64,000 bases of DNA. Origin: Kosakonia cowanii JCM 10956 = DSM 18146 (GTDB lineage: Bacteria; Pseudomonadota; Gammaproteobacteria; Enterobacterales; Enterobacteriaceae). Where the stretch lies: NCBI RefSeq assembly GCF_001975225.1, contig NZ_CP019445.1:2232001-2296000 (forward strand). Reading direction: 5' to 3'. Shown one piece after another: positions 1-64,000 of the stretch (positions within the stretch are counted from its first letter, which is position 1; each line of letters begins with the position of its first letter). A program made the position numbers and the translations under genes. The notes beneath the pieces are model-generated. The model had not been told where the DNA came from and searched no databases. It worked only from the letters and a program-made list of their open reading frames with translations.

Positions 1-1
1 G

Positions 2-3000
2 ACGTTAACGGGCCCGGAACTGCACAACAACGGCTTATGGCAGGGCAATAATGGCCTGGCGGTGAGCGGCGACACGCTGACCACCGGCGCGGGATCGCGC
101 ACCCTGAGCGGCGGTGCGTTGACGCTGGATGGTAGATCGCTCACCACGCTGGGGACGTTGCAGGGCAGCCAGGTCAATGTGGCCGCCGATAACTGGACGC
201 TCGGTGGCTCGCTGCTGAGCCAGGGTGAGCTGACGGCCAGGGTTGGCGACACGCTGGCCTTGTCCGGCTCGTTAACCAGCCAGGGTGGAATGAATGTACG
301 CGCTCAGACGCTGAATAACGACGGGCAGATGCTGAGCGTCGGTGATATTACGTTGAGCGGCCAGTCGCTGACCAACACCGGCATGCTTCAGGGCAACAGC
401 CTGGCGGCACATGAGAGCCGCATCACCAACACGGGCAAACTGATCGGGCTGAAAGGCCTGCAACTGGATAATCGTCAACCCGCTGTCACCACACTTGCGC
501 GCATGGCGCTGGTGGCACCGGCGCTTGAGCTGAGCAACGGCGCGACGGGATCGTTACTCACTCAGGGCACGCTCGATATTACCGCCGGGACGGTGCGTAA
601 CGCCGGGAGCTGGCAAGGAAACCGGGTAATTTTGGCGGCCCAGTCGCTGGAGAATGGCGGCGCGGTGCAGAGCGCCGGGGCGCTGAACCTGACGCTTACG
701 GGCAATCTCAACTCCACGGCGGGCAGTAAAATTACCGCCATGGGCGCGGCGGCGTTGCAGGCGCTCTCGCTCACCAACCAGGGGCAGTGGGCGGCAGCCA
801 CCCTTACGCTGAAGGGCAACACACTCGATAATAGCGGCGCCATCAGCGGGCGCGACGGCGCGACCGCGACGCTCAACGGCGCATTCACCCAGCAGGCGCG
901 GGGCACGTTTGCCAGCAACGGTGCGCTGGGGCTGACCGCCGCAACCGTGGGCAATCAGGGCAAAATCCAGGGCGGTGATCTTACGCTCACGGCGAATTCG
1001 CTGACCAACAATGCGGGTGCCGAACTGGTGAGCGCCAGAGGGCTAACGCTGACCGCGCCATCACTGTTCAACTATGGGCTGATTCAGGGGGCGGGCGAAA
1101 CCCGCATTGAGAGCACCGCACAGGCAATAAATGCGGGCAAACTCCTCTCCGGCGCGCGTCTGACCTTAACCACCCCGCAATACAGCGGCGCGGGCTGGTT
1201 ACAGGCCACCAATCTGATCCTCAATGCCGCCAATAACGCTGGCACCGGGACGCTGCTTGCCGACCAGATGACGCTGACCGGCAACACCTTCACTAACCAG
1301 GGCACCACCCAGGCCAACAACCTGGCGCTGAATTACGCCCAACTCACTAACAACGGCACGCTGCTGGGCAACAGCCAGTTGACGGTCAATGCCTCACAAG
1401 TGAATCAGTCTGCTAGCGGCAAGCTCTTCAGCGGCGGCGATCTGTTTGTTGGCGCAACCGGCATGAATGCGCTGGGGCAGGTGGTTGCGCTGGGCAACCT
1501 GACGCTGCAACTCGCCGATGCCTTTACCGGTAAAACGGCGCTGGCGGCGGGCAGAAATCTGAACATCAGCAGTAATGGCGCAATTGATAACCAGTCTGTG
1601 ATGCAGGGCCAGGCAGTCAACCTGAGCGCAGGCGGGCAGCTGACGAACAACGGGCAAATCACCACCGGCAACGGTAGCAGCACCCTAAGCGGCAGCACGA
1701 TTGTGCTGAATGGTAATGGCTCCCTGCAGGGCGGCGGTGATGTGACGCTGTTAAGCCGCGGCGGGATCGCAGTAAACGGCTTTACCGGCACCCGCGGCAG
1801 CCTGACGCTCAGCGCGCCGGGAAGCATTGTTAACACCGCGCTGCTCTACGCGGCGAACAACCTGGCGCTCTATGCGAACACGATTACCAACCAGCGCGGC
1901 GATATGCTGGCAGGGAATAACCTGACGATGCAGCGTGATGCGGCGGGGAATACGAATAGTGAAGTGGTTAACACGTCAGGGAATATTGAAACGCAGAGTG
2001 GTGATATCACCATCAGAACCGGGCATCTGCTGAATCAGCGGGATGGGCTCAGTGTTAATAGCTGGACTGAACCTGCAACCCAGACGGGGGCTATTCAGGA
2101 TAAGTTATATTTGAGTATTAAGGATTTCCCAGTTGAAAGCCTGAAAAAAAATAAACTGCAATTTGTACCGGGCGATAAAGATCAGATCCAAAAAATAGCC
2201 TCATCAGTTACCCATAGTTCAGTAAACGCCAACGGTGGTGCAGGCGGTGTAGTTTCCGGGCGTGATATATCTATCTTTGCAGGTGCGCTGGATAATAAAG
2301 CAAGCCGTATCCTAAGTGCCCGAAACATTGCGTTATTCGGTACTGATCTCAATAACCAGAGCTATCAGGATGGAACCGTAACAGCGTATTACACATACAA
2401 ATATTCATCCACAACGGACACTTCTCGATCCAAGAAGGTCATAGATCCATCAAGTAGTGGCTATTTTATTTACGAGTTAAGTGGGCAAACCACAGAAGCT
2501 GTAAATGGTCAGAACTATCGCGCCGTTATCCAGGCCGGTGGTAATGTAACCGCTAACTTCAGTAGCAATATCAGTAACGAAACAACCACCTCCAACGCGG
2601 GTGGTGTGAGTGGTACGATTACCGCTCCTGCACTGAATACCCTGAGCAACCAGGGTATTGGCGGTAGCGTGGCAAAACAGGCGCTTGCCGCAGGCTCCGC
2701 GTCCGTCAACTCGCCGCAGTGGCAGGATCAGCTACAAAACGCGCTGCAGCAGATTAACGGCGGCGGTTCGCTGGACAATGGCACAACCGCCGGAACGGCG
2801 CTGAGCACCGTCAGCGGCCAGCAAAAAGGCAGTGCCAGCCTCGGTAATGCAGGAAGCCTGGCCAGTGCCAATGTTACCCAGGCGGCGCTGAAAAATATCG
2901 CTAACAGCGGACCCGGTCAGCATCAGGGGAAAACCGTTGATACCAGCGCCTATCCGCTGCCAACGGGTAATAACGGCTATTTCGTGGTGTCGGCTAACCC

Positions 3001-6000
3001 GAAAAGCCCTTATCTCATTACCCTCAACCCAAAACTGGACGGGCTGGGTGATTTAGATCCGGCGCTGTTCGGCGACCTGAATGTATTACTGGGGCTGTCG
3101 CCTTCGGCCTCCGCGCCCGGTTATAACGCCGCGAACCTGCCGGCCGGGGTTAACCCTGCGGCGAAGCCCACCGGGCAGAACTCTTCCGGGTTACCTGGCG
3201 GCATTACGCCAGTCAGCCTGGTAAATGGTCCGTCGCTACCGCAGGGAATGGCGCCGTCAGAGGGCGTGAAGCTTGTCAGTGCGCCTGGCGGTATCGCCGG
3301 TGCGGGCGTATCAACGCCTGATTTGGCAGGCAACCCGCTCTTCGTCCAGGCTGGCATGACCACACTGGTTGCGCCGCGCGAGACCAATCCAAAGTATACC
3401 GACGAGAAGCTGTTCCTCGGTTCAGCCTACATGCTGGACCGCATCAACCTGAAACCGGATTACGACTACCGTTTCCTCGGTGATGCCGCATTTGATACCC
3501 GTTATGTCAGCAATGCCATGCTGAACCAGACCGGTAACCGCTACCTGAACGGTATCGGCTCCGATCTGGAGCAGATGCGCTACCTGATGGATAACGCCGC
3601 CAACGCGAAGCAATCCCTGGGGCTGCAGTTTGGTATTGCGCTCACCGCCGATCAGATTGCCGCACTGGACCACAGCATCCTGTGGTGGGAGCGCGCGACC
3701 ATCGGCGGCGAAACGGTGATGATCCCGAAACTTTACCTCTCGCCGAAAGATGTCACCGTTAATAACGGCAGTGTTATTGCCGGGAACAACGTCACCATTA
3801 ATGGCGGCAAGGTCACCAACAGCGGCAGTACGCTGCTGGCGCGCAACGATCTCAGCGTTAACAGCGCCTCGCAGATTATCAACACTAACGATGCGCTGCT
3901 GAAAGCGGGCGGCAATGTCGATCTCAGCGCCGTTGGCGATATCAACAACATCAGCTCTGCCATCAGTGGCAAAACGGTAGCGCTTGAGAGCCTCGACGGC
4001 AGCATCAACAACATCACTCTGGCCGACCAGTTTGCGCTCAATGCGCAGGGTAAGGGCGGCACGATAAGCCTGAAGGACACCACGCTTGGCAGCATCGCCA
4101 GTATCACGGCGCTGGATGGCTTATCGCTCACGGCCGGAAAAGATATCACGCTCACTGGCTCTACCCTGGCGGCAGGCGGCGACCTGCTGATGGACGCGGG
4201 CGGCAATATCGCCGTCAACGCCATTGAAATTAACGATGCTCACAGCCAGTCCGGCTTCCGGCGGCAAACGCCGACCAGCCGGTCCACCGTGAGCTATCAG
4301 GGCAGCGGCATCACAGCGGGCGGATCGCTCTCCATGCAGGCAGGCGAAGATTTAACGCTGACCGCCAGCGATGTTCGCGCAGGGAAAGATGCTTCGCTTG
4401 CCGCGGGCAATGATCTCAACCTGAATGCGCAGCAGACCAGCCAGAGCAGCCGTAACGGCAACAGCGAAAATCACAGCACCGGGCTTGATCGCACCACTGT
4501 CAGCGCGGGCGGTAACCTGATCCTCACCGCTGGGCAGGATATTCATTCCCAGGCCGCCGGGCTGGCAGCAGAGCAGCAGGTCGGGATGCAGGCCGGGCGC
4601 GATGTCGATCTACAAGCCGCAGAGATGACGCAGGGCGACAGTTATAAAGCCCGCAAAAAAACCGTTATCAACGAGCAGGTACGCCAGCAGGGTACGGAGA
4701 TTGCCAGCGGCGCTGGCACCACGATTATCGCCGGGCGCGATATGAATGCCGAAGCGGCACAGGTGACAGCGCAGGGCGATATCGGCGTGCAGGCTGGGCG
4801 TGACATCAACCTGACGACCGCCACCGAGAGCGATTACCACTACCAGGAGCAAACCAAAACCAAGAAAGGGTTCCTGAAAAAAACCACCACGCACACCATC
4901 TCTGAACAGAGCGCAACGCGCGAGTCCGGCACGCTGCTGAGCGGCGATAACATCACCCTCAAATCCGGCAATGACCTGCTGGTGAAAGGCTCGAATGTAG
5001 TGGGTGATGGCAATGTGGCGCTGAGTGCCGGTCACGATGTCAATATTGAGGCCGCCACCAACACGGATTCGAACTGGCAGTTCAAAGAGAAGAAAAAGAG
5101 CGGCCTGATGGGCTCCGGCGGGATTGGTTTCACCATCGGCACCAGTAAAACCACACAGGATCTGAAAGAGAAGGGCACCACCCAGAGCCAGAGCATGAGC
5201 GCCATTGGCAGCAACGGTGGCAACGTCGCGATTAACGCGGGCGAGCAACTGCACGTGGGCGGCGCAGATCTGGTGGCGAAAAAGGATCTCTCCCTTTCCG
5301 GTGACAGTGTGGTTGTCGAGCCTGGCCGTGACAAACGCGTCAGTGACCAGACGTTCAAGCAGAAGAGCAGCGGCCTGACAGTAGCGCTCTCCGGCGCGGT
5401 CGGCGATGCGGTGAACACGGCGGCGACCACCGCCATGGAAGCCAAAGATCAGAGCGACGGACGACTGGCCGCATTGCAGGCCACCAAAGCGGCGCTTTCC
5501 GGCATTCAGGCCGGGCAGGCGAGCCGTCTGGCAGATGCTGTCAGCGGCGGCGATATGACGAAGAACGGTGCGTTCGGCGTGATGGCCTCCATCGGTGGGC
5601 AGTCGTCGAAATCCACCTCCCACTCGGAGCAGGAGACCAATACCGGCAGCACGCTCAATGCCGGGAACGATCTCAGCATCACCGCCAGCGGCAAAGGGCA
5701 GGCGGCGAACAGCGGCGATATTGCTATTGCGGGCAGCCAGCTGAAAGCCGGGAAAGATCTCACTCTCGATGCCGCGCGGGATATCACCCTCACGGGCGCG
5801 GCAGATACCCAGAAAACCACTGGCAGCAACTCCAGCAAGGGCGGCTCCCTTGGCGTCGGCATCACCGCCGGAAAAGATGGCGCAGGGTTTACCGTTTCCG
5901 CCAGCGGCAACGCCGCGAAGGGCGGCGAGAAAGGTAGCGGCACCACCTGGAAGGAGAGCACGCTGGATGCCGGGCAAAATGTCAGCCTGAGCAGCGGGCG

Positions 6001-8179
6001 GGACACCCTGCTGCAGGGCGCGCAGGTTAATGGCGACAAGGTGACGGCGGATGTTGGCCGAGACCTGACGCTGAGCAGCCTGCAGGACAGCGATAACTAC
6101 AACAGCAAGCAGCAGAGCGTCAGCGGCGGGCTGAATTACACCTTCGGCAGCGGAGCGGGTGGCAGCTTCAGCTACAGCCGCGACAAGATGAAGAGCAACT
6201 ACGACTCGGTGCAGGAGCAGACGGGTATCTTCGCTGGCAAGGGTGGTTTCGATGTTACGGTCGGCAACCATACGCAGCTGGATGGCGCGGTGCTTGCCAG
6301 CCGCGCAGAGGCCGACAAAAACCGGCTCGACACCGGTACGCTTGGCTTCACGGATATCGCCAACAAAGCGGATTACAAAGTCGAACACGTCGGCGGCGGG
6401 TTCAGCACCGGGGGAAGCATTGCCGGCAACGTGATCGGCAATATGGCGAGCAACATGCTGACCGGGCTCGGCGGTAGCGGGCATGCCGAAGGCACCACGC
6501 AATCAGCGGTGGCTGACGGTACGGTGATTGTGCGCGATACCGCGAATCAGCAGCAGGATGTCGGCACGCTGAGCCGCGACACGGAACATGCCAACGGCAG
6601 CATCGACCCGATATTTAACAAGGAAAAAGAGCAACGGCGCCTGCAAACGGCACAGCTGATTGGCGAGATTGGCAGCCAGGTCTCGGATGTTGTGCGCACC
6701 GAGGCGAAGATCACCGCGACGGAAAACGCCAAAGCCAGAATGCAACACGCGGATGAGAAAGACCGCGCGGCAGCCATCAGCCTGCTGCAGAAGGCAGGGA
6801 AGCCGGTTACTGATGAGGCCATCAGTGACCAGATGTACCAGACCTTCTATAACCGAGAGTTTGCGAAAACACAACAGGGCACAGGCGGCAGCGTTCAGCG
6901 TGCCATCACTGCCACAACTGCCGCAGTGCAGGCGCTGGCGGGAGGCGACCTCAAATCAGCGATTGCCGGTGGCGCCGCACCTTACCTGGCGAATGAGATC
7001 GCCAGGTTAATCCCCGAAACAGATTGGCAAGCACGCGTGTTGGCGCACGCTGTGGTGAATGCCGTGCTGGCGGCAGCCAGCAAAAAAGATGCAGCGACCG
7101 CAGCGGCAGGAGCCGCCACCGGAGAACTGGCAGGCATAATTGCCGTTGACACGTACCATAAAACCGTTGGTGAACTGAGCGAGGAAGAGAAACAGACCGT
7201 TTCCGCACTGGCAACACTGGCATCCGGCCTTGCCGGCGGCCTCGTGGGCGACAGCAGCGCAAGTGTGGTGGCAGCGGCGCAGGCCGGGAAAACGACGGTT
7301 GAGAATAATGCACTGAGTACCAATCAATTAAGCGCATATGCTGAAAGAGCCAGGAGTTGTCAAGGATCTGGTTGCGAAAGCGTTGTTAGAGAAATGATCA
7401 CGCTAAGTGCAGAGCAGCAGGTAGATATAGCTGTTCTTTGTACAACCAATCCAAAACAGTGCCAACAGAAATATGGTTATCTGGTAGAGCAATGGCCAGC
7501 GTTTGATGCAATGATCAAACACATGGCTGCCGATGGATCACTGCCAAATGATTTCAGAGATGCGCTGACGCCGACGTATGCTCAAGGGATTGAAGCTCAA
7601 GGCATTATGGCCAGTCCAGGTTGGACTGAACGCTTCGAAGCTATGGGTGCTAATAAGGATGTTGCAGAGGCAATGGCGGCAACCCTGCCATTGTTGATTA
7701 GCGGGGCGAAAGGCTCGCGTGGAAGTAATAAAGTTAACAGCCAGCCGAACGTCAATCCTTATCAGATCAAAGAAAATATTGCTGTAAGTCAGAAAGGAAA
7801 TAGCGCAAGCAATTTTGGTAAATATCTGGAAAAAGAAAAATTAGTCAATCCAGCAAATAATAAGATAGTTACTGAGCATACAATAGTTTCTTCTGGGAAA
7901 GCTCCAAAAACGTCGGCACCAAATTCAGTTTATGAAGTTTCTCGTGCAGATGGAACTAAGAGTATTACTTATTATGATGATAAAGGAAGGACGTTTTCAC
8001 GCGAGGATTTCGGGCAACAAAAAACACATGGTCAATTAGGGTATGATTCAAACGGTAAAGTTCCGCCTCACGAGCATAAGATTAGTTATAACGAACGTGG
8101 GTATGTGGATAAAAAATATTATCGAGAAATAGATAAGAATGGTAAGCCTGTAGGCCCTTGGATTGAAGATAAAAATTAA
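2..8179 (+). CDS. cdiA: CdiA-type contact-dependent inhibition exoprotein, 5' end outside window
   Basis: The frame is open from the first bases, so the N-terminus (signal, TPS domain) lies upstream; about 2,725 residues are visible. Long tracts of degenerate FHA beta-helix repeats (many N-x-G, AGxDL and LxAGxD patterns) fill nt 2-2060 and about 3750-6500. A YP-type domain with YRFLGDAAFDTRYVSN and ILWWERA lies at about 3330-3740. A pretoxin region ends in VENN at 7298-7309. The last 290 residues after VENN form the variable toxin tip, and base composition drops to AT-rich there. Family knowledge: a two-partner-secretion effector exported by CdiB that kills neighbouring bacteria by delivering its C-terminus. 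The tip has a His-rich end (HG at 8027, PPHEH at 8063-8077), which suggests a nuclease toxin; a resemblance to polymorphic toxin type 24 is only a guess. The partner cdiB is not in view. Confidence 0.9.
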   Translation, partial: TLTGPELHNNGLWQGNNGLAVSGDTLTTGAGSRTLSGGALTLDGRSLTTLGTLQGSQVNVAADNWTLGGSLLSQGELTARVGDTLALSGSLTSQGGMNVRAQTLNNDGQMLSVGDITLSGQSLTNTGMLQGNSLAAHESRITNTGKLIGLKGLQLDNRQPAVTTLARMALVAPALELSNGATGSLLTQGTLDITAGTVRNAGSWQGNRVILAAQSLENGGAVQSAGALNLTLTGNLNSTAGSKITAMGAAALQALSLTNQGQWAAATLTLKGNTLDNSGAISGRDGATATLNGAFTQQARGTFASNGALGLTAATVGNQGKIQGGDLTLTANSLTNNAGAELVSARGLTLTAPSLFNYGLIQGAGETRIESTAQAINAGKLLSGARLTLTTPQYSGAGWLQATNLILNAANNAGTGTLLADQMTLTGNTFTNQGTTQANNLALNYAQLTNNGTLLGNSQLTVNASQVNQSASGKLFSGGDLFVGATGMNALGQVVALGNLTLQLADAFTGKTALAAGRNLNISSNGAIDNQSVMQGQAVNLSAGGQLTNNGQITTGNGSSTLSGSTIVLNGNGSLQGGGDVTLLSRGGIAVNGFTGTRGSLTLSAPGSIVNTALLYAANNLALYANTITNQRGDMLAGNNLTMQRDAAGNTNSEVVNTSGNIETQSGDITIRTGHLLNQRDGLSVNSWTEPATQTGAIQDKLYLSIKDFPVESLKKNKLQFVPGDKDQIQKIASSVTHSSVNANGGAGGVVSGRDISIFAGALDNKASRILSARNIALFGTDLNNQSYQDGTVTAYYTYKYSSTTDTSRSKKVIDPSSSGYFIYELSGQTTEAVNGQNYRAVIQAGGNVTANFSSNISNETTTSNAGGVSGTITAPALNTLSNQGIGGSVAKQALAAGSASVNSPQWQDQLQNALQQINGGGSLDNGTTAGTALSTVSGQQKGSASLGNAGSLASANVTQAALKNIANSGPGQHQGKTVDTSAYPLPTGNNGYFVVSANPKSPYLITLNPKLDGLGDLDPALFGDLNVLLGLSPSASAPGYNAANLPAGVNPAAKPTGQNSSGLPGGITPVSLVNGPSLPQGMAPSEGVKLVSAPGGIAGAGVSTPDLAGNPLFVQAGMTTLVAPRETNPKYTDEKLFLGSAYMLDRINLKPDYDYRFLGDAAFDTRYVSNAMLNQTGNRYLNGIGSDLEQMRYLMDNAANAKQSLGLQFGIALTADQIAALDHSILWWERATIGGETVMIPKLYLSPKDVTVNNGSVIAGNNVTINGGKVTNSGSTLLARNDLSVNSASQIINTNDALLKAGGNVDLSAVGDINNISSAISGKTVALESLDGSINNITLADQFALNAQGKGGTISLKDTTLGSIASITALDGLSLTAGKDITLTGSTLAAGGDLLMDAGGNIAVNAIEINDAHSQSGFRRQTPTSRSTVSYQGSGITAGGSLSMQAGEDLTLTASDVRAGKDASLAAGNDLNLNAQQTSQSSRNGNSENHSTGLDRTTVSAGGNLILTAGQDIHSQAAGLAAEQQVGMQAGRDVDLQAAEMTQGDSYKARKKTVINEQVRQQGTEIASGAGTTIIAGRDMNAEAAQVTAQGDIGVQAGRDINLTTATESDYHYQEQTKTKKGFLKKTTTHTISEQSATRESGTLLSGDNITLKSGNDLLVKGSNVVGDGNVALSAGHDVNIEAATNTDSNWQFKEKKKSGLMGSGGIGFTIGTSKTTQDLKEKGTTQSQSMSAIGSNGGNVAINAGEQLHVGGADLVAKKDLSLSGDSVVVEPGRDKRVSDQTFKQKSSGLTVALSGAVGDAVNTAATTAMEAKDQSDGRLAALQATKAALSGIQAGQASRLADAVSGGDMTKNGAFGVMASIGGQSSKSTSHSEQETNTGSTLNAGNDLSITASGKGQAANSGDIAIAGSQLKAGKDLTLDAARDITLTGAADTQKTTGSNSSKGGSLGVGITAGKDGAGFTVSASGNAAKGGEKGSGTTWKESTLDAGQNVSLSSGRDTLLQGAQVNGDKVTADVGRDLTLSSLQDSDNYNSKQQSVSGGLNYTFGSGAGGSFSYSRDKMKSNYDSVQEQTGIFAGKGGFDVTVGNHTQLDGAVLASRAEADKNRLDTGTLGFTDIANKADYKVEHVGGGFSTGGSIAGNVIGNMASNMLTGLGGSGHAEGTTQSAVADGTVIVRDTANQQQDVGTLSRDTEHANGSIDPIFNKEKEQRRLQTAQLIGEIGSQVSDVVRTEAKITATENAKARMQHADEKDRAAAISLLQKAGKPVTDEAISDQMYQTFYNREFAKTQQGTGGSVQRAITATTAAVQALAGGDLKSAIAGGAAPYLANEIARLIPETDWQARVLAHAVVNAVLAAASKKDAATAAAGAATGELAGIIAVDTYHKTVGELSEEEKQTVSALATLASGLAGGLVGDSSASVVAAAQAGKTTVENNALSTNQLSAYAERARSCQGSGCESVVREMITLSAEQQVDIAVLCTTNPKQCQQKYGYLVEQWPAFDAMIKHMAADGSLPNDFRDALTPTYAQGIEAQGIMASPGWTERFEAMGANKDVAEAMAATLPLLISGAKGSRGSNKVNSQPNVNPYQIKENIAVSQKGNSASNFGKYLEKEKLVNPANNKIVTEHTIVSSGKAPKTSAPNSVYEVSRADGTKSITYYDDKGRTFSREDFGQQKTHGQLGYDSNGKVPPHEHKISYNERGYVDKKYYREIDKNGKPVGPWIEDKN

Positions 8180-8188
8180 GGTGCAATC

Positions 8189-8662
8189 ATGTCAAATAAT
8201 GTCTATGGATATTTACAACCTGCAATGGGAAGTTCCTTAGATCTCATGTCTTTAGGGAAGTATGTGGGTGATAGCTCTTTAAATATTAGAGAGATAACGA
8301 AGGGAGAGTTGTTTAATTATCCTCTGGCATACTTGCCAGAAGATGGCTGTTTTATATTTGATATTGCAGATCGGCGGGGTAGCATTAATGCAACGTATTT
8401 AATTGATTATTCAGAATATGATCCTATATCAGCAGATATAGGTTTTCCTCCTGATCCAAAAGAACGTTTAAATATTCTTTTAGATGCTTTTTTTGAAATG
8501 ATAAAGATATCAAATGCAAAAAAAATGGTTGTTTCATTGAATGAGTGCGAACAAATTGAAACAATAAAAAAAATTCAGTTATCTGATTTATATGAGGTCA
8601 TACATGCTGATTTCGAAAAGTATCAAGCGCCACCGGATACTCTTTATGAAATTATTGTTTGA
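8189..8662 (+). CDS. Probable cognate immunity protein of the CdiA toxin tip
   Basis: 157 residues, acidic and cytoplasmic, with no signal peptide or membrane segment. It starts 9 bases after the cdiA stop, with an AAGGTG Shine-Dalgarno overlapping that stop, so it is almost certainly co-translated with cdiA. Position is the main evidence: CDI immunity genes directly follow cdiA and neutralise the specific C-terminal toxin. The composition is AT-rich like the toxin tip and unlike the FHA part of cdiA, as expected for a toxin/immunity pair exchanged as a unit. I do not recognise the protein family, so the immunity call is inferred from location. Confidence 0.75.
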   Translation: MSNNVYGYLQPAMGSSLDLMSLGKYVGDSSLNIREITKGELFNYPLAYLPEDGCFIFDIADRRGSINATYLIDYSEYDPISADIGFPPDPKERLNILLDAFFEMIKISNAKKMVVSLNECEQIETIKKIQLSDLYEVIHADFEKYQAPPDTLYEIIV

Positions 8663-8766
8663 CTTAAATTACTTTTTAGCTTTTTCTTGGTCACTTTTTC
8701 TCCGCCAGCTGTATGCATAGCACCTGTCACATTACTTTTGTGGTGAACTTTGCCCGATGATTTTTT
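8663..8766 (-). other. Short reverse-strand open frame in the gap after cdiI
   Basis: Read on the minus strand, about 35 codons downstream of a TAG have protein-like composition, including KVHHKSNVTGAMHTAGGEKV and a lysine-rich end, and run into the 3' end of the immunity gene. There is no start codon or ribosome site. It may be a remnant of another gene or chance. The rest of this gap on the plus strand becomes a toxin-tail remnant from 8747. Confidence 0.2.
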
Positions 8767-8878
8767 CTATAAGAAAGAGAAGATCCCTAGTTTGGAAAAT
8801 TCCGGACCTGAACATCCCGCTTATCCAGTTAATCCGAAATTTTTTGATAAAATGAACGATCCTAAGGTTATTGCATGA
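8747..8878 (+). pseudogene. Vestigial toxin 3' end preceding an orphan immunity gene
   Basis: After a TGA at 8744, a 43-codon frame (KKEKIPSLENSGPEHPAYPV, then NPKFFDKMNDPKVIA) runs to a TGA at 8876-8878 that directly abuts the ATG of the next gene at 8879. It has no start codon. In CDI loci, displaced toxin/immunity modules typically keep the toxin 3' end in front of the immunity gene, and this fits that pattern. The toxin class is not recognisable from so short a piece. Confidence 0.5.
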
Positions 8879-9426
8879 ATGAGTGTTACTGGTTGTATGG
8901 AATGCTCAGATATAGCTTCTGAGCTTCTTGAAATGAGAATGTTTCGATTTCTGATAAATCAGAGGGTTAAAGTAATGTTTCCTATCGGTACAAAAGAGAC
9001 AATATTGTTGGACTTTATTGGTTCTTTGGGAAAATTGGAGTGGTTACATTATCAGAGCCGTATTCAAGATGAATGGATCAATGACCACTTTGAGAAGATT
9101 AATCGTTCTAAGTATCCCCCATATTCCAGCTTCCGTTTTGAAAATGAACTTTCTGAGGTTATTTACTTATGGAGGATGCAATTGAGTCATATAAAGGGAA
9201 GGTTGAATGGTGTATGACTCATCATCCGAAAAAGTATGGTTCTGGCATTAATTATCGTATTTTTCCTACATTTGTTGAGAGGCTAAGGCATATTAAAAGT
9301 ACGCAGGACGTTAATCACTATATCGAAAAGTATTACCCAGAATTCGGCCCGATAGCCTATGACGATCTTGCTGGTTTAACCGAGCATATACGCTTGGTAT
9401 TTAAAAATTCTGGGTATGATGTTTAA
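8879..9426 (+). pseudogene. Orphan immunity gene split by a frameshift
   Basis: Two overlapping frames together look like one protein of about 180 residues. The first (8879-9217, 112 aa) ends shortly after FENELSEVIYL. The second (9169-9426, 85 aa) begins MEDAIESYKGKVEWC and continues through YPEFGPIAYDDLAGL. The join needs a one-base shift near 9165-9170; the tail of the first frame (LSHIKGRLNGV) is the shadow of IESYKGKVEW in the second. The gene directly abuts a toxin-tail remnant. It is either a decayed immunity gene or carries a sequencing error. Two genuine overlapping genes are less likely. The family is not recognised. Confidence 0.5.
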
Positions 9427-9619
9427 ACTAAGTGTGTAAGTAATTTGATGCGTCGGCTAATTTAGTTATGTAAGTTAAGTTTCCTCATGACTTTTCTCAA
9501 TACTCTAATCGATGCTGAATCCTTGCCATTAATTAGGATATGTATCTTATTATTGGTTCTTGATTGAATAAGCCAGTTAGCTAGCTAAGCTAAGGTTTAA
9601 AGATGTTTTTATCGAACAT
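9427..9619. other. AT-rich gap with no gene seen
   Basis: No coding frame, RNA gene or convincing terminator is visible. It is the first half of a 404-base gap in the immunity array. The second half holds a duplicated kptA 3' end and a toxin-tail remnant, listed separately. Confidence 0.4.
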
Positions 9620-9750
9620 TAGTCGCATTTTCTCAAATTATAGGTGGCTTCACCTTACTCAACTTGCCATGAAGATGATCAGGATGAGTAGCCATCACTC
9701 CTGCATATACTCATACGGCACATGCTCCGTTAACCAAACTCCATTATCCC
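9620..9750 (-). repeat. Duplicated remnant of the kptA 3' end (left direct repeat)
   Basis: This stretch matches 13928-14069 in the same orientation. The core from AAGATGATCAGGATG to CCATTATCC (9669-9749) differs from the right copy by only a few substitutions and one 6-base gap. The right copy holds the last codons of the intact minus-strand kptA plus its downstream flank, so this left copy is a kptA tail without its gene. The two copies bracket about 4.3 kb of orphan immunity genes as direct repeats. Confidence 0.75.
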
Positions 9751-9829
9751 AGTCAGAGTTCACCCTGTTACAAAAGAACAAGGTGATCAATTACTGCGTG
9801 AAGCTGCTGAGGCAAGGGTGAGGCACTGA
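9749..9829 (+). pseudogene. Vestigial toxin 3' end preceding an orphan immunity gene
   Basis: From the breakpoint of the kptA repeat a short frame (PVRVHPVTKEQGDQLLREAA, then EARVRH) reads to a TGA at 9827-9829, one base before the ATG at 9831. No start codon is present. The abrupt change from kptA-derived sequence to this tail marks a recombination junction at about 9749. Confidence 0.45.
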
Positions 9830-9830
9830 A

Positions 9831-10229
9831 ATGAATAGTGTTTTTGATAAAGATAAAATTATCCAATTTTTTCTACTTCAGAATGAGCTGGTTAAAGCCT
9901 TATTTAAAGCTTATCCAATGGCAAAAGACATTGAGTGGTTATTAGATTTTCCCAAAAATGGATATGTCCATATTAATGAGGATATATGGAATTTTTCCAA
10001 ACATGGAAAAGGAATCATGTTCTTTATGGAAGGATCACACATTGATAAAGTGGTTGATGTACATAATAATATAAGTTGTCCTGAATTGGCTGATACATGG
10101 CGATTACTACAGTACTTTTCGCTTGATGATGAAAACCAGCTTGAGGTACTTTTAAATAATATGGTTATCTCAGGTGAATTAGAGAAAATATCGGATAAAT
10201 TATACCGGTTAAAAGAAATTCCGGCCTGA
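9831..10229 (+). CDS. Orphan CDI-type immunity protein candidate
   Basis: 132 residues, AT-rich, with no signal peptide or membrane segment. It contains NGYVHINEDIWNFSKHGKGI in its first half, reminiscent of small DUF6896-like proteins often found beside polymorphic toxins; that family match is from memory and unverified. The C-terminal half (YFSLDDENQLEVLLNNMVIS) looks like a helical, small HTH-like segment. It starts one base after a toxin-tail remnant, so an immunity role is inferred from context. No intact toxin gene is adjacent. Confidence 0.55.
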   Translation: MNSVFDKDKIIQFFLLQNELVKALFKAYPMAKDIEWLLDFPKNGYVHINEDIWNFSKHGKGIMFFMEGSHIDKVVDVHNNISCPELADTWRLLQYFSLDDENQLEVLLNNMVISGELEKISDKLYRLKEIPA

Positions 10230-10275
10230 ATGGCCGGGATCGTGCTGTCAACCATCAGGCAAAACGCCCGTTCCC

Positions 10276-10312
10276 GCGCTTGTACACCAGCAGATCGCCG
10301 GTGTACAAGCGC
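10276..10312. other. Perfect 13-bp inverted repeat upstream of an orphan immunity gene
   Basis: GCGCTTGTACACC at 10276-10288 is perfectly complementary to GGTGTACAAGCGC at 10300-10312, with an 11-base loop. No T-run follows, so a simple terminator is unlikely. The stretch is GC-richer than its surroundings. It could be a recombination or transposon end, or a leader hairpin of the gene starting at 10347. Confidence 0.5.
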
Positions 10313-10346
10313 CCCCGGAAAAACGTTAGAAAACACACAAACACCT

Positions 10347-10796
10347 ATGAAACTGGTATATCTTCTTTCTGAAGAGTTAAAAGCTGATCCTGAATATGTT
10401 TCCTTGACTCAAGCTTTAACATTAGATAAATCAAGGCCTTATCTTGGCTTAAATGGAACCTATGGTCTTTTTGGGTCACAAGAATGGTGGGATAGTATCA
10501 ATCAAGGTAAAATGCCGTTGCTATCACTGTCTGGGGTAATAAAAAAAGCTTATGTAGCAGGGCAAGACCCTTCTGATTTTAATAATACCATCGATTTATT
10601 ACTTGATGATGGAACCATCCAATCCGTTGGTATTTATACTAATCAAAATGAAGACTTAAGTTCTTTTGAAAAGGGACATAGGGCAAGTATTGTCTATGCT
10701 CTTGATGAGCTTAAACCAAAGGCAATGCTTAACTTTGGTCAAAAATATAATAAAATCGCTTTAGAAATGGCTGTTTCATTAAAACCAGTTGAATAA
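10347..10796 (+). CDS. Hypothetical protein, orphan immunity candidate
   Basis: 149 residues from the ATG at 10347 (MKLVYLLSEELKADPEY). The frame stays open 117 bases further upstream, but that part is a GC-rich hairpin region of unlike composition, so the internal ATG is preferred. Its placement in a run of immunity genes and its size suggest an immunity protein. It contains GLNGTYGLFGSQEWWDSI and a central IDLLLDDGTIQSVGIYTN. The family is not recognised. A terminator-like hairpin follows about 30 bases after the stop. Confidence 0.5.
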   Translation: MKLVYLLSEELKADPEYVSLTQALTLDKSRPYLGLNGTYGLFGSQEWWDSINQGKMPLLSLSGVIKKAYVAGQDPSDFNNTIDLLLDDGTIQSVGIYTNQNEDLSSFEKGHRASIVYALDELKPKAMLNFGQKYNKIALEMAVSLKPVE

Positions 10797-10825
10797 AAAT
10801 TAAAGGTTTTTATGAATTAACAAAG

Positions 10826-10856
10826 AGGATCCTAAATTTTTAAACTAGGATCTTTT
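10826..10856 (+). terminator. Terminator-like hairpin
   Basis: GATCCTA at 10828-10834 pairs with TAGGATC at 10846-10852 and is followed by TTTTATTA. It lies just downstream of the gene ending at 10796. Confidence 0.55.
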
Positions 10857-10947
10857 ATTAATTTTCATACTGTCAATAATGCTGTGCAACTTCCACCATA
10901 TTTAACGGTGATTGCTCAGACTATCACTAACACGGGATTGATGTCTG

Positions 10948-11070
10948 TCACGCAGCCAGCAGTCGTATCACCAGTTGCCCGCGTTCAATCGCCACGGTAA
11001 CTGGTGTATCGGTCACAAACCCCGCCTTTTCCAGTCAGTTGCCCTTGAGGTAAAGAGTGGGGCAGGTCAC
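10948..11070 (-). pseudogene. SymE-like toxin remnant
   Basis: On the minus strand the frame reads PTLYLKGN, stop, then LEKAGFVTDTPVTVAIERGQ and LVI, ending at a TGA at 10950-10948. This is the conserved C-terminal block of SymE-type proteins (LKGxWLxxAGF, then GQLVI), with the conserved Trp codon changed to TGA and the N-terminal half missing. Family knowledge: SymE is an SOS-induced protein derived from an AbrB-like fold. Here it is a dead fragment between two immunity modules. Confidence 0.7.
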
Positions 11071-11079
11071 AAGAATTAA

Positions 11080-11211
11080 ATTAATCGCTTCTGGAAACCA
11101 ATTATTACTGTTCTAACGAAAGCGAAGGATCAATATGGAGTAAGGCACGAAAAATTGAAAGAGTTACAAGATAAAATAATTCAGGAGGCAGGAAAAAATG
11201 AAAGGAAGTGA
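11080..11211 (+). pseudogene. Vestigial toxin 3' end preceding an orphan immunity gene
   Basis: A 43-codon frame without a start reads INRFWKPIITVLTKAKDQYG, then VRHEKLKELQDKIIQEAGKN and ERK, to a TGA at 11209. It lies 28 bases before the immunity gene at 11240. It begins right where the SymE remnant ends, marking another recombination junction. The lysine-rich helical tail fits the end of a toxin domain; the toxin class is unknown. Confidence 0.55.
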
Positions 11212-11239
11212 TGAGAAGTTTTCCCCCGGGGAACAATAA

Positions 11240-11617
11240 ATGATAGACAATTTAGCTTGGTTAAAAAAAGTAGAACAACGCCTCATAAATGATGGGGCTG
11301 AAGATTTATATTGCTTATTAGAAGTGATGTATAAAGAACAAAAAATGAACTTCCAACAATTTATCTATGATGCATCAAGAGGAATAGGCAGTGTTGTCTC
11401 TGAAGGGGTAGAATACGTATTAGATCAAGATCTAGATGATCCAAGCGAGTTTGATGGTGCTTGTTTCATCCTTGGTGACTATGAAAGTTCGACGATTTCA
11501 CTTCAGAAATTTGTTGAGTTAATGCAGGACATAACGGATATTTATATAACTGAGAATCCAGAAAATAAAGAGACAATAGAATCCTCTATGGCTAGGCTTA
11601 AAGAGCGCTATACTTGA
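11240..11617 (+). CDS. Orphan immunity protein, paralogue of the gene at 13310
   Basis: 125 residues, acidic. It is clearly related to the gene at 13310-13693: both share a WL start, a DLYxxxxxVL-type helix, a SEGxxYxLDQ-x-DxPxxF segment, an almost identical GDYESSxIS-x-QKFVxL block, and a final KLQERY/RLKERY. The FxLGDYExxxIS arrangement recalls CdiI immunity proteins of ribonuclease toxins, but this is a memory-based resemblance. It sits 28 bases downstream of a toxin-tail remnant. A role in protecting against an incoming toxin is inferred. Confidence 0.6.
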   Translation: MIDNLAWLKKVEQRLINDGAEDLYCLLEVMYKEQKMNFQQFIYDASRGIGSVVSEGVEYVLDQDLDDPSEFDGACFILGDYESSTISLQKFVELMQDITDIYITENPENKETIESSMARLKERYT

Positions 11618-11751
11618 TATTGACGTGGTATTATTCCCTATTGCATGAGGCTAAAGTTCCTTCTGATTGGAACACCCAGGCAAACAGTGATTTTGGTTTA
11701 TTAGTGCCAGATTCAGATAAATGCCTGCTGGTCAAAGGCATGAATTTTTGA
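11611..11751 (+). pseudogene. Start-less coding remnant before the barstar-like gene
   Basis: A frame overlapping the end of the previous gene reads TWYYSLLHEAKVPSDWNTQA, then NSDFGLLVPDSDKCLLVKGM and NF, to a TGA at 11749. No start codon or ribosome site is seen, and it stops 24 bases before the next gene. It may be a leftover toxin tail or a decayed immunity gene. Confidence 0.3.
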
Positions 11752-11775
11752 AATTACACGTATTAAATAAATAAA

Positions 11776-12156
11776 ATGATGGCTTTTAATTATTACAAAG
11801 GAATATTTCCCCATTATGAATTTGGGCAGTGTTGTGTTTGGCTTGCTCCCATTATTCGAAGCAGAACTGAATTGCATAAGAAATTATATTGTCTCCTCGG
11901 TTTTCCTGGATATTATGGATTTAACTGGAATGCCTTGTATGATTGCTTATGCGATTTTCACTGGATCACTAATAAGAAAATAGTGCTCATTCACGAGCAA
12001 CTCCCTGAGTTACCAGTGCACGATTTAGATATTTATCTTGATATCTTAAATGATGCTATTTTGTCCTGGGTTGATGATGATAAGCATGAACTAGAAGTGT
12101 GCTTTAGCTTATCCGATAAAGAAAAAATTGAAAATATCACTATAGCTACAAAATAA
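11776..12156 (+). CDS. Barstar-like ribonuclease inhibitor, orphan immunity
   Basis: 126 residues (ATG 11776, or the adjacent ATG at 11779). The segment HKKLYCLLGFPGYYGFNWNA and the following LYDCLCDFHWI match the barstar core: a helix, then FPxYYGxNWDALxDCL. Family knowledge: barstar proteins bind barnase-type RNases and block the active site, and are common immunity partners of polymorphic RNase toxins. No barnase-like toxin gene is adjacent, so this would be an orphan. Of all the immunity candidates in this array, this one has the most recognisable family. Confidence 0.75.
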   Translation: MMAFNYYKGIFPHYEFGQCCVWLAPIIRSRTELHKKLYCLLGFPGYYGFNWNALYDCLCDFHWITNKKIVLIHEQLPELPVHDLDIYLDILNDAILSWVDDDKHELEVCFSLSDKEKIENITIATK

Positions 12157-12192
12157 AATAACAAGACACAGATTATTTGAGCGTTATGTTGA

Positions 12193-12309
12193 CGAAAGAT
12201 CGAAGAGCGTGGGAACTTTACTGGGTTTCCATAGACTGATGGGAAACCGATAAACAAATCAACAGTTACTGAATATGAATTTAAAAAAAAGGTGCCAGTA
12301 AATGATTAA
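12193..12309 (+). pseudogene. Vestigial toxin 3' end overlapping the next immunity gene
   Basis: A start-less frame reads RKIEERGNFTGFP, a TAG at 12232, then TDGKPINKSTVTEYEFKKKV and PVND, to a TAA at 12307. The last 8 bases overlap the ATG at 12302, the kind of stop/start overlap seen in real toxin-immunity pairs. The internal stop shows that it is dead. A second open frame (12158-12253) over the same DNA is probably a shadow. Confidence 0.45.
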
Positions 12310-12997
12310 GTATAAGTTAAATATAACGGATTGCTATCCCCAAGTAATTTGTCTGGATAATAACATTGGTTTGAAATCATATTTTTCAATTTTTGATATC
12401 ATTAATAAAAAAGAAAACTCATCTATTTTGTTGAACAATATGGTTATAAATATTGATGATGAATCATGGTATGGCGTAATAACTAAAAAAAATAGCAATA
12501 GTATTGTGACTAGAGCTTTGAATAGCTTGGATGTTAATGATTTAGATATTTTTACTTTAATGATGCAACGAGCAGAGTTAACGATTTCAGGAATTAAATG
12601 TGTGTATATTAAGTTATCGACTGACACCGATAACTATTATCACTCCATAGGGAATGAGTTTTGTGTTGGAGATAAGCACATATGGCTTGCTGGCTACTGC
12701 TCTGATTTCGAAAATACAACAATTAATATAATGCTAGTTTTTGATGGGGAAATTCATTTAAATTTCCATGAATCAGATATAGTTATTGAGTCGATTAATT
12801 TCAATAGCTATATTGATTTTGATAATGTAAATGACTTTAATAAAGCTAATGATTCTTTTATATCTTTGAAAAAAATAAGAATAGAAGATTTAGGTTTTAA
12901 TAATATAAAGTCTGAGCTCTTAGAGTTTAATAATAATATTAAATATTTCGATTATAGCGAAACTGGAAATTTTGCGATCAAAAATTATAATGTTTAA
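12302..12997 (+). CDS. Hypothetical protein, orphan immunity candidate
   Basis: 231 residues, strongly AT-rich, Asn/Asp/Ile-rich, soluble. It overlaps the preceding toxin-tail remnant by 8 bases. The upstream GGTG at 12291-12294 is a plausible ribosome site 7 bases before the ATG. The family is not recognised. Size, composition and position suggest an immunity protein larger than its neighbours, but this is inference only. Confidence 0.5.
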   Translation: MIKYKLNITDCYPQVICLDNNIGLKSYFSIFDIINKKENSSILLNNMVINIDDESWYGVITKKNSNSIVTRALNSLDVNDLDIFTLMMQRAELTISGIKCVYIKLSTDTDNYYHSIGNEFCVGDKHIWLAGYCSDFENTTINIMLVFDGEIHLNFHESDIVIESINFNSYIDFDNVNDFNKANDSFISLKKIRIEDLGFNNIKSELLEFNNNIKYFDYSETGNFAIKNYNV

Positions 12998-13086
12998 TAG
13001 TTGACAGTAATTATTAAAGCAAATTTAGAATAGCGTTAACTTACAGAGCTAAGATAAAATCATGAAAAAAAGAATGAATTACAAGA

Positions 13087-13203
13087 AATTTCTCGCAAAA
13101 CAGTACCGTGCAGGGAAGTTTATTCTCTGAGTTCGTTAGTGTCCCTCAATAACTGACAGTTGATTGGGAGGTTGCACTGGATTATATTGACCCTAATGAG
13201 TGA
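13087..13203 (+). pseudogene. Degenerate coding fragment in a 312-base gap
   Basis: A start-less frame reads NFSQNSTVQGSLFSEFVSVP and Q, a TAA at 13150, then LTVDWEVALDYIDPNE to a TGA at 13201. It is probably a decayed toxin tail or immunity fragment. The rest of the gap 12998-13309 holds one more weak open frame just before 13280 and nothing else I can name. Confidence 0.3.
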
Positions 13204-13309
13204 TAATTGACAAGCTGATCTGGTTTCGTAAATTATCCTGGCGCAACCACATAGCGTACACTGTGAATAAAAAATTTATTCTACTTCTTACAAGTCATCA
13301 TTAACGCGC

Positions 13310-13693
13310 ATGAAAAAGTTAAAGTGGTTAGAAACAACAAAAAACTATTTTTATCAAAATGATGGCAGGGATTTATATGATATTGTTTATTTGGTTTTAT
13401 CACTAAATAAGATGAGTTATATCGCCTTTTTGAAACGCGCTAGCGAAGGGTATGGATGCTCCCCATCAGAAGGATGCGGTTATTCGCTAGATCAAAATTG
13501 GGATGTTCCTGAAGATTTTAACGAAGTCAGCTTTATGTTTGGGGACTATGAAAGTTCAGCAATTTCTCCTCAAAAATTTGTTGATTTAATATCCTTTCTT
13601 TCTCGAAGTTATATCAAGGAGTACCAGGATGATGAAGGGTTAGTAATCATTTATATAACCAAGCTTCAAGAGCGTTATCAGCCATTTTGCTGA
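13310..13693 (+). CDS. Orphan immunity protein, paralogue of the gene at 11240
   Basis: 127 residues. It shares the SEGxGYxLDQ-x-x-DVPEDF segment, the FGDYESSAISPQKFVDLI block and the final LQERY with the protein at 11240-11617, so the two are ancient duplicates or parallel acquisitions of one immunity family. It is AT-rich with no signal or membrane segments. The Shine-Dalgarno is weak. A function in toxin neutralisation is inferred from the family pairing and location. Confidence 0.55.
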   Translation: MKKLKWLETTKNYFYQNDGRDLYDIVYLVLSLNKMSYIAFLKRASEGYGCSPSEGCGYSLDQNWDVPEDFNEVSFMFGDYESSAISPQKFVDLISFLSRSYIKEYQDDEGLVIIYITKLQERYQPFC

Positions 13694-13770
13694 AAGCAGC
13701 GATTTAGGCATCAGCGGTAATAAACGCTAAATATATCCCTTTAAACCAAAAGCAGATAAATAGCGATAGT

Positions 13771-13940
13771 ATGACTAAATTTCTAGATGAGCTTGAAAAG
13801 AATTGTGGCGCTAAGATTGAGCGAAGTGATGCACGTGTTGTTCCCGGCACAGAAAAGTTGATGGTTTAGAAATTGTCTATTTCTCTGATAATGGGAAAAG
13901 GTATTTTTGTCGGTTGGTTTTCATCTCTTCGCATTTGTAA
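13771..13940 (+). pseudogene. Frameshifted small gene at the end of the immunity array
   Basis: The ATG at 13771 begins MTKFLDELEKNCGAKIERSD and ARVVPGTEK, then hits a TAG at 13867. A one-base shift near 13857 continues as VDGLEIVYFSDNGKRYFCRL to a TAA at 13938. Together this gives a protein of about 56 residues with a good start. It looks like the N-terminal part of a lost immunity-like gene, cut off where the kptA-linked repeat begins. The rest of the gap 13694-14012 is otherwise empty. Confidence 0.4.
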
Positions 13941-14069
13941 TTACTCAGGTTAAAATCGGCTCGCCTTGACGCAACCCGTCATAAAGATGATCAGGATGGC
14001 GATGAGTAGCCGTCACTCCTGAATATACTCATACGGGACACGCTCCGTTAACCAAACCCCATTATCCGC
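13928..14069 (-). repeat. Right copy of the kptA 3'-end direct repeat
   Basis: The segment comprises the last codons of kptA and about 85 bases beyond its stop, matched in the same orientation by 9620-9750. The match beyond the kptA stop is weaker but still alignable (TCGCATTT, ATTA and GGT blocks). It forms the boundary between the AT-rich immunity array and GC-rich core DNA. Confidence 0.7.
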
Positions 14070-14555
14070 CTGATAAAATGTAAAGCCCTTCTTATACATA
14101 TCCACGGCTTTTATTTTTAATAACACGGGCTTTCCATAACGTTGCCCGACCTGAATTGCCGTAGCTTCATCAGAGGAAAGATGTACATACTGGCGTGACA
14201 AAGGGAGTAGGCCTTGCTCTCTGATTTGTGCGATAAAGCGGGTTGCAGTGCCGTGATATAAAATATCTGGAGGCGTTTTCTCTGCGTAAGTGATATTGAC
14301 CTGTTGAGTGGAGTGCCCCTGAGCTGCGCGAATGCGTAAGCCATCCTCTGAAATCGTGAAGCGTTTCTTTTCGCTGCTTTCAACAATGTCGAAAATAAGA
14401 TCTCTATCGAGTGCATGGCCTTTATTACCAGCACGCAGAATAAGGTCGTCTATAACCGCCCACCCCTCTTTATCCAGAGATAGCTCAATGGCTTCTGGTT
14501 CATGGCGCAAGATATAACTTAAGAATTTACTGGTGTCGGTACTTTTTTTGCTCAT
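14013..14555 (-). CDS. kptA: RNA 2'-phosphotransferase (KptA/Tpt1 family)
   Basis: 180 residues, the family's normal length. The N-terminal winged-helix part contains SKFLSYILRHEPEAIELSLD, with the conserved SxxLSxxLRHxP motif. The C-terminal ART-like part has LYHGTATRF, YVHLSSDEATA, GKPVLLKI and a final WLTERVPYEYI, all hallmarks of Tpt1. Family knowledge: it moves a 2'-phosphate from RNA to NAD, giving ADP-ribose-1'',2''-cyclic phosphate; the bacterial role is unclear. It is a single gene on the minus strand. Its 3' end has been duplicated 4.3 kb away in the immunity array. Confidence 0.93.
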   Translation of the reverse strand: MSKKSTDTSKFLSYILRHEPEAIELSLDKEGWAVIDDLILRAGNKGHALDRDLIFDIVESSEKKRFTISEDGLRIRAAQGHSTQQVNITYAEKTPPDILYHGTATRFIAQIREQGLLPLSRQYVHLSSDEATAIQVGQRYGKPVLLKIKAVDMYKKGFTFYQADNGVWLTERVPYEYIQE

Positions 14556-14620
14556 AACTTACTCTCAAATAATCTCTGCCGTTAAACCAGAAGGCCACTG
14601 CTGCAAAGCTCATAATTTTA

Positions 14621-14971
14621 TTATGACCGCTGTTTGTCACTCATTATGTCACGGCACTTCTGCTGGTTTTCTTTGAGCTCTGCCTGCTGCTGCGCACTGA
14701 GCGACGTCCAGGTATCGATCATCCGTTCGCCCAGCGCGGAGATGTAGTGATTTTTACGTAACGCGTAATCGGAGTTGCCGCCCTCGATAATGTTTTCCAT
14801 ATCACGGGAAAAATTCTGTGGATCGTCATGATCGATGGTGCAGAACACCGCGCGGTAATAGCTCTCTTCCTCTTCGGAGTAGTGCGGCGTTAGCCAGTAG
14901 GCGACAGCGCCAACCAGCGCGAGCAGTGGAATGATAAAGCGTAAGTTTTTTAACATTGTTGAGTTCAGCAA
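14621..14971 (-). CDS. Small membrane-anchored hypothetical protein
   Basis: 116 residues from the first ATG. The in-frame ATG at 14956 (MLKNLRFIIPLLALVGAVAY) gives a tidier start with a single N-terminal hydrophobic helix. The rest is soluble and charged, with two cysteines (AVFCTI and QKCRDI) that might pair if the domain is periplasmic. It follows the strand of kptA but is separated from it by 65 bases. The family is not recognised. Confidence 0.5.
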   Translation of the reverse strand: MLNSTMLKNLRFIIPLLALVGAVAYWLTPHYSEEEESYYRAVFCTIDHDDPQNFSRDMENIIEGGNSDYALRKNHYISALGERMIDTWTSLSAQQQAELKENQQKCRDIMSDKQRS

Positions 14972-15186
14972 GAAAAATTGAGGGAGTAGTGTAGCTGAGG
15001 CGAAAAGAGAATGTAAAAACGAAGCCCAAACAAAAGCACCACATGCGAAATGCTCTCTCTCGCCGCAGCAGAGGCATCCCCAGGCACGAAATAATTTATC
15101 CCCACTCCCTCAGCTAAAAACCGTCATAGCCACTGGTCACAAAGCCGTGTAGCTTACTCAAAACTTCTTCTGCTCAGGATGCTGTA

Positions 15187-15456
15187 TTGATCACTCAAGC
15201 TGAAGCCATTGAGATCGCCAGAGCCTATGCCGCGCAGAGCCGACGCGGGTGGGATGAGTACGCCCATCACGCTACGGTCATCACCTTATACGGCGAGCCG
15301 GTGTGGATGATCGCCACCACTGATGTCGAATACTCCACGGAGCTTCCGTGGCTGATGACCCATCTGCCAAACCCCCGCTATTACTACATCAGCATGGTCG
15401 AGGCGAAATGCATCGCGGTGGGCCACCGGGTGAACCAGTATCAGCGCGTACGCTGA
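15187..15456 (+). CDS. Hypothetical small soluble protein
   Basis: 89 residues beginning MITQAEAIEIARAYAAQSRR. The pattern of an N-terminal helix followed by strands that contain VWMIATTDVEYS is reminiscent of small immunity-like or PepSY-like folds, but I cannot assign a family. Composition is GC-rich like the core genome. It lies alone, with about 200 bases of featureless sequence upstream. Confidence 0.5.
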   Translation: MITQAEAIEIARAYAAQSRRGWDEYAHHATVITLYGEPVWMIATTDVEYSTELPWLMTHLPNPRYYYISMVEAKCIAVGHRVNQYQRVR

Positions 15457-15489
15457 GCCTTGGCTGTTTGGCACATTCACACCACAGCA

Positions 15490-15867
15490 TTATTTAAGTT
15501 GCAGCCTCACTTTGCTGCCTGAAAATAACGTCAGCAAGGCGGCTTGCAACTCCCCGCTGTTTTGAACAGCAGAAATCTTCGCGCAATATTCCCTGTAACC
15601 TGCCTGCTGCGCCGCAGCCTCGTTCAGCCGAATCGTCAATGTATCCACGCTTAGCGTAACGGCTTCTATTGCCGCCGCCAGTTCATAGGCTGTGTCGTCG
15701 CTCTGAAACCCGATGCACTCATCAATAGCAAGATCATCTTCATCAAATCTCCCGATGATAAAAAAATGATCCGGGTCGTGTGCATCGTCTCCTACGCCAA
15801 GGGTTAGCACCTCATCCTCGTTGGCGACATTCGCGCAAACTGCATTAAACGTTTTTATCCCAATCAT
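15490..15867 (-). CDS. Imm10-like immunity protein
   Basis: 125 residues from the ATG at 15867 (MIGIKTFNAVCANVANEDEV), supported by a GGGG Shine-Dalgarno 5 bases upstream. A longer frame to 16014 exists but overlaps the start of the divergent phosphatase gene. The protein has LGVGDDAHDPDHFFIIGRFD, then IGFQSDDTAYELAAAIEAVT and LTIRL. This order (short-lived E/D-rich strand, ILxR-type strand, GI/AIExVTL, then a hydrophobic strand) resembles the immunity protein 10 family. No toxin gene is next to it, so it would be another orphan outside the main array. Confidence 0.5.
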   Translation of the reverse strand: MIGIKTFNAVCANVANEDEVLTLGVGDDAHDPDHFFIIGRFDEDDLAIDECIGFQSDDTAYELAAAIEAVTLSVDTLTIRLNEAAAQQAGYREYCAKISAVQNSGELQAALLTLFSGSKVRLQLK

Positions 15868-15984
15868 ATTTTCCCCGTCTTCAGCGTTATTTTTCGCTTG
15901 TATTCCCGCCACATGATAGCCACTCTTTTTCCATTCATACCCATTATAAATTTCCCGCGGATATCCGGGCGAGGAGCAGGGCAG

Positions 15985-16593
15985 ATGAAGGTTATTCTCG
16001 TACGGCATGCACAAACGCAGTGGAACCGCGCGGGCATGATTCAGGGCCAGCAGGACAGCCCAATCACCGAACGCGGCGAGCGGGAAACGGCGGCATTACT
16101 CGCGGCATTAAAAGATGAAGGTTACGCCGCAGAGTGCGTCTTTAGCTCGCCGCTCGCGCGGGCGCGCAGCATGGGGGAACAACTCGCCGCACTTTTTCAG
16201 GCGCCGCTGGTGATTGATGCCGCGCTGATGGAGCAGTCATTCGGGCGCTACGAAGGACTTTCCACGCAAGAGTTGCAGGCTGAAGCAGATGCGTTATTCG
16301 CGCACGATGCCGCATTCTGCCCGCCAGGCGGTGAATCACTGGCGCAGGCGGTGCAGCGCATGCTGGTGTTTTTACAGCGTCAGCACATTCGTGCGGCGCA
16401 TAAAACCCTCTGCCTTGTCTGCCATGGGCACGTCACTCAGGGTCTGCTGGCACTGCTGAAGGAAGGGAGTCTTGAGAACTTCGCCCGCTATGCGCAGCCC
16501 AATGCGAGCTACGCGGTGTTAGAGATGGCGGAAGAAAAATGCGCGGTGCTGCGCTGGGGCGTGGCGACTCACTTACGCACGCTGGACGCGTAA
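15985..16593 (+). CDS. Histidine phosphatase family protein
   Basis: 202 residues from the ATG at 15985, with a GAGGAGCAGG ribosome site. The catalytic LVRHAQTQWN motif is at residues 4-13, FSSPLARARSMGEQ follows, FGRYEG carries the conserved Glu region, and CHGHVTQG holds the second histidine. The length and ESL motif (PPGGESLAQA) fit the phosphoglycerate-mutase-like/alpha-ribazole phosphatase group; the substrate cannot be read from sequence. Its 3' end overlaps the convergent MocA-like gene by 21 bases. Confidence 0.85.
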   Translation: MKVILVRHAQTQWNRAGMIQGQQDSPITERGERETAALLAALKDEGYAAECVFSSPLARARSMGEQLAALFQAPLVIDAALMEQSFGRYEGLSTQELQAEADALFAHDAAFCPPGGESLAQAVQRMLVFLQRQHIRAAHKTLCLVCHGHVTQGLLALLKEGSLENFARYAQPNASYAVLEMAEEKCAVLRWGVATHLRTLDA

Positions 16594-17139
16594 ATGGCTA
16601 TCGTAGATACGCTCCGCCCGCCGCAAATCCTCCAGCGTATCAATATCCTGAATAATTCCTGCATCCGTCAGCGGCAGATCCAGCACCTCGCCGCGTGCTC
16701 TTGCCTGCTGCACAATACTTTTTGCGCCGCTATCGCCAGTTAATGACCGTAAGGCAGGGAGGTAGCATCGCGAAAAGGCCACCGGATGACCCTGGCGCTG
16801 CTGATGCCACGGCGCCACCAGCGGTTTTTCTCCTAACCCTTCGGCGACGCGCAGCAACGATTCCGGGGCGATCAGCGGCAGGTCGGCGGGCAGAATCAGC
16901 CAGCCGGATGCAGTCGACGTGGCGTTAACGCCTAATGAGATAGAGTCACCCATCCCGCCCGTGCCGCCCACGGGGCGAACAAGGTGCCAGCTGAGTCCGG
17001 CGCGCGCTACTGCATGAATCACATGTTCCAGCAGCGTGCGCTCACCGAGCGGCGTATCAAGCTTATGGTGTTGCGCGCCGGAGGCGAGAAAGCGCTCGCC
17101 GCGTCCTGCGGCAAGAATAATTACCACTGGCTCAGCCAT
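16573..17139 (-). CDS. MocA-like molybdenum cofactor nucleotidyltransferase
   Basis: 188 residues. The N-terminal LAAGRGERF motif is the nucleotide-binding loop of NTP-transferase_3 enzymes; LILPADLPLI carries the metal-binding Asp, and QGHPVAFSR the substrate loop. Family knowledge: MocA attaches CMP to molybdopterin to make the cytosine dinucleotide cofactor that PaoC-type enzymes need. It is the last gene of the pao operon, overlapping the xdhC-like gene by one base, which supports a role in supplying cofactor to that enzyme. Confidence 0.8.
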   Translation of the reverse strand: MAEPVVIILAAGRGERFLASGAQHHKLDTPLGERTLLEHVIHAVARAGLSWHLVRPVGGTGGMGDSISLGVNATSTASGWLILPADLPLIAPESLLRVAEGLGEKPLVAPWHQQRQGHPVAFSRCYLPALRSLTGDSGAKSIVQQARARGEVLDLPLTDAGIIQDIDTLEDLRRAERIYDSHLRVQRA

Positions 17140-18077
17140 CAGCTTTCGTCCGCTGCAAGCTGCGCGGCGGCGACATCCGCCAGCACTGAGAGCGCCAGCG
17201 AACGCGCATCGCGCGCTTTCGGGAAAATGCCAATCGGCGCTTTGATCCGCGCAATGTCAGAGGGCGCAAAGCCAATCTCACTGAGCTTCTGCGTGCGTTT
17301 TTGATGGGTGCGATAGCTGCCAAGCGCGCCGATGTAGAAAGGCTGCGCGCGGAGCGCCGCCTGCAACACCGGCAGTTCCCGGTGCAGATCGTGCGAGAGC
17401 AGGATCACTGCCGTTTGCGTATCGATCTGCGTGCCATCGTTTAGCGTTTCGACAAGCTGCACATCGTAGCCAGAGGCGCGGGCGAGGCTGGCGGTGGCCT
17501 GCGCCTCAATCGAGCGACCAAACACCATTACCCGCACGCGCGGGCGGTAGGCGACGGTAAAGACCTCCTCATGCCAGCCGCTTTCGGTCACACCGGTAAC
17601 GCACTCAAGCTGTTCACGAGCCGGATGGTAGCGCAGCGCGGCGGGCTGGCGCTGCGCAAGCAGGTTCAGCACCGCCAGCAGCGGTTGCGCGCTACGCAGG
17701 CGATGAATATGCAGCGTGATACCGCCGCCGCAGGGGAGCACAATGTCGAACCACTGCGATCCCTCGCCGTAGCGCACCACGCGATCTTCAACGCAGGCGA
17801 TTGCCGCCATCGCTTCAAAGGCGGCGGCAGACTCCACGCAGCCGCCAGAGACAAAGCCGCAATAGCCGCCATCTTCGCGCACCACCATCTGCGCGCCCAC
17901 TGCGCGTGCTGCGCCGCCGCGAATGCCGGTCAGCGTGACCAGCGCTGCCCCCAGGCCTGCGCCGAGCGCATCGACGGCGAAGCGCAGAATTTCTTCGCTA
18001 TCATCGGTGAGCAGCGCCTGCTGCGGTGTCAGCAGCGCTTCATCTGCCGTGTCGGGTGCCAGAATGGTCTGCTGCAT
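17139..18077 (-). CDS. paoD: XdhC/CoxI-family molybdenum cofactor chaperone (PaoD)
   Basis: 312 residues, near the size of E. coli PaoD. It has the N-terminal XdhC/CoxI segment (VTLTGIRGGAARAVGAQMVV, then GGYCGFVSGGCVESA) and the C-terminal Rossmann XdhC segment (VMVFGRSIEAQATASLARAS, then FYIGALGSYRTHQKR). Family knowledge: it binds molybdopterin cytosine dinucleotide, helps cofactor sulfuration and inserts it into PaoC. Placed 9 bases after paoC and sharing one base with the mocA-like gene, it is part of one operon. Confidence 0.88.
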   Translation of the reverse strand: MQQTILAPDTADEALLTPQQALLTDDSEEILRFAVDALGAGLGAALVTLTGIRGGAARAVGAQMVVREDGGYCGFVSGGCVESAAAFEAMAAIACVEDRVVRYGEGSQWFDIVLPCGGGITLHIHRLRSAQPLLAVLNLLAQRQPAALRYHPAREQLECVTGVTESGWHEEVFTVAYRPRVRVMVFGRSIEAQATASLARASGYDVQLVETLNDGTQIDTQTAVILLSHDLHRELPVLQAALRAQPFYIGALGSYRTHQKRTQKLSEIGFAPSDIARIKAPIGIFPKARDARSLALSVLADVAAAQLAADES

Positions 18078-18086
18078 AACGTCTCC

Positions 18087-20276
18087 TCAGGCAATATCCG
18101 GCAAGGCGTCGAGCAGCTTATCGAGCGTGACCGGGTAATCCCGCACCCGCACGCCGGTCGCGTTGTAGATCGCATTGGCGATCGCCGCGCTGACGCCGCA
18201 CAGCCCCAGTTCGCCTACGCCCTTGGCCTTCATCGGCGAGGAGATGGGATCGGTGTCGTCGAGGAAAATCACCTCCTGCTCAGGCACGTCGGCATGCACC
18301 GGCACCTCGTAGGTCGCCATATCGTGATTGACGAAGTAACCCTGGCGCGTATCAACCGCCAGCTCCTCCATCAATGCGCCGCCCAGCCCCATCGTCATCG
18401 CGCCAATCACCTGGCTGCGCGCGGTTTTCGGGTTGAGGATGCGCCCGGCGGCACACACCGCCAGCATACGGCGCACGCGCACTTCGCCGGTTGCCGCATC
18501 GACGGCGACCTCAACAAAGTGGCCAGCAAAGGTCGATTGCTGATACTGCTCATCCAGATCGCCAAACTCAATGGTATCTTCCGCGCTGAGCGCGCCCGCG
18601 GCTTTTAGCGGTGCGCTGCGATCGCCCACGCTTATCGTCTCATCAGCGAACACCGCTGAAGCGGCATCAAAGCCCAGTTTTTTGGCGATGGCTTCACGCA
18701 GCTTGACGCAGGCGGCATAAACGCCTGCGGTGGAGGTGTTGGCACCCCATTGCCCGCCGGAACCGGCAGAGACCGGGAAGCTGGAGTCGCCAAGCCGCAC
18801 TTCAACGTGGGAGAGCGGCACGCCGAGCATCTCGGCGGCGGTCTGGGCAATGATGGTGTAACTGCCGGTGCCGATATCGGTCATATCCGTCTCTACCGTC
18901 ACCCGGCCTGCGTCGTCGAGATGCACGCGTGCGCCGGAGGGGGCGAGCAGGTTGTTACGAAAGCCCGCCGCGACACCGTAGCCCACCAGCCACTCTCCAT
19001 CCCGCGTCTGGCCGGGCGTGGCGTTGCGTTGCGACCAGCCAAAGTGCTCCGCGCCGCTGCGCAGGCACTCCACCAGCTGGCGGCGTGAGAAGGGGCGCTG
19101 TGGATCCTTCGGATCAACCTGCGTGTCATTGAGAATGCGAAACTCAACCGGATCGATCCCGGCTCGCTCTGCCATCTCATCAATGGCAATCTCCAGCGCC
19201 ATCATCCCCGGTGCCTCACCCGGCGCGCGCATGGCGTTGCCCTCGGGTAGATCGAGGGTCGCCAGCCGTAAACCGGTATGGCGATTAGCCCCCGCGTAGA
19301 GCAGCTCGGTCTGGTTTACCGCCGTCTCCGGCGTCCCGCCCGGCAGGTTACCGGACCAGCTATCGTGCGCGATGGCGGTGATTTTCCCCAGCCGATCGGT
19401 GCCGATACGGATGTGCTGAATAGTCGCCGGGCGATGAGTAGTGTTATTGGGGATCATCGGGCGCGGCAGCATCACTTTCACCGGGCGCTGCAAGGCGCGA
19501 GCGGCGAGGGCGGCCAGCAGCGCATCGCTGCGCAGGAAGAGCTTGCCGCCAAAACCGCCGCCAATATAGGGCGAGATGATACGTACGTTCTCTTCCGGCA
19601 ACTTGAGGGTGGCGGCCAGATCGGTGCGGCACCAGGCGACCATCTGGTTGGAAGTCCAGACCGTCACCTTATCCCCTTCCCAGACGGCCATCGAGGCGTG
19701 CGGCTCCATCGCCATATGGCTCTGATCCGGCGTGGTGTAGGTGGCGTCGAGTTTCACCTCGGCGCTTGCCCAGGCAGCGTCAAAATCGCCGCTATTTTTG
19801 TCCGGTGCGCTCTCCGGCGCGCTGTTGACCGCCGGTTTCTCTGCCGCCAGATCGTAGGCACCGCTTTCGCGCTGGTAAGTGATGTCCACCAGCCCGGCGG
19901 CGGCGCGCGCCTGCTCAAAGGTTTCAGCCACCACCAGCGCAACGGCCTGGTGATAGTGCTCAATCTGCGGGCCGCCAAGCAGCGTGGCGGCGTTGCGCTC
20001 GCCTTTGCCCAGCGGGCCAGCGTTATCGGCGGTGATAATCGACAGCACGCCCGGCGCGTTGCCTGCCGCATCGCAATTAATCTCGCTGATTTTGCCTTTC
20101 GCAATGCCCGCGCTGACGATGTAGCCATAGGCGACATTGGGCAGCACATCATGCCATTCGTAGGCGTAGTGGGCGCGGCCGCTCACTTTTAGCGGGCCGT
20201 CGATGCGGTCATGGGGCTGCCCGACCACTTTCAGTTGATCGATGGGGTTTTCGCCTGCCGGTTTCTCAAATTTCAT
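18087..20276 (-). CDS. paoC: Aldehyde oxidoreductase molybdenum-binding subunit PaoC
   Basis: 729 residues, about the length of E. coli PaoC (732). It carries the Ald_Xan_dh N-terminal domain (DRIDGPLKVSGRAHYAYEWH), the GGGFGGKLFLR cofactor loop, and the catalytic glutamate in KGVGELGLCGV near the C-terminus. Family knowledge: the large subunit of the PaoABC enzyme, which oxidises aromatic aldehydes to acids with Mo-MCD. Three bases separate it from paoB. The active-site motifs look intact. Confidence 0.93.
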   Translation of the reverse strand: MKFEKPAGENPIDQLKVVGQPHDRIDGPLKVSGRAHYAYEWHDVLPNVAYGYIVSAGIAKGKISEINCDAAGNAPGVLSIITADNAGPLGKGERNAATLLGGPQIEHYHQAVALVVAETFEQARAAAGLVDITYQRESGAYDLAAEKPAVNSAPESAPDKNSGDFDAAWASAEVKLDATYTTPDQSHMAMEPHASMAVWEGDKVTVWTSNQMVAWCRTDLAATLKLPEENVRIISPYIGGGFGGKLFLRSDALLAALAARALQRPVKVMLPRPMIPNNTTHRPATIQHIRIGTDRLGKITAIAHDSWSGNLPGGTPETAVNQTELLYAGANRHTGLRLATLDLPEGNAMRAPGEAPGMMALEIAIDEMAERAGIDPVEFRILNDTQVDPKDPQRPFSRRQLVECLRSGAEHFGWSQRNATPGQTRDGEWLVGYGVAAGFRNNLLAPSGARVHLDDAGRVTVETDMTDIGTGSYTIIAQTAAEMLGVPLSHVEVRLGDSSFPVSAGSGGQWGANTSTAGVYAACVKLREAIAKKLGFDAASAVFADETISVGDRSAPLKAAGALSAEDTIEFGDLDEQYQQSTFAGHFVEVAVDAATGEVRVRRMLAVCAAGRILNPKTARSQVIGAMTMGLGGALMEELAVDTRQGYFVNHDMATYEVPVHADVPEQEVIFLDDTDPISSPMKAKGVGELGLCGVSAAIANAIYNATGVRVRDYPVTLDKLLDALPDIA

Positions 20277-20279
20277 CGT

Positions 20280-21230
20280 TTACGCCCTCGCTTCCGACAA
20301 CACCGAGGCGAGCGTGCGCTTCGCCAGCGTCAATTTAAATGCATTCTCAGCCGTAGGCTGCGCGGTGGCGAAGAGCTTGTCATACACCGCCTGTGCCCCC
20401 TGCGGCAGCGCCGCATCCGCTTCGGCAAGCCGCCACGGTTTATGGGCAACGCCGCCGATAGCCACGCGCCCGCTGCCGTCCGGGTGGACAATAGCCGCCA
20501 CGGAGACCAGCGCAAAAGCGTAAGAAGCGCGGTCGCGCACTTTACGGTAGATATGCGTGCCGCCTGCGGGCGGCGGCAGGGTGACGGCGACAATCAGTTC
20601 GCCGGGCTGCAACACCGTCTCCAGATGCGGCGTGTCGCCCGGCGCGCGATAAAATTCCGCCAGCGGGATCTGGCGTTCGCTACCGTCCGGGTTGACGGTC
20701 TCAACAACTGCATCAAGCAGCTGCATGGCAACCGCCATATCGCTCGGATGGGTAGCAATGCAGGATTCGCTGGCACCGACCACCGCAAGCTGACGGCTGT
20801 AGCCGCCCAGCGCCGCGCAGCCGCTGCCCGGCTGGCGTTTGTTGCAGGGTTGATTGGTGTCGTAAAAATAGGGGCAGCGCGTGCGTTGCAGCAGGTTGCC
20901 AGCGGTCGTTGCCTGGTTACGCAACTGACCAGAAGCACCGGCAAGCAGGGCGCGGGAGAGGACGGCATAATCGCGGCGCACGCGCCCATCGGCGGCGAGA
21001 TCGGTGTTGCGCACCAGCGCGCCAATACGCAGGCCGCCTTCAGCGGTCACTTCAATGCTATCCAGCGCCAGGCCATTGACATCAATCAGATGGGTCGGCG
21101 TCTCAATCTCCAGCTTCATCAAATCAAGCAGGTTAGTGCCGCCCGCGATAAATTTCGCCCCCTCTGTGCGCTGCGCGCTGGCAGCCGCTTCGGCAGGGGT
21201 GGTGACCCGCTCATAGGTAAAGGTCTTCAT
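20280..21230 (-). CDS. paoB: Aldehyde oxidoreductase FAD-binding subunit PaoB
   Basis: 316 residues (E. coli 318). FAD motifs [15 protein letters not shown] and the second loop [20 protein letters not shown] are present; the latter with its cysteines is typical of PaoB, which carries an additional Fe-S cluster. The CO-dehydrogenase flavoprotein C-terminal domain follows. The start ATG overlaps the paoA stop by four bases, indicating translational coupling. It transfers electrons between the Mo/Fe-S centres and the acceptor. Confidence 0.92.
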
Positions 21231-21781
21231 GATTTCTCCCCGGCGGTCTCTTCAATCGCTGCCAGCATGTTGGCGTAGGCGCCGCAGCGGCAGAGGTTGC
21301 CGCTCATGCGTTCACGGATCTCATCTGCCGTCATCTGGGGCGGGGAGACGAGATCGAGAGTGACGTGGCTGGGAATGCCCTGCTCAATCTCTTTCAGCAT
21401 GGCGACGGAGGAGCAGATCTGCCCCGGCGTGCAGTACCCGCACTGGTAGCCATCATGTTTGACAAAGGCCGCCTGCATCGGATGGAGATCGTCCGGCGAA
21501 CCGAGGCCCTCAATGGTGGTGACGTCGGCATCCTGCTGCATTACTGCCAGGGTAAGGCAGGAGTTGATGCGCCGCCCGTTAACGATCACCGTGCAGGCGC
21601 CGCACTGGCCGTGGTCGCACCCTTTCTTGGTGCCGGTGAGGTGTAAACTTTCACGCAGCGCATCCAGCAGCGTGGTACGGGTATCAACCTCAAGCTGTCG
21701 GCGCTCGCCGTTAACAGTTAAGGACAGCGGGATCATTTCCGGGGCGCGGTGCGCGTCCGGGTTGTTGCCTTGGTTGCTCAT
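21227..21781 (-). CDS. paoA: Aldehyde oxidoreductase 2Fe-2S subunit PaoA lacking the Tat leader
   Basis: 184 residues, against about 229 in E. coli. Both clusters' ligands are present: [10 protein letters not shown] with a later SCL cysteine, and CGYCTPGQ with CRCGAY. The N-terminus goes straight from [16 protein letters not shown] to the ferredoxin domain. The first residues (MSNQG) still match the E. coli start, but the twin-arginine segment and hydrophobic stretch that follow there are absent. A GGAGG ribosome site six bases before the ATG supports this start. The enzyme is periplasmic in E. coli via this leader; without it the complex here should be cytoplasmic unless another subunit carries a signal, and none is visible. 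First gene of the operon. Confidence 0.9.
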
Positions 21782-21967
21782 ACCAGGCCTCCAGTCATCA
21801 ATGCGGGTGAATAAAAAAGGGGTCTGCTTATAACGGCGTTATCGTTTTTTTAAGCCTTAAGCATAGACGGCACTCTGGAGAGGATTACTCCTAAATCATC
21901 GGCGCGGGAAAAACGGGGGAAGATAACGGGGAGAGGCGGGCGGCAGCGATGGCCGCCCGCAGAGAAA

Positions 21968-22609
21968 TTAGTGGTGCAGCATCTCGTCTACGATCTGCGC
22001 TTTGGTCATATTGTAGGGATAGTAAGTCGGCCAGTTATCCATCTCTTTCAGCAAGGCTTCCTGAGACTCATTGCCCATGTAAATGTGGAAATGCTGGGAC
22101 TGGCGCGGGGCGATGGTGTGATCGCTGAATTGCACATACTTCGGTGCTTTAGAGTTTGCGTCTTTACACTCAAACAGATAGCGCACGCCCTTTTTGCCCG
22201 AAACGTAGGTCAGGATCTTGTAGCCGGCGTAATCATAGCGGCAGCTATTGACGGTTTTGCCGGAGTGGAACTCCATCACGTTGTTTTCAATGCCGATCAT
22301 CTCGACATCCGTGGCGTAGCCCTTTTTGTAATAGTCGCGGTACTCCTCGACCGTTTTATCGCCGTGCTGCGCCTTTTTCTTCAGCACCGGATCGAGATCG
22401 CCGTTCAGCAGGTAAGGGTTAATGGATTGCCACACGCCATCCCAGTCCGAGAGCGGGCGATCTTTCACATCTTTATCATCAATAATCCCTTCGCTCGCTT
22501 TACGCTCCACTTCCGTCAGCGGTTTGCCGTGGTGATGCCCATGGGCAAAGCCCTGCGTGCTCATCAGCAGCGCGCCCATCGCCAAAGCAAAAGCCGTTTT
22601 CTTCATCAT
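21968..22609 (-). CDS. zinT: Periplasmic zinc/cadmium-binding protein ZinT
   Basis: 213 residues from the ATG at 22609, chosen over the upstream GTG because a GGGAG ribosome site is correctly spaced. The signal peptide [19 protein letters not shown] is followed by the His-rich HGHHHGK metal loop. The lipocalin-like body includes [14 protein letters not shown] and, near the end, SQHFHIYMG with the metal-binding histidines. Family knowledge: it binds Zn in the periplasm and hands it to ZnuA under zinc starvation. A Zur box lies 35 bases upstream, so zinc limitation should induce it. Confidence 0.95.
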
Positions 22610-22643
22610 CGTGATCACTCCCTGGTTACGTTTGTCATAAATT

Positions 22644-22666
22644 GAAATGTTATATTATAACAAAAG
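22644..22666. promoter_or_regulatory. Zur box upstream of zinT
   Basis: GAAATGTTATATTATAAC (22644-22661) followed by AAAAG closely matches the enterobacterial Zur operator, which is palindromic around TATA. It lies directly upstream of zinT on the minus strand. Confidence 0.85.
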
Positions 22667-22952
22667 CAAATGCCAGCCCTGGCAGAGCCTGTCACGACAG
22701 GCTCGCGGCAAGCTGTGTGATTAGTACACTAAACGCAGCCGTAAAATAAATTTAGCCTCCCGCTGCGCTATTTTTCCTCGGCTAACCAGTGGGATAGCTG
22801 AAATAAAAAATATGCATTGCATAAACGCGATATTAATTAACGGCTGCGCTTTGACATAAATTATGTTTATGGCCAGGCTTAATCATGAAAGGCGATTGAT
22901 ATGACGCTGATGTCATATTGATTATATTTGAAACGACAGATGGAGAAATAAC
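22667..22952 (+). promoter_or_regulatory. Intergenic region between zinT and the KGG gene
   Basis: Apart from the Zur box this region holds no gene. A GAGCCTGTCACGACAGGCTC palindrome lies at about 22685-22704. AT-rich sequence at 22900-22935 probably carries the promoter of the KGG-repeat gene, which is preceded by GGAGAAATAAC. Confidence 0.4.
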
Positions 22953-23126
22953 ATGGCCGAGCATAGAGGCGGTTCCGGTAATTTCGCTGAAGATCGTGAG
23001 AAAGCCTCAGAAGCAGGGCGTAAAGGCGGACAGCAGAGCGGTGGGAACTTTAAAAACGACCCAGAGCGCGCGTCCGAAGCCGGTAAGAAAGGCGGACAGA
23101 ATAGCAACAGCAGCAATAAAAAATAG
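22953..23126 (+). CDS. KGG-repeat stress-induced protein (YciG-like)
   Basis: 57 residues with two copies of the Con-10/KGG repeat: GNFAEDREKASEAGRKGGQ and GNFKNDPERASEAGKKGGQ. A GGAGAAATAAC ribosome site precedes the ATG. Family knowledge: short hydrophilic proteins such as E. coli YciG are induced in stationary phase under RpoS and are linked to stress tolerance and motility. It is a stand-alone gene with its own terminator. Confidence 0.9.
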   Translation: MAEHRGGSGNFAEDREKASEAGRKGGQQSGGNFKNDPERASEAGKKGGQNSNSSNKK

Positions 23127-23177
23127 TGGTGCCGTTGCTGTTTTAACCTGAAGTTTAAAATTTAATTTTTAAACGAT

Positions 23178-23199
23178 AGCGAGTCGGAAACGGCTCGCT
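23178..23199 (+). terminator. Terminator after the KGG-repeat gene
   Basis: AGCGAGTC pairs with GGCTCGCT (one G-U pair), followed by TAATTATTT. Confidence 0.6.
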
Positions 23200-23617
23200 T
23201 AATTATTTGTACGGTTTTGTAGATCCCAAAAGAAATAAAATTAATTCCCTTGGTTAATTATTTTCCTGAACGGCTGCAGGCAAAAAAAATCCCTCAGGTA
23301 CAGGAAATCCGATCTGCGCCTGAGGGTATGCAAATGCATCTTCGTTACTAACAATGAGTTGGCGATCTATGCACAATTGGGCAACAGCATAAGCTGCTAA
23401 AACCCGCATTTGTAATGAAATTTTACGCTGCTCACGAATAAATTATTTCATGAATAAATATTTGAAAATACGCCGTTTTTAGCTATGTCGACGGTTTTTT
23501 GAACCGATTCAGCTTAATTATTCTCCGCCAATGGCGCTTTTTTAATCCTCTGCCGCCTGGTTTAGAGTGCAAGGCTTAGCTATATTTACTAAACATCCAT
23601 TCGCAAAAGGAGGTTTT
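23200..23617. other. Gene-free region with one hairpin
   Basis: No protein gene is seen. CCCTCAGG at 23291-23298 pairs with CCTGAGGG at 23319-23326 around a 20-base loop, possibly a structured RNA or a terminator. A TTAGCTATATTTACT stretch near 23575-23590 may be the promoter of the following small gene. Confidence 0.35.
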
Positions 23618-23695
23618 GTGTTCAATATTGAAAAAGACGATCCACGCGAAGCGCCGGAATCCGGCGACAAAAAACCGCAACCGGTTAAAAAATAG
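23618..23695 (+). CDS. 25-residue hydrophilic small protein
   Basis: A near-perfect ribosome site (AAAGGAGGTTTT) precedes GTG FNIEKDDPREAPESGDKKP and QPVKK, and an ideal terminator begins five bases after the TAG. The protein is very hydrophilic, rich in Asp, Glu, Lys and Pro, and is probably disordered. These signals argue that it is a real expressed small gene rather than a leader peptide. The function is unknown; its composition suits a stress-type small protein like its neighbour with KGG repeats. Confidence 0.65.
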   Translation: MFNIEKDDPREAPESGDKKPQPVKK

Positions 23696-23699
23696 TTAC

Positions 23700-23719
23700 A
23701 AGGTCGCTTCGGCGGCCTT
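23700..23719 (+). terminator. Terminator with UUCG loop
   Basis: AAGGTCGC - TTCG - GCGGCCTT followed by TTTTATT, directly after the 25-residue gene. Confidence 0.85.
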
Positions 23720-23757
23720 TTTTATTGCGCGGTAGCTCGCAGTTTTTTCTCGAGACA

Positions 23758-23776
23758 AATGATAGTAATTCTCATT
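23758..23776. promoter_or_regulatory. Fur box upstream of hutX
   Basis: AATGATAGTAATTCTCATT matches the 19-bp Fur operator pattern (AATGAtA...T.TCATT), 49 bases before the hutX ATG. Confidence 0.75.
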
Positions 23777-23824
23777 CATCGCTGCAGTGGAGAGGTGGCG
23801 AAGGGAAAGTCAAAGGAGAGAGAG

Positions 23825-24313
23825 ATGACAGAGAAGAGCTTACAGGAGTTTTTGCACACCGAGCCGGATTGCATACTTGAACATGTCGCCCGGCATTATC
23901 AAACCACGCTGCTTGAAGTGGTACGCCAACTGCCTGGCAGCAAGATGATTGCCGGTACCCACTTTGATGAGGTGTGGCAAGAGGTGACCACCTGGGGCAC
24001 GGTGCTGCTCCTGATCCACACTGAAGATGTGATCCTGGAGTGCAGCATCGCGCTACCGCCGGGATTTTACAGCCACGGTTACTTCAACCTGCAGGGCAAA
24101 GAGCAGGTATCGGGTCATATCAAAGCCGACCACTGCTACCATATCGCGTTTATTGAACGCAAATTTATGGCGATGGACGCCGCCACCATCCTCTTTTTCA
24201 ACGCCGCAGGCAGCGCGATGCTAAAAATTTTCGTTGCCCGTGACGAACGCCACCAGCTTATTCCACAGCAGCTGGCGGCGTTCCGTGCGCTGAGGCAGGC
24301 CTTCGCGCAGTAG
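23825..24313 (+). CDS. hutX: Cytosolic heme carrier HutX/ChuX
   Basis: 162 residues from the ATG at 23825, after GGAGAGAG; a longer frame upstream runs through the Fur box and is not used. It contains VVRQLPGSKMIAGTHFDEVW, the LLIHTEDVILECS strand and the FIERKFMAMDAATILFFN block typical of HutX/ChuX dimers. Family knowledge: it binds heme in the cytosol and delivers it to the heme oxygenase or demethylating enzyme. It lies under its own Fur box beside the heme receptor locus, so iron limitation should induce it. Confidence 0.9.
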   Translation: MTEKSLQEFLHTEPDCILEHVARHYQTTLLEVVRQLPGSKMIAGTHFDEVWQEVTTWGTVLLLIHTEDVILECSIALPPGFYSHGYFNLQGKEQVSGHIKADHCYHIAFIERKFMAMDAATILFFNAAGSAMLKIFVARDERHQLIPQQLAAFRALRQAFAQ

Positions 24314-24314
24314 A

Positions 24315-24602
24315 TTACTCGCTGCGCTTTTCAACATGACCCAGCGGTTTTTCCGGGAAGCAGCAGTCGCGCACGCGGCGTTTTAACTCTGCGGCATCGG
24401 GAAAGCCGCCCTCCTGCTTGCGATCCCAGATGACGCTGCCATCGGCTTCGATGACAAATATGCCCCCGGTACCGGGGATTAGCGTCACGGATCCCAAGTC
24501 GGTATTGAACGTATGGAGCAGCTCCTGCGCCATCCAGCTGGCGCGCAGCATCCAGTTGCACTGTACGCAGTAGTGCAGGGTGATGGCAGGTTTAGTGGAC
24601 AT
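24315..24602 (-). CDS. SelT/SelW/SelH-family thioredoxin-like (Rdx) protein
   Basis: 95 residues from the ATG at 24602. The redox motif YCVQCNW near the N-terminus is the CxxC form of the Rdx fold, and TLIPGTGGIFVIEADGSVIW and FPDAAELKRRVRD complete the family pattern. It converges on hutX with one base between the stops and faces the divergent heme receptor gene across a Fur box, so iron control is likely. A redox role near heme uptake is inferred only from position. Confidence 0.85.
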   Translation of the reverse strand: MSTKPAITLHYCVQCNWMLRASWMAQELLHTFNTDLGSVTLIPGTGGIFVIEADGSVIWDRKQEGGFPDAAELKRRVRDCCFPEKPLGHVEKRSE

Positions 24603-24675
24603 CTTCTCGTTACCAGAAGGGAAAGGGGTCCGCAAAGTGTAAGCAAAATGTTGGGATTATGAAATCGTTGCAAGT

Positions 24676-24694
24676 GATAATGGTTATCATTATT
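24676..24694. promoter_or_regulatory. Fur box between the SelW-like gene and the heme receptor
   Basis: GATAATGGTTATCATTATT is very close to the Fur consensus and sits between divergent genes, so it may control both. Confidence 0.85.
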
Positions 24695-24807
24695 ATCCTG
24701 ACCATAACAGAGAGCTGATGCCTGGCCCGTGCGGCTGGTGTACGGTTCCGCTGAGTTCTGGGAGTTGATGTGAGCCCGATGATAATAATTCAAAGGCACA
24801 CACACTT

Positions 24808-27162
24808 ATGACGACTACACCTTTTTGCCGGCTACGCTTCAGAAACCGCGTGCTGGTCACCTCATTACTGACAACGCTTACACCCAGCGCAAGCTTTGCG
24901 GCAGAAACCGCACCACGCGATGAACAAGAACGTGCCGAAGAGATGGTCATTACCGCGCCAGCCCCATTGCTTAAAGCCGGGAGCGATCGCGCCATCAATG
25001 CTGACACTCTGCAACGCAACGGGGCGAATGATTTTGGCTCCATCATGCGGTATGAACCGCTGATTGGTGCCACCGGGGCAAGGGGCGGTTCCGGCAACGG
25101 TAAGAGCGGCTTCGATCGCGGCGGTTACACCGGCTATAACATTCGTGGCCTTGAGAGTAACCGCGTCGGCATTGATGTTGATGGCATTCCCCAGCCGGAG
25201 GCCACCGGGCGCAGCTACGCCGGGCGCGCCGGGCTTAACACCTTCGGCATTGGCCGCGACTATATTGACCCCTACCTCTACGGCAGCGTGGCAATCCAGC
25301 CGGGCGCAACGTCTGCGGAACAGGCCAACACTGCCATCGGTGGCAATGTCTCGTTCCGGCCAAAATCCGCCAATGACTACCTGCAAGGGGCGAAGCACTA
25401 CTACGCGGGTTACCAGAGCGATTACGACTCCAGCGATCGCAGCTGGCACAACGGCGTAACGGCCGCGGCAGGGGATGAGAGAGTGCGCGGCATTGTGGTT
25501 TACAGCCGCCGCGACGGCCAGCAAACGCGCAATAACAGCGACAGAGTCGGGGCTTACCCCGCTAACTGGCACTCCGATGCGCTGCTGCTCTCCGGGATCC
25601 TGCAAGCCTCTGAGGCGCACAAACGGACCTATACGGCGGAGTACTATAACAAAACGACGCATACCCACTTTGACGCCTGGAACCGTGACGGCAGTAACAT
25701 CATTGGCAACGCCCAGCAGAGCAGCTACTCCCGGCGCTGGGCCATCAGCCTGAAAGATGACTGGACACCGGTCGATGCGTGGGTCGATAGCGCTTCGACA
25801 AAGATCTATTTACAGCGCACCCAGGCGCACGATGCCACGTGGATGCCGGACAGCACCACCGGCATTCCGGGTACCGTCTACTCCAGTTACGATACCGACA
25901 CGATAGGCATTCAGCATGCGCTGGCGAAGAGCTTCGGCCGCCACGATCTGCGCGCTGGCTTCAATGCCAGCGCCAGCAAAACGCAGCGCCCATTCCACCA
26001 GCAGCCAATGCCGAACGCACGCAGCGCGATCATGCAGCCTGAAGCGGACAGCAAACGCGAGATCCTCAGCGCTTTTGTGCAGGATCAGATCAATTTCTCC
26101 GCCGGAGAGCACGATTTTGCCCTCATTCCCGGCCTACGCGTGGTGCATCAGTCAATGAAGCCGGAAAACCTCGGCAGCCTGACTACCACCAGCAACGTGC
26201 TGAACACCACGGATGTTAACGCGCTGTACCACAAAAACAGCGATACCGAGTGGCTGCCATCGCTCACTTTCCAGTACGACATCACGCCGCGTCTGATGAG
26301 CTATCTGCAATACCGGCGCGGCGCACAGTTCCCCAGTGCCAGCCAGCGCTACGGCTCCTGGAATCTTGGCTCTAACTATGCCGGGCGCGCGCAGTATGCG
26401 CTGATCGGCAACGCGGCGCTAAAAACCGAAACCAGCGATAACCTCGAATGGGGATTGAAAGGCGAGGTGGCGCAGGGCGTGAAGCTGCGCAGTGCAGTGT
26501 TCTACAACAGCTACAAAAACTTTATCGCCTACACCCGCTATCGCCGCGCCGACAACCCCGGCAACTTTGCCAACGTGCCGTCGAATATCTACACCAGCTA
26601 TCAGGCGGAAAACCGCGATAAGGCCTTTATCTACGGCGGTGAAATCAGCGCCACGTTCGATGTCGGTAGCTGGTTTGAGCAGGCGGAAGGGCTGCGCGCA
26701 ACCCTCGCTTATGGCTACGCCGAGGGGCAAGCCAAATCGCGCTACATGGGCGATGCCTACCGCGATCTCGACAGCGTCGCGCCGATGAAAGCGATTGTCG
26801 GCCTCGGCTGGGACGATCCGGCAAAACGCTACGGCACCGCGCTGACCGCCACCTTTGTCAAAGGTAAGCGCGCCACCGCGACCGGTCGTGAAACCTATCA
26901 GAACAGCGGCGAACCGGTCGCCAGCGCCAGCAGCAGCTACATGCGCGTGCCCGGTTACGGGGTTGTCGACCTGAGCGCCTGGTGGCAGGTGGCGAAGCAG
27001 GTGAAGGTGAACGGCGGCGTTTATAACCTCACCAACCGCAAATATTGGGATTACCTCAGCAGCCGGACGCAGGAAACGCGCACCCTCCAGGATCGCTATG
27101 ACAACGCGCTGAGCGTGATGCCAGGACGCAGCTGGCAGCTGGGCGTCAATATTGATTTTTAA
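24808..27162 (+). CDS. TonB-dependent outer-membrane heme/hemoglobin receptor
   Basis: 784 residues. The signal peptide ends near SASFAAET. A TonB-box-like EEMVITAP segment follows at about residue 45, then the plug domain (GFDRGGYTGYNIRGLESNRV) and a 22-strand-type barrel ending in SWQLGVNIDF with a terminal Phe. The class is the hemoglobin/transferrin/lactoferrin family receptor. The usual FRAP and NPNL blocks of HmuR/ChuA appear as FPSASQRYG and IGNAALKTETSDNLEWG, so it is a divergent member. Upstream Fur box; downstream hemS-hmuTUV. A heme uptake role follows from that context. Confidence 0.9.
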   Translation: MTTTPFCRLRFRNRVLVTSLLTTLTPSASFAAETAPRDEQERAEEMVITAPAPLLKAGSDRAINADTLQRNGANDFGSIMRYEPLIGATGARGGSGNGKSGFDRGGYTGYNIRGLESNRVGIDVDGIPQPEATGRSYAGRAGLNTFGIGRDYIDPYLYGSVAIQPGATSAEQANTAIGGNVSFRPKSANDYLQGAKHYYAGYQSDYDSSDRSWHNGVTAAAGDERVRGIVVYSRRDGQQTRNNSDRVGAYPANWHSDALLLSGILQASEAHKRTYTAEYYNKTTHTHFDAWNRDGSNIIGNAQQSSYSRRWAISLKDDWTPVDAWVDSASTKIYLQRTQAHDATWMPDSTTGIPGTVYSSYDTDTIGIQHALAKSFGRHDLRAGFNASASKTQRPFHQQPMPNARSAIMQPEADSKREILSAFVQDQINFSAGEHDFALIPGLRVVHQSMKPENLGSLTTTSNVLNTTDVNALYHKNSDTEWLPSLTFQYDITPRLMSYLQYRRGAQFPSASQRYGSWNLGSNYAGRAQYALIGNAALKTETSDNLEWGLKGEVAQGVKLRSAVFYNSYKNFIAYTRYRRADNPGNFANVPSNIYTSYQAENRDKAFIYGGEISATFDVGSWFEQAEGLRATLAYGYAEGQAKSRYMGDAYRDLDSVAPMKAIVGLGWDDPAKRYGTALTATFVKGKRATATGRETYQNSGEPVASASSSYMRVPGYGVVDLSAWWQVAKQVKVNGGVYNLTNRKYWDYLSSRTQETRTLQDRYDNALSVMPGRSWQLGVNIDF

Positions 27163-27179
27163 TCCGGCAGCCTCTTTAC

Positions 27180-27197
27180 CCCCGGCGCGCGCCGGGG
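27180..27197 (+). terminator. GC-rich hairpin between receptor and hemS
   Basis: CCCCGGCG and CGCCGGGG form a tight hairpin without a T-run just before hemS. It could attenuate read-through or stabilise the receptor mRNA. Confidence 0.4.
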
Positions 27198-27227
27198 ATG
27201 TTAGGACACATAAAGGACGTGAAAAAT

Positions 27228-28280
27228 ATGCCTGTATCTTCAAAGGATTATGCCGCCATCTGGCAGGAGTATCAGTTAATCAGAGCGCTTGAACCGGCAA
27301 AAAGCGCCAGAGATATCGCTTTCCAGCTGGCGATAAGCGAAGCGGAGCTGGCCGAGGCGCGCGTTGGCTACGATGCGGTGCGGCTGGATGGCGCGGTGCG
27401 CCATATCTTCAAGGCGCTGGAGAGCGTCGGCGAAGCCAAAAGTATCTGTCGCAATGAATACGCGGTTCATGAGATGACCGGGCGTTTCAGCAATCAACAT
27501 ATCAGCGATCGCGCCGGGGTAGTGCTCAACCCGCGCGGCCTCGATCTGCGCCTCTTTATGAGCCAGTGGGCCTGCGCCTACTACCTGCGGGAGCAGGGGC
27601 CAAGAGGCGAGCGCCGCAGTATTCAGTTTTTCGATCATCAGGGCGATGGGCTACTGAAAATCTACGCCACGCCCTACACCGACGGCGGCCAGTGGGATGA
27701 AATCGTGGAGCGCTTCGCGAGTCGGCGTCAGGTGCCGCTCTCCATCTACGCGGTCGAAAGCAAATTTTACGACGAAGCGCCCGATGCAGAGGCGGTCGAT
27801 CACGACTGGCGGGAGATGACCGATGTCCACCAGTTCTTCAACCTGCTGCGTAAGCATAACGTCTCACGTCAGCAGGCGTTTCGGCTGGTGGGCGACGATC
27901 TCGCCTGCCAGGTCAGCAACGACGCGCTGCCCGCTCTGTTGCAGCAGGTGCAGCAAGAGGGGAATGAAATCATGATCTTTGTCGGCAACCGTGGCTGCAT
28001 ACAGATTTTTACCGGTGCGCTGGAGAAGTGTGCGCCGGTGGGCGACTGGCTGCGGGTGATGAATAAGATCTTTACCCTGCACCTGCGCGAGGCGGGGATC
28101 CACGAAAGCTGGGTGACGCGCAAGCCGACCGCGGACGGGCATGTCACCAGCCTGGAGCTGTTTGCCGAAGATGGTACGCAAATCGCTCAGCTTTATGGTC
28201 AGCGCAGCGAAGGGGATCGCGAACAGGCCTGCTGGCGCGCGCAGATTAAAGCCCTGACGCCGTGGAGGAACGAGGTATGA
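27228..28280 (+). CDS. hemS: Hemin-degrading factor HemS/ChuS
   Basis: 350 residues from the ATG at 27228, supported by AAAGGACGTG; an upstream in-frame start lies inside the hairpin. It shows two HemS repeats: the first includes RNEYAVHEMTGRFSNQHISD with the heme-ligand histidine region, the second GNRGCIQIFTGALEKCAPVG. Family knowledge: a cytoplasmic heme-binding/degrading protein that releases iron. Its TGA overlaps the ATG of hmuT (ATGA), so the two are translationally coupled. Confidence 0.92.
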   Translation: MPVSSKDYAAIWQEYQLIRALEPAKSARDIAFQLAISEAELAEARVGYDAVRLDGAVRHIFKALESVGEAKSICRNEYAVHEMTGRFSNQHISDRAGVVLNPRGLDLRLFMSQWACAYYLREQGPRGERRSIQFFDHQGDGLLKIYATPYTDGGQWDEIVERFASRRQVPLSIYAVESKFYDEAPDAEAVDHDWREMTDVHQFFNLLRKHNVSRQQAFRLVGDDLACQVSNDALPALLQQVQQEGNEIMIFVGNRGCIQIFTGALEKCAPVGDWLRVMNKIFTLHLREAGIHESWVTRKPTADGHVTSLELFAEDGTQIAQLYGQRSEGDREQACWRAQIKALTPWRNEV

Positions 28281-29090
28281 AACGCGTAGTGATGCTCTTG
28301 CTGGCGCTACCGCTACTGGCGGTGGCCGCCGAGCCAAAAGTTGTCGCCCTTGGCGGCGATGTCACAGAGATTGTCTATGGCCTGGGCGCACAGAATCAGC
28401 TGGTGGGGCGCGACAGCACCAGCACCTGGCCTGCCGAGGTAAAGCAGCTGCCAAATGTCGGCTATGTTCGCCAGCTAAATGCGGAGGGCATTCTGTCGCT
28501 GCGGCCTACCATCGTGCTGGCGGGCAGCCAGGCGCAACCCTCGCTGGTGTTGAAAAGCGTGCAGGATAACGATGTCTACATGGTGCCGGTGCCGGGCGGC
28601 TATACGCTCTCAGAGATCGATAAGAAAGTGGTGGTGATTGCCCGCGCCCTTGGCAAAAACGAAGAGAGCCTGGCGCTGCGCAAAAAGCTGGCGACGGAGA
28701 TTGCCGCGCTGCCCACCTCGCCGCTGGATAAAAAGGTGCTCTATATCCTAAGCCACGGCGGCATGGGCACGCTGGTGGCGGAAGAGAGACGGCGGCGGAT
28801 GGCGCTATCCAGGCGGCGGGGCTTAATAATGCGATGCAGGGTTTTTCCCACTACCGCGCGATGTCGCAGGAGGGGGTGATCGCCAGCCAGCCGGATCTGG
28901 TGCTCATCTCAGCTGAAGGCGTGAAGCATCTGGCGGCGAGGAGAATATCTGGTACTTGCCGGGCCTTGCGCAAACCCCCGCCGGGCGCAACAAACAGCTG
29001 TTAAGTAGCGAGGCTGCGCTGCTGGGCTTTGGTCTGCGCACCCCGCAGGCGCTGCTGGAACTGCGTAAAAAAGCGGAGCAGCTACCGTGA
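28277..29090 (+). pseudogene. hmuT: Heme ABC transporter substrate-binding protein HmuT, two frameshifts
   Basis: It begins normally with a signal peptide (MKRVVMLLLALPLLAVAAEP) and the typical VALGGDVTEIVYGLGAQNQL. The frame is lost near 28778-28790: after GGMGTLVA the family-like continuation ([20 protein letters not shown]) is in the next frame. It is lost again near 28930-28936, where VKHL continues as [20 protein letters not shown] in the third frame. Both are consistent with one missing base each, in GGCGG runs. The last frame ends correctly at TGA 29088, overlapping the hmuU GTG. The remainder is otherwise well conserved, so sequence error or very recent inactivation are both possible. 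Confidence 0.85.
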
Positions 29091-30085
29091 TCACCCGAGC
29101 CGCTTCCCGTCTCCTGTGGGGACTCTTGCTGCTGACGGCGGCACTCACGCTCTTCGCCTCCACGCAGGGGGCGATGGATCTCTCTCTTGCCAGCTTGTGG
29201 TACGGCGATGATGAGGTGCTGCGCCAGATTTGGTTCACCATTCGCCTGCCGCGCGTGCTGCTGGCGCTGCTTATTGGCGCGGCGCTGGCGCTCTCCGGCT
29301 GCGTTATGCAGGGGCTGTTTCGCAATCCGCTTGCCGATCCGGGGTTACTTGGCATCAGCAGCGGCGCGGCGCTGGTCGTCGCCTGCTGGCTGGTGCTGCC
29401 GCTGTCGGTGCCGGTGCTGGTTGCCCTCTATGCCCCGCTGGTCGCCGCCTTTATCGGTAGTCTGGCGGTAATGGTGGTGATCTTTTTACTTAGCAAAGCG
29501 GGTGAGAGCGCGCTGTCGCGGCTGCTGCTGGTGGGGATCGCCATCAACGCTCTGTGCGGCGCGGGCGTTGGCATGCTGGCGTGGATCAGCAACGATGCGC
29601 AGCTGCGCCAGCTTTCGCAGTGGGGAATGGGTAGCCTCGGGCAGGCACAGTGGCCGACGCTCATCGTTACGGCGACCCTGATCCTGCCCGCCATGCTCGG
29701 GATCTGGCGGGTGGCGAAACAGCTCAACTTTCTGCAACTGGGCGAGGAGGAGGCGCACTATCTGGGCGTGGATGTGCGGCGTTTACAGCGGCGGCTGCTG
29801 CTCTGTAGCGCGCTGTTGGTGGCGGCCTCTGTTGCCATCAGTGGCATCATCGGTTTTGTCGGGCTGGTGGTTCCGCACCTGATACGCATGGTGTTAGGCC
29901 CCGATCATCAACACCAGATCCCCGGCTCGCTGCTGGCGGGGGCGAGCCTGCTACTGCTGGCAGATACCGCCGCCCGCACGCTGGTGGCGCCTGCCGAAAT
30001 GCCGGTCGGCTTACTGACCAGCCTGCTCTTCGCGCCGTGGTTTTTATGGCTTATTTTCCGCCAGCGGAGTGCGCTCTATGGATAA
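29087..30085 (+). CDS. hmuU: Heme ABC transporter permease HmuU
   Basis: 332 residues with a GTG start overlapping the end of hmuT. It is a BtuC/FecCD-type permease with about ten hydrophobic helices; signature segments are [34 protein letters not shown] and the final [17 protein letters not shown]. Family knowledge: a homodimer forms the inner-membrane channel for heme. The stop overlaps the hmuV start. Confidence 0.93.
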
Positions 30086-30857
30086 CGGTTTTATTGCCCA
30101 CCAGGTGCAGTTCACGGTCGGCCAGCGGCGGCTGGTGGATGATATCTCCCTTACGCTGCCGCCTGGTGAAATGGTGGCGCTGATTGGCCCGAACGGTGCG
30201 GGAAAATCGACGCTGCTGCGCCTGCTGACCGGGTTTCTTACGCCGTCGCGCGGTGTCTGTTCCCTGGCGGGAAAACCCCTTACCGCCTGGCCTTCGCAGG
30301 CGCTGTCGCGCTATCGGGCGGTGATGCTGCAACATCACGCCCTCGGCGTGGAGTGGGCCGCGGAGTCGGTAGTGGCGATGGGGCGTGCGCCGTGGGGAGA
30401 GAGGCATGCGTGCGATATCGTGCGTAAAGTGATGCGTTTAACCGGCTGTGAAACGCTGATTGGACGCCGCTTTGCCACACTTTCCGGCGGCGAGCAGCAG
30501 CGGGTTCAGCTGGCGCGTAGCCTGGCGCAGCTCTGGCGCAACGGCGCGCCGGAGGGGTGGCTATTTCTGGATGAGCCGACTTCGGCGCTCGATCTCTACC
30601 ATCAGCAGCAGTTGCTGCGTTTGCTTAAATCCCTGACGCAGCGTGCCCGGCTGCATGTCTGCGTGGTGCTGCACGATCTGAACCTCGCGGCGCTGTGGGC
30701 CGATCGCATTGTGCTGTTGCATAAGGGGAGATTGGTGGTGGAGGGGACGCCGCAGCAGGTGCTGCAACCGGAGGTTATCACCCGGTGGTATGGCGCGCAG
30801 GTGCATGTGGCGACGCATCCGGATGGGCAGACGCCGCAGGTGTTTCTTTGTGTTTAG
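30078..30857 (+). CDS. hmuV: Heme ABC transporter ATPase HmuV
   Basis: 259 residues from the ATG at 30078. Walker A is GPNGAGKSTLL, the signature is LSGGEQQRVQLAR, Walker B is WLFLDEPTSALD and the switch histidine is in VVLHDLNLA. It is the last gene of the heme uptake operon and energises HmuU. All ATPase motifs are intact even though hmuT is frameshifted. A REP cluster follows the stop. Confidence 0.93.
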   Translation: MDNGFIAHQVQFTVGQRRLVDDISLTLPPGEMVALIGPNGAGKSTLLRLLTGFLTPSRGVCSLAGKPLTAWPSQALSRYRAVMLQHHALGVEWAAESVVAMGRAPWGERHACDIVRKVMRLTGCETLIGRRFATLSGGEQQRVQLARSLAQLWRNGAPEGWLFLDEPTSALDLYHQQQLLRLLKSLTQRARLHVCVVLHDLNLAALWADRIVLLHKGRLVVEGTPQQVLQPEVITRWYGAQVHVATHPDGQTPQVFLCV

Positions 30858-30869
30858 GGGGCTGAAACG

Positions 30870-30907
30870 GCGTAGGCCGGATAAGCGGTACGCGCCATCC
30901 GGCGATG
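30870..30907. repeat. REP unit
   Basis: GTAGGCCGGATAAGC ... GCCATCCGGC palindrome immediately after hmuV. Confidence 0.8.
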
Positions 30908-30930
30908 GGGTTGGCATTCATGCTTGATGG

Positions 30931-31251
30931 GTGGAAGGGTTCCGTTCACGAGGCATTGGGGAGTTTCATTGATCTCTTATGCGGTGAACGGGACAAGGGG
31001 AGCTGCCGCGCTCCCCTTGTCAATCCCCGCGGCCCCACGAGGAAATCGGTGCTGCGCACTGCGCTCACCTCCCGCGTGCCTGACTGCGGCCGGCTCGACT
31101 CGCCATCCTGGCTCGGTTCGCCTCTGTCCGCCATCCATGGCGTCCAGACCTTGTCATTCACGCTTCGGTTCGCCGATTTCAGCGGGGACACAACCCCTCG
31201 CTGTGAAATCTGAGCTAAAAACAAAGTCGGTGTCGCTGAAAGCGCGTTTTG
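30931..31251. repeat. Interspersed repeat, copy 1 (about 320 bp)
   Basis: The first of three related copies (also 36513-36856 and 58322-58666). It begins GTGGAAGGGTTCCGTTCAC, includes GACAAGGGGAGC / GCTCCCCTTGTC (a 12-bp hairpin at 30992-31021) and ends just before a REP unit. This copy lacks a 24-base segment (CTCGACTTGCTC...) found in the other two. Frames run open across it on both strands, but none has a ribosome site; the minus-strand frame (MSPLKSANRSVNDKVWTPWM...) is kept in all copies. Confidence 0.85.
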
Positions 31252-31440
31252 GTAGGCCGGATAAGGCGCAGCCGCCATCCGGCAATCGGTGCCGCGGAGA
31301 AAATGCCGGATGACGCGTACCGCTTATCCGGCCTACGCGGTTTCAGGGGCTTCGTTACCGTAGGCCGGATAAGGCGAAGCCGCCATCCGGCAGTGGTGCG
31401 GCGGAGATAATGCCGGATGGTGCGTAACGCTTATCCGGCC
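31251..31440. repeat. BIME cluster of REP units
   Basis: Alternating GTAGGCCGGATAAGG...GCCATCCGGCA and TGCCGGATG...CTTATCCGGCC units, at least four in tandem, running up to the 3' side of the GT8 gene. Confidence 0.85.
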
Positions 31441-31457
31441 TGGAGATTTCTCAATAA

Positions 31458-32297
31458 TTACGCTTCAACGTGGGCATGTTGCCACCACATTTTGTGCAGA
31501 TCGTAATATTTATCGCCCGGTTCGGGGTATTTGTCCCACGGTTTGTCGATGATGTAATGGATATTCTTCACCCGTGAAAGATCCCACATCTGCGGGTGCT
31601 GCTTCGGCAGGGTTTTCAGGGCGTTATATCCATAATGCAGCGGCAGCCAGCGGTCGCGGAACACCTCGTTGAGGAAATCCTGCTCGGCGAAAACCCACTC
31701 GGCGATATCCTCTTTCGCCGCCAGCTTCGCCATCATCGCGTCATAAACGTCGCGATCCGGCGTCAGCACCAGAAAACCACCGTTCAGGTAGTTATCGACC
31801 GAGGCCGGAGGCGCGGCGTTCATCTGCGCATCCTCAACCCAGCTGTAGTAGCAGTTATCCGGCTGCCAGCTGTCGGGATAGGTAGCAATATGGTTCGGAT
31901 TGCAGCGGCAGGCGTGGCAGGCAGCAAGCGTCCCTTTGGCGAGCGGCAGTTCGAACACCTCATCCATGTTCTGCACCACCAGCATATCGGCATCAAGAAA
32001 CGCGACGCGCTGATACTCCGTCAGCGTCCAGACCGCCAGCTTGCTCCACACTTCGGCGAAACGGGCGTTGGCGTAGCGGTGGGCAAGGGCAGGGTTCGGG
32101 CCGACGATCGGCACTTCGCGCACTTCACACCCCTGCGCCTGCAGCTGCTGGCGCGTGGCGGCGTCGATGGTCTCCGTCACCATCACCACCAGCGGCCACG
32201 GCGAGCCGCTGTCGCGCAGCGACTGTTGCAGCGCTTCCACACCGGGAAGGTAGCCCGGCTGCGTTAATAGCGTGACCCAGGCGAAGGCGGCGCTCAT
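31458..32297 (-). CDS. GT8-family glycosyltransferase
   Basis: 279 residues. FLDADMLVVQNMDEVFELP holds the DxD metal/nucleotide-sugar motif; NYLNGGFLVLTPD and HYIIDKPWDKYPEPGDKYYD are the acceptor-side blocks of glycogenin/galactinol-synthase-like GT8 enzymes. No signal or membrane segment is present, so it is cytoplasmic. Its start overlaps the stop of the upstream oxidase gene by four bases (ATGA), so the two are co-translated and probably act in one carbohydrate pathway. The acceptor is unknown. Confidence 0.85.
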   Translation of the reverse strand: MSAAFAWVTLLTQPGYLPGVEALQQSLRDSGSPWPLVVMVTETIDAATRQQLQAQGCEVREVPIVGPNPALAHRYANARFAEVWSKLAVWTLTEYQRVAFLDADMLVVQNMDEVFELPLAKGTLAACHACRCNPNHIATYPDSWQPDNCYYSWVEDAQMNAAPPASVDNYLNGGFLVLTPDRDVYDAMMAKLAAKEDIAEWVFAEQDFLNEVFRDRWLPLHYGYNALKTLPKQHPQMWDLSRVKNIHYIIDKPWDKYPEPGDKYYDLHKMWWQHAHVEA

Positions 32298-33676
32298 GAC
32301 AGCACCTCCGCCATAAAGCGGTTCATAAACTTACCGTCCGGATCGAAGCGGCGGCGCACGGCTTTAAACGCCTCAAACTGCGGATAGAGCGCGGGCCAGT
32401 TGTAGAGCGACGGGTCAAAATATTTGCCCCAGTGCGGTCTGCCGCCCTCTTCGGCGAGCAGCTGTTCTGCGGCGCGTAAAAAAGCCGTTCCCTCTGCGGA
32501 GAGCGATCCATCTTCAGCGTAGTAGACGACAAAACCGAAGAAGCAGGTCGGTTCCCCGCCAGCCGGGCTAAGCCAGGCGCTGGAGGCCCCGGTGCAGCGC
32601 AGAATAATCGGGTAGTGCATATGCGGCTGCGACTCGCTGTGCCACGCTTTCATGCGCGCAATCACTGCCGCAACGCGCGACATGGGAATGCCGATCTCAA
32701 TATTGATCTGCGGAGTGGCGATGCCGCGGCAGAAGACCTGGTAGATATCGCCAATCACATCCGTGAAATCTTTAAAGCGCGTAACGGTGCGAAACGGTTT
32801 GCCATTCTCATCGACAATGCGGGTGTCATCGCGCATCTGCGCGAGGGTTTTATCCACCGTGGCATTCATCTGCTCGTCGGTCTCCTCCATTTCGACCAGC
32901 TCGCCGTGGTTGTCCCGCCACAGTGCCTGCTCCTCGGCGGTCGCTTCGCGCGCGTTCCAGGTGTGCACCTTGTTCTCATCCGGGAACCACCACGCTTTGC
33001 TGAAGGTCCACTCGTCGTTCCACGCGATCAGATCCTCCGCCAGGTTATCGGCGTTGCCCGCGCTCTTAAAGCAGGTATAGAGCGTGGAAGGGCGGGTGCG
33101 CAGCGTCACGGCGGTGATCACGCCGAGGGTGCCGAGCGCCTGCTGTGCGGCGTCAAAGGCCGCATCGTCCCGCTCAATATCGTGCGCTTCACCGTGGGCA
33201 TCAATCAGGCGAATGCTGAGCGCTTCATCAGCCAGCGAGCTCTGCCCCATGCCCTGGCCGTGGGTGCCGGTCGACACTGCGCCCGCGAGGGTTTGTGAAT
33301 CGATCACGCCCGGTGAGGCGTGCAGCATGCGGTTCATGCTGGTGAGGGTCTCAAACACCTCATGCAGCACGGTTCCGGCGGCAAAGGTGACGCTCTCATC
33401 GCTCACCGCCAGCACGCCGCGCAGGCGCGAGAGGTCAATCAGCGTATCGCCCGGCTCGCTTAATTTCAGCATTCTGCCCGGCGACATGCGGCTGCCCATC
33501 ACGCGTATGCGCCCCTTTGCAGCAGCAATCATCTGCTGCAACTGCGCTTCGTTTTCCGGTGTTGCAACGGCCTGAGCGGGGGCCAGCGTGGCGTTTTTCG
33601 CCCAGTTTACAACGACGTTTTCATCAGAGGTTTGCTGTGGCAGGCGAGGTGGAAAAAGAGCCTGTAGCGTTGTCAT
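32294..33676 (-). CDS. FAD-linked oxidase of the sugar-lactone oxidase (ALO) family
   Basis: 460 residues from the ATG at 33676, six bases after AAGGAG. The N-terminal FAD_binding_4 domain has RVMGSRMSPGRML, then GAVSTGTHGQGMGQSSLADE; the C-terminal ALO domain has YFDPSLYNWPALYPQFEAFK and the closing RRFDPDGKFMNRF. In typical ALO/gulonolactone oxidases the first motif is GSGHS, whose histidine binds FAD covalently; here Met stands in that place, so flavin is probably bound non-covalently. It is the first gene of a two-gene operon with the GT8 enzyme. The substrate is probably a sugar or sugar lactone. Confidence 0.83.
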   Translation of the reverse strand: MTTLQALFPPRLPQQTSDENVVVNWAKNATLAPAQAVATPENEAQLQQMIAAAKGRIRVMGSRMSPGRMLKLSEPGDTLIDLSRLRGVLAVSDESVTFAAGTVLHEVFETLTSMNRMLHASPGVIDSQTLAGAVSTGTHGQGMGQSSLADEALSIRLIDAHGEAHDIERDDAAFDAAQQALGTLGVITAVTLRTRPSTLYTCFKSAGNADNLAEDLIAWNDEWTFSKAWWFPDENKVHTWNAREATAEEQALWRDNHGELVEMEETDEQMNATVDKTLAQMRDDTRIVDENGKPFRTVTRFKDFTDVIGDIYQVFCRGIATPQINIEIGIPMSRVAAVIARMKAWHSESQPHMHYPIILRCTGASSAWLSPAGGEPTCFFGFVVYYAEDGSLSAEGTAFLRAAEQLLAEEGGRPHWGKYFDPSLYNWPALYPQFEAFKAVRRRFDPDGKFMNRFMAEVLS

Positions 33677-33785
33677 TGGCATCTCCTTGCGCAATATTTT
33701 TGTAATGATTTATCAAGCGTAGCTCATCATGTAAAAGTGTGACGCATGTCGCTTATTTTCGTGCGATCTGGCCATCCTGATGCGA

Positions 33786-34742
33786 CTAATCGACACGATT
33801 TTGTGGTTCGCCGGTGATAAACGCCCGCACGTTTTCCACCGTGGTGGCGAGAATGCGCCCGCGCGCATCGACGGATGCCCAAGCGATATGCGGCGTAATA
33901 ATGCAGTTTTTCGCACTCAGCAGCGGGTTGTCCGCGCCAGGCGGTTCACTGCTCAGCACATCCACCGCGGCCCCGGCAATGCGCCCTTCGTTAAGGGCGG
34001 CGGCGAGATCCGCCTCGTTAATCAGATCCCCGCGCGAGGCGTTCAGCAGCAGCGCGCTGCGCTTCATCTTCGCCAGCGCCTCGCGGTTGATCATCCCCTT
34101 GGTCTGCGGCGTCAGCGGGCAGTGCAGGCTGATAACATCCGCCTCGGCGTAAAGGGTGTCGAGATCGACATAGCGGAGTTGCGCGCTCTCCGGCAGCGGG
34201 CGCGAACGGGTAGAGTGGGCGAGCACCGTCATGCCCATCGCCTGGGCGATGGCACCAAACGCCTGGCCGATGCGGCCATAGCCGATGATACCGACGCGTT
34301 TCCCCGCCAGCTCGATCATCGGTTGCAGCCAGTAACACCAGCTTTGTGACTTGCTCCAGCCGCCAGCGTGCACATCGGCGTCGTGTTCGCCGACGCGGTT
34401 GCAGAGCGCCAGCAGCAGCGCGGTGGTAAATTGCGCCACCGTGGCGGTGCCGTACGTTGGCACATTGGTAACGACAATTTGTCGGGCGCGGACAGCCTCA
34501 AGATCGATAATGTTGTAGCCGGTGGCGGTCACAGCGATACATTTCAGCCGCGGGCAGTGGGCGAGCAGGTCTTCGCTAAACGCCACTTTATTGGTAATGG
34601 CGATATCCGCATCGCGCAGGCGCTGCGCGGCTTTATCGGCCGGGGTGGTGTCATAAACCGTGACTTCGCCCAACGCATGCAGTGGCTCCCAGCTGAGATC
34701 GCCGGGGTTAAGCAGACCGCCATCCAGCACAACTATTTTCAT
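33786..34742 (-). CDS. D-2-hydroxyacid dehydrogenase
   Basis: 318 residues. The NAD-binding loop is VGIIGYGRIGQAF; catalytic residues lie in LLLNASRGDLINEADLAAAL (Arg), DVLSSEPP (Glu) and CIITPHIAWAS (His). The family includes glycerate/hydroxypyruvate-type reductases acting on small 2-oxo acids. It is a single gene on the minus strand. The long spacing to the oxidase gene (about 110 bases) makes a shared operon possible but unproven. Confidence 0.9.
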   Translation of the reverse strand: MKIVVLDGGLLNPGDLSWEPLHALGEVTVYDTTPADKAAQRLRDADIAITNKVAFSEDLLAHCPRLKCIAVTATGYNIIDLEAVRARQIVVTNVPTYGTATVAQFTTALLLALCNRVGEHDADVHAGGWSKSQSWCYWLQPMIELAGKRVGIIGYGRIGQAFGAIAQAMGMTVLAHSTRSRPLPESAQLRYVDLDTLYAEADVISLHCPLTPQTKGMINREALAKMKRSALLLNASRGDLINEADLAAALNEGRIAGAAVDVLSSEPPGADNPLLSAKNCIITPHIAWASVDARGRILATTVENVRAFITGEPQNRVD

Positions 34743-34781
34743 CTTTTCCCCATTCGGTCATGAAAGTGATGCCATAAAAAA

Positions 34782-34801
34782 GCCGGACCCTATCGTCCGG
34801 C
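34782..34801 (-). terminator. Terminator after the PncC-like gene
   Basis: GCCGGAC at 34782-34788 pairs with GTCCGGC at 34795-34801; on the minus strand it is followed by TTTTTTATGG. Confidence 0.85.
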
Positions 34802-34827
34802 ATTCGCACACAAGAAGCAAATTGCAA

Positions 34828-35364
34828 TCAATCACTTAATAGCGTTATCACGCCTGAGAGGGCATATTTCACCGCTTGCTCAATCACCTCTTTGGTATCG
34901 CCCTCGAAGAGACATTTGACGGTGACCGGTTCACTATCCGGCAGGCCCCAGCCAAACCACACGGTGCCGGCGGGGGTGCCATCTTCGCCGCCGTCGGGGC
35001 CAGTGTAGCCGGTCACGGCAATGCTGACCGGCTCGTGGCTGGCGTCGCAGGCGCCTTGCGCCATTTCGAAAGCCGTCTGCTGGCTAACCGCCGTCCAGCG
35101 CGCCAGCGTCTCTTTGTTCACCTGCAACAGCGTCTGTTTCGCTTCATCGGTAAAGGTGATAAACCCGCTGCCGTAAAACTCCGGCGTGCTTTCGCAGGCG
35201 CAGAGGGCGGTGGCGATCTGCCCGCCGGTGCAGGACTCGGCGGTGGTGACGCGCAGTTTTTTATCGCACAACAGCGTGCCGAGCCGGTCGGCCAGATCGC
35301 TGATCTCAAGCTTTAACAGCGGCGCGACGCGCTCACTTTGTAATGTGGTGGTTTCACTGTTCAT
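34828..35364 (-). CDS. CinA/PncC-family nicotinamide-nucleotide amidohydrolase-like protein
   Basis: 178 residues from the ATG at 35364 with GGGAG upstream; the frame continues 13 codons further but without a better site. It has the CinA C-terminal core: VTTAESCTGGQIATALCACE, FITFTDEAKQTLLQV and VTGYTGPDGGEDGTPAGTVW. It is a stand-alone CinA-C protein like E. coli YdeJ. Family knowledge: PncC deamidates NMN to NaMN, but YdeJ-type paralogues may lack that activity. Its own terminator follows. Confidence 0.85.
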   Translation of the reverse strand: MNSETTTLQSERVAPLLKLEISDLADRLGTLLCDKKLRVTTAESCTGGQIATALCACESTPEFYGSGFITFTDEAKQTLLQVNKETLARWTAVSQQTAFEMAQGACDASHEPVSIAVTGYTGPDGGEDGTPAGTVWFGWGLPDSEPVTVKCLFEGDTKEVIEQAVKYALSGVITLLSD

Positions 35365-35421
35365 ATTACTCCCTTCCATCCGAAAGAAAATTCTGCCTGG
35401 CAAAAGTATAGCAGCGCACTT

Positions 35422-35871
35422 TTAAGGCGAATTTTTCGGAATGATCGAGATATGACCATTGCGCTCAAGGATGGCGAATTTAATCTCTGCGAGGTCGACA
35501 ATGCCCTGGTTATTGCGCGCCGAGAGCATAATATCGGCGCGGGAGATATCCGCCTCGCGCATCTTCTCCGGCAGCATTTCACCGTTCTCGACCAGCACCA
35601 CCGGTGTGCCGTCGATAAAGTTTTCTGCCCCTTTCACGTACTTCTTCAGCTTGCCAAACAGAATATCCACTACCACCAGCGTGATGATGGTCAGCGCCGC
35701 GCCGGTGACGGAGAAGTCGTTGCCGAGCAGCGCCTGCTGCGTCGCTTCACTGATGATCAGCAACAAAATGAGATCGAAGGAGGTCATCTGCAACAAGGCT
35801 CGCCGACCAGCGATTTTGAATACCACCATTAACACCAGATAGATCGCTACCGCGCGTAACACCATATCCAT
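35422..35871 (-). CDS. YetF/DUF421-family membrane protein
   Basis: 149 residues. Two to three N-terminal membrane helices (LRAVAIYLVLMVVFKIAG; LILLLIISEATQQALL; ALTIITLVVVDILFG) are followed by a cytosolic YetF-type domain (GTPVVLVENGEMLPEKMREA and the typical ARNNQGIVDLAEIKFAILER-like block). Family knowledge: the function is poorly known; relatives include E. coli YcaP. It follows the next gene upstream by 10 bases, so the two form an operon. Confidence 0.88.
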   Translation of the reverse strand: MDMVLRAVAIYLVLMVVFKIAGRRALLQMTSFDLILLLIISEATQQALLGNDFSVTGAALTIITLVVVDILFGKLKKYVKGAENFIDGTPVVLVENGEMLPEKMREADISRADIMLSARNNQGIVDLAEIKFAILERNGHISIIPKNSP

Positions 35872-35881
35872 CGCCGTCTCC

Positions 35882-36382
35882 TCAGGGCCAGATAAACTGT
35901 TTCACCGCCAGCTGGGTGGTGTCATTTAACGAAAGTCGCAATTCGCTGCTGCCAGGGGTTTGCGGCGTCAGTCCGAGCCAGACGGTGAAGGGTTGATCGG
36001 GATGAGGACGGGCATACTCCAGCACCAGTTCGCCGTTCTGGCTGGTCATCTTTTCCGGCTGCGGTTGCAGGGTGCGGATCTCAAAATCCTGCATAAAGTT
36101 GCCGCCGAGGATAAAAACGGTGCGGCGTTCGTTTGAGGCGTGGGCGGTGAGTTGCATATCGATATCGCTTTGCAGGCGGGCGTAGCGGTCATACTGCACC
36201 GTCAGTTTGCCATCAATGCTATGGGCGCTTCGCGCGCTGAGCCACCCCTGGGAAAAGAGACCGAGCAGCCCGGCGATCACTACCGCAAACAATATTACGG
36301 AGCCAATGCGCTGCACCTTTGTTTCAACATGCAGCCAGAACGGGCTGTCAGCCACCGGATAGCGGTGCGACTTCTTCTCCAT
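35882..36382 (-). CDS. Membrane-anchored hypothetical protein paired with DUF421 gene
   Basis: 166 residues from the ATG at 36382 with GGAGAG upstream. It has a basic N-terminus, one membrane helix (IGSVILFAVVIAGLLGLFSQ) and then an extracytoplasmic beta-rich domain (GKLTVQYDRYARLQSDIDMQ). It is first in a two-gene operon with the YetF-family protein and probably works with it at the membrane. I do not know a characterised family. Confidence 0.65.
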   Translation of the reverse strand: MEKKSHRYPVADSPFWLHVETKVQRIGSVILFAVVIAGLLGLFSQGWLSARSAHSIDGKLTVQYDRYARLQSDIDMQLTAHASNERRTVFILGGNFMQDFEIRTLQPQPEKMTSQNGELVLEYARPHPDQPFTVWLGLTPQTPGSSELRLSLNDTTQLAVKQFIWP

Positions 36383-36467
36383 CTCTCCTCCACGGTGTCG
36401 GTGGAAACCACGTAAAGAGAGTGTAGATGAGGCGGGGGCCATGCGGTAACGAAGCCGCTCCGATCCC

Positions 36468-36500
36468 GTAGGCCGGATAAGCGTAGCGCCATCCGGCAAT
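36468..36500. repeat. REP unit
   Basis: GTAGGCCGGATAAGC ... GCGCCATCCGGCA palindrome upstream of repeat copy 2. Confidence 0.8.
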
Positions 36501-36512
36501 GGGTTTGGATTG

Positions 36513-36856
36513 GTGGAATGGTTCCGTTCACCAGGCACTGGGGAGTTTCATTAATCTCTTATGCGGTGAACGGGACAAGGGGGGGACCGCTCCCCCCTTG
36601 TCAATCCCCTCGGCCCCGCGAGGAAATCGGTGCTGCGCACTGCGCTCACCTCCCGCGTGCCTGACTGCGGCCGGCTCGACTCGACTTGCTCACCCCTACG
36701 GGGATTCGCTCCCTGTCTCGGTTCGCCTCTGTCCGCCATCCATGGCGTCCAGACCTTGTCATTCACGCTTCGGTTCGCCGATTTCAGCGGGGACACAACC
36801 CCTCGCTTTCATATTGCAGACAAAAGCAAAACCGGTATCGCTGGAACTGCGGTTTT
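36513..36856. repeat. Interspersed repeat, copy 2 (about 344 bp)
   Basis: It begins GTGGAATGGTTCCGTTCACC and shares nearly all of its length with copies at 30931 and 58322. The hairpin GACAAGGGGGG / CCCCCCTTGTC lies at 36573-36602. An imperfect inverted repeat (TTCCGTTCACC ... GGTGAACGGGA) spans the first 60 bases. It ends at a REP unit. The whole gap 36383-37008 consists of this element plus REP units. Confidence 0.85.
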
Positions 36857-36998
36857 GTAGGCCGGATAAGCGTACGCGCCATCCGGCATTATCTCTGCGG
36901 CACCGATTGCCTGATGGCGGCTACGCCTTATCCGGCCTACGCGGTTTCAGCGGATGTGGTTTTGTAGGCCGGATAAGCGCCAGCGCCATCCGGCAATC
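36857..36998. repeat. BIME cluster of REP units
   Basis: Three REP units (GTAGGCCGGATAAGCG...GCGCCATCCGGCA and inverted CTTATCCGGCCTAC) between repeat copy 2 and the acyltransferase gene. Confidence 0.85.
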
Positions 36999-37008
36999 TG
37001 CGAGGAAC

Positions 37009-38727
37009 TTACCCCGCTTTCTGCTGCACCTGATGCACACCAATATAGCGCTCGTAGCGGTTCGCCTTCAGCCGCGTCAAATCCACCAGCACCAGGCCGT
37101 CGACGCAGTTACTGAAATCGGGATCGCTACCGAAGTCGATAAACTGCACGCCGCCGGGCTCGCCCAGCTCGGAATACTGTTTATAGAGCGGGGGAATGCC
37201 GCAGCCGAGATTACCAAGCAGCGATTTCAGCCGCGTCAGATCTTCGGTGTAATCCTCGCCGGTAAACTGCGCCAGCACCTCGGGCAGGGTGGCGGGGCAG
37301 GGGCGGCGCGACGACGCAAGCGGCCAGGCAGCGGGGAACCAGAGGCGATAGAAGGCAATCAGCAGATCGCGCGCCGCAGGCGGCAGGCCGCCGGAGATAG
37401 AGACCGGGCCAAAGAGATAACGGTATTGCGGGTAGCGCGCCAGATAAGCGCCAATCCCCGACCAGAGATAATCGAGCCCGCGACGACCCCAGTAGCGCGG
37501 TTGAATAAAGCTGCGCCCCAACTCAAGCCCTTCGCGCAGCACCTCCGCCATACGTGCATCGTAGTGAAACAGGCTATGGCTATAGAGCCCCTCCGGCCCC
37601 TGCTCGGCGATAAGCTGCGCCGTCGGCATAAAGCGGTAAGCGCCGACGATCTCCAGATCGGCATCATCCCAGAGGATCAGGTGCAGGTAGTGATCATCGT
37701 AGCGATCCGTATCGCGCCGTTTGCCGCTCCCTTCACCCACCGCGCGAAAAGCGATCTCGCGCAGCCGCCCCAGTTCGCGCAACAGCGGTGCATCCTCCTG
37801 GCCGTTGCGCTGCCAGAGATAGATTGTTTTGCCGTCCGGCGTGCGGCCAAGGCACTCGGCGCGGCTCAGTTCGCGGCGCAGGGTGGCTCTGTCTTCCGGC
37901 CGGGCGATGGCGCATTCGGTTTTGAACGTGCCGGGCACTCCCTTGCCGAGACGCAGAAGATGCTGGCGACACTTCTCGGCCAGCTCGCGCGGCGCGAGGG
38001 CGGTAGTGTGCCAGTTCTCCCAGGGAATGCGCTGACCGAGGGTGAGCGGCAAGCTGCTGTTACGGCGGCGAAACATCTGCTGCATCAACAGCAGCAGCGG
38101 CAGGGTGTCTGAGAGCAGGGCGCTGGCGTAAAACAGCGCGCTGTTGCGGGCATCGATCCACGCTGGCAGCAGCGGGGCGCGGAACTTGTTCGCCAGCTTG
38201 ATAAACCCGGCGTGCCAGCGTTTATCGCGAATCCCTTTGCGGGTCAGGCGCGACACTTCGCCCGCCGGGAAAAAGATCAGCACGCCGCCGGATTGCAGCT
38301 GGTTTTCCATCTGTTGTAGGGCCGATTTGGTGGTGCGCCCGCCGATATTGTCCACTGCGATAAAGAGCGAACTTAAGGGTTCGAGGTGGCTCAGCAGGCG
38401 GTTAGTGACCACTTTGACATCGCGGCGCACGCGCGAGACGGCATACATCAGCGCCAGCCCATCCAGCGTACCGGTCGGGTGGTTGGCGATAATCACCAGC
38501 GGGCCATGTTCGGGGATTTGTTCGAGGCAGTGAGCGGGGATGGTACAGCGAATTTGCAGATGGTCGAGGACATGTTCCACCATATCCAGCCCTTTCAGGT
38601 GGCGGTGCTGGGCGGCGAATTGCTGGAACTCCTGTTCGTAAAGCAGACGCCTGAGCAGGTTCTTTTGCCAGGGTGCCGGTCTGGCCTGCGGCCAGAGATC
38701 CTCAAGTACATTGTCGAGACTAAACAT
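37009..38727 (-). CDS. OlsF-like fused lysophospholipid acyltransferase / GNAT-like N-acyltransferase
   Basis: 572 residues with two domains. The N-terminal part (about 70-270) is PlsC-like: VIIANHPTGTLDGLALMYAV, then VDNIGGR and FFPAGEVSRL. The C-terminal part (about 310-500) resembles the hemolysin-type acetyltransferase_5 domain: IVGAYRFMPTA, LYSHSLFHYD and ELGRSFIQPRYWGRRGLDYL. Family knowledge: OlsF of Serratia has this order and makes ornithine lipids in one protein. A lipid aminoacyl function is inferred from domain order only. It is a single gene between REP clusters. Confidence 0.75.
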   Translation of the reverse strand: MFSLDNVLEDLWPQARPAPWQKNLLRRLLYEQEFQQFAAQHRHLKGLDMVEHVLDHLQIRCTIPAHCLEQIPEHGPLVIIANHPTGTLDGLALMYAVSRVRRDVKVVTNRLLSHLEPLSSLFIAVDNIGGRTTKSALQQMENQLQSGGVLIFFPAGEVSRLTRKGIRDKRWHAGFIKLANKFRAPLLPAWIDARNSALFYASALLSDTLPLLLLMQQMFRRRNSSLPLTLGQRIPWENWHTTALAPRELAEKCRQHLLRLGKGVPGTFKTECAIARPEDRATLRRELSRAECLGRTPDGKTIYLWQRNGQEDAPLLRELGRLREIAFRAVGEGSGKRRDTDRYDDHYLHLILWDDADLEIVGAYRFMPTAQLIAEQGPEGLYSHSLFHYDARMAEVLREGLELGRSFIQPRYWGRRGLDYLWSGIGAYLARYPQYRYLFGPVSISGGLPPAARDLLIAFYRLWFPAAWPLASSRRPCPATLPEVLAQFTGEDYTEDLTRLKSLLGNLGCGIPPLYKQYSELGEPGGVQFIDFGSDPDFSNCVDGLVLVDLTRLKANRYERYIGVHQVQQKAG

Positions 38728-38814
38728 GGCGATTTCTCCTCCCGTCTTGCCGCTGACAGTAGCGGGAGAAGATGACGCTTACATTTCATTACAATGACGT
38801 TATGAGCATTTATT

Positions 38815-38978
38815 GCAGGCCGGATAAGGGGCAAGCCGCCATCCGGCAGGGGGGAGTGCGGTGAAATGCCGGATGGCGCTACGCTTATCCGGCCTACAAA
38901 GGCAGGACAGACGAACATACGGTAAAGCGGGCCACGAATTATGTAGGCCGGATAAGGCATAAGCCGCCATCCGGCATT
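38815..38978. repeat. BIME cluster of REP units
   Basis: At least three REP units (GCAGGCCGGATAAGG, CTTATCCGGCCTAC, GTAGGCCGGATAAGG) between the acyltransferase gene and hemB. Confidence 0.85.
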
Positions 38979-38999
38979 GCAGAAGGCAGAGCGGGAAAA

Positions 39000-39971
39000 T
39001 TAAATCAGGCCGCGTTCGGCGAGATCGAGGGCGAAGTAGCTGAAGATCAGATCCGCGCCTGCGCGTTTTATGGCGCCGAGGCTCTCCATCACCACTTTAT
39101 CTTCATCGATCGCACCCGCCTGGGCGGCAAACTTGATCATCGCGTACTCACCGCTCACCTGGTATGCGCCCAGCGGCAGTTCGGTGCGCTCACGAATATC
39201 ACGCAGAATATCGAGGTAGGCCCCCGCCGGTTTCACCATCAGGCAGTCGGCGCCCTGCGCTTCGTCGATCAACGATTCGCGGATCGCTTCGCGGCGGTTC
39301 AGCGGGTTCATCTGATAGGTTTTACGATCGCCTTTCAGCGCGGTACCGGCCGCTTCACGGAACGGGCCGTAGAAGGAGGAGGCGAACTTGGTGGAGTAGG
39401 ACATGATGGCGGTATCTTTAAAGCCCGCCGCGTCCAGCGCCTTGCGAATCGCCTGCACCTGGCCATCCATCGCTGCCGATGGCGCGATAAAGTCCGCCCC
39501 GGCTGCCGCAGCAACCACCGCCTGCTTACCGAGGTTCAGCAGGGTTGCGTCGTTATCGACGCCGTGTTCGCACAGCACGCCGCAGTGGCCGTGGGAGGTG
39601 TATTCACAAAAACAGGTATCGGACATCACGATCATCTCCGGTACCGTCTCTTTACAGATGCGCGACATGCGCGCCACCAGGCCGTTCTCCTGCCAGGCAT
39701 CGCTGCCGGTGTCGTCGGTATGGTGTGAAATACCAAAGGTCATCACCGAGCGGATACCCGCTTTAGCGATACGTTCAATTTCACGGGCGAGATACTTTTC
39801 CGGAATGCGCATCACGCCGGGCATGGCGGAGATCGCCTGGTAATCATTCAGCTCTTCTTCAACAAAGATCGGCAGCACCAGGTCGTTTTTGCTCAGTGTT
39901 GTCTCTTCAAACAGGGCGCGCAGCGCAGGGGTTTTACGCAGGCGGCGAGGACGGGTGATTAAATCGGTCAT
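39000..39971 (-). CDS. hemB: Delta-aminolevulinic acid dehydratase
   Basis: 323 residues (E. coli 324). Zn-binding cysteines lie in [20 protein letters not shown]. The Schiff-base lysines are in [14 protein letters not shown] and [13 protein letters not shown]. The reaction condenses two 5-aminolevulinates to porphobilinogen in heme synthesis. It marks the start of the block collinear with E. coli. Confidence 0.97.
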
Positions 39972-40089
39972 GATATGCCTAAGATTTATGGAACAGATGG
40001 CGGCATTGTAGCCGAAAATATAATCCCCCGTTTTACCAAAATCGCCGTTAAGCCACAGGCAGGCGGCAATGCGCCTGCCTGTTACTTCA

Positions 40090-41247
40090 TCAGGAGGCGG
40101 GGATCGCCACCGGTTTATTGTTGCTCAGCTCACTCACCAGATCGTTCATGCCGTCGCTCATATTGGTAAATTTGGTCAACGGTGAACGGGTGATAACCAC
40201 GAACACGCCAACGTTATGCTGCGGCACCATCGCCATATAGGTGATAAACCCACCGCCGCCGCCGGTCTTCTGAATAATCCCCGGGTGACCCTCTTTCGGG
40301 GCCATATAGACCCAGCCGAGACCGAGGGCGTCGGCTTTACCCGGTACATCCATTCCCACCACTTTCGTCAGGCGTTCGCGCGGGTAGATCAGCGTCTGCA
40401 TCCGGTCGGCCTGCGTATCGCGGTGGTAAAAGTCGGAGGAGAGGAACTGCTGCATCCAGCGCATCATATCGCCGGGCGTGGAGTAGACGCCGCCGCTGCC
40501 AATCGCCGCCAGCGTGTTGTTGCACGGGCTGGCGCCTTTTTCCGCCACCATCAGCCGTTTGCACTGATCCGGCGACGGGGTAAAGGTGGTGTCTTTCATG
40601 CCCAGCGGGCGGGTGATCTGCTCTTCAAACAGCTGCGGATAGGGTTTTCCCGCCGCGCGCGCCAGCGCATCTGCCAGCAGATCAAAGGCCAGGTTGGAAT
40701 ACGCCGCCTGGGTGCCCGGCGCGGTTTTCAGTTTGGCGGTGGCAAGCCAGTTCCAGCGCTGCTCGCGCGTCGGCCAGACAAACACCGGACGCACCGCTGC
40801 GCCGCCGGGCTGTTCACGCGGCAGGGCGCTGGTGTGCGTCGCCAGGTTAACCAGCGTGATCGGCGCGCCCTGGTAAGTCGGTACGCGCGCGCCAGGCGGG
40901 GCATATTTACTTAACGGATCGTCAAGGCGCACGCGGCCCTGATCGAGCAGCTTCACCAGCATCTCACTGGTCATCAGCTTGGAGAGCGAGGCGATGCGCA
41001 CCACCGAGTCGAGCTGCGGGCGCACATTGTTGCCGGGACGGGTTTCGCCGAAACTGCGAAAGACGCGCTGGTTGCCGTCAATCACCACCATTGCCATGCC
41101 GGTTGCGCCGCTGCCATAGAAGATATGGTTGGCATAACGATCGACAATTTCAGAAGCAAACACCGGGTCGGGGGATTGCTGCGCCGCCCGGACGCTGGTC
41201 AGGCCCAGCGCACACCACATCGCACAGAGAAGCAGACAACGTTTCAA
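40090..41247 (-). CDS. ampH: D-alanyl-D-alanine carboxypeptidase/endopeptidase AmpH
   Basis: 385 residues with signal peptide ending near VRAAQQ. The class C beta-lactamase-like active site is complete: SLSK, AYSNLA and QKTGGGGG. Family knowledge: a periplasmic low-molecular-weight penicillin-binding protein with DD-carboxypeptidase and endopeptidase activity that aids peptidoglycan recycling. In E. coli it neighbours sbmA as here, with an extra isochorismatase-like gene inserted between them. Confidence 0.96.
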
Positions 41248-41437
41248 CGAAAGGATCCATTAATCACGGGGAAAGATAGAGCGTATTTATACTACTTGCG
41301 TGCCGTTGCAAAGGGGCGAAAAGCGGAATGTTTCGCCCTAATCCGTAACGCCAGGTAAATAAGAGCATTTTTTTCTGTCGACCGCCGCCGCCGTGGGCTG
41401 TGGTAAGCTCCGTTTTTCGCCAAACAGGAGGCAGGCA

Positions 41438-41971
41438 ATGGTTGCTCAACGGGTAGTGATGGTGGTCGATATGCAAAACGGCGTGTTCGCCACACCGCGT
41501 CATCAGCGCGCGCAGTGCGTCGCGCGGATCAATCAGCTGACGGCGGTGGCAGAGACCGTGATCTTTATCCAGCATGCCGAAGCGGGCGGGCTGGAGGAGG
41601 GGAGTGAAGGTTTTGCGCTGCTGCCGGAGTTAACCCAGCCAGCCAGCGCCTTTTACGTCACCAAAACCGCCTGCGACGCCTTCTATAAAACCGGGCTGGA
41701 GGCGCTGCTGCGTGAACGGGCGATCGAAAGCTTTGTTATCTGCGGCTGTGCAACGGATTACTGTGTCGATACCACGCTGAAAAACGGTGCCAGCAAAGGC
41801 TTCGCGATTACCGTTGCGGAAGATGCTCACACCACTGCTGACCGCGCGGCGGCGAAGGCGACCACGCTTATTGACCACTACAACGAGGTGTGGCGCACGC
41901 TCATCGTGCCGGACAACCCGGTGCAGGTGAAAAGTGTCGATACAATTGTTTATGACTGGCAAAGCCACTAA
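41438..41971 (+). CDS. Isochorismatase-like cysteine hydrolase
   Basis: 177 residues from the ATG at 41438 after CAGGAGG. The catalytic triad is visible: Asp in VVDMQNGVFA, Lys in YVTKTACDAF, and Cys in FVICGCATDYCVDTTLKNGA with the cis-peptide region before it. Family knowledge: amide hydrolases such as nicotinamidase, N-carbamoylsarcosine amidase and others; the substrate is unknown. It is inserted between ampH and sbmA relative to E. coli and ends at its own terminator. Confidence 0.88.
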   Translation: MVAQRVVMVVDMQNGVFATPRHQRAQCVARINQLTAVAETVIFIQHAEAGGLEEGSEGFALLPELTQPASAFYVTKTACDAFYKTGLEALLRERAIESFVICGCATDYCVDTTLKNGASKGFAITVAEDAHTTADRAAAKATTLIDHYNEVWRTLIVPDNPVQVKSVDTIVYDWQSH

Positions 41972-42002
41972 ACGGTTAACCTGAGGTCTGATTAAACGAG
42001 CC

Positions 42003-42022
42003 AGCGCCGCACCCGCGGCGCT
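42003..42022 (+). terminator. Terminator after the isochorismatase-like gene
   Basis: AGCGCCGC and GCGGCGCT arms, followed by TTTTTTG. Confidence 0.88.
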
Positions 42023-42091
42023 TTTTTGTCGCTGGCCGCGAGCATGACACAGCACACGTCGTAAAGAATAAGAAAGACCCAGGAGAGCACT

Positions 42092-43312
42092 ATGTTTCGT
42101 TCCTTTTTCCCCCGGCCGACGCCCTTTTTTGCCTCGGCGTTTATCTGGACGCTTCTCGCCATTGTTTTCTGGCTGGCAGGCGGCGAGCGCTGGTTGTTAC
42201 ACCTGACCGGCATATCAAGCGAGGTGCCAATCAGCGCCGCGCGCTTCTGGAGCCCCAACTTTCTGCTCTTCTACGCCTACTACGCGCTCTGCGTCTGCCT
42301 CTTCGCCGCTTTCTGGTATATCTACTCGCCCCATCGCTGGCAGCGGTGGTCGATTCTCGGCACCGCGCTGATTATCTTCGTCACCTGGTTTCAGGTGGAG
42401 GTGAGCGTCGCCATCAACGCCTGGTATCAGCCCTTTTTTGATCTGATCCAAAAGGCGCTTACCGCGCCCAATACCGTGCCGCTGGAGAAATTTTACAGCG
42501 GTAGCGGCGTCTTTTTGGGCATCGCGCTGATTGGTGTGACGGTGGCGGTGCTGAATAACTTCTTCGTCAGCCACTATGTGTTCCGCTGGCGCACGGCGAT
42601 GAACGAATACTATATGGCGCACTGGCAGCAGCTGCGCCATATTGAGGGCGCCGCGCAGCGTGTGCAGGAGGACACCATGCGCTTTGCCAGCACGCTGGAG
42701 GATATGGGCACCAGCTTTATCAACGCCATTATGACTCTCTTTGCCTTTCTGCCGGTGCTGATTGCGCTCTCGCCTCACGTGCCGGAGCTGCCGCTTATTG
42801 GGCATGTTCCTTACGGGCTGGTGTTTGCCGCCATCGGCTGGGCGCTGTTTGGCACGCTGGTGCTCGGCGTGGTGGGCATCAAGCTGCCCGGTCTGCAATT
42901 TAAAAATCAGCGCGTCGAAGCGGCGTACCGCAAAGAGCTGGTCTATGGTGAAGATGATGCTGAACGTGCGCGGCCGCATACGGTGGTGGAGTTGTTTAAC
43001 GCCGTGCGTCGTAACTACTTTCGGCTCTATTTCCACTACACCTATTTCAACGTCGTGCGCATTCTCTATCTCCAGGTTGACGCAGTGTTTGGCCTGGTTA
43101 TGCTCTTCCCGACGCTGGCAGCCGGGGCGATTACCTTCGGGTTGATGCAGCAGATCACGAACGTCTTTGAACAGGTGCGCAGCTCGTTCCAGTATCTGAT
43201 CACCTCGTGGACGACACTGGTGGAGTTGATGTCTATCTATAAACGTTTGCGCAGTTTTGAGCGTGAGGTCGATAATCAGGAGTTCGTTCCTGTCGCCTCT
43301 CAGTGCCATTAA
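42092..43312 (+). CDS. sbmA: Peptide antibiotic transporter SbmA
   Basis: 406 residues, the same as E. coli. It opens [20 protein letters not shown] and has six to eight membrane helices without an ATPase domain; [20 protein letters not shown] and the [20 protein letters not shown] block are characteristic. Family knowledge: a proton-driven inner-membrane importer of microcins B17 and J25, bleomycin and proline-rich peptides such as Bac7. yaiW follows 12 bases later in the same operon. Confidence 0.97.
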
Positions 43313-43324
43313 CAAAGGAAGGTT

Positions 43325-44434
43325 ATGTCTTACGTACCCCGTTTTAGCTGGTTGCTGGCGGCGCTGATTGTCGCCGGGTGTAGTTCGCAGGGCTCGCTCT
43401 ATGATAAAGAGGCCGCGAAGGAGCCTAAAAAGGCGAAGGCGCTGGATGTCGCAAGCGTGGTGCGTAACACCATTCCCGCGAGCGTTAAAGATCGCGACGG
43501 CTGGGCTGAAGATCTGGCGACTACCTTTAAAAGCCAGAAGCTGCCGCCGACGCTGGAGAATATCTGCTCCGTATTAGCGGTGGCGCAGCAGGAGTCCAAC
43601 TACCAGTCCGATCCGGTGGTGCCGGGGCTCAATAAGATTGCCTGGAAAGAGATCGACAAGCGCGCCGGGCAGCTGCATATCCCAGCGCTGCTGGTGCACA
43701 CGGCGCTGAAAATCCCGTCGCCCAACGGCAAAAGCTACAGCGAGCGGCTTGATAAGGTGCGCACCGAACGCGAGCTGAGCGCGATCTTCGACGACATGAT
43801 CAATATGGTGCCGATGGGGCAGACGCTGTTTGGCTCTTATAACCCGGTGCACACCGGCGGGCCGATGCAGGTGAGCGTCTCCTTTGCCGAGCAGCACACT
43901 GACGGCTACCCGTGGGAGATGTCCGGCACCGTGCGCCAGGAGGTCTTCAGCCGCCGCGGCGGATTGTGGTTCGGCACCTATCATCTGCTTAACTACCCGG
44001 CCAGCTACAGCGCGCCTATCTACCGCTTCGCCGATTACAACGCCGGCTTCTACGCCAGCCGTAACGCGGCGTTCCAGAACGCAGTGAGCAAAGTGACGGG
44101 CATTAAGCTGGCGCTGGATGGCGATCTGATCCTTTATGGCAGCCGCGAAGCGGGCACCACCGAGCGTGCAGTACAGACGCTGGGCGCGCAGCTTGCGATG
44201 AGCGATCGGGATATTCGCCGCCAGCTTGAGCGTGGCGACAGCCAGGAGTTTGAAGAGACGAAGCTCTATCGGGAGATTTATCGCCTGGCGGACAAGCGCA
44301 GCGGAAAAGCGCTGCCGCGCGAGATGCTACCGGGGATTCAGTTAGAGAGCCCGAAAATCACGCGTAACTTAACCACGGCGTGGTTTGCGAAACGCGTTGA
44401 CGATCGTCGGGCCGCTTGCATGGCGCGCAATTAG
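43325..44434 (+). CDS. yaiW: Outer-membrane lipoprotein YaiW
   Basis: 369 residues, DUF1615. The lipobox LIVAGC follows a short hydrophobic leader, so it is a lipoprotein. Conserved segments include [20 protein letters not shown] and [20 protein letters not shown]. Family knowledge: E. coli YaiW is surface exposed and works with SbmA in sensitivity to proline-rich peptides. The last four bases overlap the convergent yaiY. Confidence 0.95.
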
Positions 44435-44742
44435 CGCAGATTGTGGCTACGCCAGCGCAGGACGAGGAAGATCACGCCCAGAAACGCGCTGCCGGCGATA
44501 AACGGCACAAGACCGAAAATCGTGCCTACGCCCATACCCATCTCAACGTGGGGACGGGAGACGTCCTGCGTCTGCATCAGGTGTTCAAACACGCCAGGCG
44601 CGTGCACCAGCAGATTAAGCAACTGCGCGCCTGCCCAGAAGCAGAGCAGTACGAAGACGGCGTAAGCAATATTACCCGGTCTGGAGGTGTCTCGTTTTTT
44701 CGCGCCCTTAGTAAAGGGTTTTGATAGGGTAAAATCAGCCAT
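44431..44742 (-). CDS. yaiY: Inner-membrane protein YaiY
   Basis: 103 residues, DUF2755. It has two membrane helices ([20 protein letters not shown] and [20 protein letters not shown]). It is convergent with yaiW, overlapping by four bases, and in the same relative place as E. coli yaiY. Its function is unknown. Confidence 0.92.
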
Positions 44743-45010
44743 AAGACCTCCGGTACTCGTTACTTTTAAACGCTCAGGGAAGATAGGCTCAGAGCCGTAA
44801 CTCCTGGTTAGTTTGGCACCAGTCCCGCTTTGTCAACATCAGAATGGTGATAATTTCGGAGCGGGAAGGATCCCAGGGAAGCGTTTTTTGTGAGTCATCA
44901 CATTTTTGTAACGTATTAATTATTTCAGTAACATTTCGGAATTACCGCACAGCACACACTCTCAGCCCGCGCGCTGTGCGATGATGCGCCCTTTACCTGC
45001 TGGAGTTGTC

Positions 45011-45229
45011 ATGAAGCTGCCTGAGAAAATTCGCCGTGACTGGCACTACTACGCGTTCGCGATCGGCCTGATCTTTATTCTCAATGGCGTGGTCGGGCTG
45101 CTGGGATTTGAAGCAAAAGGGTGGCAAACCTATGCCGTCGGGCTGGTGACCTGGCTTATAGGGTTCTGGCTGTCGGGGCTGATTATCCGCCGCCCCGCGC
45201 AAAATGAGGCGACGGAAAGTACCGAGTAA
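45011..45229 (+). CDS. yaiZ: Small membrane protein YaiZ
   Basis: 72 residues from the ATG at 45011 after CTGGAG; an upstream in-frame ATG lacks a ribosome site. It has two helices, YYAFAIGLIFILNGVVGLLG and YAVGLVTWLIGFWLSGLIIR. Family DUF2754. It lies tail to tail with ddlA, as in E. coli. Its function is unknown. Confidence 0.9.
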   Translation: MKLPEKIRRDWHYYAFAIGLIFILNGVVGLLGFEAKGWQTYAVGLVTWLIGFWLSGLIIRRPAQNEATESTE

Positions 45230-45232
45230 CGC

Positions 45233-46333
45233 TTAATCGTTCATGGAGATCTTCAGCGCGCTGCTTTGCTGGTGGCGCTCCAGCGCCAGCTCAATCAGGC
45301 GGGTGATCAGCGCGCTATAGCTGATGCCGCTCGCCTGCCACAGTTTCGGGTACATGCTGATATTGGTGAAGCCGGGCAGGGTGTTGATCTCATTGATCAC
45401 CACGTCGTTGTCCGGCGTCAGGAACACATCCACCCGCGCCATCCCTTCGCAGCCCAGCGTTTTATACGCTTCAATGGCGATCGCGCGGATCTTCTCGTTG
45501 GTCTCGGGATCGATGGCGGCCGGCACCACAACCTGCGCGCCCTGATCGTCAATGTATTTGGTGTCGTAAGCGTAGAACTCGCTGTTCAGCACAATTTCAC
45601 CGCAGGTGCTGGCCTGCGGCTCATCATTGCCCAGCACCGCGCACTCGATCTCGCGCCCGACGATCCCTTTCTCTACTACCACTTTTTTGTCGAAAGCAAA
45701 GGCCAGACGCAGCGCGTCAACATACTGCGCTTCGTTGGTTACTTTGCTGACGCCGACGGATGAGCCCTGGTTGGCGGGTTTAACAAACAGCGGCAGGCCG
45801 AGTTGCGCGGTCACGTCGCTAAAGCTGAAGCTGTCGCGGTTGGCGCGCGTCAGGGTGATAAACGGCGCGATGGCCAGACCGGCGTCGCGCAGCAGGCGCT
45901 TGGTGATGTCTTTATCCATGCAGGCTGCGGACGCGAGCACATCGGAGCCAACAAACGGCAGGTTGGCGAGGCGCAGCATCCCCTGCAGGGAGCCATCTTC
46001 GCCGAGCGTGCCGTGAACGATCGGGAAAATAACATCAACATTCGGCAGCGGCGAGCGGTTATCCGCCGCAATCAGTTGTTGTTCGGCGACGCCCGGCACC
46101 AGCGCCACGCTGTTGTCCGACGGATTCAGCGCGATACGCGCCGGATCGCTGGCGTTTTGCAGATAGTTCTGCGCATCGCTAATATGCCACTGCCCTGATT
46201 TATCAATACCCAGCAGCACCACTTCAAAGCGCGATGTATCCATCGCATCGACAATGTTCTTCGCCGACTGTAACGACACTTCATGCTCCGCCGATTTGCC
46301 GCCGAAGACGACCCCTACCCGCAGTTTTGCCAT
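45233..46333 (-). CDS. ddlA: D-alanine--D-alanine ligase A
   Basis: 366 residues from the ATG at 46333 ([20 protein letters not shown]). The ATP-grasp fold is shown by [14 protein letters not shown] and by the metal-binding [11 protein letters not shown]. It makes the D-Ala-D-Ala dipeptide for peptidoglycan. E. coli DdlA is 364 residues. It converges on yaiZ with three bases between. Confidence 0.97.
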
Positions 46334-46437
46334 TTCAACAATCACTCACACTGATGAGAAAACCCATACGATATCACGTCAAAACGCACGATTCGCGGCC
46401 TTCTGCCATAATGTCTGGAGAAAAAAGAGGAGGAGAG

Positions 46438-47121
46438 GTGAGCGGGAAGAGCCTGATCGTAATCGCTATTCTTATCGGCGGCGCCTATGCGGGCTACCGC
46501 GCGCTGCCAGCGTGGTACAACCCTTTTGCCCCGCTTCAGCTGAGCGATCCGCCGGGGCGCATCACCCAGTTCAAACTGCGGCGCTTAACGCCTGAAGCGT
46601 GCGCCGCGCTGCTGAAGCAGGCGAATCAGCAGCGGCTTATCTCCTCCGTCGCGGTGGCGGACAGCGGCGGCGACTGCCCATTAACTAACGTAGTGCGGGT
46701 TAAAGATTTCGGTGCCGTGAAGCTGAGCAGCAGCTTCCTGGCGAGCTGCCCGCTGGCGCTCAGCTCGGCGCTGTTTGTCGAGCAGCAGGCGCGGCCACTA
46801 AGCCAAACGATGATGGGCAGCGCCTTAACGCGCATCGATCACGTCGGCAGCTACGCCTGCCGCAATATCTACAATCGCGCTGATGCGCGGCGCAGCGAAC
46901 ATGCCAGCGCGGAAGCGCTCGATATCAGCGCTTTCAGGCTGGCGAATGGCGAGCAGGTTTCTGTCCTGCGCGGCTGGCGGCAGACGCGTACACAACCCTG
47001 GCTGCGCGCGATGCTTAGCGCCAGCTGCGGTTATTATGGTAATGGCCTCGGGCCGGAGTATAACGCCGCGCACGCGGATCATTTCCATCTCGGCATGCGC
47101 GGCTACGGCCTCTGTCGCTAA
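46438..47121 (+). CDS. Extensin-like family protein, LAS-type peptidase fold
   Basis: 227 residues from the GTG at 46438, chosen because AGGAGGAG lies just upstream; an ATG at 46411 is possible. One N-terminal membrane helix (SLIVIAILIGGAYAGYRALP) is followed by the Extensin-like C domain: RIDHVGSYACRNIYNRADAR, SEHASAEALDISAFRLANG and HADHFHLGMRGYGLCR. The His/Asp/His arrangement resembles zinc-dependent LAS peptidases of peptidoglycan. It is absent at this place in E. coli. A cell-wall role next to ddlA is inferred. Confidence 0.82.
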   Translation: MSGKSLIVIAILIGGAYAGYRALPAWYNPFAPLQLSDPPGRITQFKLRRLTPEACAALLKQANQQRLISSVAVADSGGDCPLTNVVRVKDFGAVKLSSSFLASCPLALSSALFVEQQARPLSQTMMGSALTRIDHVGSYACRNIYNRADARRSEHASAEALDISAFRLANGEQVSVLRGWRQTRTQPWLRAMLSASCGYYGNGLGPEYNAAHADHFHLGMRGYGLCR

Positions 47122-47291
47122 GCATATCGCGCTTAGCATTTACGGTTTTTCTCCGCGCGCCTGCGCCATTAGGCGTGGGTTGAGAGATAAAACTCCAAAG
47201 TGCGGCTAAGCGCATATCTGGTAACTTATCGCTGGCGCATTCTTGCTACCCTATGCGCCGTTTTTTTAAACCTGAGTGATTACGCGTATTT

Positions 47292-48488
47292 ATGGAATCC
47301 TGGAAGGTCAATCTTATCTCGGTGTGGTTCGGCTGCTTTTTTACCGGGCTTGCCATCAGCCAGATTTTGCCGTTTCTGCCGCTCTACGTGGCGCAACTGG
47401 GTGTGACCTCGCACGAGGCGCTGTCGATGTGGTCAGGGCTAACCTTCAGCATCACTTTTCTCATCTCGGCGATTGTCTCGCCGATGTGGGGCAGCCTGGC
47501 GGACCGCAAAGGGCGCAAGCTGATGCTGCTGCGCGCTTCGCTGGGGATGGCGATCGCCATTCTGCTACAGGCCTTCGCCACCAACGTCTGGCAGTTGCTT
47601 CTGCTGCGCGGCGTAATGGGGCTGACCTCCGGTTATATTCCTAACGCGATGGCGCTGGTCGCCTCGCAGGTGCCGCGCGAGCGCAGCGGCTGGGCGCTCA
47701 GTACGCTCTCCACGGCGCAGATCAGCGGCGTGATCGGCGGCCCGCTGATGGGCGGTTTTCTCGCTGACCACTTAGGCCTGCGCACGGTGTTTATCATCAC
47801 CGCGATGCTGCTGATGGTGAGCTTTCTGGTAACGCTGTTCCTGATTAAAGAGGGGGGCAGGCCGAAGGTGAAGAAGGGCGAGCGCCTCAGCGGTAAAGCA
47901 GTCTTCTCGACGCTGCCCTATCCGGCGCTGGTGATCAGCCTCTTTGTCACCACCATGGTGATCCAGCTCTGTAACGGCTCGATTGGCCCGATCCTCGCGC
48001 TGTTTGTCCAGTCACTGTCGCCCGATACCGCCAATATCGCCTTTCTTAGCGGGCTTATCGCCGCGGTTCCCGGCGTGTCGGCGCTGCTCTCGGCACCAAG
48101 GCTTGGCAAACTGGGCGATCGCATCGGCACCTCGCGCATTCTGTTAGCAACGCTCGCCTGCGCGATTGTGCTCTTCTTCGCCATGTCCTTTGTTACCTCG
48201 CCATTGCAGCTTGGCATTCTGCGCTTTCTGCTCGGCTTTGCCGATGGCGCGATGCTGCCCGCCGTGCAGACGCTGCTGCTGAAGTACTCCAGCGAGCAGG
48301 TCACCGGGCGCATCTTTGGTTATAACCAATCCTTTATGTATCTTGGCAATGTTGCTGGCCCGCTGATGGGCGCCTCGGTCTCGGCGATGGCTGGCTTTCG
48401 CTGGGTCTTCGCCGCCACGGCGGTGGTGGTGCTGATTAACCTGATACAGCTGGCACGGGCATTTCGCCGCGTGCGGCAACCACGCTAA
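47292..48488 (+). CDS. MFS drug efflux transporter, MdtG-like
   Basis: 398 residues with twelve membrane helices. MFS signature: [20 protein letters not shown]. MdtG-like blocks are [35 protein letters not shown] and [21 protein letters not shown]. coli MdtG gives fosfomycin and deoxycholate tolerance when raised; whether this paralogue does is unknown. It is an insertion between ddlA and iraP relative to E. coli, together with the extensin-like gene. A hairpin terminator follows. Confidence 0.88.
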
Positions 48489-48490
48489 AC

Positions 48491-48518
48491 GCAGGCCGGA
48501 AATAGATCTCCGGCCTGC
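48491..48518 (+). terminator. Terminator-like hairpin after the MFS gene
   Basis: GCAGGCCGGA and TCCGGCCTGC form a 10-bp stem with an 8-base loop; the following T-run is poor. Confidence 0.6.
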
Positions 48519-48679
48519 GCCTCCTGGTTCTTTATATACTTCCCAACCCGCGACGCCGTTATTTCCCCAATGACCTTACTAACAGTGTGAATTAAAGCGC
48601 AAAAATAATAGATGCATCTCCTTTGCAACTACTAAATCGAGTGCTAACTTCATGCAACATCTCAAAAGGAAATAGCGCC

Positions 48680-48940
48680 ATGAAAAATCTCATTGCTGAG
48701 TTATTGGTCAAGCTTGCGGAGAAGGAAGAGGAGTCGAAGGAGCTGGTCGCCCAGGTTGAAGCGCTGGAAATTGTCGTCACCGCGCTGCTGCGCCAGATGG
48801 CGGCCGCCGAGCAACAGTCGCTCATTTTAAGCGTTGAAGGCGCGCTGGCAGAGGCTCTGCCGGACGATCAGCCTTTATCCAGAGACTCAGAGCTGCTGCA
48901 AGAATACGTAAAAAAGCTTTTAAGGCACCCTCGCAGTTGA
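48680..48940 (+). CDS. iraP: Anti-adaptor IraP, RpoS stabiliser
   Basis: 86 residues, as in E. coli. It is largely a coiled-coil helix: [20 protein letters not shown] followed by [20 protein letters not shown]. Family knowledge: IraP binds RssB and stops it delivering RpoS to ClpXP, most strongly on phosphate starvation, which suits its place next to phoA. AAAGGA precedes the ATG. Confidence 0.93.
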
Positions 48941-48961
48941 GCCCGCGTTAGCATGTAACAT

Positions 48962-48979
48962 CTGTCATCTCACTGTCAT
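48962..48979 (+). promoter_or_regulatory. Pho box of the phoA promoter
   Basis: CTGTCATCTCACTGTCAT is a two-half PhoB site; the TATAGT -10 lies at 48990-48995, so the box replaces the -35, as in E. coli phoA. Confidence 0.9.
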
Positions 48980-49041
48980 CTGGGCTGCCTATAGTCGCTC
49001 TGTTTTATTTTCTTTAAGTATTTGTACATGGAGAATATTAA

Positions 49042-50457
49042 GTGAAACAGAGCGCGTTATATCTTGCACTATTATCCCTGCTTGCCTCGCCTGCTATTTA
49101 TGCAGAATCATCTGTAGCGCCGGTTCTTGAAAGCCGCGCAGCTCACGGCGATATTTCCGCGCCCGGTGGCGCACGCCGTTTGACGGGCGACCAGACTGCC
49201 GCCCTGCGTGATTCCCTGAATGACAAGCCAGCCAAAAATATTATTCTGCTGATTGGCGACGGCATGGGCGATTCCGAAATTACCGCCGCGCGAAATTATG
49301 CCGAAGGGGCGGGCGGTTTCTTTAAAGGTATTGATGCGCTGCCGCTGACCGGCCAGTACACCCACTACTCGCTGGACAAAAAAAGCGGTAAACCTGATTA
49401 CGTCACCGACTCTGCCGCCTCGGCGACAGCGTGGAGCACCGGCGTAAAAACCTATAACGGTGCGCTCGGCGTCGATATCCACGACAACGATCATATGACC
49501 ATCCTTGAGATGGCAAAAGCCGCCGGTCTGGCGACGGGCGACGTCTCCACTGCTGAATTGCAGGACGCGACGCCTGCCGCACTGGTCTCCCATGTTATCT
49601 CTCGCCGCTGCTACGGCCCGACGGTGACCAGCGAGAAGTGCGCGCTTAACGCGCTGGAGAAGGGCGGCAAAGGCTCGATTACCGAACAACTGCTGAACGC
49701 GCGCCCGGACGTGACGCTCGGCGGCGGGGCAAAAACCTTCAGTGAAACCGCCACCGCCGGTGAGTGGCAGGGCAAAACCCTACGCGAGCAGGCGCAGGCG
49801 CGCGGTTACCAGCTGGTGAACGATGCCGCATCGCTTGCAGCAATCAGTACAGCCAATCAAGATAAACCGCTGCTCGGCCTGTTTGCCGACGGTAATATGC
49901 CGGTGCGCTGGGAGGGACCGAAAGCCTCTCTGCATGGCAACCTGGATAAACCTGCCGTGACCTGTACGCCAAACCCGAAACGCACCGACAGCGTGCCGAC
50001 GCTGGCGGCGATGACGGAAAAAGCGATTGAACTGCTGAGCAAAAATGAGAAGGGCTTCTTCCTGCAAGTGGAAGGGGCTTCGATTGATAAACAGGATCAC
50101 GCGGCGAACCCGTGCGGCCAGATTGGTGAAACTGTTGATCTCGACGAAGCGGTACAGAAAGCGCTGGAGTTTGCGCGTAAAGATGGCAATACGCTGGTGA
50201 TCGTCACCGCAGACCACGCCCATGCCAGCCAGATCATCCCGGCAGATACCAAAGCACCAGGCCTGAGCCAGGCGCTGACCACCAAAGATGGCGCGGTAAT
50301 GGCGATGACCTACGGCAACTCGGAAGAGGAGTCGATGGAGCATACCGGCACGCAGGTGCGCATTGCGGCGTACGGCCCGCATGCAGCGAACGTGGTGGGG
50401 CTGACGGATCAGACCGATCTCTTCTACACCATGAAAGCGGCGCTGAGCCTCAAGTAA
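49042..50457 (+). CDS. phoA: Alkaline phosphatase
   Basis: 471 residues starting at GTG, as in E. coli. The signal peptide is [20 protein letters not shown] with AES following. The catalytic serine is in [12 protein letters not shown], metal ligands are in [10 protein letters not shown] and [10 protein letters not shown], and the C-terminus has [13 protein letters not shown]. It is a periplasmic phosphomonoesterase induced by PhoB under phosphate limitation through the upstream pho box. phoB is itself in the window. Confidence 0.97.
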
Positions 50458-50463
50458 GGGCTG

Positions 50464-50489
50464 CCCGGCGGTAAATCTTTGCTGCCGGG
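50464..50489 (+). terminator. Terminator between phoA and psiF
   Basis: CCCGGC and GCCGGG with further inner pairs, followed by GGTTTTTTCG. Read-through to psiF is possible. Confidence 0.8.
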
Positions 50490-50547
50490 TGGTTTTTTCG
50501 CCAATTAGGACCATCCTTAAAGAGTTCATTGACAGAAGGATGGCGCT

Positions 50548-50868
50548 ATGAAAATCACACTCCTCGTTACTCTTATCTTCGGTGTGCTGTTTATGACGGC
50601 GTTAAGCGCTGCCGAGAAAACACTGACCCCGCAACAACAACGTATGACGCTCTGCAACCAGCAGGCTAAGGCGCAGAACCTTGGCGGCGATGCGCGCAAG
50701 AGCTACATGAGCGACTGCCTGAAGAGCACCAAAACCGAGCCGGGGCAAAAGAGCCTGACACCGCAGCAGCAGCGGATGCGCGAATGCAACGCCCAGGCGA
50801 CGCAGCAATCCCTGAAAGGCGATGACCGCAGTAAATTTATGAGCGCCTGCCTGAAAAAAGCGGCGTAA
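50548..50868 (+). CDS. psiF: Phosphate starvation-inducible protein PsiF
   Basis: 106 residues: a signal peptide (LLVTLIFGVLFMTALSAAEK) and two PsiF repeats, LTPQQQRMTLCNQQAKAQNL and LTPQQQRMRECNAQATQQSL, each followed by a CLK cysteine block. It is a periplasmic protein of unknown function, PhoB-controlled with phoA in E. coli. Confidence 0.95.
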   Translation: MKITLLVTLIFGVLFMTALSAAEKTLTPQQQRMTLCNQQAKAQNLGGDARKSYMSDCLKSTKTEPGQKSLTPQQQRMRECNAQATQQSLKGDDRSKFMSACLKKAA

Positions 50869-51046
50869 TCCTCCCCGCGCGGGCGTACATCGCGCCCGCA
50901 TACTCACCGTGTTTCTGCCGTTGTGTTGCTCCCCGCTTAATCTCTGCCAGGCTTAATTTGTGAGCTGTGTTGTCTTTTTTTCCTTTGCGAGTGTACGTCG
51001 CCAGACGTTACGCCCGTTTTGCCACACCAATACGGGAGCAAGAGTA

Positions 51047-52570
51047 ATGAATTATCAATATGTTACCGACCTGAACGATCTGCCGGAAAACCAGCCGGTG
51101 AAATTCGATGTCGATGGCACCTCGCTTATCCTCATCCGCACCTTAACCCAGGTGCGCGCGTTCCAGAGCCGCTGTCCCCATGCCGGTGCGCCGCTTGAGC
51201 AGGGCGCAGTATGCGATGGGCGGCTGGTCTGCCCGTGGCATAAAGCCAACTTCGATATCACTAACGGCGAGTGGTGCGAGCCGCTGGCGCTGCAAAACCT
51301 GAAGCAGTATCCGGTGCATATTGAGCAGAACCGCGTACTGGTTAACCCGCGTCCGCTCTCGCCGACTACCCACAACACCATTCGTGGCGATGGCCCGCAA
51401 ACGGTAGTGATCCTCGGGACCGGCGCGGCCGGTAGCTCGGCGGCGGTGACGCTGCGCGACGCCGGGTTTAACGGCCATCTGATGCTGATCGATAAAGAGA
51501 GCGAAGCGCCCTATGACCGCACGGCGCTAAGCAAATTTGTGCCGTCAGGCAAGATGAAGATCAGCGAAGTGCCGCAACTGCTGGATAAGGCGTTCTATGC
51601 CCAGCCGGGGGTGGAAAACATTGATCAAGAGGTGACAACGCTTGATGCTGAAGCGCATCAGCTGACGCTCGCCGACGGGCGTGAAATTACCTTCGATAAA
51701 CTGCTGCTGGCGACCGGTGGACGCCCCGTCTGGCCGGAGATTAGCGGTAACCAGCTGGCGGGCGTGCATGTGCTGCGTGATATCCACCAGGCGCAGACGC
51801 TGCTCAGTGAAGTGGAAGATGAGCAGCAACTGGTGATTGTTGGTAACAGCTTTATCGCTATGGAGCTGGCGGCGGCGCTGCGTAACCAGGATGTCGATGT
51901 CACCGTCCTGTCGCGCCATGCGCTGCCGTTTGTGCCACAGTTCGGCGAAGAGATTGGCCGCCACTTTATGCAGTTGCATAAGCAGAATGGCGTCAAGTTT
52001 GTGACCGGCGAGCCAGCGGAGTTGCAGGGCGATAAGCACGTGCAGCGCGTGGCGCTGAAAGATGGTCGTACCATTCCGGCGCATGTGGTGGTGTTTGCCA
52101 CCGGCGTAGAGCCTTCGACCGATCTGGTGGGCGATCTGCCCCACGAAGAGGATGGCAGCCTGACGGTGGATGAGTATCTGCGCGCCGCGCCCGATATCTG
52201 GGCGGTGGGCGATATCGCCACCTATCCGGCACCGGAAGGGCCTCGACGCATTGAGCACTGGCGCGTTGCGCAGCAGCAGGGGCGCATTGCGGCGCTCAAT
52301 ATGCTCGGTGAATCACAGCCCTTTGATCGGGTGCCCTTCTTCTGGACTACCCACTTCGGCACGCGTTTTGAATACCTCGGATATGCCCGCGAGTGGGACA
52401 GCATGAAGATGCTGGGCTCGTTTGAGAATAAACGTTTTGCCGTGCTCTACGGCCAGGAAGGGATGCTGAAAGCGGTGCTGAGCTGCGGCGAGAACACTGC
52501 CACGGCGGAACTGGTGCTGAAAATGCAGGAGCCGCTGACCATGCGTGCGGCCAGCGAACTCCTCTCGTAA
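51047..52570 (+). CDS. Rieske-type FAD-dependent NAD(P)H oxidoreductase
   Basis: 507 residues from the ATG at 51047. The N-terminal Rieske domain has both ligand pairs: CPHAGAPLEQG and CPWHKANFD. The NAD/FAD disulphide-reductase-like part has VVILGTGAAGSSAAVTLRDA, LLLATGGRP, VIVGNSFIAMELAAALRNQD and IWAVGDIATY. This domain order matches AIF-like/ferredoxin-reductase proteins. It occupies the psiF-proC interval that holds dgcC in E. coli. The electron partner is unknown. Confidence 0.87.
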   Translation: MNYQYVTDLNDLPENQPVKFDVDGTSLILIRTLTQVRAFQSRCPHAGAPLEQGAVCDGRLVCPWHKANFDITNGEWCEPLALQNLKQYPVHIEQNRVLVNPRPLSPTTHNTIRGDGPQTVVILGTGAAGSSAAVTLRDAGFNGHLMLIDKESEAPYDRTALSKFVPSGKMKISEVPQLLDKAFYAQPGVENIDQEVTTLDAEAHQLTLADGREITFDKLLLATGGRPVWPEISGNQLAGVHVLRDIHQAQTLLSEVEDEQQLVIVGNSFIAMELAAALRNQDVDVTVLSRHALPFVPQFGEEIGRHFMQLHKQNGVKFVTGEPAELQGDKHVQRVALKDGRTIPAHVVVFATGVEPSTDLVGDLPHEEDGSLTVDEYLRAAPDIWAVGDIATYPAPEGPRRIEHWRVAQQQGRIAALNMLGESQPFDRVPFFWTTHFGTRFEYLGYAREWDSMKMLGSFENKRFAVLYGQEGMLKAVLSCGENTATAELVLKMQEPLTMRAASELLS

Positions 52571-52575
52571 CGTTC

Positions 52576-52601
52576 GCGCCACGGTCTTATCGCCGTGGCG
52601 C
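52576..52601. terminator. Terminator between the oxidoreductase and proC
   Basis: GCGCCACGG and CCGTGGCGC form a 9-bp stem, followed by TGCCTTTTA; it lies between convergent genes. Confidence 0.7.
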
Positions 52602-52607
52602 TGCCTT

Positions 52608-53417
52608 TTACGCGCTCAGTTTTTCCGACTTCGCCATACAGGCGGCCATCGCGTCCATCACCGCAGCGCGAAAACCCTTATCTTCCAGCACCTTCACCGC
52701 TTCGATGGTGGTGCCGCCCGGCGAGCAGACCATATCTTTCAGTTCGGCAGGGTGTTTACCCGTTTCCAGCACCATCTTCGCCGAACCCATTACTGCCTGC
52801 GCAGCAAATTTATAGGCCTGCGCGCGCGGCATACCGCCCAGCACGGCGGCATCGGCCATCGCTTCGATAAACATAAACACATACGCCGGAGCCGAGCCGC
52901 TGACGCCGACTACCGGGTGGATCATCCCTTCGGCAATCACTTCCGCTTCGCCAAAGCAGCGGAAAATGGTCAGCACATCGGCGGTATCTTCAGACGTCAC
53001 CAGCGCATTTGGCGTGATGGAGGTCATCCCGGCGTTAACCAGCGCGGGGGTGTTCGGCATCACGCGGATAATTTTGCGGTCGTGGCCCAGCGCGCGCGCC
53101 AGCTGATCGAGCGTTACGCCCGCCGCGATGGAGACCACCAGCGTCTCTTTGTTCAGGCTGGAGGCGATATCGCTAAGCACTTTCACCATGATGTTCGGCT
53201 TCACGGCGCCAAAGACAATATCGGCGATCTGCGCCACTTCCTGCGCGCTTTGCGCGGCGTTAATGCCATACTCCTGTTGCAGGGCGGCGACCTTATCAGG
53301 CGTTGGCGTGTAAACCCAAATCTGCCCCGGTTTCACCTCGCCGCTGGCGATCAGCCCGCCGAGAATCGCCTTACCCATGTTACCGCAGCCGATAAAACCG
53401 ATTTTCTTTTCCATCAC
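52608..53417 (-). CDS. proC: Pyrroline-5-carboxylate reductase
   Basis: 269 residues, as in E. coli. The NADP loop is IGFIGCGNMGKAILGGLIAS; the P5CR C-terminal block is VSGSAPAYVFMFIEAMADAA and the final DMVCSPGGTTIEAVKVLED. It catalyses the last step of proline synthesis. Confidence 0.97.
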   Translation of the reverse strand: MMEKKIGFIGCGNMGKAILGGLIASGEVKPGQIWVYTPTPDKVAALQQEYGINAAQSAQEVAQIADIVFGAVKPNIMVKVLSDIASSLNKETLVVSIAAGVTLDQLARALGHDRKIIRVMPNTPALVNAGMTSITPNALVTSEDTADVLTIFRCFGEAEVIAEGMIHPVVGVSGSAPAYVFMFIEAMADAAVLGGMPRAQAYKFAAQAVMGSAKMVLETGKHPAELKDMVCSPGGTTIEAVKVLEDKGFRAAVMDAMAACMAKSEKLSA

Positions 53418-53544
53418 GTCCCTCTCTGCTTGTTATTGCATGTGATTCATAGCTTAACGCGCTTTTCCGGCGAGGGCGAAAGGATCTCTGCTTTCCCCGG
53501 CGGGCAATTAAAGGGACAATGCGCCGAAACAAAAAGGAGTCACC

Positions 53545-54006
53545 ATGGCGATATGGGTTGATGCGGACGCCTGTCCGAATGTGATTAAAGAGATTTTATT
53601 TCGCGCTGCGGAGCGGACACAGACGCCGTTAACGCTGGTCGCTAACCAGAATCTGCGCGTGCCGCCCTCGAAGGTGATCCGCGCGCTCAGGGTGCCGGCA
53701 GGCTTTGACGTTGCCGATAACGAAATCGTACGCCTCTGCGCGACGGATGATCTGGTGATCACCGCCGATATTCCGCTGGCGGCGGAGGTCATAGCAAAAG
53801 GGGCGGCAGCGCTTAACCCGCGCGGTGAGCGCTACACGGAAGCGACCATCCGCGAGCGGCTGACCATGCGCGATTTTATGGATACGTTGCGCGCCAGCGG
53901 CATTCAGACCGGCGGCCCGGACTCCCTCTCGCAGCGCGATCGCCAGCAGTTCGCCGCGCAGCTCGATAAGTGGCTGCTTGAGCGCCAGCGCCGCCAGACA
54001 CCGTAA
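53545..54006 (+). CDS. yaiI: UPF0178 protein YaiI
   Basis: 153 residues, DUF188. Its PIN-like fold shows conserved acidic residues in [20 protein letters not shown] and [17 protein letters not shown]. Divergent from proC and followed by aroL, as in E. coli. A nuclease-like role has been suggested from the fold but is unproven. Confidence 0.95.
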
Positions 54007-54056
54007 CCGGGCTTGTCAGTTTTTATCACTTCCAGTAAGGTTGCCGCTACAGGTGA

Positions 54057-54074
54057 TGCCACGGAAACTTTACA
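54057..54074 (+). promoter_or_regulatory. TyrR-like box 1 upstream of aroL
   Basis: TGCCACGGAAACTTTACA fits TGTAAA-N6-TTTACA with a perfect right half. Confidence 0.5.
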
Positions 54075-54121
54075 GCCTCAATGGCTGCGCCAGAACGTTC
54101 TAATGCACAAAATTGGGAGTG

Positions 54122-54139
54122 TGTAACGTTACTCTTACG
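54122..54139 (+). promoter_or_regulatory. TyrR-like box 2 upstream of aroL
   Basis: TGTAACGTTACTCTTACG fits TGTAAA-N6-TTTACA with three mismatches. E. coli aroL is repressed by TyrR through several such boxes. Confidence 0.5.
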
Positions 54140-54220
54140 CAGCACGCGCCGTTGGTTTAGTGCTATCATCGCCATCTTATTGTTGTCCCCCAACCGGGGG
54201 CCTGGAGGAACAACCTGCTC

Positions 54221-54745
54221 ATGACGCTACCCATCTTTCTCATCGGCGCACGCGGCTGCGGTAAAACCACTGTTGGCCGGGCGCTGGCGCTGTCACAGGG
54301 CTTCCAGTTTATCGATACCGATAGCTGGTTGCAGGAAGAGGCGCAGCAGACCGTTGCGCAAATCGTAGAGCAGGAGGGGTGGGCCGGTTTTCGCGCCCGC
54401 GAAACGGCAGCACTTGAAGCCGTGACCGAACCCGCTCTGGTCATCGCCACCGGCGGCGGCATTATTCTCAGCGACTATAACCGCCGTTTTATGCGCGAGC
54501 ACGGGCGCGTGATTTACCTCTGCGCGCCGGTCGATGTGCTGGCAGGACGGCTGGAAGCCTTTCCGCAAGAGGGGCTACGCCCTACGCTGACCGGCAAGCC
54601 GATCAGCGAAGAGGTGAGCGAAGTGCTCGCCACCCGCGATGCGCTTTACCGCGATGCGGCACACTTTGTGGTGGATGCCGCGCAGCCGCCGCTGGCGGTG
54701 GTGGCAGAAATTGAGGCGGCTTTACGGCTGGCGCGCGCCAGTTAG
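54221..54745 (+). CDS. aroL: Shikimate kinase II
   Basis: 174 residues, as in E. coli. The P-loop is [21 protein letters not shown] and [10 protein letters not shown] bind shikimate, and [13 protein letters not shown] follows. It phosphorylates shikimate in aromatic amino acid synthesis. It heads the aroL-yaiA-aroM cluster and has TyrR-like boxes upstream. Confidence 0.96.
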
Positions 54746-54795
54746 CGAAACGTTTGACTATACTTATCTCTCTAACCACAAAAGGAGAATAAGCT

Positions 54796-54987
54796 ATGCC
54801 GACTAAACCGCCCTATCCGCGTGAAGCCCGTGTTGTAGCTGTTGAGAAGGGACCCAGCGACGCGACTGTCACCTGGTATGAACTGCGCGCGGATCATCCG
54901 AAGCCGGACTCATTGATCAGCGAACACCCCTCGGAGCAGGAAGCGCTGGATGCGAAAAAGCGTTACGAGGATCCCGATAAAAGCTAA
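54796..54987 (+). CDS. yaiA: Small protein YaiA
   Basis: 63 residues ([20 protein letters not shown]), the same size as E. coli YaiA, with an AAAGGAG ribosome site. It is co-transcribed with aroL in E. coli and of unknown function. Confidence 0.93.
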
Positions 54988-55119
54988 CCCGGCGATCCCG
55001 CCAGTATGATTTCCTGAACCTTTCAGAAAGTCGCTTGCATCACATTTTTTGACTGGCTTAATGCCAGTCACTGTTTATATTCATTATTACTGGAATTTAT
55101 TAGAACACAGGAGTGGCAC

Positions 55120-55174
55120 ATTCTCTTTACACGGCGGCGGTGATCCATCCTCCGTCGGTTGTTGTGTAGAGAAT
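55120..55174 (+). other. Long hairpin in the yaiA-aroM interval
   Basis: ATTCTCT..ACAC at 55120-55132 pairs with GTGTAGAGAAT at 55164-55174 (two-base bulge) around a GC-rich centre that can fold further. The AroM start lies 38 bases downstream. It may be a leader structure or an mRNA stability element. Confidence 0.35.
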
Positions 55175-55211
55175 CATAACTAAAAGCAGTTTTGAAAGGC
55201 GGTAAGCAAAG

Positions 55212-55892
55212 ATGAGTGCGACGTTGGCGATCCTCACCATAGGTGTGGTGCCGGTAAAAGAGATCCTGCCGCTTCTGGCAGAGCATGTTTCAGAAGATCA
55301 AATCACCCATGTCAGCCTGCTGGGGAAGATGGACCCGGCACAAGTTCGTATCGATTATTGCGTTGATCCCGGCGAGACCGCCATCCCGACACGTCTGAGC
55401 GACGACAGCCTCGGCATGGTTTCGCGCCAGAAGGTGGAGCGCGATCTGCAAAGCGTGATCGAAGTGCTCGATAACCAGGGGACCTATGACGTCATTCTGC
55501 TGATGAGCACCGCCGATATCCGCGGCTTAAACGCGCGAAATGCCATTCTGATTGAACCGCAGCGCATCATTCCCCCGCTGGTTGCCTCGATTGTTGATGG
55601 TCACCAGGTCGGCGTGATTGTGCCGGTACCTGAACTGATGGCACCGCAGAAGAAGAAGTGGCAGGTGCTGGAAAAAGAGCCACTGTATGAGCTCTGCCAC
55701 CCCTATCAGGCGAGCGAGACGGAATTGATTGACGCCGGAAGAGCGCTGCTGGAACGCGGTGCCGATGTACTGATGCTCGACTGTCTTGGCTTCCATCAGC
55801 TGCATCGCGATCTGCTGCAAAAAGCGCTGGATGTCCCGGTTTTACTCTCCAATGTGCTGGTGGCGCGCCTGGCCTCAGAACTGCTGGTATAG
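55212..55892 (+). CDS. aroM: AroM family protein
   Basis: 226 residues (E. coli 225). It begins [20 protein letters not shown] and has a conserved [20 protein letters not shown] near the end, resembling Asp/Glu racemase-like folds. Its function is unknown; in E. coli it is under TyrR/TrpR control with aroL. Confidence 0.94.
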
Positions 55893-55978
55893 CCGCAGAA
55901 CGGCGCAATTTCGCGTGACATCACTTAAGCCCGGCCTCTATAGTGGTTTTCCAGTCATTTCTCTATAAGGGCCTGTTT

Positions 55979-56263
55979 ATGCTTCAAAGTAATGAATACT
56001 TTTCCGGTAAAGTGAAGTCCATTGGGTTTACCAGCAGCAGCACCGGCCGCGCCAGCGTCGGCGTGATGATGGAAGGGGAGTACACCTTCTCCACCGCGCA
56101 GCCGGAAGAGATGACGGTGGTCAGCGGCGCGCTGAATGTGCTGTTGCCAGGCGAAACCGAATGGAAAACGCATGCCGCCGGCGAAGTGTTCAATGTCCCG
56201 GGTCACAGCGAATTCCATCTGCAGGTCGCCGAGCCGAGTGCCTATCTCTGCCGTTATCTGTAA
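55979..56263 (+). CDS. ppnP: Pyrimidine/purine nucleoside phosphorylase PpnP
   Basis: 94 residues from the ATG at 55979, the same as E. coli (YaiE). It is a small cupin: [20 protein letters not shown] and [20 protein letters not shown]. Family knowledge: it phosphorolyses a broad range of nucleosides to base and ribose-1-phosphate. Confidence 0.95.
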
Positions 56264-56289
56264 CGCTTGCGCCTTCCGGCGACAAAAAA

Positions 56290-56315
56290 GCCCGGTAGCG
56301 CTGCGCTGACCGGGC
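56290..56315 (-). terminator. Terminator shared by ppnP and rdgC
   Basis: GCCCGGT and ACCGGGC arms; the AAAAAA at 56284-56289 gives a T-run for the minus-strand rdgC transcript. Confidence 0.85.
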
Positions 56316-56340
56316 CTGTGAAAGTGAGTCGCTAAAATCG

Positions 56341-57252
56341 TTAGCGCTGGGCTTCGCCGCCCAGGCCTTCCACCAGATTTTGAATCAGTGCCGCCAGCTC
56401 GCCGGTCATCAGAATAAAATCGGCATCGAAACGCTGGGCATAATCTTCCCGGTCGATATCTTCATTCTGATCGCGCAGCTCATCGCTGAACTTCAGGCGT
56501 TTTACCGAGCCATCATCACAGATCATAAACTGGATGCGCTGCTGCCAGTCGAGGGCCAGTTTGGTCACCACTTTGCCTGCTTCAATGTGCACGGCGATTT
56601 CGTCGCTCACCAGATCCTGCTTTTTCGCGCGGATCACGCCGCCATCTTCCAGCATCGCTTTCAGCTCGGCTTCGTCCAGCAGTTGGAACCCTTGCGCGAC
56701 GGTGCCGGAGCGTACCCACTCGGTCAGCGTCAGCTCAATCGGGTTTTCCATCGTCAGCGGTACGACCGGGAGAGAGCCGAGGCTTTTACGCAGCAGCGCC
56801 AGCGTATCTTCCGCTTTTTTTGCGCTGGCGCAGTCGACCATAATCAGGCCGTTGACGGTGTCGATCCACATCATCGTCTGGCTGTAGCGGCTGAAGGCGC
56901 GCGGCAGCAGCGAGTGCAGCACTTCATCTTTCAGCGCATCTTTTTCGGTTTTTTTCAGTTTGCGCGCCTGCTCGGCTTCAAGGCGGGCGATTTTCGCTTC
57001 CAGCGCCTGTTTCACCACCGGCGTCGGCAGGATTTTCTCTTCTTTACGCGCGCAGATAATAATCTGACCGTTGTTGGTGTGGGTCAGCGCTTCGCTGTGT
57101 GAGCCCATCGGTGGAACCCAACCGGTTTTCGCCATATCCTGACTACCGCATGGCGTAAACGAGAGCGGGGCGAGCTGTTTTTCCATCTCTTCCGCACGGA
57201 GCGCCACATCGCGGCTGAGACGGTATACCATTAAATTTTTGAACCACAGCAT
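56341..57252 (-). CDS. rdgC: Recombination-associated protein RdgC
   Basis: 303 residues from the ATG at 57252, the E. coli length; the frame continues upstream but into the divergent mak promoter. Conserved blocks are [40 protein letters not shown] and [20 protein letters not shown]. It is a nucleoid-associated ring dimer that limits RecA activity. Confidence 0.96.
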
Positions 57253-57351
57253 GATTTTTTCCACGGCCTTGTCGTTAAATGCAGCGGGCATAATAGCGAA
57301 TTGTCGCCGCGCTTGCATTGCTAATGCGTGGTCCACTACGAGGAGTTTGAT

Positions 57352-58260
57352 GTGCGTATCGGTATCGATTTGGGTGGTACAAAGACAGAGATTATTGCGC
57401 TGGACGAGAGCGGCGAGACGCTGTTCCGCCATCGGCAGCCGACGCCGCGCGACTATCTGCAGACCATTGAGCTTATCGCTTCGCTGGTCGACTTAGCGGA
57501 AAAAGAGACCGGCCAGCGCGGCACGGTTGGCATGGGTATTCCGGGCTCTATCTCGCCCTATACCGGGGTGGTGAAGAACGCCAACTCCACGTGGCTCAAC
57601 GGTAAACCCTTTGATAAAGACTTAAGCCAGCGCCTTAATCGTGAAGTGCGCCTTGCGAACGATGCCAACTGTCTGGCGGTGTCGGAAGCGGTCGACGGCG
57701 CGGCAGCGGGCGCGCAGACGGTGTTTGCGGTGATTATCGGCACCGGCTGCGGCTCCGGTATTGCGCTCAATGGCCATTCGCATATCGGCGCTAACGGTAC
57801 GGCGGGCGAGTGGGGGCACAATCCGCTGCCGTGGATGGATGAGGATGAGCTGCGTTACCGTAATGAAGTGCCCTGCTATTGCGGCAAACAGGGGTGCATT
57901 GAGACCTTTATCTCCGGCACCGGGTTTGGCACCGATTACCAGCGACTGAGCGGCCAGGCGTTGAAGGGCAACGAGATTATTCGCCTGGTGAACGAGCAGG
58001 ACGCGGTTGCCGAGCTGGCGCTGAGCCGCTATGAGATGCGGCTGGCGAAATCACTGGCGCATGTGGTGAATATCCTCGATCCCGATGTGATCGTGCTGGG
58101 CGGCGGGATGAGTAATGTCGATCGTCTGTACCAGACTGTACCCGGTTTAATGCAGAAGTGGGTTTTTGGCGGCGAGTGTGAAACGCCAATCCGCAAAGCG
58201 TTGCACGGGGATTCCAGCGGCGTGCGCGGCGCCGCATGGCTCTGGCCGCAGGGGGAGTAG
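57352..58260 (+). CDS. mak: Manno(fructo)kinase
   Basis: 302 residues from the GTG at 57352 with AGGAG upstream. ROK family: the ATP loop is [12 protein letters not shown], the catalytic Asp region [19 protein letters not shown], and the zinc motif [19 protein letters not shown]. It phosphorylates fructose or mannose. In E. coli araJ lies next; here a repeat cluster stands in its place. Confidence 0.96.
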
Positions 58261-58273
58261 GCCGCGAAACCGC

Positions 58274-58308
58274 CCAGGCCGGATAAGCGGTTACGCGCCA
58301 TCCGGCAA
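58274..58308. repeat. REP unit
   Basis: CAGGCCGGATAAGCGG ... GCGCCATCCGGCA palindrome directly after mak. Confidence 0.8.
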
Positions 58309-58321
58309 TTGGACTGGATTG

Positions 58322-58666
58322 GTGGAAGGGTTCCGTTCACCAGGCGTTGGGGAGTTTCATTAATCTCTTGTGCAGTGAACGGGACAAGGGGGGGGCCGCT
58401 CCCCCCTTGTCAATCCCCGCGGCCCCGCGAGGAAATCGGTGCTGCGCACTGCGCTCACCTCCCGCGTGCCTGACTGCGGCCGGCTCGACTCGACTTGCTC
58501 GCCCGTTCCGGGACTCGCTCCCTGTCTCGGTTCGCCTCTGTCCGCCATCCATGGCGTCCAGACCTTGTCATTCACGCTCCGGCTCGCCGATTTCAGCGGG
58601 GACACAACCCCATCGCTTTCATATTGCAGATAAAAGCAAAGACGGTGTCGCTGCAGGCTCGCTTTT
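58322..58666. repeat. Interspersed repeat, copy 3 (about 345 bp)
   Basis: The third copy of the element at 30931 and 36513; it begins GTGGAAGGGTTCCGTTCACC and has the hairpin GACAAGGGGGG / CCCCCCTTGTC at 58382-58411. It is closest to copy 2, sharing the 24-base segment that copy 1 lacks. The gap mak-sbcC consists of this element, REP units and a short inverted end. Confidence 0.85.
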
Positions 58667-58863
58667 GTAGGCCGGATAAGGCGTTAGCCGCCATCCGGCA
58701 ATGGTGCCGCGGAGATAATGCCGGATGGCGCGTACCGCTTATCCGGCCTACGCGGTTTCAGCGGCATGATGCCGCTGCCTACTGCACCTGGTGAACGGAA
58801 CCATTCCACCAGTGCAACATGCCGCACCCATTGCCGGATGGCGGCTACGCCTTATCCGGCCTA
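58667..58863. repeat. BIME cluster overlapping the sbcC stop
   Basis: REP units at 58667, 58719-58751 and 58832-58863; the last one reaches into the sbcC stop codon. Between them lies the 24-base inverted end listed next. Confidence 0.85.
58787..58810 (-). repeat. Inverted copy of the interspersed-repeat terminus
   Basis: The 24 bases here are the exact reverse complement of 36512-36535, the start of copy 2, and differ by one base from the start of copy 3 at 58321. This gives copy 3 an inverted-repeat end about 490 bp from its start. Confidence 0.8.
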
Positions 58864-61800
58864 CTGCACCGCATACTTCCCATCCAGCTTGCTGTAGCCA
58901 AGCCCGTTTATCTTCTTCACCTTAATCTGCACCGGAATTCGCTCCTTCATCGCCTCGACGTGGCTTATCACGCCGATGGTTTTGCCGGTGGCATTTAACG
59001 CATCGAGCGCATCCAGTGCCGTATCCAGCGTTTCACTATCCAGCGTGCCGAAGCCCTCATCGAGGAACAGCGAATCAATACGCGTTTTGTGGCTCACCAG
59101 ATCGGATAGCGCCAGCGCCAGCGCAAGGCTCACCAGGAAGCTTTCGCCGCCGGAGAGCGTGCGGGTATCGCGCACCGCATCCGCCTGCCAGGTATCGACC
59201 ACCTCCAGCTCCAGCGCATCGCTCACTTTGCGTTTGAGCAGATAGCGCCCGTGCAGGCGGGTCAGCTGGTTATTTGCCAGCCAGACCAGGTTATCCAGCG
59301 TCAGCCCCTGGGCGAACTTACGGAACTTATCCCCCTCTTTGGAGCCAATCAGCGCATTGAGATGGCCCCAGTCATCGCAGCGGGCGCTGGCGTGCTCAAT
59401 CTGCTGTAGCACTGTCTGCTGGCGTTTGCGGTTATCCGTATCCTGTTTCAGCTGCTGGCGCACCTCGCCCTGGCTGGTGGTGTTCTCGCGCAGCTGTCGT
59501 GCAAGCTGCTCCAGCGTCGGAGCGGTGCTCTCCACGCTGGCATCCGCCGCAAGCCCGGCGGGGCGCTGCTGCTGATGGTCAGTGAGCGCCTGCTCTGCGC
59601 TTGCCGCCAGTGCCTGTTTCTGCTGGCAATCGCTCTCCAGCGTCTGGCGCAGCTGCGCAAGGCGTTGATGTTCGCCATCATCAAGCAGGGCGCGCAGGAA
59701 GGCGTCGCGATCGTCAAAAATGCTCGCCGCCAGCGCATCGTTAAATGCCTGCTCAGATTGACGCTCGCTCTCCGCCACCTGCGCCAGTTGCTGATGCAGG
59801 GTTTGCCACTGGCTTTGCAGCGCCAGGCAGGCATCGTGCACTTTGCGCCACCCCTCCAGCGCCACGCGTGCTTCGCCAACGGCGATATCGTCTTCGGGCA
59901 GCGTGTCGAGGATTGGCGCCAACTGCGCCAGCTGCTCCTGCAACGCGGTAAGCTGCTGCTGATGCGCCTGCCACTGCTGCGCTTCATCGGCGCGCGCGGC
60001 CAGCCACGACGCTTCGTCATCTTCGGCGGGCAGCGCCAGGTCGAGTGCTGCAAGGGTGGCGGCCAGGCTTTCGCGGCGGCGCTCAACCGCCTGCTGATAC
60101 TGCTCGCTCTGCTGGCGCAGCTCATTGATCTGTTGTTGCAGGGTGAGGCGCTGATTGAGCAAGTAAAGCTGATGCTCGTAGGCATCCTGCGCGCTTTGCC
60201 AGCTGTTGAGATCGCGCTGCGGCTCAAGGGTAACGTTCAGCGCGGCGCAGGCCTTTGCCCACGCCTCAAGCCAGCTGCGCTCCTCTTCCTCAAGCAGTTT
60301 CGCTTCGCGCTCATCTTTCTCGTAACGCTCGGCGAGGCCTTTTAGCCGCTCACCGAGCGCCACGCCCGCCTCCTTCATCGTGCGCACTTCCAGATCGAGT
60401 GCATTAAAGCGCGTCTGGTTTACGCCCGGCTCGATGGCCTGATAGTGGGCGACCGCCGGGTGCTCCGTTGCGCCGCACAGCGGGCAGGGGTGGCCAGGCT
60501 GGAGGCGCGCGCGCTCGCTTTCGAGATCCTTAATCCGGCTCTCCAGCTCGCAAATGGTGCGCACCTCGCTCAGTAACTGATTCTTCTCTTTATAGAGCTC
60601 GCGTTTGCGCGCCAGCTCGGCGGTCAGTTTCTCCTGCTCCGCTTTCAGATCCAGCAGGCTCTGCTGGCGCTGGCTCAACTGCTTGCGCAGCGGCGCGTAG
60701 CGGGCGTGCAGGGCGGTAAGCTGCTGGCGCAGCGGGCGGTTTTGCGCGCAGAGCGCCATCGCCGCCGCCGTCTCCTCAAGGCTCATCTCAAGGGTGGAGA
60801 GTGGCAACGTGCGCAGGCGCTCCTGCTGACTCTGCACCCGCTGCTGCGCCGCGAGCCACTGCTTTTTCTCCTCCGCCAGCTGGCTGAAGAGCGCTCGCCA
60901 GCCGGTTAATTCACTCTGCCAGCGCTGGAAGCGGGCATGCTCGTTTAACCACGTCTCCAGGATTTGCCGCGACGCAAGCAGCGAGGCTTGCTGCTGCGCG
61001 GCGCTGGCGCGTATCTGCGCGCGTTGTAACAGGCTGGCCTGTAAGCGAGTATTCACTTCCTCGCTCTGCGTGCGGGTACGCGTCAGGGTTTTACGCTGCT
61101 CTTCAAGCCGCTCCCACAGCGGGCGAAGCTGCTGCGCCGGTTGCGCCAGTTCAAGAGCCGCAAGCTGCGGCCTGGCGTCATTACGAGCCTGCAGCGCCTG
61201 CGCCAGCGTCGCTTTCGCCCGCCCGCGCGCCGCTTGTAGCTCCGCTTCGCGGCTGAGCCACTGTGCCTGCGCCTGCGCACTGCGCTGGGCGCTCAGCAGC
61301 GTCTGCTCTTCGTCAGTCAGTACTTGCAAACGTTGCTCAAGCTGCGCCCGCTGCTCGGTATCCAGCAGAACGACGCCCTCGGCCTGCGCGCGCAGCTGTT
61401 CCAGCTCGCCTTTGGCGCTTTTATGCTTCTCAAACACCATCGCCGAAATCTGCCCGTAGATCTCGGTGCCGGTCAGCTCCTCGAGCAGTTCGGCGCGCTC
61501 GCGCGGTTTGGCATTGAGGAATGCGGCGAACTGCCCCTGCGAGAGCAGCATTGAGCGGGTGAAACGGCCATAATCCAGCCCGGTGAGGGAGGCGGTGAGA
61601 TCGAGCTTATCTTTGACTTTATCGGCGAGGATCTTCCCTGTTTCGCAAAGTGCCAGCTCGACGCGCGGGGCCTGCAAATTGCCATCCGCCAGCCCGCGGG
61701 CGCGCGTCTGGCTCCAGAAGGCGCGATAGGCAACCCCTTTGACTTCAAACTCCACCTCCGCCAGACACTCGGCGGTATCGCGGGTCATCAGGTCGTTTTG

Positions 61801-62001
61801 CGACTGTGACAGGGTGCTGAGGCGCGGCGTTTCGTGATAGAGAGCAAGGCAGATTGCATCCAGCAGGGTGGTTTTCCCGGCCCCGGTGGCACCGGTAATG
61901 GCGAACAGCCCGTTGCTGGCGAAGGGCTCTTCGGTAAAGTCGATTTTCCACTCGCCTTTCAACGAGTTGATATTTTTCAGCCGTAAACTGAGGATCTTCA
62001 T
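58861..62001 (-). CDS. sbcC: Exonuclease subunit SbcC
   Basis: 1046 residues, SMC-like. Walker A is [20 protein letters not shown], followed by long coiled coils with the zinc hook [12 protein letters not shown] near the middle, then the signature [20 protein letters not shown] and Walker [12 protein letters not shown]. With SbcD it cleaves DNA hairpins and protein-blocked ends. The start overlaps the sbcD stop by four bases. Confidence 0.97.
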
Positions 62002-63200
62002 GCGTCATTCTCCTCATCCAGCGCCTGACGGGTCTCGCTGAACAGCGTATGTAAGCGCGCACTCTGCATCTCGTCGAGCTCCTCCTGTGCCAGCCTGCGG
62101 TCAAAGACCTCTTCCACTTTTAATTCGCTTAAGGTTTCGCGAAGCTCGCCTGCCATCAGGCGATTACGCAGTTCGCGGCTGCGGCGTAACAGCAGCACTT
62201 CAACGGGCAGATCTTCGGTTACCTGCTGGATTTTGCGCTGCATATCGACCAGATAGTCGCTGCTGACAATCTCAATATCGAGCCACACCGGCGGCGTGCT
62301 GGGCGCATCGCGCCACTGCTCAAGCTGACGGCAGATATCGGCAAACTCGCCCTTAATCACCGCCAGCGGCTGAGTGGCGGGCACGTCAAGCGTGGTCACC
62401 TCTGCCAGCTTGCCGTCAGCGAATGTCACCAGATTGACACCTTTACTTTTTCCGGTCTCATCAAAGCTGAGGGGAATCGGCGAGCCGCAGTAGCGAATAT
62501 GCTCCGTGCCGCCGATTTTCTGCGCGCGATGGATATGGCCGAGCGCGATGTAATCCGCCGGGGGAAAGTTTTGTGCAGGGAAAGCATCCAGCGTGCCGAT
62601 ATAGATATCACGCACCGCGTCACTTTTACTGGCGCCGACGGTAGTCAAATGGCCGCTGGCGATAATCGGTAACGGCTTATCGCCGCGCAGGTCGCAGGCG
62701 GCCTGATACTGCTGCTGGTAGTAGTCGGTGATGGCTGCCAGCAGGTGCTGCTGTTTTTGCTGCCCGGACATCCCCGCCTGGCTGACGGTAATGTCGCGCG
62801 GGCGCAGAAAGGGCACCGGGCAGAAGACCGCGCCGGGTTCGCCGTCGCGGCGATAGAGCAGAAACGGCGCAACGCCTGCGCTGGCAACCACGGTGGTGTT
62901 GAGATAAGCGAGGATCTCTTTTGATTCATTGAGGGTCGCCACAGAGTCATGGTTGCCTGCCAGCACGATTAGCTGGCAGCCGGTGCGCTGCAAATTGACC
63001 ACAAAGCGGTTATAGAGCTCGCGGGCGTAACTTGGTGGCGATCCGGTATCGAAAATGTCGCCCGCCACCACGATAGCGTCGACCTGCTGCTGCTCGGCCG
63101 TGGTTAACAGCCAGTCAAGAAAAGCGCTGTGCTCGGCGGCGCGGCTTTTGCTGTAGAAGTTTTGGCCGAGATGCCAGTCCGATGTGTGAAGAATGCGCAT
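61998..63200 (-). CDS. sbcD: Exonuclease subunit SbcD
   Basis: 400 residues from the ATG at 63200, the E. coli length. Phosphoesterase motifs are [35 protein letters not shown] and [13 protein letters not shown]. It is the metal-dependent nuclease partner of SbcC and is divergent from phoB. Confidence 0.97.
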
Positions 63201-63321
63201 AGTGGTCCCGTGGCAAAAAAGCATAACGGCGATTATAAACATTAAGCGGGTCAGGGACATCGCCTGGCGCAAATTTGCGTTGTCACAATCGCGCGGGCTG
63301 GGTCATATAGCGGTCATGTTA

Positions 63322-63349
63322 TTCATAAATCTGTCATAAAACTGACGCA
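63322..63349 (+). promoter_or_regulatory. Pho box of the phoB promoter
   Basis: TTCATAAATCTGTCATAA followed by AACTGACGCA gives tandem PhoB half-sites, nearly identical to those before E. coli phoB; autoregulation is expected. Confidence 0.88.
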
Positions 63350-63397
63350 TAATGGCGACGCTATTTATACTGCAGACTAATTAATACAGGGCGAATG

Positions 63398-64000
63398 ATG
63401 GCGAGACGAATTCTGGTCGTGGAAGACGAAGCACCGATCCGTGAAATGGTGTGCTTTGTGCTCGAACAAAATGGTTTTCAGCCGGTTGAAGCTGAAGATT
63501 TTGACAGCGCGGTAAACCAGCTTAATGAACCCTGGCCGGATCTGGTGCTGCTGGACTGGATGTTACCCGGCGGGTCCGGCATTCAATTTATCAAGCACCT
63601 GAAGCGCGAAGCGATGACCCGCGATATTCCGGTGATGATGCTCACCGCGCGCGGTGAAGAGGAAGATCGCGTTCGCGGCCTTGAGACGGGCGCCGATGAT
63701 TACATCACCAAGCCCTTCTCGCCGAAAGAGCTGGTGGCGCGCATTAAAGCCGTGATGCGCCGCATTTCGCCGATGGCGGTGGAAGAGGTGATTGAGATGC
63801 AGGGCTTAAGCCTTGATCCCTCCTCCCATCGCGTTATGACCGGCGAAAATCCCCTCGATATGGGCCCCACCGAATTTAAACTCTTACACTTCTTTATGAC
63901 CCACCCGGAGCGCGTTTACAGCCGCGAACAGCTGCTGAACCACGTCTGGGGCACCAATGTCTATGTTGAAGACAGAACCGTAGACGTGCATATTCGTCGT
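63398..64000 (+). CDS. phoB: Phosphate regulon response regulator PhoB, 3' end outside window
   Basis: The first 201 codons are in view (E. coli 229). [20 protein letters not shown] starts the receiver domain, with phospho-Asp in [10 protein letters not shown], then [11 protein letters not shown] and [10 protein letters not shown]. The OmpR-type winged helix begins near [10 protein letters not shown] and is cut at [10 protein letters not shown]. The preceding ATG at 63395 would add one residue. It activates phoA and the rest of the Pho regulon. Confidence 0.97.

Follow-up and report, generated by a model that had tools for sequence, protein, structure and literature searches.

A 64,000-nucleotide stretch of Kosakonia cowanii DNA (the window) contains three copies of a noncoding sequence beside REP units, raising the question of what this sequence is, whether it moves and whether it may function as RNA. 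A sequence-only reading of the window had described it as a mobile, structured element to which no name could be given.

A dispersed family of elements in Enterobacteriaceae

The three copies begin at 30931, 36513 and 58322 (GTGGAANGGTTCCGTTCAC), and the features ascribed to them are present in the sequence (Table 1). The paired change described in the arms of the long GC hairpin was borne out: copy 1 has GACAAGGGGAGC/GCTCCCCTTGTC, whereas copies 2 and 3 both have GACAAGGGGGG/CCCCCCTTGTC. The 24 bases missing from copy 1 represent a true indel, absent from 10 of the 26 copies in the genome and present in 15 (within 1 to 2 bases); one of the 26 carries a longer hairpin chain. Of the sharp ends that had been described, the right one proved less sharp, with the core extending to about 31238, 36843 and 58653 and followed by a 13-base linker to the REP unit. 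In copy 1, the 3' part of the left-end motif forms the 5' arm of helix P1, whose partner lies at about 30984-30991.

Table 1. Element copies, predicted structural parts and flanking repeats in the window
Feature	Position	Strand	Remarks
Element copy 1	30931..31238	(-), the putative folded, functional strand	Left-end motif at 30931, right end ~31238
Element copy 2	36513..36843	(-)	Has extra 24-base hairpin
Element copy 3	58322..58653	(-)	Has extra 24-base hairpin
Left-end motif GTGGAANNGTTCCGTTCAC, copy 1	30931..30949	(+)	Sequence and covariation
Helix P2 (long GC hairpin), copy 1	30992..31021		10 of 12 pairs with both-side changes (26 diverse copies)
Short hairpin GCC-AGGAT-GGC, copy 1	31102..31112	(-)	AGGAX pentaloop, weaker CsrA-type candidate, read from sequence
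Hairpin P7 CGCC-ATGGAT-GGCG, copy 1	31129..31142	(-)	ANGGAX hexaloop, candidate CsrA site
Hairpin P7 CGCC-ATGGAT-GGCG, copy 2	36734..36747	(-)	Read from sequence
Hairpin P7 CGCC-ATGGAT-GGCG, copy 3	58543..58556	(-)	Read from sequence
REP unit left of copy 1	30872..30906		GTAG at 30872
REP unit right of copy 1	31252..31286		Inverted REP next
REP unit left of copy 2	36468..36499		One REP plus core is the stretch missing here in relative G011
REP unit right of copy 2	36857..36888		Inverted REP next
REP unit left of copy 3	58273..58308		REP-like pattern
REP unit plus inverted REP, right of copy 3	58667..58751		Sequence
Solitary left-end motif, 23 bases, facing copy 3	58787..58809	(-)	Genome search for element

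Genome-wide search for the element, which is about 260-375 bases long, recovered 26 copies in the Kosakonia genome and one solitary 23-base end. When a sample of Enterobacteriaceae was searched with a covariance model built on half of the element, matches were obtained in 131 of 392 genomes, representing 50 of the 154 genera sampled; the E-values of this model are rough, and the best value exceeded 1e-6 in 13 of the 131 matching genomes. A single 82-base match was found in 1 of 5426 E. coli genomes (a record labelled E. coli CT29), and the one plasmid match (71% over 65%) was to a Klebsiella variicola plasmid. The phage search yielded no match to the element, and viral contigs contained no exact match to its two-arm pattern.

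No name for the element was found: Rfam at curated cut-offs gave no match to it in the 64-kb window, and the open-licence literature searched contained no relevant paper. At relaxed cut-offs around copy 2, Rfam returned sub-threshold naRNA4 hits on REP units and two chance hits; one of the three naRNA4 hits started in the left REP and reached the left end of the element. Of two candidate-RNA surveys consulted (PMC2864571 and PMC11109978), the latter counts 250 mobile or repeat candidates, among which the element may have been sighted earlier.

The element is noncoding and structured

The view that the element is not a gene was upheld by its pattern of variation. Protein coding was rejected, as column entropy modulo 3 was flat (0.71/0.74/0.69), with no three-base periodicity, and element lengths break frame, the distance between two anchors falling in all three frames (71, 29 and 12 of 112 parsed). 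On the + strand, chance in this GC-rich sequence often leaves frames open, the longest run having a median of 72-86 out of about 90 residues.

Two sets of elements were compared. The first comprised 142 distinct near-full-length copies kept of 225 profile hits, from which 26 representatives of less than 85% identity were drawn; 25 of these were used in model R1, with L031 excluded. The second comprised 48 of 57 model hits, after exclusion of five cut at an end, three more in L255 and one in L224. Of these 48, 46 were long enough for loop counts, from 22 genomes, 20 of which had not been used earlier; 28 elements from 11 genomes represented five genera not used earlier, and 3 of the 46 shared an identical 60-mer with a first-set copy.

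On the strand opposite to the + strand of the window, the element is predicted to fold into helices P1, P2, P5 and P7 and the long-range helices P3, P4 and P6. Helices were placed by hand, the automatic consensus fold having come out poor, and the slid control therefore leans toward them. Among the 26 representatives, pairing was kept through paired changes: both partners had changed in 34 of 51 pairs, as compared with 14.3 in shuffled alignments and at most 20 in the slid control. Both-side changes occupied 144 cells versus 40 in shuffles, paired cells amounted to 93.4% versus 81.6% shuffled, and covariation was 0.306 versus 0.103 shuffled and at most 0.076 slid. In a tree-based test, four column pairs exceeded every one of 30 simulations; two of them lie in P2, and P6 and the short GGA hairpin contribute one each. 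Two results count against the fold: the simulated null left just these 4 pairs above its maximum, and among the 50 top-scoring column pairs only 20 were mostly standard pairs. Collectively, the covariation data support the earlier description of a structured element.

Standard pairs had turned into A-C on the + strand, equivalent to G-U on the other strand, more often than into G-T (63 versus 40, p = 0.03), and in P2 of the further elements the counts were 4 versus 0 (36 of 48 parsed). These wobbles are modest evidence that the opposite strand is the one that folds.

Hairpin loops resembling CsrA-binding sites

The opposite strand displays hairpins tipped by an A-N-GGA-X loop on a stem closed by C-G. 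PMC4005645 assigns high affinity for CsrA/RsmE to an ANGGAX hexaloop joined directly to its stem; in the pattern described there for RsmE, A and GGA are constant whereas N and X vary, and the adenines stack on a C-G closing pair. The CsrA SELEX consensus is given as RUACARGGAUGU in PMC7652899. When the P7 loop was read on the opposite strand across the 142 aligned copies, A1 was present in 124 of 138, G3 and G4 in all 142 and A5 in 140 of 142, while N2 took all four letters (64/56/13/8) and X6 was distributed 121/15/5/1. The proposal that the loops are merely stable hairpin tips fits P5, a GNA loop on the opposite strand; P7 instead keeps GGA and frees N, and this proposal was rejected.

C-G-closed ANGGAX hairpins with stems of at least 4 pairs numbered 140 and occurred in 123 of the 142 copies (146 were counted first; removal of 6 A-T-closed hairpins from P1 left the number of copies at 123). 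All 26 copies of the Kosakonia genome contained one. Eleven other loop patterns occurred 0-4 times each on the opposite strand, and 6 ANGGAX hairpins were found outside the copies on both window strands. GGA itself was not enriched (211 versus 224); its placing alone was.

The number of A(N)GGAX hairpins per copy ranged from 0 to 3, with none in 6 of the 142 copies and the five-letter loop alone in 13. In the Kosakonia genome, 15 of the 26 copies had just one candidate site, 10 combined a strong site with a weak one and 1 had two strong sites; a pentaloop hairpin stood beside one hexaloop hairpin in 10. Two or three ANGGAX-type words were present in 12 of 13 stretches of a divergent subfamily.

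The pattern was reproduced in the 46 further elements, in a region unseen by the search model, where 44 ANGGAX hairpins were found versus 1.23 ± 1.08 in shuffled sequence (200 shuffles, maximum 5). Forty of the 46 elements carried such a hairpin and 6 did not; the proportion was 20 of 24 after removal of elements more than 85% alike and 23 of 28 in the five genera new to the analysis. Both csrA and csrB are encoded in this genome. On balance, and judging from sequence, we lean toward a dispersed noncoding family that acts as RNA, whose opposite-strand fold carries CsrA-binding A(N)GGAX hairpins.

In several respects the element resembles CsrB/C-type small RNAs, sharing GGA in hairpin loops, ANGGA-type sites and enterobacterial hosts, with A(N)GGAX loops on stems in excess of chance. 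However, it has 0 to 3 sites per copy, whereas the csrB of this genome has 23 GGA in 358 bases; it has a large conserved multi-helix fold and 26 dispersed copies rather than one gene, and a promoter or terminator is known for none of its copies. The Rfam CsrB model had no match in the element and detected the genome's own csrB elsewhere.

ERIC, BoxC and RUP/BOX repeats are noncoding, dispersed and structured, with lengths of up to a few hundred bases. The element is like them in all these respects; small interspersed repeats of this kind are surveyed in PMC2267715 and PMC3733652. It probably departs from these families in its protein-site-like loops on covarying stems, its long-range multi-helix fold and its concerted evolution.

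Neighboring genes and predicted function

Neighboring genes were compared in 86 cases defined by simple open-frame calls, with 4 others set aside because they lay at the edge of a contig or locus. Same-site copies from related genomes are among the 86, so that the cases are not independent. The right neighbor pointed toward the element in 63 of the 86 and the left neighbor in 72; since neighbors point inward on both sides, the folded strand is not favored by the neighboring genes. Neighbors converged in 51 of the 86 and diverged in 2, whereas 19 of 89 gaps in the genome baseline converged and 16 diverged. This excess of converging genes would suit an element with a structural or terminator-like role at gene ends, such as a two-way transcription barrier or a gyrase/IHF site, with a chance likeness to CsrA sites. 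We consider that explanation improbable, as the one terminator-like match around copy 2 was near chance and the loop pattern is specific and recurs in the further elements. No sigma-70-like promoter was found in the stretch scanned around copy 2.

Under the favored RNA reading, transcripts of the opposite strand would arise through read-through from a neighboring, usually converging gene or from an own promoter, fold into the multi-helix structure and present one to three A(N)GGAX loops to CsrA. Each copy could then soak up CsrA, the 26 copies forming a decoy pool beside CsrB; alternatively, each could anchor CsrA at the 3' end of the transcript that carries the copy. A wider and more tentative proposal, which we put forward as possible rather than probable, is that a repeat family has distributed CsrA docking sites through the genomes of some 50 genera and is held uniform in each genome by gene conversion, giving the Csr system a third, dispersed arm. 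Dozens of 3'-end RNAs might then jointly determine the level of free CsrA or each tether it at the ends of particular transcripts.

Bacterial interspersed repeats are mostly regarded as inert or mobile DNA. The present family is large, and the evidence that its fold is under selection is strong. Should CsrA bind these elements, many of its sites would be missing from current Csr models for such bacteria, and the repeats would amount to a regulator titrated by copy number. The protein-site-like loop makes this directly testable with one purified protein. Even without CsrA binding, a structured family with model matches in a third of the sampled Enterobacteriaceae genomes and no Rfam match merits cataloguing.

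Mobility, shared sites and REP flanks

The inference of mobility was sustained in part. Apart from the two close relatives, all 7 of the other same-genus genomes tested had no element at the site of copy 3, and copy 2 was absent from one close relative. Against mobility, most element sites were common to several species, and copies within one genome were more alike than same-site counterparts in other species, indicating concerted evolution.

These empty sites, together with the dispersed copies, would be expected of an element that moves purely as DNA, in which a trans-acting transposase recognizes single-stranded hairpins, the loops are recognition sites and there is no RNA function. Such an element would also account for the conserved left-end motif, found alone and as facing pairs in several genomes, and for the tandem arrays seen in one genome. 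Nevertheless, it is unlikely: a search of the Kosakonia genome for Y1 transposases of the RAYT type found none, while the same search was positive in 5 of 14 control genomes; the sharing of sites and concerted evolution speak against it; and the ANGGAX contact pattern is unexplained by a DNA enzyme. When the terminal inverted repeats typical of a MITE were looked for, single elements carried one end motif, and facing pairs of that motif were seen in several genomes. The sole clean presence/absence pair has REP on both sides of the core, so that recombination between REP units is indistinguishable there from target-site duplication.

The element had been described as always beside REP units. 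This held in the cowanii clade, where REP-like sequence lay to the left of 25 and to the right of all 26 copies of the Kosakonia genome (background, 44 of 2000 random 125-base window stretches) and both sides were flanked in 25 of these 26 and in 19 of 19 copies in G011. It failed elsewhere: REP lay on both sides of 2 of 9 copies in G002 and of 1 among 17 further copies from the same genus, and in five other genera none of 52 copies had REP on both sides or on either side. At the site of Kosakonia copy L008, the same-genus genomes G014 and G005 hold the element with flanks shown without REP. REP flanks are thus a trait of the clade and not of the element.

Within that clade, the double flanks would fit a REP passenger, the cargo of a REPIN/BIME that a RAYT enzyme mobilizes. 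So would the copy 2 difference between G000 and G011, which consists of a single REP and the core with the cut at GTAG, and the inversion of copy 3 in two relatives, which inverted REPs would allow. The element is similarly intergenic and palindromic; however, its core is not built of REP (GTAG) repeats. With no Y1 transposase in the genome and a REP-free core in the other genera, RAYT-moved cargo was rejected for the family and is an improbable account.

In the reading favored above, copies lie mostly between gene ends, persist there for long periods and stay similar to one another, for which gene conversion would be the simplest cause. REP units would have joined on both sides in the cowanii clade and could serve there as recombination sites that flip or remove copies. 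The solitary left-end motif facing copy 3 may be a remnant or the far end of a two-ended unit.

Identification of a structured element family

Three copies of a non-coding element had been proposed for the window from sequence alone; all three were borne out, and a genome-wide search identified 26 copies and one solitary 23-base end in the 4.86 Mb host genome. The element had no match in Rfam at curated cut-offs, and no published record was found in open-licence literature, although one may exist elsewhere. Alignment of the 26 own copies placed the element from the left-end motif GTGGAANNGTTCCGTTCACC to about ...GGTNTCGCTG, followed by a short linker and then REP. An extra 24-base hairpin was present in 15 copies, missing from 10 and expanded in one.

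Positions of element copies and associated features
Feature	Location	Observation
Copy 1	window 30931..31238	
Copy 2	window 36513..36843	
Copy 3	window 58322..58653	
Segment missing from relative G011	window about 36499-36856	copy 2 and one REP; single REP pair remains, difference at GTAG
Copy 3 with solitary facing end motif	window 58322-58809	encloses ~490 bases, REP units within; resembles an inverted-end unit
Facing ends	own genome 1025244/1025681	similar to those around copy 3
Locus L065	own genome 3812765-3813152	extra hairpin chain replaces 24-base hairpin; includes further ATGGAT hexaloop
Weak CsrB-model match	G000:C1:267112-267420 (host genome)	25 bits; looks like csrC
REP-like units	G011:C1:3843817-3845240	long tandem run, period about 102 bases
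Terminator-like hairpin	locus L157 about 1345-1385; locus L034 right flank (G031)	GGCCCGA..TCGGGCC in common, past right end; T-run on opposite strand (two copies read)
Alternating array	genome G025, locus L146 about 1560-4210	unit about 640-710 bases; closely spaced matches elsewhere in this genome suggest more such arrays
Left-end motif alone	loci L041 about 1620-1760, L028 about 1410-1490	short tandem arrays (units about 25-32 bases) adjoining element

The fold was examined with 51 pairs set by hand in seven helices, using 26 representatives (<85% identity) of a first set of 142 aligned copies. Paired cells reached 93.4%, versus 81.6% in shuffled controls; two-sided changes affected 34 of the 51 pairs (shuffled 14.3, slid 10-20) and 144 cells (shuffled 40.1, slid 16-30). 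Helices P4 and P6 were long-range, spanning about 210-220 and 160-170 alignment columns, respectively. Among the 10 highest-scoring column pairs, 9 consisted mostly of standard pairs, as did 20 of the top 50. A stricter tree-based simulation left only four pairs above its highest value. Two of them belong to P2 and one to P6, and the fourth sits in a short hairpin between P6 and P7 that lies outside the hand-set pairs. The opposite strand of copy 1 (310 bases) had a predicted folding energy of -131 kcal/mol (z = -2.81), and none of 100 shuffles was equally stable. No three-base periodicity was detected in the element and, although plus-strand frames are often open, anchor spacing falls in all three frames. 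The earlier description as structured rather than a gene was upheld, and the existence of the family and of its fold is secure.

Departures from standard pairs produced A-C, which is G-U in the opposite strand, in 63 cases and G-T in 40 (p = 0.03); the same comparison for P2 in 36 further elements gave 4 to 0. On the opposite strand, the loops of P5 have the form GNA, a stable type, and their two outer letters are preserved in 140/142 and 138/142 copies. The wobble direction and these loops provide modest evidence that the opposite strand is the one that would fold.

Conserved candidate CsrA-type hairpins

On the opposite strand of the 26 representatives, 47 of 166 predicted hairpin loops held GGA, compared with a mean of 14.65 of about 137 loops (maximum 22) in 20 shuffles. 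The words CANGGANG (28 occurrences versus 4.0 expected, maximum 12) and CAGGANG (19 versus 4.1, maximum 11; 200 shuffles each) were enriched on this strand, but GGA itself was not (211 versus 224 expected). Among 12 loop patterns compared, ANGGAX hairpins numbered 146 in the 142 copies and the 11 others at most 4 on the opposite strand; the 76 plus-strand A.CCA. loops are, we infer, the same hairpins viewed from the other side. A C-G pair closed 140 of the 146, spread over 123 copies; the remaining six lay in P1. A C-G-closed ANGGAX hairpin was present in 26/26 own copies.

This arrangement was then sought in further elements chosen by a covariance model lacking P7, the ANGGAX-loop helix, with the scan confined to 190 bases past the model (46 testable elements from 22 genomes, 20 of them new to the analysis). 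The opposite strand held 44 ANGGAX hairpins, every one C-G-closed (shuffles 1.23 ± 1.08), whereas the plus strand and the opposite-strand flank ahead of P1 held one each; 16 other patterns scored 0-4 on the opposite strand. At least one hairpin occurred in 40/46 elements, in 20/24 when limited to those <85% alike, and in 23/28 from five genera new to the analysis. Stems varied widely while the loop was constant. Two or three such words were present in 12/13 stretches of a divergent subfamily, one of which (L172) also belongs to the first set.

In a Pseudomonas RsmE study, the high-affinity CsrA/RsmE site is described as an ANGGAX hexaloop straight on a stem, N and X being free (PMC4005645), and the CsrA consensus by SELEX is given as RUACARGGAUGU (PMC7652899). 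By pattern, the element hairpins are therefore strong candidates for CsrA-type sites. Both csrA and csrB are present in the host genome, and the element may act as a CsrA decoy or local switch.

Distribution, site age and REP association

DNA search matched the element in 26/195 relatives (13/148 genera). A covariance model covering half of the element (helices P1, P2 and P5), built from 25 sequences, matched 131/392 genomes and 50/154 genera of Enterobacteriaceae with E <= 0.001, 13 of these genomes depending on best E-values >1e-6; copy numbers from this model are lower bounds, since only the best 9 candidates were scored per genome. Tandem arrays in one genome alternated the element with an inverted element of the divergent subfamily, and facing element pairs were present in several genomes.

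The proposed mobility held in part. Copy 2 is missing from G011, and the copy 3 site was empty in 7/7 other same-genus genomes tested (43-135 bases versus about 600-615 in the window). K. cowanii 282A-S69, the closest named genome (long flanks 90-95% identical), carries an inverted element at the copy 3 site, and G011 an inverted remnant. However, judged from flanks of at least 700 bases, 21/22 fetched G011 loci (two with remnants only) and 6/9 fetched G002 loci occupy own element sites. Of 18 testable sites shared with G011, only 4 had the same-site copy ranking first in similarity, alone or tied, among the G011 copies; at 17, a copy from the own genome was nearer. Because sites are shared yet own-genome copies are mostly nearer than same-site ones, the sites are old and the copy sequences have been made uniform, for which gene conversion is the simplest explanation.

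REP units flanked both sides of 25/26 own copies, 9/10 in 282A and 19/19 in G011, compared with 2/9 in G002, 1/17 other same-genus copies and 0/52 in five other genera; the association, earlier thought invariable, thus holds only in the cowanii clade. Given these counts and the absence from the own genome of a Y1 (RAYT-type) transposase, the candidate mover of REP units, REP units were most likely attached within one clade.

Among 86 elements with both neighbours called, genes converged at 51, were tandem at 33 and diverged at 2; in four stretches of the host genome, converging and diverging gaps made up 19/89 and 16/89. This placement suits 3'-end transcripts, but plain promoter avoidance as well. 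The terminator-like hairpin shared by L157 and L034 could insulate the element from the adjoining gene.
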